From: Sipunculus nudus
Lineage: Eukaryota; Annelida; Sipuncula; Golfingiida; Sipunculidae
DNA length: 64,000 bases
NCBI GenBank assembly: GCA_026874595.1
Contig: CM049306.1
Location: 15,647,019 to 15,711,018 of the forward strand
Direction: 5' to 3'
Made by a program: the position numbers and the translations under genes. Positions 1-64,000 of the stretch are shown here, piece by piece (the first letter of the stretch is position 1; each line of letters starts with the position of its first letter). The notes under the pieces were generated by a model. It saw only the letters and a list, made by a program, of their open reading frames with translations. It was not told the DNA's origin and did not search any database.

Positions 1-1056
1 AGCCAGAATAAAAAAAAATCAGATCAGTTCATAGCCTGGTTACCTTCATCATCATCATCATACAAGGTCAGATCTTTAGAAATCCAGGATATAAGTTAAC
101 ACCAAACCTTTTAAGGGGTCCATTGTCCCCCCTCAAATTTGGGAAAGTGAGGCTCGTAGTGAGTCTTGTGTCACATAAACCAGGTCCTCTGGTTCATGTT
201 GCAGTTGGAACAGGTGCAAAGTAATCTGATTAACTTTGGTGTGAATGTGACTAAAATACAGATATTTTTACTGGGGAAATTAAAACATAGTAGGACCACA
301 TGATTTCACCTAACAGGATTTTTGTGGAAACAAGGCAGGTTCATTTGTTAATTCAGATATTCCTGAAATCTTTAATTGGTGTAATAAAATATATTTCTGT
401 GTGAAAAATATTTTATGTGGTCAGAGGTCATAAGACACGTTTTATGCATGTTTGCAGTGTTTTATGTTGTATATGGTTTAATAGAATTTCTTTTTTTTTA
501 AATATTATCATAGTTAATGTTCTCAAATAAATTAACAAAATATAGCAAAATAAAAAAGAGAATTTATTTTCATAAACAAGGCAAAGAAAAAAAAATTCTT
601 AAAGAAACAGCTAAATAAATTGTGATATTGTACATCTGATGTTAGATAATTAACCTTTAATCTATGTCCACTTCTATAAATAACCAATATTTAGAAGGCA
701 TCTTTATTCTCAAATGCATTTTTATTCTCATAACTAAAATACAATAATTAAATGCCAAAATTATCTATAAAACAAGGATATGCATTATAACGTGAATACT
801 TAATACAACAAAAAGGGCAGTTGTACATATAATGATGCATGGGTGTTTGTTTGGTATATATATGTCAGATCGTAGACATTTGACATTTTGATTCCATCTT
901 TCATGCAGTGACTGTATTTGAACTTTTGGTATGCTTATGCTTTTGGTATGGAATTACCGACTCTTTAAGAATATCTACATAATTTTAGCTCAGCTTCACT
1001 GACCATGCTGATTTTTTGTATATAAAATGTTTTTCTCTGGGTTTGGCATATTTTTT
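1..1056. other. AT-rich sequence, nothing recognised
   Basis: I see no exon, no repeat terminus and no palindromic box. A short TCA run lies near 44-61. It may be intergenic or belong to a gene outside the window. Confidence 0.5.
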
Positions 1057-1143
1057 ACTCAGCTCACTATCATAGTAAGTCAACTGAGCTATAGTGATCC
1101 TTTGTTCGTGAGCTGTCCGTCCATTAAACTGGCACATTTAGAA
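1057..1143 (-). mobile_element. A-type (pearl-like) element, isolated ACGG-side terminus
   Basis: On the minus strand this reads as the microsatellite-side end of an A element: GGACGGACAG, AACAAAGGATCACTATAGCTCAG, a short hairpin and GCTGAGTAA. It is separated from the A body (1353 onward) by an AT microsatellite and a piece of another element, so the order is not simple nesting. Confidence 0.65.
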
Positions 1144-1146
1144 TAT

Positions 1147-1199
<53 letters not shown>
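1144..1199. repeat. (AT)n microsatellite
   Basis: Nearly pure AT dinucleotide run. It directly precedes the A2 5' fragment at 1200. Confidence 0.95.
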
Positions 1200-1202
<3 letters not shown>

Positions 1203-1352
1203 GTGGCCCATGGGCCATGACGCTCAGCTGAATTTGAAATACAAGTGAAGCATGTATTAATGATTGATGTTATTATCTTGTGAAATATATTTGTTAAGGA
1301 ACCTTTAACAAAGGGTAGAATGACTCCCTGGGTGCTCGAATTCATGGGTTTT
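1200..1352 (+). mobile_element. A2-type element, hairpin-end fragment
   Basis: Starts with the hairpin GGCCCATGGGCC followed by ATGACGCTCAGCTGAATTTG, and continues as the start of the A2 element at 18073 does (TTGTTAAGGAACCTT, then the GGTAGA region). Its continuation appears to be 5517-6397, beyond the minus-strand A block. Confidence 0.65.
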
Positions 1353-4300
1353 TAGCGCTGGACCTAGAACCTTGTAACTTGGGATTCTGAGAGGTCCATA
1401 AAAAATCTCCTAGGAAACCAGAAATTAGGCCTCTGTTACCCATATCCTTCGAGCTATGGGGCCCAAAGTACCCCCCCCCCCCCCGAAAAGTAACAAATTT
1501 CAGACAAAAACTTCAATATCTCATTAACTACTTGACTAATGGTCATGATTTTTGGCATACATATTGATCATGAGATGTTCCATCAGTTCCTGCAGACTGG
1601 TGGCGCCACCTGTATTTTTCGATTTTTACGAATTTTTTTCTCTATTTTTGAGACCTTTAAGGATGCTGTCATCTGTTAACTTGGCACAAATCATAACGAC
1701 TGGACCTAGAATCTTCATTCTCGACACACTGAGTGACCTATGAAAAGTCTCCATGGAAACCAGAAATTAGGTCTCTGTTACCAATATCCTTCGAGCTATG
1801 TGGCCCCAAAGTACCCCCCAGAAAAGTAAAAAATTTCATACAAAAACTTCAATATCTCAATAACTAAATCACTGATGGTCATGATTTTTGGCATACCTAT
1901 TGATCATGAGATGTTCCATCAGTTCCTGCAGACTGGTGGCGCCACCTGTATTTGATTTCTTACGATTTTTTCCTCTATTTTTGAGACCTTTAAGGATGCT
2001 GTCATCTGTTAACTTGGCACAAATCGTAACGAATGGACCTAGAATCTTTATTCTTGACACACTGAGAGACCTATGAAAAGTCTCCATGGAAATCAGAAAT
2101 TAGGTCTCTGTTACCCATATCCCTCGTGCCATCGGGCCCCAAAGTACCCCCCAGAATAGTCAAAAATTTCATACAAAAACTTCAATATCTCATTAACTAC
2201 ATGGTCATGATTTTCTGCATACATATTGATCATGAGATGTTTTATCAGTTTCTGCAGACTGGTGGCGCCACCTGTATTTTTCAATTTTTACGAATTGTTT
2301 TCTCTATTTTTGAGACCTTTAAAAATGTGAACAGCTGTTAACAGGGCACAAATCATAAAGACTGGACCTAGAATCTTCATTCTTGACACACTGAGAGGTC
2401 CATAAAAAGTCTCCATGGAAACCTGAAATATGGTCTCTGTTACCCATATCCTTTGAGCTGTGGGGGGGGGGGGGGAGGGCTCCCAATTACCCCCCCAGAA
2501 TAATGGAAAATTTGATACAAAAGCTGAAGTATCTGAACAACTATTGCAGAGATCATCATAATTGTTTGCATGGATATTGATCATGGAGTGTTTCATCAGT
2601 TTCTGCAGACTGGTGGCGCCACCTGTATTTGTTCGGTTTTTTTTAACGAATTTTTTCTCTATTTTTGAGACCTTTTAAGATATGAACATCTGTTAACAGG
2701 GCACAGATCATAACAACTGGACCAAGAATCTTCATTCTTGACACACAGGGAGACCCATGAAAAGTCTCCATGGAAACCTGAAATAAGGTCTCTGTTACCC
2801 ATATTCTTTAAGCTGTATGGCTCCAAAATACCCCTCCCCCCCCCCCCCCCCGCAGAATAATGGAAAATTTGGTACAAAAAATGCAGTATCTCAATTACTA
2901 CAACACTGATGGTCATGAGTTTCTGCATACGTATTGATCATGAGCTGTTCCATCAATTTTTGCAGACCGGGTGCGCCACCTCTATTTTTTTCAAATTTTT
3001 ACGAATTTTTTTCTCTTTTTTTTTTGGAGACCTTTAAAGATGTGGTTATCTGTAAACAGGGTACAAATTGCAACAACTGGACCTAGAATCTTCATTCTTG
3101 TCATGCAAGGAGGCCCATGAAAAGTGCCTGTGGAAACTTGAAATTAGGTCTCTGTTACCCATATCCTTCTAGCTAAAGGACTCCGAAGTATCCCTCAGAA
3201 TAATGGACAATTTGATACACAAGCTAAAGTATCTGAACAACTAATGCTGAGATCACCATGGTTCTTTGCATGGATATTGACCTAAGTGTTTTTATTAGTT
3301 TCTGCAGACTGGTGGAGCCACCTGTATTTTTGTATCTGCCAAAACGAAGTTTTGCGGATATTATGTTTTTGACCGGGTTCCTCTGCCGCCGCTGCGTTCG
3401 TTTCCAGAGAACTCCTTTGAGACTAATGGACCGATTTTTCCGAAACTTACACCAATTATCGGGTCGCATGTGAACTGGTGCCTAACCAATTTGCGTTGAC
3501 CTCTGACCTTTCCTCTCTGCCAAGCATCCATTTGGGCGTCTGTTTCTACACATAAATCCTCATATCTTGGGAACTGTTTGACCGATCAGGAAATAAAATT
3601 TATACAAATGTAGCCCTTGGATAGCTTTATAGCATACACAAAAAATGGTGGCGCCACCTGTAACCATGTTTGCACAGTGTCCATCTGATCATCTGCCTTG
3701 GGTTGAAATCACTCATATCTCTGCAGTGATGCATGCGTATACATCCTGGATAGCTTTCTTGATTTTATGACAGGTGGCGCCACCTACATTCACTTCACGC
3801 TGATGACATCCAAGCTCATATCTCGGGAACCGTTTGACTGATTGAGCAAAAATTTTGCATGTGTATAGATCTCACATAGCTCTTTATCATACGCAAAACT
3901 TGTGGCGCCACCCGCAACAATTTTTGCACAGCGTCCGTATGTTTGTCTGCCGTGGGATAATGTCACTCATATCTCGGCAGTGGTTTGACATATCTGCCTA
4001 AGAGTTTGCAGTTTTATACATCCATGATAGCTTTCTTGATTTTATGACAGTTGGCGCCACCTACATTCACGTTCACGCTGCAGACATCCAAGCTCTTATC
4101 TCGGGAATCGTTTGACCGATCAGGAAATAAAATTTATACAAATGTAGCCCTTGGATAGCTTTATAATATACACAAAAATGGTGGCGTCACCTGTAACCAT
4201 GTTTGCAAGGTGTCCATCTTTTTGTTTGCTGTGGGATAATGTCACTCAAATCTCGGCAGTGGTTTGACATATCTGCTTAAAATTTGGCAGGTTTATACAT

Positions 4301-5515
4301 CCTGGACAACTTTCTTGATTTTATGACAGGTGGCGCCACCTACATTCTAGTTAATGCTGCACACATCCAAGCTCATATCTCAGGAACCATTTGACCGATT
4401 GGGCCAAAATTGTGCATGTGTTTAGATCTCACATAGGTCTTTATCATACACAAAACTGGAGGGGCCACCTGCAACTATTTTTGCACAGCGTCTGTCTGTT
4501 TGTCTGCCATGGGATAATGTCACTCATTTCTCTGTAGTGATTTGACATAACTCCTCAAAATGTTGCAGGTTTATACATCCTGGACAGCTTTCTTGAATTT
4601 ATGACAGGTGGCGCCACCTACATTCTAGTTTACGCTGCAGACATCCAAGCTCATATCTCGGGAACTGTTTGAACGATTGGGCCAAAATTTTGCATGTGTA
4701 TAGATCTCACATAGGTCTTTTTCATACACAAAACTGGAGGGGCCACCTGCAACCATTTTTGCACATTTTGCACAGCGTCTGTCTGTTTGTCTGCCAAGGC
4801 CTAAAATCACTCATTTCTCTGTAGTGGTTTGACATATCTGCCTAAAATTTTGCAGGTTTATACATCCTGGACAGCTTTCTTGATTTTGTGACAGGTGGCG
4901 CCACCTAATTCTAGTTAACGCTTCACAAATCCAAGCTCATATTTCAGGAACCATTTGACTGATTGGGCCAAAATTGTGCATGTGTTTAGATCTCACATAG
5001 GTCTTTATCATACACAAAACTGGTGGCGCCACCTGCAACTATTTTTGCACTGCGTTTGTCGTTTTGTCTGCCGTGGACTAAAATCACTCATATACATGTA
5101 GTGGTTTGACTTTTCTGCCTAAAATTTCGCATATGTATACAACTTGGACAGCTTTCTGGATTTGTGGTAGGTGGCACAACCTACATACACATTTAGGCTG
5201 CAGACATTCATGCTAATATGCAACATACCTCACTCTATTTCCCCTTGCCACTCAATCCAAGCCTCACTTCACCCGTTCCACTGTGATTTTGGCGGATACA
5301 CAAAGTCACTTGTCGGCTACCCATATTCTAGTTTTTAAAGTTTACACATTTTTTCTCTATTTTTGAGATATAAAAATACAGCTTTATCTTGGCCTGTTGG
5401 TTAATCTGTTTGATGCTTCAGTTGAATGAGTATATACTACCATTCTGATGATAAAATTTCCTTTTGCGAATCTCTTCCCAGTCAGCTGAGCGTCATGACC
5501 CATGGGTCACTTGTT
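1353..5515 (-). mobile_element. A-type pearl-like element with six ~340-bp tandem units
   Basis: On the minus strand it begins at about 5514 with the hairpin ACCCATGGGT and GCTCAGCTGA, matching the intronic copy at 37772. Core units follow, each with the palindromic box, at 1601, 1937, 2262, 2613, 2970 (mutated) and 3313 (mutated). The spacing is 325-357 bp. Each unit carries a C/G homopolymer of variable length (14 C at 1471-1484, 14 G at 2462-2475, 16 C at 2836-2851). A C-type element is inserted at 3331-5331. There is no coding capacity; it is non-autonomous. Confidence 0.8.
3331..5331 (-). mobile_element. C-type hairpin element nested in the A element
   Basis: The right end reads on the minus strand CTAG, a degenerate hairpin around TAGCCGACAAGTGACT, then GTATCCGCCAAAA. 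The left end reads GTTTTGGCAGATACA. The host A sequence on both sides is a T-run (TATTTTT / TTTTTAAAG), so the insertion point is clear. Inside, the palindromic box recurs at alternating spacings near 127 and 150 bp (3648, 3774, 3902, 4052, 4329, 4608, 4894, 5023, plus decayed copies), a dimeric unit of about 280 bp. Confidence 0.82.
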
Positions 5516-5516
5516 T

Positions 5517-6397
5517 AACCATAGTCCTTAGAAAATAGGCAACAATGACCTGTGACTTTATTTAAGCTTTCCAAGAGGAGCTCCTTACATGATTAAATAG
5601 TTTCTATGTCAATCTGCTATGCCTTGTGTCCATCTGACTTATAGGGTACTGAAATCATGTCCTTTCATGCATGTATACAGTTCACAATATATAGTTCACA
5701 GTGACCTTATTTTGGATGTCAGAGACATTGCAATGACCTCTTAAGAAAGACATTTCTAGATCCAACACTTAAGATTTGTACCCTTTCTGACTTTTTGAGT
5801 GCTCAAAATTAGTTTTTTTTTCTCTGGGCGTAGCTTACAGAATATAGGACACAGTGACCTTATTTCAGAAATCAAAGGAGACTTGCCTAAGGCTTCCTTG
5901 GATATTCCATTAGAAGATTCTTGGGCTATCGGATACAATTTGTGTCCCCTCTGACCCACTGGGTACTCAAAGACATGTTTTCTGCCCGTAGTTCGCAAGA
6001 TATAGGTCACTATGCCCTTATTTCATGTTTCAAAGGAAATTGGCCTATAGAACCCTTCTGGATGTATAGTTAGAAGTTTCTATGTCTAACGGTTACGATT
6101 GGTGTTTTATTAACAACTGCTTCATTTGAAAGTATCACAAGAGAAAAAATACAGGTGGCGCCACCAGTCTTCAGGAACTGATGAAACACTCCATGATCAA
6201 GATGTATAAAAAGAATCATGGCAATCAAAGCATTCAGATTCTGGAGCTTTTGTATCAAATTTTAATTATTCTGGCAGGGGGTACTAACGAGCCTAATAGC
6301 TTTAAGGATATAGGTCAAACATATAGGATTCGATTTGTGCCCTGTAAAAGGACGAAGGACAAAGAGTGATCGCTGACTGAAGGTCTTCTGAGCTGAA
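5517..6397 (+). mobile_element. A2-type element, body and ACGG-side end
   Basis: Degenerate short units with the phrases TAGGTCAC, TGACCTTATTTC and GTTTCTAGG, one palindromic box at 6154, and an end reading GGACAAAGAGTGATCGCT. About 12 bases that form the left arm of the end hairpin in other copies are missing. The 5' part is likely 1200-1352. Confidence 0.6.
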
Positions 6398-6439
6398 AAA
6401 AAAATGAGTATGTATTGCATTTGCTAACATTTTACAAAA

Positions 6440-6474
6440 GTCAGCTGAGCTTGTGACCCATGGGTCCCTTGTTT
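6440..6474 (-). mobile_element. A-type hairpin terminus, minus strand
   Basis: On the minus strand it reads ACAAGGGACCCATGGGTCAC and then AAGCTCAGCTGAC. Only the end is recognisable; it abuts the A2 end at 6397, so the rest is deleted. Confidence 0.55.
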
Positions 6475-8030
6475 TCTGTTTTTGGGCTATTAAAGGTCAA
6501 ATCAACCAAAATGTATAAGTTTTGTGAACCCCATAACTTTTAAAGTATCTATACCTTCTTATCAGATGATGTAAAACAAAATGTTGATCATAGCCAGGGT
6601 CTTCAAGATCAGAGCAACTGAATTATAGTTAATCATATTTAGGATTTCTTGAGAACCTGATAACTTAGAAAGTATTGCATAATTCCCCCCTCAAGTATGA
6701 AGCGCAAGTTGTTTAAGCGTGGTTGACGACAATAAAAATTATGACCTTGCCCTTGATCTTCATTGTCCACTCTGAGGATTTTGTGATTATTATGATCCTG
6801 TAATGTTTGAAGCGCCGCATATTTATTCTTAACATTTGACACCCCAGTTGTTTCCACCATGTTCTCGGATGAGATCAGAAACTTGACCTTGATCTTCAAG
6901 GACAAATATACAGAATTATTTGATGGTTATGCTACATATTTTTTTCTTCAAATTTGACAGACAAAAAATGTTTCCTTCTGCTATATTCTCGGAGGAGTTT
7001 GAAAACTGGAGAGCAAGATCATTAAGACGATGTATGCAGAAATTTAGTATAAGTGTGAACCCTATAACTTTGAAGTACAGAAGATTTTCCCCTCATATTT
7101 GGCACACATGTTGTTTCCATGATGCTTTTTGACAAGGCAAAAAATTGTAACCTTCATCTTCAAATCAGCTGAATTTTAGTTCATCATCTCTTCAGGAATC
7201 CTTGTGAATGTGAAATTTTATATTTTATCCTCAAATTTGACAGACAAAAAAATGTTTCAACAACTTCACAGCAGAGTTTGAAAAATGGTGACCTTGAACA
7301 ACTTTTCTTTTACAACCTGTATAGACCGACAGATTTCTCTCATATTGTGCACATCCATAGATATGGATCATAGAATGAAAACTAAAATGGTTGACCCTGA
7401 TGTCACAGACCCATATCATTGAAAAGCTTGTTGATGCATTTTAAGCAAAACTTAGCATTCCAAACCTTTTATCTTTCATTGACATATTGCCTACCAAAAG
7501 TGGAAGAATCCTGTTGATGTTCAGTTCACAAGGCCAGAGGTCAAAGTCCCTTGACCATGACCTTCAAGTTCTGCAGAAATATATGATATTTGTTGATCCG
7601 ATTTCTTTAAAGTACTTCATACCATTCCCTCAAATTTGCTACATAAATTGTTTTAACCAAGGTCTTTGAGGAGTTTGAAAACTGGTGATTGTGACCTTGA
7701 TCTTCATGGTCTGATCTGTAAGGTGTCAATAGATGCTTCAGAAGGAGGGGCCTGTTTCAAAGGGAGTATGGCCAAAGACTTGGGATATGTACGGCATCTT
7801 TGATGCCAGAAATATTTAGTTTTCAGTGTAACCAGAATAACCAGAAACTTTCTTTTTCTTCTTTTTCAGGATTTACCATTATTAAGGATATATATCCATG
7901 CCTGGGATCATATCGTTGATACATTATTTGTAGGATTTGCCAGTTAACATTTTATTTTCAAAACAAGAATAAGAATATATCTGGCAGGAACCAGTTCCGG
8001 TTATTTTCACAAAACCTCAAAGGTGTTCTG

Positions 8031-8033
<3 letters not shown>
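6475..8033. repeat. Degenerate interspersed repeats with GACCTTGA phrases
   Basis: The phrases GTGACCTTGATCTTCA, AAATTTGACAGACAAAAAATG and GAGTTTGAAAACTGG recur at roughly 200-300 bp. This suggests old tandem core units of another element family. I found no clear termini. No coding exon recognised. Confidence 0.4.
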
Positions 8034-8105
<72 letters not shown>

Positions 8106-8112
8106 AGAGAGT
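8034..8112. repeat. Compound (AT)n-(AG)n microsatellite
   Basis: An AT run followed directly by an AG run, with one interruption at about 8100. The predicted small proteins across it are translation of the microsatellite and are not genes. Confidence 0.95.
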
Positions 8113-8290
8113 AACTCTCCGGTGTAAAGTGCTTTATTGCCTTCAGACAAGGCCAGAGCGATATAACACTGAAGAAAAACAACACTGAAAATTCACTACA
8201 GGCTGTTTCAGGAGTTGCGACCCGATCCTCAGGTGAATGTTGTTTAAACACAGACCAGAATGTTGTTAGTTACACAGACCAGTTGTAATT
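8113..8290 (-). mobile_element. Possible retroelement relic with hammerhead-like core
   Basis: On the minus strand the sequence contains CTGAGGA (8226-8232) and, 16 bases on, GAAAC (8205-8209), followed by AGCCTGTAGTGAA and AAGGCAATAAAGCAC. From memory, such phrases resemble the ribozyme-bearing terminal repeats of Penelope-like elements and related retroposons. Stem II is not canonical, so the ribozyme is probably decayed or the resemblance is partial. No reverse transcriptase is visible. Confidence 0.35.
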
Positions 8291-8381
8291 TTTGAGTCAC
8301 TGGCGTACTTTTCATGGTAGCTGTTACTTTATTTGTAAATCACAAACAAGTTAACAATTATATGTGTAAAATATGTTTTTT

Positions 8382-8420
8382 GCAAGGGACCCATGGGTCA
8401 TGATGCTCAGTTGAAAAGCA
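8382..8420 (+). mobile_element. A-type hairpin terminus
   Basis: Reads CAAGGGACCCATGGGTCATG then ATGCTCAGTTGA. The sequence after it has no recognised units or opposite end, so the element length is unknown. Confidence 0.55.
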
Positions 8421-9198
8421 TGATGACATGATACAATGGGTTAACATTCACGACTCATATTTTTAAAAGGGAATGTTTCACTCGAGAAGATGGAAGTTTA
8501 CAAAATGTTTGTATTGACTTTTTTTTAATCCGGAAAAAGAAAGAAAACTTATCTCCCTAATCTTCATAACTCCCTTGGAATAAATTGAATTCTGGACAAC
8601 ACTAAGGAAATGGCAGTTCAGTCATTTTGACTATAAGTATGTGTTTGGAAGACTATATTTTACGGCTGCTGTATCTACAAATAATGGTATGGTTACCACT
8701 TTTGACACATGTTTGGCAGTTGCCATCATGCCATATTGATTTTTTAAGGGGGGGGGGGGCAAAGTAACCCAAGTTACAGTGTATATGATAAAATCTGCGA
8801 AAGGAACTCGAATTCAAAATTAGGTTTGTATATCCCCATTTTAACAGACAGATATACAGCCAAAAGACATATATGTTGATCTCCAGTGCTCACGTGGGGT
8901 GCAGTAACCGGACTTATAAATAAGTAATGATAGATGCTTTATTGGTATTAAGCTGCACTGATTTTACTTTTGGAAATTTTCAAAACATTCAAACCAGATG
9001 TGTAACATATATTGATATAATAAAACCAGTTGTTAATAGAAGTTTGTACTACAGCCTATGATATTGCTCAGAACTAATCCTGTCAACTTTTTTTTAAATT
9101 CCTGGTATGAGAAACCCCCTAAAAGTCTGTGTCATAAACTCGGCAGGTCACGTGTTTTCAAAGCAAAAACACTGGGTTATATAAGAAATTCCTATGCT
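8421..9198. other. Unassigned sequence after A terminus
   Basis: Contains a 12-base G run (8748-8759). It could be the body of an A-like element without palindromic boxes. No coding exon seen. Confidence 0.3.
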
Positions 9199-9406
9199 AA
9201 GGAGGTTATGTTTTGCTAGTGTTGGTATGTTTGTCTGTTTGTTTGTCAGCATAATTACTCGAAATTTATTAACGGGTTTTGATGAAATCTTCAGGATAGT
9301 TCGGCAATGATACAAGGATCAATTTATTATAATTTTTTCTTACAGTGTCATATGGGGGTAATGAGCTGCCTTGGTGGAGGTCTTTGCTCTCTCAGTGCTT
9401 TTCTAG
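9199..9406. mobile_element. Short HINE-like interspersed element
   Basis: Begins AAGGAGGTTATG, passes through TTTGATGAAATCTTCAGGA and ends with CTTGGTGGAGGTCTTTGCTC, TCTCAGTGC and CTAG. From memory, this resembles a short repeat widespread in marine invertebrates. The CTAG end after a short stem fits the hairpin elements elsewhere in this window. Confidence 0.5.
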
Positions 9407-9684
9407 TTGCAGTTGAATTTAATGCTGAAGACAAAATAACTAATATCTGCATCATCAGTGATAAAATAAATAGATGCCACTGACAGAACTAGAAATATTA
9501 TGCCTTGTTATCGTATCACCCTTTGAAATAGACCCCTTGGTTAGACCCATATCTTCATAGGTTGCAGAAGTAGTCTTATTAAACTGGTACAGCTGTCTGG
9601 GTGCAATTATGACCTTGCTAATCTTGCTAATGTATGGCTGATACCTGTGGACAACATTTAAAAAGAAATCTGCGCAATATTTTT
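9407..9684. other. No feature recognised
   Basis: A 94-residue minus-strand reading frame crosses here. It runs into a repeat end and has no recognisable domain, so I do not call it a gene. Confidence 0.4.
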
Positions 9685-11630
9685 TTAGCGAACCTGTGAG
9701 CTTATGCGATGATGTGGCGTCGTCCGTACGTAAACTCATACTATCTCAAAAATGACAGGAGCTAGTATCACCAAATTTTATGCAAAAGAATCAGTCATTT
9801 AAAGAATTCTGTCGGATTTTGCTTATTTTTTCTATCTGCATGTACTTAGATTTTATAGGGTTAAGGGTAAAAAAATCTTTAAAAATCTTCTCCGTAACTG
9901 TTCAGCCGAGTTAGAAGAAGCTGAACTAGGAATTTTGACGGAAAAAGCATACTCAATTTACGGTATCAGAAACGGCGGGAGCTATCATCACCAAATGCTA
10001 TGCAAATGTTTCATATTTAAAATTGAGGTATTAGTGGCGCCACCTGCATTAACCTTTTTTGTACGTGGGTCATCGGTCATCAGTACATTAATCCATAATT
10101 TCTCAGAAATATCAGGAGCTAGCATCTCAAAATCTCCAGCAAAAGTCAGGTCAATATCAAATGTTGTGGGATTGGGGGTTTTAGTGGCTCCACCAGCATC
10201 AACCTTTTACGGGGAAAAGCTTGAAAACCTTTGAAAATCTTTTTCTCCAAAATTATTTATCTAGATTGTTAAATATTTCACAGAAATTATCCGAGAGACG
10301 AGCTCTCTCATGTTTAATTAAATGTTTTGGTCGAGTTACAGGAATTTGCACTTAGTCATGTCATTTGGCCAAGTAAGCATAATAACATAACAATCTCAGA
10401 AACGACAGGGACAAGCATTACCACCAAGATTTGTGAAAATGTTTGTCACGATTTATATTCGAAATTGAGATTTTTGCGGCGCCAACTTCATCGACTTTTA
10501 CGGGCAAAAACCTCGTAATTTTAGCCTCTTTCAGCTTACAAATTTTTTATGATGAAATGGTTTAATTTTTCATAAGAATTATTCTAGGGTAGGGTGCTTT
10601 TAATTGTATAAGAAAAGATTTGGATTATTGATTTTTTGGTAGAGTCATAGAAAGCTGAAGTTGGTCTTGCGGCCTTTAGTAAGCCTATTTCAAACTGAGT
10701 GCTGCAATAGTCTTCTTTTGCAAAACTGTTGTTTTAACTTCTGTGACACTGCACACAAAAAAATATTCTTAGGTGGCTTTTGTTCAAGTTTAATGAAATG
10801 ATTTTGGCAGAATATAAAAATCTTATGAATATGCAGAATATGTATAAACAGATTTGGCAAAATGCAAAATTTTATCTGTATCTATAAATAGCTTGGTAGA
10901 CTTCCAACTGTATCAGATTTTGCAACAAGTCAAGAGTTCACTCCGTGCAGTAGCTGCAGCTCTGGCACCTGACTCAAGAGAAGTTTGATGTATCTGCCTG
11001 AAATTTTGGCCTCTCCATGCATCTTTGATGGCTTAAGCGTACACATCGACTGATGTCACCACCTACAATGATTTTTGCAGTTAATGTACCTGCTTATTTC
11101 TCAGGAGAGATGATATATCAACCTGAAATTGTGCATATCAATACATATCGGAAAGCTTCGTTGTATACAAGACTGGTGGCGCCACCTACAATAATTTTTG
11201 CACAGTGTATTCTTCTGCTTATTTTACAGGAGTGATTTGACATATCAGCCTGAAATTATGCATGCCGATATATCTTTGATAGTTTTGTGTATAAAAAGCT
11301 TTGTGCCGCCGACAACAATTGTTTTTGGGTTTCATGCATCTTTGAAAATAGCCAAAATTGGTTCGAAGTATCTGCCTGAAATGTTGCATGTCCTTCACAC
11401 CTTCGATAGCTTTCTTTTACACAAGACTGGTGGGGCCACCTATATCCATGCATGTATATCAGGAGTGACGTTTGTGTAAATGGTGCTTATTCTCGGGTTC
11501 AAAATGTTTAGTACTTGCATTGTACATATACACGTCACACGTGTACTTGAAAAGTAATGGTTCAGCATTGAAGCATTATATCAGATTTATATCCCTTTGC
11601 ACAGGTTTGCGTTAGGCCTGTAGTTTTTGT
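9685..11630 (-). mobile_element. D-type hairpin element
   Basis: The left edge is, on the minus strand, the microsatellite-side end: GACGCCACATCATCGCATAA, GCTCACAGGTTCGC and TAA. The right edge is the hairpin side, where CTACAGGCCTAACGC and AAACCTGTGCA show partial loss of the first hairpin arm. The subterminal motif GCGAACCTGTG recurs inverted. Internal boxes lie at 10033 (one base off) and 11175 (exact). It shares body sequence with 20884-25004 and 33008-35215. Confidence 0.7.
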
Positions 11631-11962
11631 TTTAGTTCTATAACGCAGCTTGTTTCCAGTATGACTGAACTGGGGTGAAATGTGTAAAATGAATTACAGG
11701 TGCCCCAAATATCTTCTATTTAGCCCCTTCAGACATTCTAATTTTCAGAATATTTAATCCTTTCTTGAGATTTCCAATATTTTGTGTGATTTTAATCTAA
11801 AATGGACCTATTAAATATGTAAGCTTTTGAAGTTTGATATATATGAAAAAACTCATTGAATATCCAGATAGCTGCAGAAAATGAAAATGATAACTTTAAA
11901 ATAGGCCCTTTCTGATAGTGGACATCTGTTCAATAGAGATAATTCCTTGAATTTTTTTTTAA
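11631..11962. other. No feature recognised
   Basis: AT-rich sequence between a D element and an A-type terminus. No exon or repeat unit seen. Confidence 0.4.
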
Positions 11963-12000
11963 CTAGGAACCCATGGGTCTCGATGCTCAGCTGAATTTGT
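11963..12000 (+). mobile_element. A-type hairpin terminus
   Basis: Reads CTAGGAACCCATGGGTCTCG then ATGCTCAGCTGAATTTG. The opposite end was not found; the element may have been cut by later rearrangement. Confidence 0.55.
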
Positions 12001-12771
12001 CCATAAGGATACTTTTACGAGCTTTTATAAACAAAAATAAAAAGGTCAATTTTGATTCACAGACAGGCGCCACCCACAGCTAACATTAATGTAATAGTTA
12101 TATCATCAATATGCCTGTTATATTAAATGCTTATAATTGCAACATTTTCTGAGATATTTGATAACAGACATATATATTGGGTACACAAAAACCTGAAATC
12201 ATAAACTTTTATGATAAGTAAAAAGAAAGGGTTTAGTGACAAGAAGAATCAATTTTGAAAATACTTTCTTAATTTATACTTGTTAAATTCTCCTTTCTCC
12301 TTTCTAGCTTTTCCCCCTAAAATATAAGTCAATGCAGGTGGCGACACAAAAAAATTCTTTCCCACAATATTGACTGTGACTGATTTTTGCATAATATTTG
12401 GTGATGCTAGCTCCTGCTGTTCCTCAGAAAATATGGGTTATTGGACTGATGACCTAAAGAGTGATGCAGGTGGCTCCAACAATTCCTCAATTTCATATAT
12501 GACTCGTGACCATGAATTTAACATGAAAAATCATAACATTAATCTTTTTTATGCATCCAGTCCATGGGGGATGGGGGTGTGGTGGTCTGTATTCCATATG
12601 AATTGTTTACCTTCTCTTAGTACTAAGTTAACCAGACAGTTTCTAAAACTTATACATTCACAACGTAGTTTATATTTATAAAAAGAGATAAACATAAAAT
12701 TTAGAAATTTTATTTCAAGTTGCATTTTACACCTATCTTTACAAAAATTTGGCCAGCCATCTTACAATAAA
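12001..12771. repeat. D-like core fragment and unassigned sequence
   Basis: Between about 12310 and 12540 the phrases GCAGGTGGCGACACAAAAA, TTTGGTGATGCTAGCTCCTG and ATGCAGGTGGCTCCAAC match D-element core sequence (compare 34480-35000). The rest is AT-rich and unassigned. Confidence 0.5.
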
Positions 12772-13261
12772 TTAGAATACCGGCAGTTCACAAGCGACCT
12801 CATGTATCCGCCAATTCACAGAGGCATTGGTGAAGTAAGGCATTGAACATTCCTGATATGACATGACTCCAATGTTGTGGCATCAGTGATGCCAATTTAA
12901 CTCCTAATATATGTGCATTTTCCCCCCAAAAAATTATCTGTAGTAGGATACACCATTCATAATTTCATGCGGAGACACCAATCCACTATTGAGAATTAGT
13001 GCATCAATGTATTCTATCAAACGGAACAGCAGGTGGCATAACCTGTGTGGCATACAACAAAGCTATCCAAAACGGAAAAACATGCACACTATCTGGTTGA
13101 TACATCCATCAACTCCTGAGATATGAGCGCTTTTTACCCAAAGCAAATGGACAGATGGACACCACGCGAAAACAATTGCAGATGGCGCCACCAGTCAACA
13201 TTACGAGATGGAGGTATTTAAGATCCATGGACATGCACAATTTTAGGCCAATATGGCAAAT

Positions 13262-14618
13262 CAGCGGCGTTCCTAACAACATTGCCGCCCGGGGAGGTCT
13301 TAGAAATTGCCGCCATACTTGCAAAACATTTCAATACTGGACAATTTATGGAAACATTTCACATCAAATTCCTTGTTATAGGCTTTTAGTTGACAACAAC
13401 GCAATTATATGGATGAATAATTCATTGGCAGGAAATTCCTTCGCCACACATTAAAGAGCAATCATCCCTATGTTAATGTAAATCAAATAATCGCTCTTAA
13501 TTAATGCACAGAAAAGAAAACACTGCAGGATACACAAATAAATTGGTAATTTAATTTTTCATGTGAACACGATTTTTATAAATTATGATTAGCTTAAACT
13601 CAACATAGAAAATGCATATAAATACCTTGTCGCTTCTATAATTCGACCTCTTGTTATCGCATATGACAACAGCTATAAACCTAGCTGAGCACTGTGATAT
13701 GCATGGTACTGCAGCTAGCAAAGATTAGTAGTATTTAAAACGCCTAAATTGCATGATTAATATGAAAGCAGGGCCAGTTTAATGTTTTAGGATAAAGAAA
13801 AATACAGTGTTTGGATAATCTGGGACTTTTTTTGGCTAATTACAAAAGTTAAAAGCATCAATTTCTGACATACTATCTCGTACGTACGACATATTATCTC
13901 GTATAAATAATAAATTCTATAACCAGTGGTATACCAAAAGACTCATAAATTCTGATTGTACTCAATATATTCCCGAGGTTATTAACGTTTATATTTTTAA
14001 AAATCTTACAACATGTTGTAAGAGTATGGAGATGCATGAAAAGGGGGATTTCAGGCTGTATAAATACCATGGAATTTTGGGGAATTTTAAGATTTCAAGA
14101 GTTGAAATTCTTAATACATTCCAAGGAAAGAGCAACATAATTCGTCATATATAATATGTTCCGCACACTGTGTAAAACAGACATCCCACCCCCACCACCA
14201 TGGGCGATTGGTCTTCTGGCAGCCCCCCCCCCCCCCCCCTGCCCCCTATTCAGTGCCCCCAAAGGAATTCTGCAAACGTACACCCTGAAATGTACGCCTT
14301 TGCATGACAGGTCAGATTATTAATTGCGTTCTTACATGACACGACTGCCGAACTAATAAAGAAAGGTAACAGATCTGTATTTCATTTTGCGTTGCTTGCC
14401 TCTATAGCGATAGTTCGCAAATCATTTGGTTGGTTCCAATGTCCAGTTTATAATTCCTTAACTACTTGAAATGGGACGCATAGCCAAAATGAACCAACCA
14501 TTTAAATATTCTCACATATCTCGAAAAAGGCCAAATTTGTAATTGTTGGAGACCTCCTAATGCCACTTCGTTATACTAATTCCCCGAAATACCGCCCCAA
14601 AAAATAGGTACGCCACTG
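13262..14618. mobile_element. Non-autonomous hAT-like DNA transposon in the C element
   Basis: Ends are CAGCGGCGTTCC on the left and, inverted, CAGTGGCGTACC on the right (10 of 12 identical). It splits a C core unit at CCAATATGGCAAAT / CAGCAAACCACT. The expected 8-bp target duplication would be TGGCAAAT and CAGCAAAC, only partly matching. A 17-base C run lies at 14223-14239. No transposase is visible. Confidence 0.6.
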
Positions 14619-15429
14619 CAGCAAACCACTTCTGAGGGCATCAGTCTATTCTAAGAAAATGGGAAGGTAGGTGGCCCCAACCGGTCTGGTTTATGAGAAA
14701 CCTCTCCAAGATTGATGGACATGCCAAATTTCAAACAAAGATATTGAACGATTCCTGAGAGTGAGATTTGTGCAATTATCACCCACAGCAAACACAAGTA
14801 TGGATGCCACGGAAAAGCGGTTGCAGATGGCGCCACCAGTCTCTTTTGCGAGACTGAGGTAACCAAGATCCTTCGACATGCACAATTTCAGGCCAATACG
14901 ACAAATCACTCCTGAGAAAAGGGCGTTAATTTATTCTACAAAAACGGGAAGGTAGGTGGCGCCACCTGTCTGGTCTACGGGATTACTCGCCAAGATAGAT
15001 GGACATGCGAAATTTCACATCATTAAATTGAACCACTCTTGAGATATGAGCAATTTTCACCCAAAGTAGACGCACGGATGGACGCCACGCAAAGAAAATT
15101 ATAGATGGCGCCACCAGTCATAAGTACAAGATGTAGGTAACCAAGATCTATGGACATTTATAATTTCAGGCCAATACAGCAAACCAATCCTGAGGAAAAG
15201 CCATCCATGTATTCTATGAAAACGGGAAGGTAGGTGGCGCCACCTCCTGGTCTACAAGAATACTCTAAAAGATGGATGGACATGCCAATTTCCAGAACAC
15301 AAAATTGAATAACTCTTGAGATATGAGGAATTTACACTCAAAGCAAACGCACGGATGGATGTCACACGAAAACAATTACAGATGGCTCCACCAGTCTTGA
15401 GTACGAGATGGAGGTATAAACTTTGAGAT

Positions 15430-16015
15430 AGGACAAGGACTTAGATGGATAAGTACGAAATAATAATGTCCAATAATGTCGACGGCTAATTTGCATTTTA
15501 AAAATTCATTAAATGGTAGTTTAAATTATTCAACACACTCCTCTACCATGAAAACACAGGTGTAGACACATTAATATCTAAAAAAGGACAGGAACTAAGA
15601 CCAGTATAAGCAAAATAAGAAGTTGCAATTATGGCGATAGCTAATTTGCATATTATAAAATAATGAAAGAAAAAAAATCAAATGATAATTTGACACTGTT
15701 CATCATAATCCTTGATCATGAAAATATGAGTGTAGACACCCTTATCTCTAAGAAAGGCCCAAGAGAAATATGAGCAAAACTGGAAGATCAAATAATGGCG
15801 ACGCCTTATATGCACAATAAAATCATTAATGTTAATTTGAAACGGTTCGTCATGATCTTTGACCATTCAAACATAGGGATAGACACCTTGTTCTCTAAAT
15901 TAGGACAAGACCCAAGAGAGAAATGGGCAAAACTAGAAGTTCCAATAAAAGCGACGGCTAATTTGCATATTAATGGGTTTTATGCAAAATGCTCAAAGGT
16001 GTCAGGGCGACACCC
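15430..16015 (+). repeat. Second tandem array inside the C element, three units
   Basis: Three diverged copies of a unit with CTCTAAGAAAGGACAAGAC, AGCAAAACTAGAAGTTC and GGCGACGGCTAATTTGCATA. They lack the GGTGGCGCCACC box, unlike the units before them. Confidence 0.6.
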
Positions 16016-16142
16016 TCTTTAACATTAATAAACAGGATCCAAAGATCATGAAACTGCAAAAATATTCTATGCGGACTCAAATGCACGCTTCTCTCGAAAT
16101 GCCGGACCACAAAACTCTGTTTTGGGGGATACAACAAGTGAC

Positions 16143-18072
16143 CAGAGTTTGGGTAATCGTGATCAGTAATCGTTATCGATTACAATCGATTACATTTTAA
16201 AATGTAATTGTAGTTGTGATCGATTACATTTGGTTTCAGAGCAGAGTAACTGTAATTGTAATACATTACATTTAAAAAATCTGATTACTTTTAACTATTT
16301 CTCTTTAAAATGGTTGCATTTATTGATATCACTTTAAACTAGTAGATAATTAAATTAAATATCTATCATGTTTAGTATGGTCATCATAACTTAATGAAAA
16401 TAAACCATGGTTAAGTGTTAACTATAAAGTTCTCAGCTATGGGTAACTTATATTGCAAAAATTAGCACTTATAGTTAGCCAACATTACTCACCTACCAGT
16501 TACCTCCCTTGCAAATCAACTTTTTAGAATATGAGCAAAAATTTTAAACTGATTCATGATTAATTGTCCATACATAACCATAAACAGTTATCTATATTTG
16601 TATAACATCTTTTTCTCACAATCATAATATGTTCAGTTGTTTACATGGCCTAAATGCATGTAACAAAACATACCTGAAACGATCAGTGTTTACCTTTTAA
16701 CGGGGAAAAGAAACAAGCGCGGCCCTATGTGTCTTCTGTTAACATGCACATATACTGAAATATAAAATAAAACTCAAGGATAAGGCAAAAAAAAAGGTGC
16801 TCCCAAGGCAACGTCCGCGTCAATTTTTACCTCCTCCCCCCCCCCCCCCCCCCCCCATCAAAAATTTATATTTTGATTTCCATCTTTCAAGAAGATAAAA
16901 TAATACAATTTTGATCAGATTACCTTTGTTATGTAGTGCTTTTGCCTGTTTAGCCAAAAAATTCTGTTATTTTCATGCTTTTCCCTGATCATATGACATT
17001 TTATCGAAACAAACAAAAAAGGGCAAAAATAAAATAGCGCCCGCCCGTACTGATTTATGAAAAAAAAGTGCCTGAGAACCATACCTTTTTTTTTGGCCTA
17101 AGGGATCAATATCTGTTAAGTATGGATGTCCAGAGCCACTAGCTTAACTAGCTGGAGGATTGACTAACCACATTTCACACTTTATATTTTACAAAGATGC
17201 GGTCAGTGGCCAGGTTAATCCTGTAGTAATCTGCTAATTAACTGAAAAGGGGGAAGGGGTATGGAACTACACAGGGAGTCCAGCTCTTGGTCCAGGAGGT
17301 GAACACATAGATGGATATCAAAAGAGCATGGCTTCATAATATTTGCCCATGCAGCGCTTTAAACCAGCCATTGCTCTTTGACAGGTCCATGAGGAGAACA
17401 CCTCAGGCTTTTTGGGTTATGTAAAACTATATCCGGCTGGTAACAAAGTAAGATGCAGCCCATGCAGTGGAAATTATTAGGTCACAGTTTATCATGCTGG
17501 TGCTCTACTATTGGCCATGTTATGTAACATGTGAGACTGGCAACAAGTATAGGTATACAATGCTGGATAGTCTAAAAGTACACCACTATGTCCAGGTACA
17601 TTCGTACAACATCATGTCCACTGGTGACTGCAAACATGAATTTGTCTAAATAATAAAACTTAGATTTCATCAGTTCCATACCTCTATACATATTAAACTC
17701 TCTCAAGAAAATTTTATAATCAAAGGAACTGAACAGACCCGTGCATTACATTTTGTTAAATGTAACAATCTCCTAAACTTAACCACAACCAAAGTTTCAG
17801 GCACACTGAAGTAACCAGCATATCAGCTCATCATTTACACATGAGTGTGCACTGACTTCAGCTTAACTTCATAGGCAAGGTTTAAGTGACACAATAATGA
17901 AGAATATCACACATTTTTTGTTTGTTGTGTAATAATGATTTATATCAAGATTACATGTAAAAGTAATTGTTATCGTAATCAATTACATATTTTCATGTAA
18001 TCGTTATCACACATTATAAAAGTAATGGTAATCATAATTTATTACATTTAGTATGTAATCGGCCCAACCCTG
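16143..18072. mobile_element. Non-autonomous hAT-like element with ATCGATTAC-rich ends
   Basis: Left end CAGAGTTTGGGTAATCG, right end inverted CAGGGTTGGGCCGATTAC. Both ends are crowded with GTAATCGATTAC variants. The flanks are CAAGTGAC on the left and CAATGAC on the right, an 8-bp duplication with one base lost. The insertion splits the A-type start ACAAGTGAC/CCATGGGTC. It contains a 21-base C run (16836-16856). No transposase frame seen. Confidence 0.75.
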
Positions 18073-19485
18073 CAATGACCCATGGGTCATGACGCTCAGC
18101 TTAATTTGACACACAGGTGACGCATGTTTTAATTACTGATGTTATGATCTGGTGAAAAATATTTGTTAAGGAACCTTGAACATTCGGTAGACTTTATTTT
18201 TTTTTGCTCATAATCCATAGAAAATAGGTAACAGCAACCTTATTTAAGGTTTCCAATAAGATTTTAACAGGAACTCCCTAGATGCTAAGTTAGAAGTTTA
18301 TACGTCAAACTGCTGCAACATGTGTCCATCTTAATTATAGGGTACTCAAACAATGCTCTTTCACATACCTTATACAATATAGGTCACAGTGACCTTATTT
18401 TGGATGTCCAATAATATATTACAATAACCTCCCTATACATTAAGAAAGACGTTTCTAGATCCAACAGTTAAGATTTGTGCCCTGTCTGACTTTCTGGGTG
18501 CTCAAATTAATATTTTCTGCCCGTAGCTCACAGAATATAGGTCAAAGTGACCTTATTTCTAGATTCAAAAGAACCTTGCGTAGGACATCCATGGATGTCA
18601 TTTTAGAAGGTTCTAGGTCCAACAGAAAAGTTTCATAATTACATTTTTGGCGAGTCGCTTGCAGAAAATAGGTCATCTTGACCTAGTTTCAGGTTTCTAA
18701 GAAAATTTGAACAGAACCTCACGGGATTTTGCGTTAGACGTTTCTTGGCATAATGGTTACGATTTGTGCCCCATTTGATTGTCGGGTTGCTCAAAATCAG
18801 GTTTTTAGCCAGTCGCTTGCAGAATATGGGTAATCATGACCTAGTTTCATTTTTCCAAGGACATTAACCCAAGACCTCCCTGAATGTCACAACAGAAACT
18901 TCTAGGCCAAATGGATACAATATGTGCCCTGACTCTTGATGCTCAATGTCATGTTTTTAGCTAGTACCTCACATATTATAGGTCACCATTACCAAATTTC
19001 CGGTTTCCAAGGAGATTTGCCTAGGACCCCCCCTGGATGTACAGCTGGAAGTTTCTAGGTCTAACGATTAAGAACTTGTGCCCTGTTAACGTCCAGACAG
19101 CTTCATTTGAACGTATCAAAATAGAGAGAGAAAAAGCGTAAGAATTAGAAAAATAAGGTGGCACCACCAGTCTTCATGGACCTGATGAAACTGTTCATGA
19201 TCAGAATACATGAAAAGAATCAAGGTAATCAGTATATGTTAGTTATTGAGATATTGGAGCCTTTGTACCGGTATCAATTTTTAATTATTCTGGGGTGCAC
19301 AACAGGCCCCATAACCCCATAACTCTGAGAATATAGGTCGCACTGACCTAATTTCAGATGTCCAGGGAGATTTTTTATGGACCTCCCTGGAAGATTTCAG
19401 GAGCAGCGGTTACGATTTGTGCCCTGTAAACGAACAACCGGGAGGATTGGACTAAGAGTGATCGCTATAGCTCAGCTTAAGAAAT
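18073..19485 (+). mobile_element. A2-type element, interrupted at its start by the hAT-like element
   Basis: Continues from CAAGTGAC at 16135. Reads CCATGGGTCATGACGCTCAG, then degenerate units with GTGACCTTATTT and TTTCTAGGTC phrases. It has a decayed box GGTGGCACCACC at 19158, and the end reads GAGTGATCGCTATAGCTCAG with the last hairpin arm missing. Confidence 0.7.
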
Positions 19486-20183
19486 GCAAGGCTCCAACAA
19501 CTTTATATCTTAATACAAGCTGATTATATTCACAGAATTCCCATATATTTAGATATGATGGTATTCAGGTATCTTGTAGCCTGGTAGCCCTTATTATCAG
19601 TTTAATGTCAGCGTGCTCACTGATGTCACTGATCTAGTTCTTCAAGCATTTTCACAATTGTGCCATGTTCTCAACACTGGAATTTTAAGGTTGAAACCCT
19701 AACATTCATATAAAGCCTCCTTTGGATTTCATGCCGTTTCACTGAAATAATGGAACATTTAAATCTATTACGCCACTCTTGCTGTTAAAGCTAGTTTAAA
19801 TGTTTAACATTTCACAACCAAGTCTAATTTTTCAACTAAAACACTGAACTCTAGCTGTTTACTTTTTTGCAAAATACAAGTATGGCGAGCTAATTTCCAT
19901 TGTATCGGTAAATATTTGGTGGGGGTCCCCACTTCCCTTAAAATTAACAACAGTGTAAGTTCATGTTGGAAAACTTTGTGGAATTTATTTGTGCATCTAA
20001 TTTGAGGAAAAATGTACAGCACTTCTAAAGCTACCAAAAGTCCTATATATTTCCAGATTTGAACTGGAAACAAAGTAGCTGGTTTTTAATCAAGTCCAAG
20101 ACCTTGGTGGAAACAATTTGTGTCAAATTTGAGGAAAAATATTAGTGGTGTCCGAATCAGACATGGGGACTACTTTATAAATG
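19486..20183. other. Unassigned, degenerate repeat phrases
   Basis: Phrases such as AAATTTGAGGAAAAAT occur twice (near 20000 and 20130) and again near 35400 and 60650. They suggest another old repeat family. No coding sequence seen. Confidence 0.35.
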
Positions 20184-20883
20184 CTAGACATTTCTTGGCA
20201 CCGCAGGTGCCAGAGTATCCCCAGACATATTACGCCCCCCCCCCCCCCCCACCTTTAAGAATAGGCCCCCCATTTTTAGCAGCATAAACTGACACTTGGC
20301 AAGCAATTATTGTTTCTTCCATCTATCAATCCACAATCTTATTGAAGTTGTTGGTCCTGCGACCTTGACCTTTTGGCACATCACAAGGCTATCCAAGAAA
20401 TTGACAGGCGTCTTCCTCTATTGGCAGGGGAACTGTATGTGCAAGATGAAATGTCTGTGATGAAATGTTTGGCTGAAAATACATCCACAATCCTTTTAAA
20501 GATGTGTCCTGTGACCTTGACCTTTGACCTCATGACCCCAATATCAATTCGGGTCTTGCTTTTCCAATGGGACATATACAAGTCAAGTTTGAAATCCATA
20601 CATCAATAAAAGCAGGAATTATCGTCCAGAAACTAATTTTTGGACAGATGGCTTCTGTGACCTTCACCTTTGACCTTGTGCCCTCAAAATTGATAGGGGT
20701 CTTCCTCTATTGGCAGATGAACTATATGTGCAAGATGAAAGGTCTGAGATGAAATGTTTTGCTGAAAATGCATCCACAATCTTTTTAAAGATGTGTCCTG
20801 TGACCTTGACCTTTTACCTCATGACCCCAAAATCAATTGGAGTCTTGCTTTATCAATGGGACATATATAAGTCAAGTTTAAAA

Positions 20884-23800
20884 CAAGGCCTACAGGCCTA
20901 ATGCGAACCTGTGCATTGGGAAATACACCAGGTTTATTGCTTCAATACTGGACCATTACTTTTCATGTATATGAACAATGCAAGTACTAAACTTTTTGAA
21001 TAAGAAACAATTACACAAACATCTCTGCTGAAATTCTGGCATGGGTGCACACAACACCAAAACGATTGTAGCTGGCACCACCAGTCTTGTATACTTCGAA
21101 GCTATCAGAGATATACACATATGCCAATTTTCAGACTGATATTTCAAACTCCTCCTGAGAAATAAGCAGGGACACACATTGTGCAAAAATTATTGTAGGT
21201 GGCACCACCAGTCTTGTATACGACAAGTATACGATAATTAAAACTAGAAAACGGGTAGTCGACAAGCGACTACGGGTATCCGCCGAAATCAGAGTGGAAC
21301 GGGTGAAGTGAGGCATGGATTGAGTGGCAAGGGAAATAGAGTGAGGTGTGTTGCATATTAGCATGGATGTCTGCAGCCAAAATGAATATGTAGGTTGCGC
21401 CACCTACCACAAATGCAGAAAGCTGTCACATAAATGTAGGTGGCGCCACCTGTCATAAAATCCAGAAAGCTGTCCAGGATGTATAAACCTGCAAGATTTT
21501 AGGTAGTTATGTTAAATCACTACATACATGTGAGTAATTTTATCCGGCGGCAGACAAACAGACGGACGCAGTGCAAAAATGGTTGAGGAGGCGCCACCAG
21601 TTTTAAATATGATAAAGAGCTATGTGAGATCTATACACATGCAAAATTTTGTCCCAATCGGTCAAACGGTTCCCGAGATATGAGCTTGGATGTCTGCAGC
21701 GTAAACGTGAATGTAGGTGGCGCCACCTGTCACAAAATCGAGAAAGCTATCCAGGATGTATAAACCTGCAAATTTTAGGTGGATATGTCCAACCACTGCC
21801 GAGATATGAGTGATTTTATCCCATGGCAGACAAACAGTCGACGGACGCTGTGGAAAAGTGGTTGCATGTGGCGCCACCATTTTTAGTGTATGTTTTAAAG
21901 CTATCCAAGGGTATAAAATTTTAGCCTGATCGGTCAAACGGTTCCCGAGATATGAGCTTGGATGTCTGCAGCGTAAACGTGAATGTAGGTGGCGCCACCT
22001 GTCACAAAAATCGAAAAAGCTATCCAGGATGTATATGCATGCCGAATTTCAGGTGGATAAGTCCAACCAATGCAGAGATATGAGTGATTTTATCCCAAGG
22101 CAGATAAGCAGATGGACGTAGTTCAAAAATGGTTGCAGGTGACGCCACTATTTTAGTGTATGTTATAAAGCTATCCAAGGGCTACATTTGTCTAAAATAT
22201 TTAGCCTGATCGGTCAAACGGTTCCCGAGATATAGGGGTTTATGTGTGGAAACAGACGCACAAATGGACGCAGAGCGCAGAGGATAGGTCAGAGGTCAAA
22301 ACAAAATCGGGGCGCAGTTCACATGTGACCCGAACATAATTTCGGATTTCGTAATATTCCGCCCAGCGGTTACAGAGGAGTTCTCCGGACACCTACCTGG
22401 CGCCGGCGGCGGCGGCGGCAGCGTCCGACTGACTCTGTTTTGGCGGATACAATAAGATAGGTATAAATATGCCCAATTTCAGGATGATATATCAAATTCC
22501 TCTATAGAAATAAGCAGGCACAAAAGTCACACACTGTGCAAATGTAATTTTATGCGGTGACACCGGTCTTGTGAACGAGAAACCCATCAAAGACACATAG
22601 ACAGGTCAAAATATTAGGCCAATACATCAAACTTACCTTAAGTTTGATGCATGGGGCTGACCACGCTTAGGTGAGAAAGGCAGTTGCCCCGAGTGAACTG
22701 TGACAAATTTGCTAGACAAGGCTACTGCACTGAGTGAACTCAGAACCTGTACCTGGCTGAACTGAGTGAACTCTTGACCGGTTGCCTAATCTGATACAGT
22801 TGGCAGTCAGCCAAAGCTATAAATAGATTGGCTCCACATGCAGCCCTGAGGGGCATGACACCCATGAGGTGATCACATGGTGCCCATGAGGTGTTCACAT
22901 GTCACCTATGAGGAGATCACATGCCTTGTGCTTGGCTGCACTGACTGAACTCTTGACCTTTATCTGGCTGCACTGAATGAACTCTTGATCTATTGCAAAA
23001 TCCGAAACAGTTGGCAGTTTCTAAACCTATGTAAATATACAGACACAATCTTGGCCTGTTGGCAAATCTGTTTACACATACTGAAAACTTTAGCTAAAAT
23101 GCTTTTTTTCAAGCTAAAATATTCATAAAATTTTTATCAAAATATCTAGAAAAATAAAAAATTCAGTTCTTTCATTGTCAAAGGTCCAATAATTCTGCCA
23201 AAAATCATTCAAGTAAACTTGAACAAAGGCCACCTAAGAAAAATTTTTGTGCCATGTAACAGAAGTTATAATTGAAACAATAATTTTGTAGAAGAACAGT
23301 TTTGCAGTCCTCAGTTTGAGTTAGACATAATAATGGCCATAAGACCAGCTTAAGTTTTTCTGATATTAAGTTTTTCAAGATATTCCTAGCCTGCCACTAG
23401 GGGAGGATCTGTTTGATTTTTGGGTCATAGGTCAAAGGTCAAGGTCACAGGGCCCATCCATTCACAAATTAGTTTATGGATGATTATTCTGCTTTGGATA
23501 GACAGACTGGCTTCAAACTTGATTTAATAATGACCAACCACATATGTCAATTCATTTTGATTTTCAGGGTCCAGCGATCTAAGGTGAAGGTCACAGAAGC
23601 CACACCTTTAAAAAGATTGTGGTTGCACTGTAAATCAAACTTTTCATCCTGAATTTTCCAACGTTCACACATGGCTTACTTGCCCAAAGTGAGGAAACCT
23701 GTAGAATTTGAGGTTATCTGGTCAGAGGTCAAGGTCACTTTTTAAAAGATTGTTACAATAATCCTAAAAGCAAGTTCAAGGATATTAAGTTTTTTGAATT

Positions 23801-25004
23801 TAAGTTTTTGAATAACTTAAATCATAAATCTAAATTTTTTAAAAGTTTTTAAAAAACATTCTTGTCAATATTAACCAAAGATAACCTGAAATCTAAATGT
23901 CTGGAGGCATGATGTAACGGATGCTGATAAACTGGTTCCAGGCTAGATGTATCTGCTTAACGAGCTAACATATATGGTAAAATGACTCAATTCAATCTTT
24001 ATTATTCAGCCAAAATTCATTCTTTGAACCATAAAAGACAATTATTATAAGAATTATTCAGGGGATTATTCTTGTAAAATATTAAACAAATATGCCTCAG
24101 TGGCGTCAGTTAAAAAAGTTTTGCAGGTTTATAACTCATATGGGAAAATAAAGCAAAATGGCTAAGTTAAGCTTCCAATAACTCAGCCAAAAATCATTGA
24201 ACCAAAACCATTTGAACAAACTTGAATTATCAGCATATAAAGATAATTAATGTGTGAGATTTAAGAATTTGGCCCAGTGATTTTTGAGAAGAAGATCTTT
24301 GTAGCCACTGAGCTTAAATGGGCTGTTATGGCATATAACTAAATTCAGCTTCCCATAACTCAGCCAAAAGTCACTGAACTGAGACCATTTGAACAAAATT
24401 CAGAAAGCACTACCCTAGGATCATTTCTGTGCGATATTAAAAAATTTGGCCAAATGGTTTCAGAGAAGAAGTTTTTTGTAGCTGTCAGTATGATACGGGC
24501 ACTGATGACCCCCGTTCAAAAAAGGCCGATGCAGGTGGCGCCACCAATACATGAATTTCAGACATGACTCATGTGACCAACATTGGCATAAAATTTGGTG
24601 ATGACAGCTCCAGCCGTTTCTAAGATTGTAATTTTAGTATACTTTTTTGGACAGATGACTAAGTGTACCTCGGCCAAAAATCACCAAACTTAAACCATTT
24701 GAACAAATTTGAGAGAGATTGTTCCAGGGATCATTTCTGTGAAATATTGGACAATTTGGCTGAACAGTTTCGGATAAGAAGATTTTTAAAGCTTTTATAG
24801 CTTTTTCTCTATAAAATTTAAGAAAATGCATTTAGCCAAAAAATAAGCAAAATTCGATAGAGTTTTTTAGATGACTAATTTTTTGCAGAAAATTTCTTGA
24901 TGCTAACTCTTGCCGTTTTCAAGATAGTATGGGTTAACGTACAGACGACGGACGACGGCCGACGGACGACGCCACACCATCGCATAAGCTCATAGGTTCG
25001 CTAA
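20884..25004 (+). mobile_element. D-type hairpin element nested in B
   Basis: Begins CAAGGCCTACAGGCCTAATG, a hairpin, then CGAACCTGTGCA. Ends with a GACGGACGACGG tract, CACACCATCGCATAAGCTCA and TAGGTTCGCTAA; GCGAACCT recurs inverted. It holds a C element at 21244-22454. A block around 23365-23965 with GGTCAAAGGTCAAGGTCAC may be a further insertion. The exact box near 24535 is D's own. Confidence 0.82.
21244..22454 (+). mobile_element. C-type hairpin element nested in D
   Basis: The left end is CTAGAAAACGG, the perfect hairpin GTAGTCGACAAGCGACTAC, then GGGTATCCGCCGAAATC. The right end is GGCGGCGGCGGCGGCAGCG and CTGTTTTGGCGGATACAATA. Dimeric core units have exact boxes at about 21438, 21716 and 21986 and decayed ones between. 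D sequence resumes after it at TATAAATATGCCCAATTTCA. Confidence 0.85.
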
Positions 25005-25872
25005 CAATCCATCAATAAAAGTAGGAATTATCATCCAGAAACTAAATTTTTGACATGACCTTTGACCTTGTGGCCCCAAAATTTATATGGATCATCCACT
25101 ATTGGCAAGTGAGCAATATATTCAAGATGGAAGACCTGGGATGAAAGTTTGGCTTAAAATGCATCCACAGTATCTTTAAGATGCGAGTCCAGTGACCTTG
25201 ACCTTTGACCTCATGACCCTAGAACCTATAGGGTTCTTACTTTAGTGGTGGGCCATACATACGTCACGTTTGAAATCCCTATGGCTATCAACACTGGAGA
25301 TATCATATGAGGCGTGTGATTTTCACCAAATATGGACACATTAAAGGTCAAGGCAACTCTCATGGTAAAGGTCATGACCCAAATGTAAATAGACCTCATC
25401 CCATTACCAATCTCTCTACATGAACATAATATGAAAGAAATCTGTCCATTAATTTTTTACAAATAATGCTTACAGTACTGTCAAGTGGCAATTATGAGGG
25501 TATTAAAAAAGGTAAAAACAAGAAAAGGGTAATTGGTGGCGCCACCAGTTTCCGGTATATCACAAGGCTATCCAAGATCTTCGGTCACCTTGATTTTTGG
25601 ACCAGTCCATGCAAGCTTAATTGAGATATTTAAGAATTTGTGTTATTTTCAGCAAAAATGGACCTATTCAAGGTCAAGGTCACTCTCCTAGCATAGGTCA
25701 TGACCCCATTTTAAATAGGCTTCGTCCCCTTACCTAATATCTATACAAATGTAAAGTTTGAAAAAGATCAGTGAAATATTTTTTTAGTTATCCCGCTCAA
25801 AAGGTTTTTCTGCGGCGGCGGCGGGACCGTCGTGATACCATAGTATCCCGACTTTGTCTGGGGATACAATAA

Positions 25873-26010
25873 TCATTTACGATTACATTAGAAGTATAAG
25901 ATTACGAATACAATTAACAAAATAAATGCATATAATCGATTACGATTACTTTGATTAATTAAAAAAGTAATCATGATAACAGCCATGATAACAAACCTTA
26001 ATATTATCAA
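25873..26010. mobile_element. hAT-end-like fragment (GTAATCGATTAC repeats)
   Basis: ATCATTTACGATTACATT, AATCGATTACGATTACTTTG and AAAAGTAATCATGATAAC resemble the ends of the element at 16143-18072. It lies immediately beside the B end; the other end is not found. Confidence 0.45.
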
Positions 26011-26471
26011 AAGGCAACACAAGAATTGCTGTGTTCATTTGCTTACATCCTAAAGAGGGGGATGCTTAGCTTTGCTGATTTGCGTATATAATACTGAGTG
26101 TCACCAGAGAACTGTGACTTAGTTATTTTATTGCATATTCAAGTAAGAGAAGTATAACCAGATGATTGTTTCTACAATTTGTAGTACATTAATATAGTCT
26201 CACATATCGATGTTAGCATGAGAACTTAGTTTAGAAAACCCTTATTTGATGTTGGTTTCAGTACAGCTATAATTCCATGGGAATCGGTTCAAACGGTTCC
26301 TGAAGTAACATTGTTTACTATAGACTTCAAAGGCATCGCACCTGCATACTTGTTTACTTGTTTTTCCCCCCAGGTTTTGCTCTCTGGGGGCGTGTCCATT
26401 TTAATATTAATGCAATTAATGACAGGCCGCATAATAGTGTGAGGCGATAGGCCAAAAGGCGGTCAGATGTG

Positions 26472-26500
26472 TGACGTAAGCATGCGTATATAAGCTGTGG
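26472..26500 (+). promoter_or_regulatory. CRE-like site and TATA box
   Basis: TGACGTAAG, a bZIP/CRE-like octamer, lies about ten bases before GCGTATATAAGC, a good TATA box. The spacing would place a start site near 26525, in the GC-rich block that follows. It could be a cellular promoter or the U3 region of an LTR. Confidence 0.45.
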
Positions 26501-26524
26501 CTCCTGGAGGACTTCAAAATCTCC

Positions 26525-27790
26525 CAGCTCAGCGGACCAAAGGATGTAGTCTGACGGTTTGTCAGCATCTAGAAAAGGGTCCGGTATTGTCTGATTAACT
26601 GAGAGACGATGTCCCTAAACCAAGCCAATGAAAGTTTACGCTCTTCGAGCAGATACAGGTTGCTGTGGTCAAGACCTCAGCCCTGTGCGCTCCTTAAGCA
26701 CGTTCTCCGAGCCAACAGACGCAATGCCACGCCAAGCCAAGCAGAGAGTCGCAAAGGCCGCCACCGTCCATCCCGAGTCGGTGATCTTTTCAGGAAAGCT
26801 GCCGCATCCACAGCCGCAAAGCCAGAAGCAGCCTACATTCCCTCTACCGATCCCAGCAGCGGAGACCCAGCCGTGCCATTCGAGAGCCGAACCCGATCTT
26901 GTGAACGACAGTGTTTCGAGACGCAACGACTTTATACTTGCGGTTTCGGCCATTGGACCATATAACTAGTTTCCCAGTTATGCAAGCAATTTTTTTCGTC
27001 ATCGGCATGTCCCTGGGCGTAGAACGTCAGTGTCTACGGGCTGCCACACAGACCTCGCTAACGGACTTGAGAGTGAAATCGTACTAACAGAAGGACTTGT
27101 AAACCGTCGATGTGTTTCTACCGTGGTGAAGTCCAGTAACAGACCTGGACAATTTATAAGCGAATCTTTAGTGGTACTGAAGATTGTCATGCACAATGGC
27201 ATATTCAGATACATAGTGCTGAATACATCCAGGATTATTCTGCTGTGACAGACATTTCCAAAGTGTTCTTACAGAGAAGGCTGTGAGTCTATCCGTCAGT
27301 GATTCAAGATTTCGCCTTGTACGGCGAGCGTGTACTTCAGTGGAGAATGGTGTCAACCCAGTATAGGTAAGTGGCGTGAAGCGCAAGCGATTGCCTGTGT
27401 ATACACAGGGACAAGAGGCCTCGACTAGAATCTTGCATTCCAATGTCACGTGCACATCGGTCATGTGATCAGCAGCCGTGATTCCTAGAGGAACTATGTG
27501 TAGTGTTCATTCAGGAGTAAACAGAACTTTTTTGTGTGTTTATATGGAATCTAGAGATCATCGATTCATTTGCGTGGAACGCATCTCCAGAGAAGTGCAA
27601 GTTTACATTTAATATACTTTGTTTTGTTTACTCGACTTTTTATCTTTTTGAGTGTATGAGTGAGTTTCAGCAGGTTTAGCTCACCGTTTTAAAGAACCTG
27701 GAAAGTCCATTCCTTCGGGGGTGTGACACTGAGGTGATTGCTCAGGAGGGAACTGGCAGGTAAATAATACCTGGCTCACTGTAACAGCTC
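26525..27790 (+). other. GC-rich transcribed-looking block, possible solo LTR or non-coding gene
   Basis: Base composition is clearly higher in GC than its surroundings. Two overlapping plus-strand frames of 118 and 113 codons (26609-26965 and 26628-26969) and a 94-codon minus frame coexist. This points to GC-rich sequence with few stops rather than one protein. Neither has a domain I recognise. The block ends near CTGTAACA, which could be an LTR end, but I found no matching second LTR and no target duplication. Codon bias or transcript data would decide. Confidence 0.3.
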
Positions 27791-28100
27791 ATTTTTGCAA
27801 ACCAGTCGCACAAGTAGGTATAGCCATGAGCCGTTTTGTTGAGCAGTTCACCTTGGTCTTTAATCAAGTTATGATAACCATACTAAACATGACAGGAATT
27901 AAAAATTTAAAACACTGCTTTATTCATTCCGCTATTATTTTTTCTAAAAATGCTCACATACACCATCCAGCTAGCTTTCTCCACACACATCTACTACTGA
28001 AATATAATGTCATGGCTGTTGAAAGTCATAACAGCTGAATGATTCACTCATACTGATGTTTTTTTATCAGTAATAAACATGTTTGGTACTTTTTTAAGTA
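27791..28100. other. No feature recognised
   Basis: Ordinary AT-rich sequence; the 70-codon frame at 27826 has no recognisable similarity. Confidence 0.35.
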
Positions 28101-29173
28101 ACAAGTGGCCATGGGCCATGATGATCAGCTGAATTCAATGGTTAAAGAACTCCCAAAGTGCTCAACACAGGCATTTTTCCAATAGTCCTTATTTGGGTTG
28201 GAGTGACCTTATTTAGGCTTTCCAAGAAGATTGGAACTCCCTAGATTCTAAGTAATAAGTTTCTTCATCCAACGGCTACAATTTGTGCCAATCTGACTAA
28301 TAGAATGCTAAAATCATGTTTCTTCACGAAGCTCGCAGAATATAGGTCACAGTGACGTAATTTCATGTTTTCAGGAAATATTTACAGAAACCCCCCTGGA
28401 TCTTGATCAAGTTAGAAGTTTCTAGGTCCAACTGTAACTTATCAGGCAAATCTGTCCGATAGGGTGCTCAAATCATGTTATTTGCATATCTTGTAGAATA
28501 TGGGTCACCATGACCTTATTTTAGGATTCCACAGAGATTTACCAAGGACTTCCTTGAATGTCATGTAAGAAGATTCTAGTACAAAAGGATACAGTTTGTG
28601 CTCCTTGACTCACTGGGTGCTAAAATCATGTTTTCAGTCTGTAGTTTGCAAAATATAGGTCACAATGAGCTCATTCTAGGTTTACAAGGAGATTTGCCTG
28701 GGACATCCTAGATGTACAGTAAAAAGGTTTCTAGGTATAATGGCCATGGTTCATGCCCTGTTAACGGCAGGACTGCTTGAAGGTCTCAAAAATAGAGTGG
28801 AAAAAATTTGAAAAATTACAGGTGGCGCAACCAGCCTTCAGGAATGGATGAAATACTCCATGATCAATATGCATGGAAAGAATTATAGCAATCAATGCAT
28901 AAGTGATTCTGATACTGGATCTTTTGAATCATATTTTTAATAATTCCTGGGTGCAAGAACAGGTCCCGTAACACAAAGAATATGTGACCTAGTTTCAGTT
29001 TTCCTGGGAGATTTTTCAAGGACATCCATGCATGTGAAGTTAGAAGATTCTAGATGCAACAGTAAAGTTTTGTGCCTGTCTGACCGTTTCTAGGTCCAAA
29101 GGTTATGGTTTTGACGGATTAACTGCCAGACAACTTCATTTGAAAGTCTGAAAAAGCAAATTCAAGGAATTTA

Positions 29174-29612
29174 TGTCCTCCGCTTCCGCCTTCAAGTCCG
29201 GGATGATTTTAATGTCTGTGATGACTAAATTCAAATAGTTTTGACCACGCTCAGCAGATGACAGCAGTTACTACAAAAAAATGAAAGTAATTTATGTCCA
29301 CTGCTAGCGACACCTGTTGGTGATTAGAGAAACTATATGTGCTGATTCATCATATCAAAATTGAAAGATCATATTGTATTATTATCTTGTGAGACAGCTA
29401 CACCTAAACCAATCCCAACAAAGGCAAGCATGAGAGCAATCACTGACTCAAACTTGAATGAAATCCGATAATATTTAGGAAATTTATCGCACGAAACGAA
29501 AACCTAACGGACGGACAGGCAGAGGGACAGACAGAGGGACAGACAGACAGAGACAAACCCAAATCAGTGTCCCACGTTCTTCGGGAAGCGGAGGGGGGGG
29601 GGGGGGGACAAA
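29174..29612. mobile_element. H: ~440-bp element with inverted TCCGCTTCC ends
   Basis: Left end TGTCCTCCGCTTCCGCC. The right end is CGGGAAGCGGAGG followed by a 15-base G run and GACA, its inverse. An ACGG/ACAG tract (29508-29555) precedes the right end. Small and non-coding. Confidence 0.55.
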
Positions 29613-29622
29613 AACAGAGAAA

Positions 29623-31166
29623 CTAGATGTGTCAGAACGACACGAATGCCCCCGCCTGGAGCAAATCAGAAAAATTAGTTGTGGGATAACAGTCTCTTAA
29701 TGATATAAAATGTAAAGTTAACGAAGTCTAATGTTGATGATGATAAGAAATTCAATGAAATATTTAGGAGCCATCAAACAAACTTGATCTGTAACTGTTC
29801 AATATCTACCCACACAGCAAAATCAGGTGAATATCTGCCTGCACTGCTAAACAAGGGACCTATGGGTCACTGTGCTCAGCTGACGTTAACCTTGAAGGTA
29901 AAACAATGTGCTTTATATTTTATCATAATTTAAGCACACTGATGGGTTCCATTATGATTGGTAAAATCATTTAAAAGAAAATTGATTTCTTTAAAAATGC
30001 TACATTACACAACATTGCATCTTCTGGATTACACCTTGAATTACTTTTTCAAGGAATGTTTTTGCATATCAGAGTGGAAACAGCATTACAATTAAGGAGA
30101 TATAGTGAAAACAATAAAAATTATTGCATAACACTTGGTGGGTTGGGTTTGGGGGGGGGGGGGGGGTGAGGGGGGTGATTGGGGTGGTGATATGAGAATA
30201 ACTGTACACCTGTCAAAGCAGGGGATCTCCCCCAGTGACAGTAACAAATCATAAACCCTGGCATAGCTGACTTCCAGTGACCTGGAGTGGGACCCTGCAT
30301 CTGTAATCTGAAATCAAAGCAAATGACTACAATAGAGCCTCAAGAGAAAAATCAATAACTAGCTTAATTTTCAAGCTTTTATTTTCAAATTTCGGATTTA
30401 AACAAATTAAATATTTATGTTTACATGCTGTGAAAATTAAATCAATGGTACTTACAGGAAAAAAACGTGCCATGGTCAAAGTTGGGCAAAATTTAAGGTA
30501 CTGATTTTATTTTTATGCTAATTACTTAAAAAATTTACAAAATTCAGATCTAATTTTTGGTATACAATTGAATCTTAATTAAACATAGTTATATACTTGG
30601 GAAAATAGACTCTAGTTACAAAATTTTCTATGTTAAGTGAGTAAATATTTTTCCTGATTTTTTACAAAGTCTATTATGTTTGGGCCCATAACTTAAAGAA
30701 TTTATACTTAACAGACTTAATTTCTGGCATGTACATAGAAACTATATAGAAGAATATTTATGGTAAATATGAGGAAAAACAGATGAGTGGTTTTGATATT
30801 AGGCAGTCCTGAAGTGTGAAAATAGGATTTTAATATAAAAAATTGAGGTTTTTCCTTAATTTCTCAAAGGAACGAAGTCGCAAAGACCCAGTTTTCGGCT
30901 TGGTAGGAGATCTAGGGGACATCTGACATTATGCTGAATTTTGGATTCCTAGGTCTTACAGTTTCAAAACGTGCCACATCTACGGACGGACGGACGACGG
31001 ACAATGGACCACGACTATAGCTCAGATGACTTAAATTATAGTCAGCTGAGCTAATCAGGCCAAGATCTGCAGTCATTGCGGAGAAAAGCGCGTACATCTG
31101 TTGGATTTCGGAATGACGGACATGGGTAAAACTGTATGCCCCGGCCGCTTTGCTGCAGGGCATAAA
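29623..31166 (+). mobile_element. G: hairpin element interrupted by A3
   Basis: Left end CTAGAT, hairpin GTGTCAGAACGACAC, then GAATGCCCCCGCC. The right end is GTATGCCCCGGCCGC, TTTGCTGCAGGGCATAAAAA. The plan is the same as B and C with different sequence. An A3 element occupies 29851-31054. Confidence 0.55.
29851..31054 (+). mobile_element. A3-type pearl-like element, one core unit
   Basis: Starts ACAAGGGACCTATGGGTCAC then TGTGCTCAGCTGA. Has one copy of the roughly 680-bp core (GTGCCATGGTCAAAGTTGGG), an ACGGACGGACGG tract at about 30981, and ends in the hairpin around AGTCAGCTGAGCTAA. The 3' 340 bp nearly match 45690-46042. Confidence 0.75.
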
Positions 31167-31530
31167 AATGTTTTAAAGTTAGAATTCATATAGGTGGCGC
31201 CATCAGTCTTCAGGATACGATGAAACCATCCATGATCCATATGCATTGGAAAGAATCATGGTAATCAATGCATTAGTCATTCAAATACTAGAGCTTATAT
31301 ATATATATCAATTTTGTTTATTGTTCTGGGGGGTACTTTCGAGCCATATAGCCCAAAAGATAAGGGTCACAGTGACCTTTTTTCAGGTTTCAAAGATCTT
31401 TTATGGACCTATTTGGGTGTACAGTTAGAAGTTCCTGGTTCCAGCTGTTAACGTCCGACCTGATGGTCTGGAAGACAACGTACAAAGAGTGGTCGCTATA
31501 GCTCAGATGACTTTCAGACAGCCGAGCTAA

Positions 31531-31988
31531 AATCTAAAGGTGCCCATTCACCTACTTTTTTCAAAAATAATTTGTGATTTCTGGCTTCCTCTGTGTATAT
31601 ATCAGTAATCTAAGGGTAATTTTTGTTAAGAAAAGTTCATATAAGGCCTTCGTGAAGGATGTATGAAGTTGTTTATCAACAAGGTGTTTGTAAACACAGC
31701 AATGTTGACAAACGGGGAAAAGCATGTAACCTAAGGTGGTAAGTTGCACATATGAAAGGTCACTTGTTGCAAAACGCCATTTTCAAAGCTCTGGCTTACT
31801 GGACTTGCTGTCAGATGCCCTTGTTTAATTTTTTTTTATTTTGGTGGGCCTACACATATTATAAACATGTTGATATAAACAAAACAAGCAGCCCATGTGA
31901 GGTGATATCCACTTTTTCTGGCCTATTTTTATGGAAGCTCCAAGGGATTACCTTTAGTTTGTAATGTCCAGATAGGTAAATGGGTCCC
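31531..31988. other. No feature recognised
   Basis: AT-rich spacer between nests. No unit or terminus identified. Confidence 0.4.
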
Positions 31989-33005
31989 TTTAACTGTAGC
32001 CATTTAAATTGGATATTACAAAAGTAATCATGTAATCATATCTGATTTTCGATTACACTGGGAGAGTAATTGATTACGATTACTTTGCTTTAAAAACTAG
32101 AATGTCGACTACGTGTATCCGCCAAAATCAGAGTAGGATGGGTGAAGTGAGGCATGGATTGAGTGGCAAGGAGAAATAGAGTTAGATGTGTTACATATTA
32201 GCATGGATGTCTGCCACGTAAACATGATTGTAGGTGGCGCCATCTGTAATTTGAACAAGAAACTATAAAAGATGTATACACACGCAAATTTCAGGTGGAA
32301 AGTCAAACCACTGCCGAGATATGAGTGATTTTATCCCACAGCAGACAAAACAGATAGACGCTGTGCAAAAATGGTTGCAGGTGGCGCCACCAGTTTCTTG
32401 TATTGTAAAGAGCTATGCGAGATCCAAACACATGCAAAACTTCAGGAAGATACATCAAACCAGTCCGGAGTTGGATATCTCCAGCATGAACGTGAACGTA
32501 GGTGGCGCCACCTGTCATAAAATCAAGAAAGCTATCCAGGATGTATACGCATGCCAAATTTAGGTGAATTAGTCAAACCACTGCAGAGATATGGGTGATT
32601 TTAACCCAAAGCAGACAACAGATGAACACTGTGCAAACATGGTTGCAGGTGGCACCACCATTTTTGTGTATGTTATAAAGCTATCCAAGGGCCATATTTG
32701 TACAAATTATTTTTCCTGATTGGTCAAACGAGTCTGAAGATATGTTGGTTAATGTGTCAAAACAAGACGCATAGATGGACGCACTGGAGAGAGGAAAGGT
32801 CAGAGGTCAACCCCAATTGGTTAGGCACCAGTTCACATGTGATCCGATAATTGGTGTAAGTTTTGGAAAAATCAGTCCAGTAGTGTAAGAGGAGTTCTCC
32901 GGAGACGAACGCGGTGGCGGCAGCAGAACCCGGTCAAAAAACATAGTATCTGCAAAACTGTTTTGGCGGATACAATAAATGTATTCGATTAAGATTACAA
33001 TAACT
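31989..33005. mobile_element. hAT-end-like sequence split by a C element
   Basis: AAAGTAATCATGTAATCATA and AATTGATTACGATTACTTTG before 32096, and TATTCGATTAAGATTAC after 32979, look like one block of GTAATCGATTAC repeats cut by the C element. The other end of the hAT-like element is not visible. Confidence 0.5.
32097..32979 (+). mobile_element. C-type hairpin element
   Basis: Left end CTAGAATGTCGACTACGTG and TATCCGCCAAAATCAGAG: one hairpin arm is shortened. The right end is GCGGTGGCGGCAGCAG and CTGTTTTGGCGGATACAATA. Boxes lie at 32233 (one base off), 32380, 32503 and 32650 (decayed). Confidence 0.82.
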
Positions 33006-33007
33006 AA

Positions 33008-35215
33008 CAAGGCCTACAGGCCTAATGCGAACCTGCGCAATGGGATATACATAAGGCATATTGCTTCTATGATGGACCGTGACTTTCAAGTACTAATGTG
33101 ACATGTACATGTACAATGCAACCACTGAACATTTTGAACCTGAGAACATGCTCCAATTACACAAACATCACTGCTGAAATACTGGCATGGGTGCACACAA
33201 CACCAAAATGATTGTAGGTGGCACCACCAGTCTTGTGTTTGAGAAAGCCATCATAGATGTATGGACATGCAAAATTTCAGGAAGATTCTTGAAACCACTC
33301 CAGATATGTGAACAGATGTATGTAACAACAAGTCTTGTATATAAAAAAAACTATTAAAAATGTATCAACAAGTATAATTTCAGGCTGATATTTCAAATCA
33401 CTCCAGAGGAATAAGCAGGAGCATACACTGCAAAACTTATTGTAGTTGGGGCCAACTGTCTTGCATACGACAAACCAATCTGACATGTATACATATGCCC
33501 AATTTCAGGCTGATATATCAAATCCCTACTGAAAAATAAGTAGGAACATACACTGTGCAAAAACTATTGTAGGTGGCGCCACCAGTCTTGTACATGACAA
33601 AGCTATCCAATATGTAAAATTATGCACAAAATCAGTCCTGAGAAATAAGCACTTTCATACACTGTGCAAAAGTCATCCTATGTGCCGAAATCAGTCTTGT
33701 GTACAAGAAGGCCATCAAAGATGCAAAAACAGGTCAAAATATCAGGCATGATAGTCTCTTGAGTCAGGTGCAATGGGCTGACCAGAATTACGTGAGAAAG
33801 GCAATTGCCCAGAGTGGACCAGAACAAATTGCTAGCTTAAGCTACTGCACTGAGTGAACTCTTGACTCGTTGCCTAATCTGATACAGTTAGCAGTCTGCC
33901 AAAGCTATATATAGATCCAGACTAACCCCTGGCCTGTTGCCAAATCTGAAATAGTTGGCAGTCTGCCAAGCTGTTTATAGATACAGACACAATCTTGGCC
34001 TGTTGGTTGGCCTGTTGGTATATGTTTACATACACTTAAAGACTTTGGCTACAATACTTTTTTTTCAAGCTGACAAATTCATAAGATTTTAATAGAATAA
34101 TAAAAGATGCAGTCCTTTCATTGTTCAAAGTCCAATAATTCTGCCAAATATTTATTTCATTAAACTTGAACAAAGGCCTCCTAAGAATAATTTTTGTGCA
34201 ATGTAACAGATTTTGAAACAATATTTTTGCAGAAGAAGACTTTTGCAGCCGTCAGTTTGAAATAAGCTTACTTATTTATGGCCACAAGACCAACTTCAGC
34301 TATCTATGACTCTACCAAAAATCAATGAACCCAATCTATTCTTATACAATTGAAAACCCTACCCTAGGATAATACTTGTGAAAAATTTAACGATTCAGCT
34401 TGTGAAGCTTCAGATCATAAACATTTTTAAAGTTGAATGAGGCTAAAATTATGAGATTTTTTACCATAAAATACAAGTCTTTGTAGGTGGGGACACAAAA
34501 CTGCAATTTCAAATATGAGTCGTGGGACCAAAATTTGCACAAAACTTTGTGATGCTAGCTCTCATCGTATCTGAGACTTTTATTTTATTATGCTTACTTG
34601 GTAAAATGACTTGGTTCAAGTTCCTGCAACTCTGCCAAAATTCATCAAAACCAAACCAACTGAACTAACTTAAGAGAAAGCTCACCTCTGGGATAACTTC
34701 TGTGAGATATTAAACAATTTGGCTAAATCATTTCAGAGAAAATTTTTTTCAAAGTTTTTTTTTTAGCTTTTCCCCGTTAATGCAGGTGGTGCCACAAAAA
34801 GCTCAATCTTACATCATTTGATATATGACAGCGTATTGCATCAAATTTGGGTAACTCCTGTTATTCCTGAGAAATTATGGGTTAATAAACTGATAACCAA
34901 TGAATCTCGTACAAAAAAAATTGATGCAGGTGGCATCACCAATACCTAAATTCAAATACGAGACGTGACCAACATTGGCATAAAATTTGGTGATGATAGC
35001 TCCAGCCGTTTCTGATACTGAAATTTTAGTATCCTTATTTGGCCAAATGACTAAGTTCAGCTTCCTGTAACTGGGCCAAAATTCTACCAACTGGAACCAT
35101 TCAAACAAACCTGAGAAAGATGGTTTCAGAGATTATTTCTGTGAAATACTAAACAATTTGGCTTGACAGTTTCGGAGTCAATTTTTTAAGGTTTTTTGGT
35201 GTTTTCCCTATCATA
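33008..35215 (+). mobile_element. D-type hairpin element, truncated at the microsatellite end
   Basis: Starts CAAGGCCTACAGGCCTAATG then CGAACCTGCGCA and follows the D body, including the GAGTGAACTCTTGACTCGTTG phrase in part and the core near 34930-35040. The GACGGAC tract and GGTTCGCTAA end are missing. Exact box at 33572; decayed ones at 33218, 34785 and 34930. Confidence 0.72.
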
Positions 35216-35489
35216 TTTTAAGGTTATATAGATTATACGTAAAATAACTGATTATCAATCATTGGTCATTTTTTATCTTTCAATCATTGAATATGAAAAT
35301 ACTAGATTTCTGAAGATCTGATCAAGGTCAGTTGTTTTAAAAAATATCAGATTGGTTGAAGCCATTTGTGTAAAAATTTGAATGGAAACAATTTGTGTAA
35401 AATTTTAGGAAAAAATATGCACTATTTTAAAGTTATGGGCTTCCCAAAAATCTGCGGATTGGATTTTCAAAAACTTGGTTGAAACACAT

Positions 35490-35645
35490 TTTAATTGGCT
35501 GCGTCCTCTCACCTTTGTTTATGCAAGTATGAAGTTTGTTACAGATCCGTGCAATGTGTTTAATTCTTGCTCAAAAGAAAACTCTGATGTGGCAGTGGCA
35601 GAAGGACCGTGTGGAAACCATAGAATCCCAGACTTTCAATCTGAG
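35490..35645 (+). mobile_element. Decayed B-type microsatellite-side end
   Basis: CTGCGTCCTCTCACCTTTGT, CAGATCCGTGCAATGTG, GTGGCAGTGGCAGAAGGACC and CATAGAATCCCAGACTTTC follow the B end at 52540-52690 in order, with many substitutions and the GGC run broken up. An older relative of the intronic B element. Confidence 0.5.
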
Positions 35646-36149
35646 GAAACTGGTAAAATAATTCTGAATTAAAGAAAATTTTATATTCCTTCCTCTTGGG
35701 CACTGTAAACTAATATAAGACTGAAAGCCAAAATTTTACAACCTTGATTGATATTTGAAATCAAGGAAAAGAAAACAGCCAAAAGGAAGTAGGTCAAAAT
35801 AGATGGTGCTAACAAAAGCTTCATCAGGATTAATAAGTAAGTGGACAAGGTTTCATGATGACAGCTGCAGCAGCTGTTTGGACATTTGGTATCAGACAGT
35901 TGATCCTGTGATATTACATCAGTTCACAGTCTCTAAAAACATGATTATTTAATTCTCACATTTCATTTGTTATATAAGTCTTTTCAATGTTGTAATATAT
36001 TTGCTCCACAAACAATGAAAGTTAACAAAATTTGGTAAAGGACAGCTGTCGCCAACAGGTACAGGCATGACAATTATTTTTTTTTTTCTCAGTGAATACA
36101 AGTGGTGTCAATTTACAAATGACAAAAAAATTACTGGCTGTGGAAACAA
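35646..36149. other. Intergenic, no feature recognised
   Basis: AT-rich sequence between repeats and the UBA1 3' end. The plus-strand frames here have no similarity I can see. Confidence 0.4.
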
Positions 36150-37182
36150 TAAGCAGAATGCCATTGTTTTATTTGAAGGTGGGAAAAAAACATTTAATCC
36201 AAACACAGACACCATGCACCAAGTCTATCCTCACTATACTAACAAGGCATACATGGGAAACACAAACAAACAGGACAGGTGTACTTACTTTTAATACAAT
36301 GATACAAAAGCTTTCTGGTGCACCTCATATTAATTTTTTTTTCAAAGAAAATACAGTTTTAACAAATCACTGGACATAATTACAGTTTTCTTCTGGTATA
36401 AACACTACACTTAAATACAGGATCCCTTAAATGTTTAACTGAGTTTCCTGTTTAGAACATTTGGCTGGAATAGTACATCACCGGTTGCAGCTACTTGTAA
36501 CACAGAATCTACAGATGACTATTCAGTCAGTAGCATAGCATGTACCATGTTTCTGTGACATCCAGATACCTGTTCAAAGTACAGTGTGTGCCTTATAACA
36601 AATAATAGCTTGAAATAATGACTGATTAGCTGACCATTTACTGCAACAAGCAAGGATTTTTTTAACTTTAAACTATGAAATGTCAGATGTGTTAGGAAAG
36701 TTAGCTATTAAGTGAAATAAATATTGCCTGTAACACCAAAACTCTGACTGGTTTTAAAATAATTTCAACACTGTAAGTGATACTCTGTTTGAAACACAAT
36801 TATTGCACCATGAAGATAAACTGAAATGGCACACATGAACTGAGTTTCACAAAAGTTAAGACATGATATTTTCCTTGGCAAGCCAATGAGATTTAGCTTG
36901 TTTTTAAGCTCCATGAAGCTCCGAAACTCCAGAGTGTATTGACTCCAGAAGTCTATAATAAATATCCATAAGCTAATATTTGCAATGTTTACAGATGGAC
37001 TCTCTGAATTAATCAAAACTAAATTACATGATGATGTTTTTAACTCTTCTCATTTAAATATCAGAAAGATTTCAAGAAAACTTTGTCATGTAAGTGGACC
37101 AACTGTTTGCAAAACTAATATCTGCATAAATGTTCTAGCATAAATGTTGAATGTTTGGTCATAAACTCTCCCGACAAGTCCA
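36150..37182 (-). other. UBA1: Probable UBA1 3' UTR
   Basis: About 1 kb of unique-looking AT-rich sequence follows the UBA1 stop on the minus strand. The best-placed AATAAA signal on that strand is at about 36168-36173. No repeat family described elsewhere in the window is visible here. The extent is inferred; transcript data would fix the end. Confidence 0.35.
36168..36173 (-). terminator. Candidate UBA1 polyadenylation signal
   Basis: The plus strand reads tttatt, giving AATAAA on the UBA1 strand about 1 kb past the stop codon. No better hexamer was noticed between it and the stop. Inference only. Confidence 0.3.
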
Positions 37183-61376
<24,194 letters not shown>

Positions 61377-62049
61377 CTGATCACAGATTAAAAGGTACAT
61401 GAGAGCAAAGTTCTGAAGTAACTTTTCATTTTCACAAAAAATTAGCATGTTTTCTTTGCCTTTTAGTGTACTGCTGATGAATGTAACCAATCAAAAAACA
61501 ACACACAGTCACTTTTTGAGGCAATTAACAATTTTGGCTGGCTGAATCTGACAAATTCAACCCCTGTATTTGCACATATAAGAATGACTGGACACGTTAC
61601 GACAACTGGGTGGCTAGGGGTGTTTAGAAGGGGGGTGGGGGATTATTGATATTGTCAGAACAGTCACTGCAAATCTCAGCATTAAACAAAAGTATGCCAT
61701 TATTATGATAATAAATGCATGACCTTATACTTTATATATCCTTAACTATAAAGCATATCTCAACTGTTCAAAAAAGGGAGGAATATTTGTCAATAGCAAA
61801 TGTATGATAAAGGGGGGAAACCACATCCAAAAGTTATATGGCCATCTAATGTCACATTTTAAATTGTAAATAAACTATTAGAATAGTTGCAAAAATGTTG
61901 ATGCTCTTGTGACTGAGATAGCTGATACATTATAGGGGGACAAAGTTGCTAATTGTCAGTATCCAGTATCAGATGACCTGTACATACCAACTAATACAAA
62001 TAAATACCCACCTAAAAGCCAAAGCTCCAATAACAGAACTAAACTCTGA
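61377..62049. other. UBA1 intron sequence, upstream exon not found
   Basis: I searched the minus strand for the preceding N-terminal coding segment (a GLYSRQL-like ending) and saw none. Upstream UBA1 exons must lie beyond the inserted repeats. Confidence 0.45.
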
Positions 62050-63660
62050 ACAAGTGACCCATGGGTCATGACGCTCAGCTGAATGGAAAGAGATTCGCAA
62101 AAAGGAAATTTTATCATCTGAATGGTAGTATATACCCATTCAACTGAAGCATCAAACAGATTAACCAACAGGCTGAGATTGTGTCTGTATTAATATATCT
62201 AAAAAATAGAGAAAAAAATTAAAAAAAAAAAAAACAGGTGGCTCCACAAGTATGCAGAAACTAATAAAAACACTTAATGGTCAATATCCATGCAAAGAAG
62301 CATGGTGGTCTCTGGATTAGTTGTTCAGATACTTCAGCATTTGTATCAAATTGTCCATTATTCTGAGGGATACTTCGGAGTCATATAGCTTGAAGGATAT
62401 GGGAAACAGAGACCTAATTTCAGGTTTCCACAGAAACTTTTCATGGGCCTCCTTGCATGACAAGAATGAAGATTTTAGGTCCAGTTGTAACGATTTGTAC
62501 CCTGTTGACAGATAACCTATTCTTTAAAGGTCTCAAAAATAGAGAAAAAAATTCGTAAATATTTGAAAAAAAATAGAGGTGGCTCACCCAGTCTGCAGAA
62601 ACTGATGGAACACCTCATAATCAATATGTATGCCAAAAATCATGACCATCAGTGTTGTAGTTATTGAGATACTGCAGTTTTTGTATCAAATTTTTCATTA
62701 TTATGGGGGGTATTTTGAAGCCATACAGCTTAAAGGATATGGGTAACAGAGACCTAATTTCAGGTTTCCATGGAAGCTTTTCATGGATCTCCCTGTATGT
62801 CAAGAATGAAGATTCTAGGTCAAGTTGTTATGATTTGGGCCCTGTTTACAGATGTTCATATCTTTAAAGGTCTCAAAAATAGAGAAAAAAATTCCTAAAA
62901 AATTGAAAAATACAGGTGGCGCCACCAGTCTGCAGGAACTGATGGACCATCTCATAATTAAAATTTATGCCAAAAATCATGACCGGCAGTAATGTAGTTA
63001 ATGAGATATTGAAGTTTTTGTATGAAATTTTTTTGCTATTCGGGGGGGGGGGGGGGGGGGGGGTACTTTGGGGCCCCATAGCTCAAAGGATATGGGTAAC
63101 AGAGTCCTAATTTCTGGTTTCCATGGAGACTTTTTATAGGTCTCTCACTGTGTAAAGAATGAAGATTCTAGGTCCAGTCTATACGATATGTGCCCTGTTA
63201 ACAGATGTTCACATTCTTAAAGGTCTAAAAAATAGAGAAAACTATTCGTAAAAAATCGAAAAATGTAGATGGCGCCACCAGTCTGCAGAAACTGTTGAAA
63301 CATCTCATGATCAATATGTATGCCAAAAATCATGACCATCAGTGATGTAGTTAATGAGATATTTAAGTTTTTGTATGAAATTTTTTACTATTCTTGGGGG
63401 TACTTTGGGGCCCCATAGCTCATAGGATATGGGTAACAGAGACCTAATTTTAGCTTTCCATGGAGACTTTTCATAGGTCTCCCTGTGTGTCAAGAATGAA
63501 GATTCTAGGTCCAGTCTTCCGATTTGTGCCCTGTTAACAGATGTTCACATTTTTTAAGGTCTCAAAAATAGAAAAAAAAATTCGTAAAAAATCGAAAAAT
63601 ACAGGTGGCGCCACCAGTCTGCAGGAACTGATGAAACATCTCATGATCAATATGTATGCA
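62050..63660 (+). mobile_element. A-type element, near-copy of 37772-40344, cut by A3
   Basis: Its start and first two units closely match 37772-38620, including the same decayed boxes GGTGGCTCCAC and GGTGGCTCACCC. Units three and four of the other copy are absent: 62916 corresponds to 39316. Boxes lie at 62238, 62580, 62916 (exact), 63271 and 63605 (exact). A 22-base G run is at 63042-63063. It breaks at ATATGTATGC, where an A3 element begins. Confidence 0.85.
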
Positions 63661-64000
63661 AACAAGGGACCCATGGGTCACGGCGCTCAGCTGTTATATA
63701 TGATAAAAAATATGATTTGGGAAAGAGGCATATGCTGGTTTTGTGTGGTAATAAATATTAGCTTTATTATGAGTTGTTGGTGTTTAGCTTATGTATGATT
63801 TTGATAGTTTATTTTGAGACAGGGAAGAGGATTGATTTCATTTATTTTATTAACAAATGGAGTGCTATTGTCACACAGATTTTGACTTGGCCATGTAACT
63901 TATAAGCAGCACATATAATAAAAGAGTTTAACTATTTATTAAAATTTAATAACAAATATTGTGCCAATATAATTTTTATTAAAAATAATGAGAGAATCAT
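63661..64000 (+). mobile_element. A3-type element, hairpin end, runs off the window
   Basis: Starts AACAAGGGACCCATGGGTCA then CGGCGCTCAGCTGTTATA and follows the start of 43880-46042 to the edge (for example TTAACAAATGGAGTGCTATT). Inserted in an A core unit. Confidence 0.78.

What the first reader, a model, noticed from the sequence alone, without database searches (positions are those of the whole stretch)
1353..63660. One 12-bp palindrome, GGTGGCGCCACC, is the fixed point of otherwise different repeat families
Families A, B, C and D have unlike termini and unlike core units (about 340, 330, 280 and longer), yet their tandem units carry GGTGGCGCCACC, usually as (C/T)AGGTGGCGCCACC followed by AGT or TGT. 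I count roughly 30 exact copies by eye plus many one-base variants. Keeping a palindrome while the rest of each unit diverges suggests a function (protein binding, replication, recombination between units) or repeated exchange of a module between families. A3, and the second array of the long C element, lack it, so it is not an unavoidable part of the architecture.
Basis: partly seen in the sequence, partly recalled or inferred. Interest (0 to 1): 0.8.

Follow-up and report, generated by a model that had tools for sequence, protein, structure and literature searches.

The report
Repeated 12-base box in mobile elements
In this animal genome one 12-letter mirror-image DNA word sits inside several families of jumping DNA in roughly a hundred thousand copies, changes less than the rest of each repeat, and looks like a landing site for the genome-folding protein CTCF, although binding has not been shown.

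Summary
The window has 29 exact and 28 one-mismatch copies of GGTGGCGCCACC (0.03 expected); the 1.43-Gb genome has 111,757 exact sites, reversed control 14. F/G units, and E, show at most weak flank similarity to those, yet carry the box. Units found with the box masked keep it better than their flanks in six of seven families. But differences private to one copy hit box and flank equally (16/1595 v 231/25369): the box seems kept in spreading lineages, not in single insertions. Evidence for that is moderate. Every family consensus matches the CTCF core YAGRKGGCRS 10 of 10 on one strand. The genome encodes CTCF with human-like recognition residues in fingers 3-5, and holds the full CTCF motif about 26 times above expectation. 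Against CTCF: the upstream CCA half is missing in nearly all families, and the symmetry is unexplained. Best reading: a CTCF-core-like site kept by selection on the element; binding untested.

The parts
1356..3331 (-). A1 tandem array (about 336-bp units) with boxes at 1599, 1935, 2261, 2612, 3311 and a two-mismatch box at 2969; strand = strand on which YA precedes the box
3330..5337 (-). C1 element nested in the A1 element: about 280-bp units with two boxes each (3647 to 5170), left module near 3330, right module near 5337; ends approximate
10033..10194 (-). F units, the reverse complement of G, with one-mismatch (10033) and two-mismatch (10183) boxes
14639..15416 (+). C2 array: units with GGTGGCGCCACC (C2a) and GATGGCGCCACC (C2b) alternating
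21240..22462 (+). C3 element, boxes from 21393 to 22138
24534..24545 (+). G unit with exact box; another G unit nearby (24837) lacks it
25200..25870 (-). B-related element with one box at 25535 (prefix TT on the + strand; the other strand reads CT-box)
32106..32994 (+). C4 element, boxes 32233 to 32648, perfect 14-bp subterminal inverted repeat
37770..40320 (+). A2 element: modules with a perfect 10-bp subterminal inverted repeat, GTC-type microsatellite and palindrome; boxes 37955 to 39997
50440..52690 (+). B element, six boxes 50716 to 52360, 40 scored genome matches to one unit at 99-100%
53520..54416 (+). C5 element, boxes 53678 to 54104
62049..63665 (+). A4 element, boxes 62237 to 63604

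Best explanation
The repeats are the tandem cores of HINE-like (Helentron-associated, non-autonomous) mobile elements. The box is a protein-binding site kept by selection on the element while it spreads, and the likeliest protein is the host's CTCF. On the strand with YA in front, it reads as the triplets of CTCF fingers 6-5-4-3: nYA GGT GGC GCC. The palindrome offers GGTGGCGCC again on the other strand, three bases shifted, so CTCF could sit in either orientation, one molecule at a time. Several boxes per array would hold CTCF, perhaps with cohesin, on the element and keep it open or insulated from silencing until it is copied. After insertion a copy's box is not maintained and decays like its surroundings. 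Shown: anatomy, copy number, conservation pattern, CTCF gene, motif match. Inferred: binding, insulation, benefit to the element.
For: All 9 family consensi (F and G are one family on opposite strands) match YAGRKGGCRS 10 of 10 on at least one strand (consensus from a legend of PMC6746451). YA is present on a strand at 97.0% of exact genome sites. Finger triplets ZF6 NNA, ZF5 G(G/A)N, ZF4 GGC, ZF3 (A/G)(C/G)(T/C) are printed in PMC8629902. The genome's CTCF (L056) has human CTCF as its best solved match, E 5.4e-107, with identical helix residues -1, 2, 3, 6 in fingers 3, 4, 5 (read by eye). CCASYAGRKGGCRS occurs 5,310 times in the genome, 176-242 expected, reversed control 76 with 51-99 expected. 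Fixed variant C2b GATGGCGCCACC keeps the motif (R). Box above flanks in units found with it masked; private differences equal, shared ones fewer in the box.
Against: The CCA half read by finger 7 is absent: CCAS 0 or 1 of 4 on the matching strands, except E with 3; PMC8629902 says fingers 4 and 7 bind the most invariant bases. Known CTCF motifs are not palindromic, while ACC at positions 10-12 is invariant in all nine consensi. Finger 6 differs from human at three of four recognition positions. Variant spectrum does not discriminate. Genome counts of single changes, both strands: G2A 9,527, G4A 4,607, G5A 3,798: the order fits CTCF, but G2A is swollen by the C2b subfamily. The shared/private contrast is weak when events are counted: recent copies p=0.35, six families p=0.028; by cells C alone p=0.29 and family A p=0.67.
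Confidence: 0.42

Rival explanations
1. Another host protein, probably a dimer (an E2F/DP-like or other zinc-finger factor), binds the palindrome, for instance to link copying of the element to S phase.
For: Exact symmetry kept on both halves in seven of nine consensi is what a dimer needs. The centre TGGCGCCA is also the centre of the E2F palindrome TTTGGCGCCAAA (recalled, from no call).
Against: 8 of 12 letters fit the recalled E2F palindrome; the T and A arms are replaced by invariant GG and CC. It does not explain the YA in front at 97.0% of sites. No such factor was looked for in the genome.
Confidence: 0.25
2. The box serves the element's own machinery: a Rep or helicase site, a fork-stalling or recombination point that makes and keeps arrays.
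For: Conservation looks element-level. The box recurs in every main unit type and units with it expand in tandem. A C end is joined to the first box unit of A at five places.
Against: Two Helitron-type copies with 2.2-kb-residue frames (2229 and 2230 aa; L057-L060) have no box of their own in the 16 kb read around each; five boxes beside one lie in an adjacent C-type repeat. Their ends were not found, and they may not be the partners. Boxless tandem arrays exist.
Confidence: 0.2
3. No function: the box is a remnant of one ancestral unit that stayed by chance, hitch-hiking and young age of the copies.
For: A, B, C and C2 right flanks are related. Many copies are young (B 99-100%; A mostly 94-98%). 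Event-based tests are weak. Some flank windows are as conserved as the box (Ca 2, Cb 12, B 8 of 109), and in recent copies the box's shared-change density is not unusual (128 and 167 of 382 windows in A, 44 and 116 of 214 in C are as low).
Against: The box is kept in all nine consensi (10 to 12 letters pairwise) while flanks between A-C2 and E or G are mostly at chance: 5 of 48 z values reach 2, best 3.3. In the wider sets only 0, 2 and 6 of 98 flank windows are as low in shared change (A, Ca, Cb).
Confidence: 0.13

Closest known systems
Cg_HINE elements of the Pacific oyster (PMC7492417; passages and section 7 read)
   Same: Left module with subterminal inverted repeat, its inverted copy and a microsatellite; tandem array; right module with subterminal inverted repeat and palindrome; some elements with two consecutive arrays; monomers of one cluster share two conserved segments with otherwise dissimilar monomers.
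   Different: The passages read name no 12-bp palindrome or CTCF; the letters of their conserved segments are in a figure and were not seen. Whether they include this box is unknown.
CTCF sites spread by retrotransposons in mammals (Schmidt 2012, seen only as a reference; otherwise recalled)
   Same: A mobile element carrying a CTCF-like core in very many copies.
   Different: Here a DNA element of Helentron type, an internal tandem array, a palindromic core without the CCA half, and no binding data.
Mutator terminal repeats at placozoan loop anchors (PMC12221973; passages)
   Same: An element-borne motif that may be read by an architectural protein.
   Different: That motif is in terminal inverted repeats and rests on Micro-C data, in animals that lack CTCF according to the passage.

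Membership tests
HINE (Helentron-associated non-autonomous element) | Subterminal inverted repeats in both end modules | tested here: met
   A2 10 bp perfect; C4 14 bp perfect; C1 14 bp with 1 mismatch; C5 only 9 bp with 1 mismatch. B 11 of 12 by eye; the script's B cut was too short to test it.
HINE (Helentron-associated non-autonomous element) | Inverted copy and microsatellite in the left module | tested here: inconclusive
   A2: 9-bp inverted copy and GTC-type microsatellite; B: GCC-type microsatellite; none found by the script in C1, C4, C5.
HINE (Helentron-associated non-autonomous element) | Palindrome at the end of the right module | tested here: met
   7-bp stems in A2 and B; C3 and C5 show a stem of about 6 bp by eye, below the script's limit; C4 is shortened.
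HINE (Helentron-associated non-autonomous element) | Autonomous Helentron partner with matching ends | tested here: inconclusive
   Helitron_like_N gives 143 matches; the two copies read show none of five end patterns of A, B, C except one hit inside an adjacent C-type repeat; their own ends were not found.
CTCF binding site | Core YAGRKGGCRS | tested here: met
   10 of 10 on at least one strand in all 9 consensi.
CTCF binding site | Upstream CCAS of the full human consensus | tested here: not met
   0 or 1 of 4 on the matching strands, except E + strand 3 of 4; so not filed as a canonical site.
CTCF binding site | A host CTCF able to read the core | tested here: met
   Gene present; fingers 3, 4, 5 with human recognition residues, finger 6 changed, finger 7 similar.
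CTCF binding site | Occupancy by CTCF | not testable with these tools
   No ChIP, CUT&RUN or ATAC data for this species here.
E2F palindromic site | TTT and AAA arms around GGCGCC (recalled) | tested here: not met
   Arms are GGT and ACC in seven of nine consensi, GAT/ACC in C2b, AGT/ACC in F.

The most novel reading that the evidence does not exclude
HINE-like elements have sown over 100,000 palindromic, orientation-neutral CTCF core sites in tandem clusters through a 1.4-Gb genome, about twenty times the number of full CTCF motifs. The site is selected in the element, not in the host, and acts as a sink or insulator that could reshape how CTCF folds this genome.
Probability: 0.3. Interest if true: 0.85.

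Novelty: new variant of a known kind. Interest (0 to 1): 0.6.

Why it matters
If CTCF binds the box, this would be a DNA-transposon counterpart of CTCF sites spread by retrotransposons in mammals, in a spiralian, a group for which a review calls knowledge of genome folding very sparse (PMC10658182, passages). It would also be a natural test of what a palindromic CTCF core does to loop direction. If another protein binds, the box leads to a factor on which Helentron-like elements depend. In either case, comparing differences private to one copy with differences shared by several is a simple way to ask whether a repeat motif serves the element or the host.

Tried and rejected
Literature. The string GGTGGCGCCACC occurs in 1 paper of the library, by its listing on an unrelated subject, a chitinase. 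Searches joining CTCF with molluscs, Helitrons or satellite DNA, and tandem repeats with Helentrons or bivalves, listed no paper whose title or printed abstract start describes this box (lists are capped). Figures and supplements were not seen.

Copy-level (host) selection. A first look at 20 + 20 copies plus the window copy hinted at a deficit of changes in the box (p=0.15 and 0.09). With 40 A and 38 C copies plus the window copies the deficit lies in shared differences only, so copy-level selection is not supported.

Substitution spectrum as a CTCF test: inconclusive. Mismatches per position in 169 units are 3,15,2,13,3,28,36,6,13,12,5,8. Positions 6-7 fit CpG decay in part; positions 2, 4, 7 and 9 include fixed subfamily variants.

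Autonomous Helitron-type copies as carriers of the box: not supported for the two read; element limits unknown.

Method flaws. The box-masked models C2b, E, F and G came out one column off; I shifted them by one after seeing the letters; cause not found. Model seeds were box-like units, so families without any box could not be found. Seven of 15 fetched regions were chosen because they held exact boxes. Of 452 profile hits, which overlap between families, 196 distinct units with at least 20 of 30 flank columns on each side were kept. Searches used units above a score limit and collapsed near-identical ones. Cell counts are not independent, so p values are too small; one search counts each variant once. 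DNA searches scored only 40 of 2,548 to 3,771 candidates, the closest ones.
Full report
WHAT IS THERE. The window is C1:15,647,019-15,711,018 of an unnamed 1.43-Gb genome. It holds 57 copies of GGTGGCGCCACC with at most one mismatch, 29 of them exact, against 0.03 expected. The genome holds 111,757 exact sites; the pattern read backwards gives 14. Counted on both strands this is 223,514, where Markov models of the sequence predict 15 to 27. The box is clustered: of 8 random 10-kb windows one (L011) has it with at most one mismatch, two have a single two-mismatch copy, five have none.

CARRIERS. Families A, B and C end in modules like those of oyster Cg_HINE elements (PMC7492417): a left module with a subterminal inverted repeat and an inverted copy of it, with a microsatellite found in A2 and B; a tandem array; and a right module with the subterminal inverted repeat and a palindrome. 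The fit is good in A2 and C4, poorer in C5, and B was read partly by eye. B and C share the end sequences AAACTAGA and GATACAA. At five places (window, L002 twice, L006, L004) the end of a C element is joined to the first box unit of an A array; an A array at L003 has no C element there. Only in the window did I also see the other side of the nested C element, with the A module beyond it. The two L002 copies may be a local duplication. B is young: 40 scored matches to one unit are 99-100% identical, the window's own included. That the host is a mollusc, probably a bivalve, is an inference from this resemblance alone.

DESCENT. With family consensi anchored on the box, A, B, Ca, Cb, C2a and C2b share similarity on the right side (z 1.7 to 9.3, lowest A-B) and on the left in Ca-C2a and Cb-C2b. 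F is the reverse complement of G (z 12.2 and 6.1); E resembles F on one side (z 4.2). Between the A-C2 group and E or G, 5 of 48 z values reach 2; the best are Ca and Cb with G on the left, 3.0 and 3.3. So there are at least two unit lineages, perhaps anciently related. The consensus box is exact in seven of nine consensi and one letter off in two (C2b GATGGCGCCACC, F AGTGGCGCCACC).

CONSERVATION. With the box masked, profiles found 196 units: 76 have an exact box, 58 one mismatch, 27 two, 12 three, 23 more. Non-CpG box columns are better kept than flanks in six of seven families tested (A .960 v .854, Ca .947 v .867, Cb .923 v .841, C2a .933 v .839, C2b .976 v .825, B .986 v .928). G is the exception (.729 v .764), because some of its units have lost the box. 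E and F were too few to test. CpG columns of the box are better kept than flank CpG in A, Ca, Cb, C2a and C2b, equal in B, and not comparable in G.

WHO SELECTS. In 41 A and 39 C unit copies (window copies included), differences seen in one copy only hit box and flank alike outside CpG: 16 of 1,595 and 231 of 25,369 cells (1.00% and 0.91%). Differences shared by two or more copies are rarer in the box: 12 and 594 cells (0.75% and 2.34%), mainly in A (2:9 shared to private against 331:123, p=0.0003), not clearly in C (10:7 against 263:108, p=0.29). In the wider sets of A, Ca and Cb the ratio is 46:20 in the box and 1844:188 in flanks, again uneven: A p=0.67, Ca 5e-7, Cb 0.03. Counting each variant once, the contrast is 12:25 against 340:323, p=0.028, over six family sets (only Ca alone is significant, p=0.003), and 5:16 against 129:231, p=0.35, in the recent sets. 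I read this as moderate evidence that the box matters while elements multiply, and as no sign that single inserted copies are maintained.

WHAT MAY BIND. The genome has a CTCF gene (C11:67.04 Mb). Its best match among solved structures is human CTCF, and by eye the helix positions -1, 2, 3, 6 of fingers 3 (T,G,E,R), 4 (E,S,K,R) and 5 (D,Y,K,R) are identical to human; finger 6 differs at three of these positions, finger 7 at two by similar residues. The human consensus is CCASYAGRKGGCRS (legend in PMC6746451), with ZF7 NCA, ZF6 NNA, ZF5 G(G/A)N, ZF4 GGC, ZF3 (A/G)(C/G)(T/C) (table in PMC8629902). The box with its prefix, nYA GGT GGC GCC, fills fingers 6 to 3, and YA is on at least one strand at 97.0% of exact sites. 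All nine consensi match the ten-letter core completely on one strand, but the four letters before it fit only in E (13 of 14 overall). The full 14-letter motif occurs 5,310 times in this genome against 176 to 242 expected, while its reversed control, 76, is near the 51 to 99 expected. So the full CTCF motif seems in use here, and exact boxes outnumber it about twentyfold. Some of these full motifs may themselves lie in repeats; the printed list shows recurring forms close together.

LIMITS. The palindrome and the missing CCA half are what a simple CTCF reading does not explain. Two overlapping, inverted core sites would explain the symmetry only if binding in either orientation is useful. A dimeric protein remains a serious rival. 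No binding, expression or accessibility data were available.

VERDICT. 'Otherwise different families' needs softening: A, B and C are one class of element, and A, B, C and C2 units share an old ancestor. The proposed function is plausible, at the level of the element rather than the host, with CTCF the first protein to test.

Noticed in passing
L057-L060 (C4:36.17 Mb and C3:43.36 Mb): Two Helitron-type elements with open frames of 2229 and 2230 residues, about 94% alike over 7.7 kb, with many internal repeats on both sides.
   Followed up: partly
window:50440-52690: B elements are very young: 40 scored matches to one unit at 99-100% on many contigs; a good entry point to catch activity.
   Followed up: partly
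G000 genome-wide: The full CTCF motif CCASYAGRKGGCRS is about 26 times more frequent than expected (5,310 copies), with forms such as CCACTAGGGGGCGC recurring a few kb apart, as if some are carried by another repeat.
   Followed up: no
L008:1481-2595 and 4924-6893: A 172-bp tandem array (97% matches) and 30-bp tandem arrays without the box in a random window.
   Followed up: no
window:37955, 38302, 62237, 62583 and L002, L004, L006, L007: First and second units of A arrays carry their own fixed defective boxes (GGTGGCTCCACC; GGTGGCNCACCC), and one Cb unit a fixed GGTAACCCCTCC in L002 and L006: units keep their position in the array between copies.
   Followed up: no
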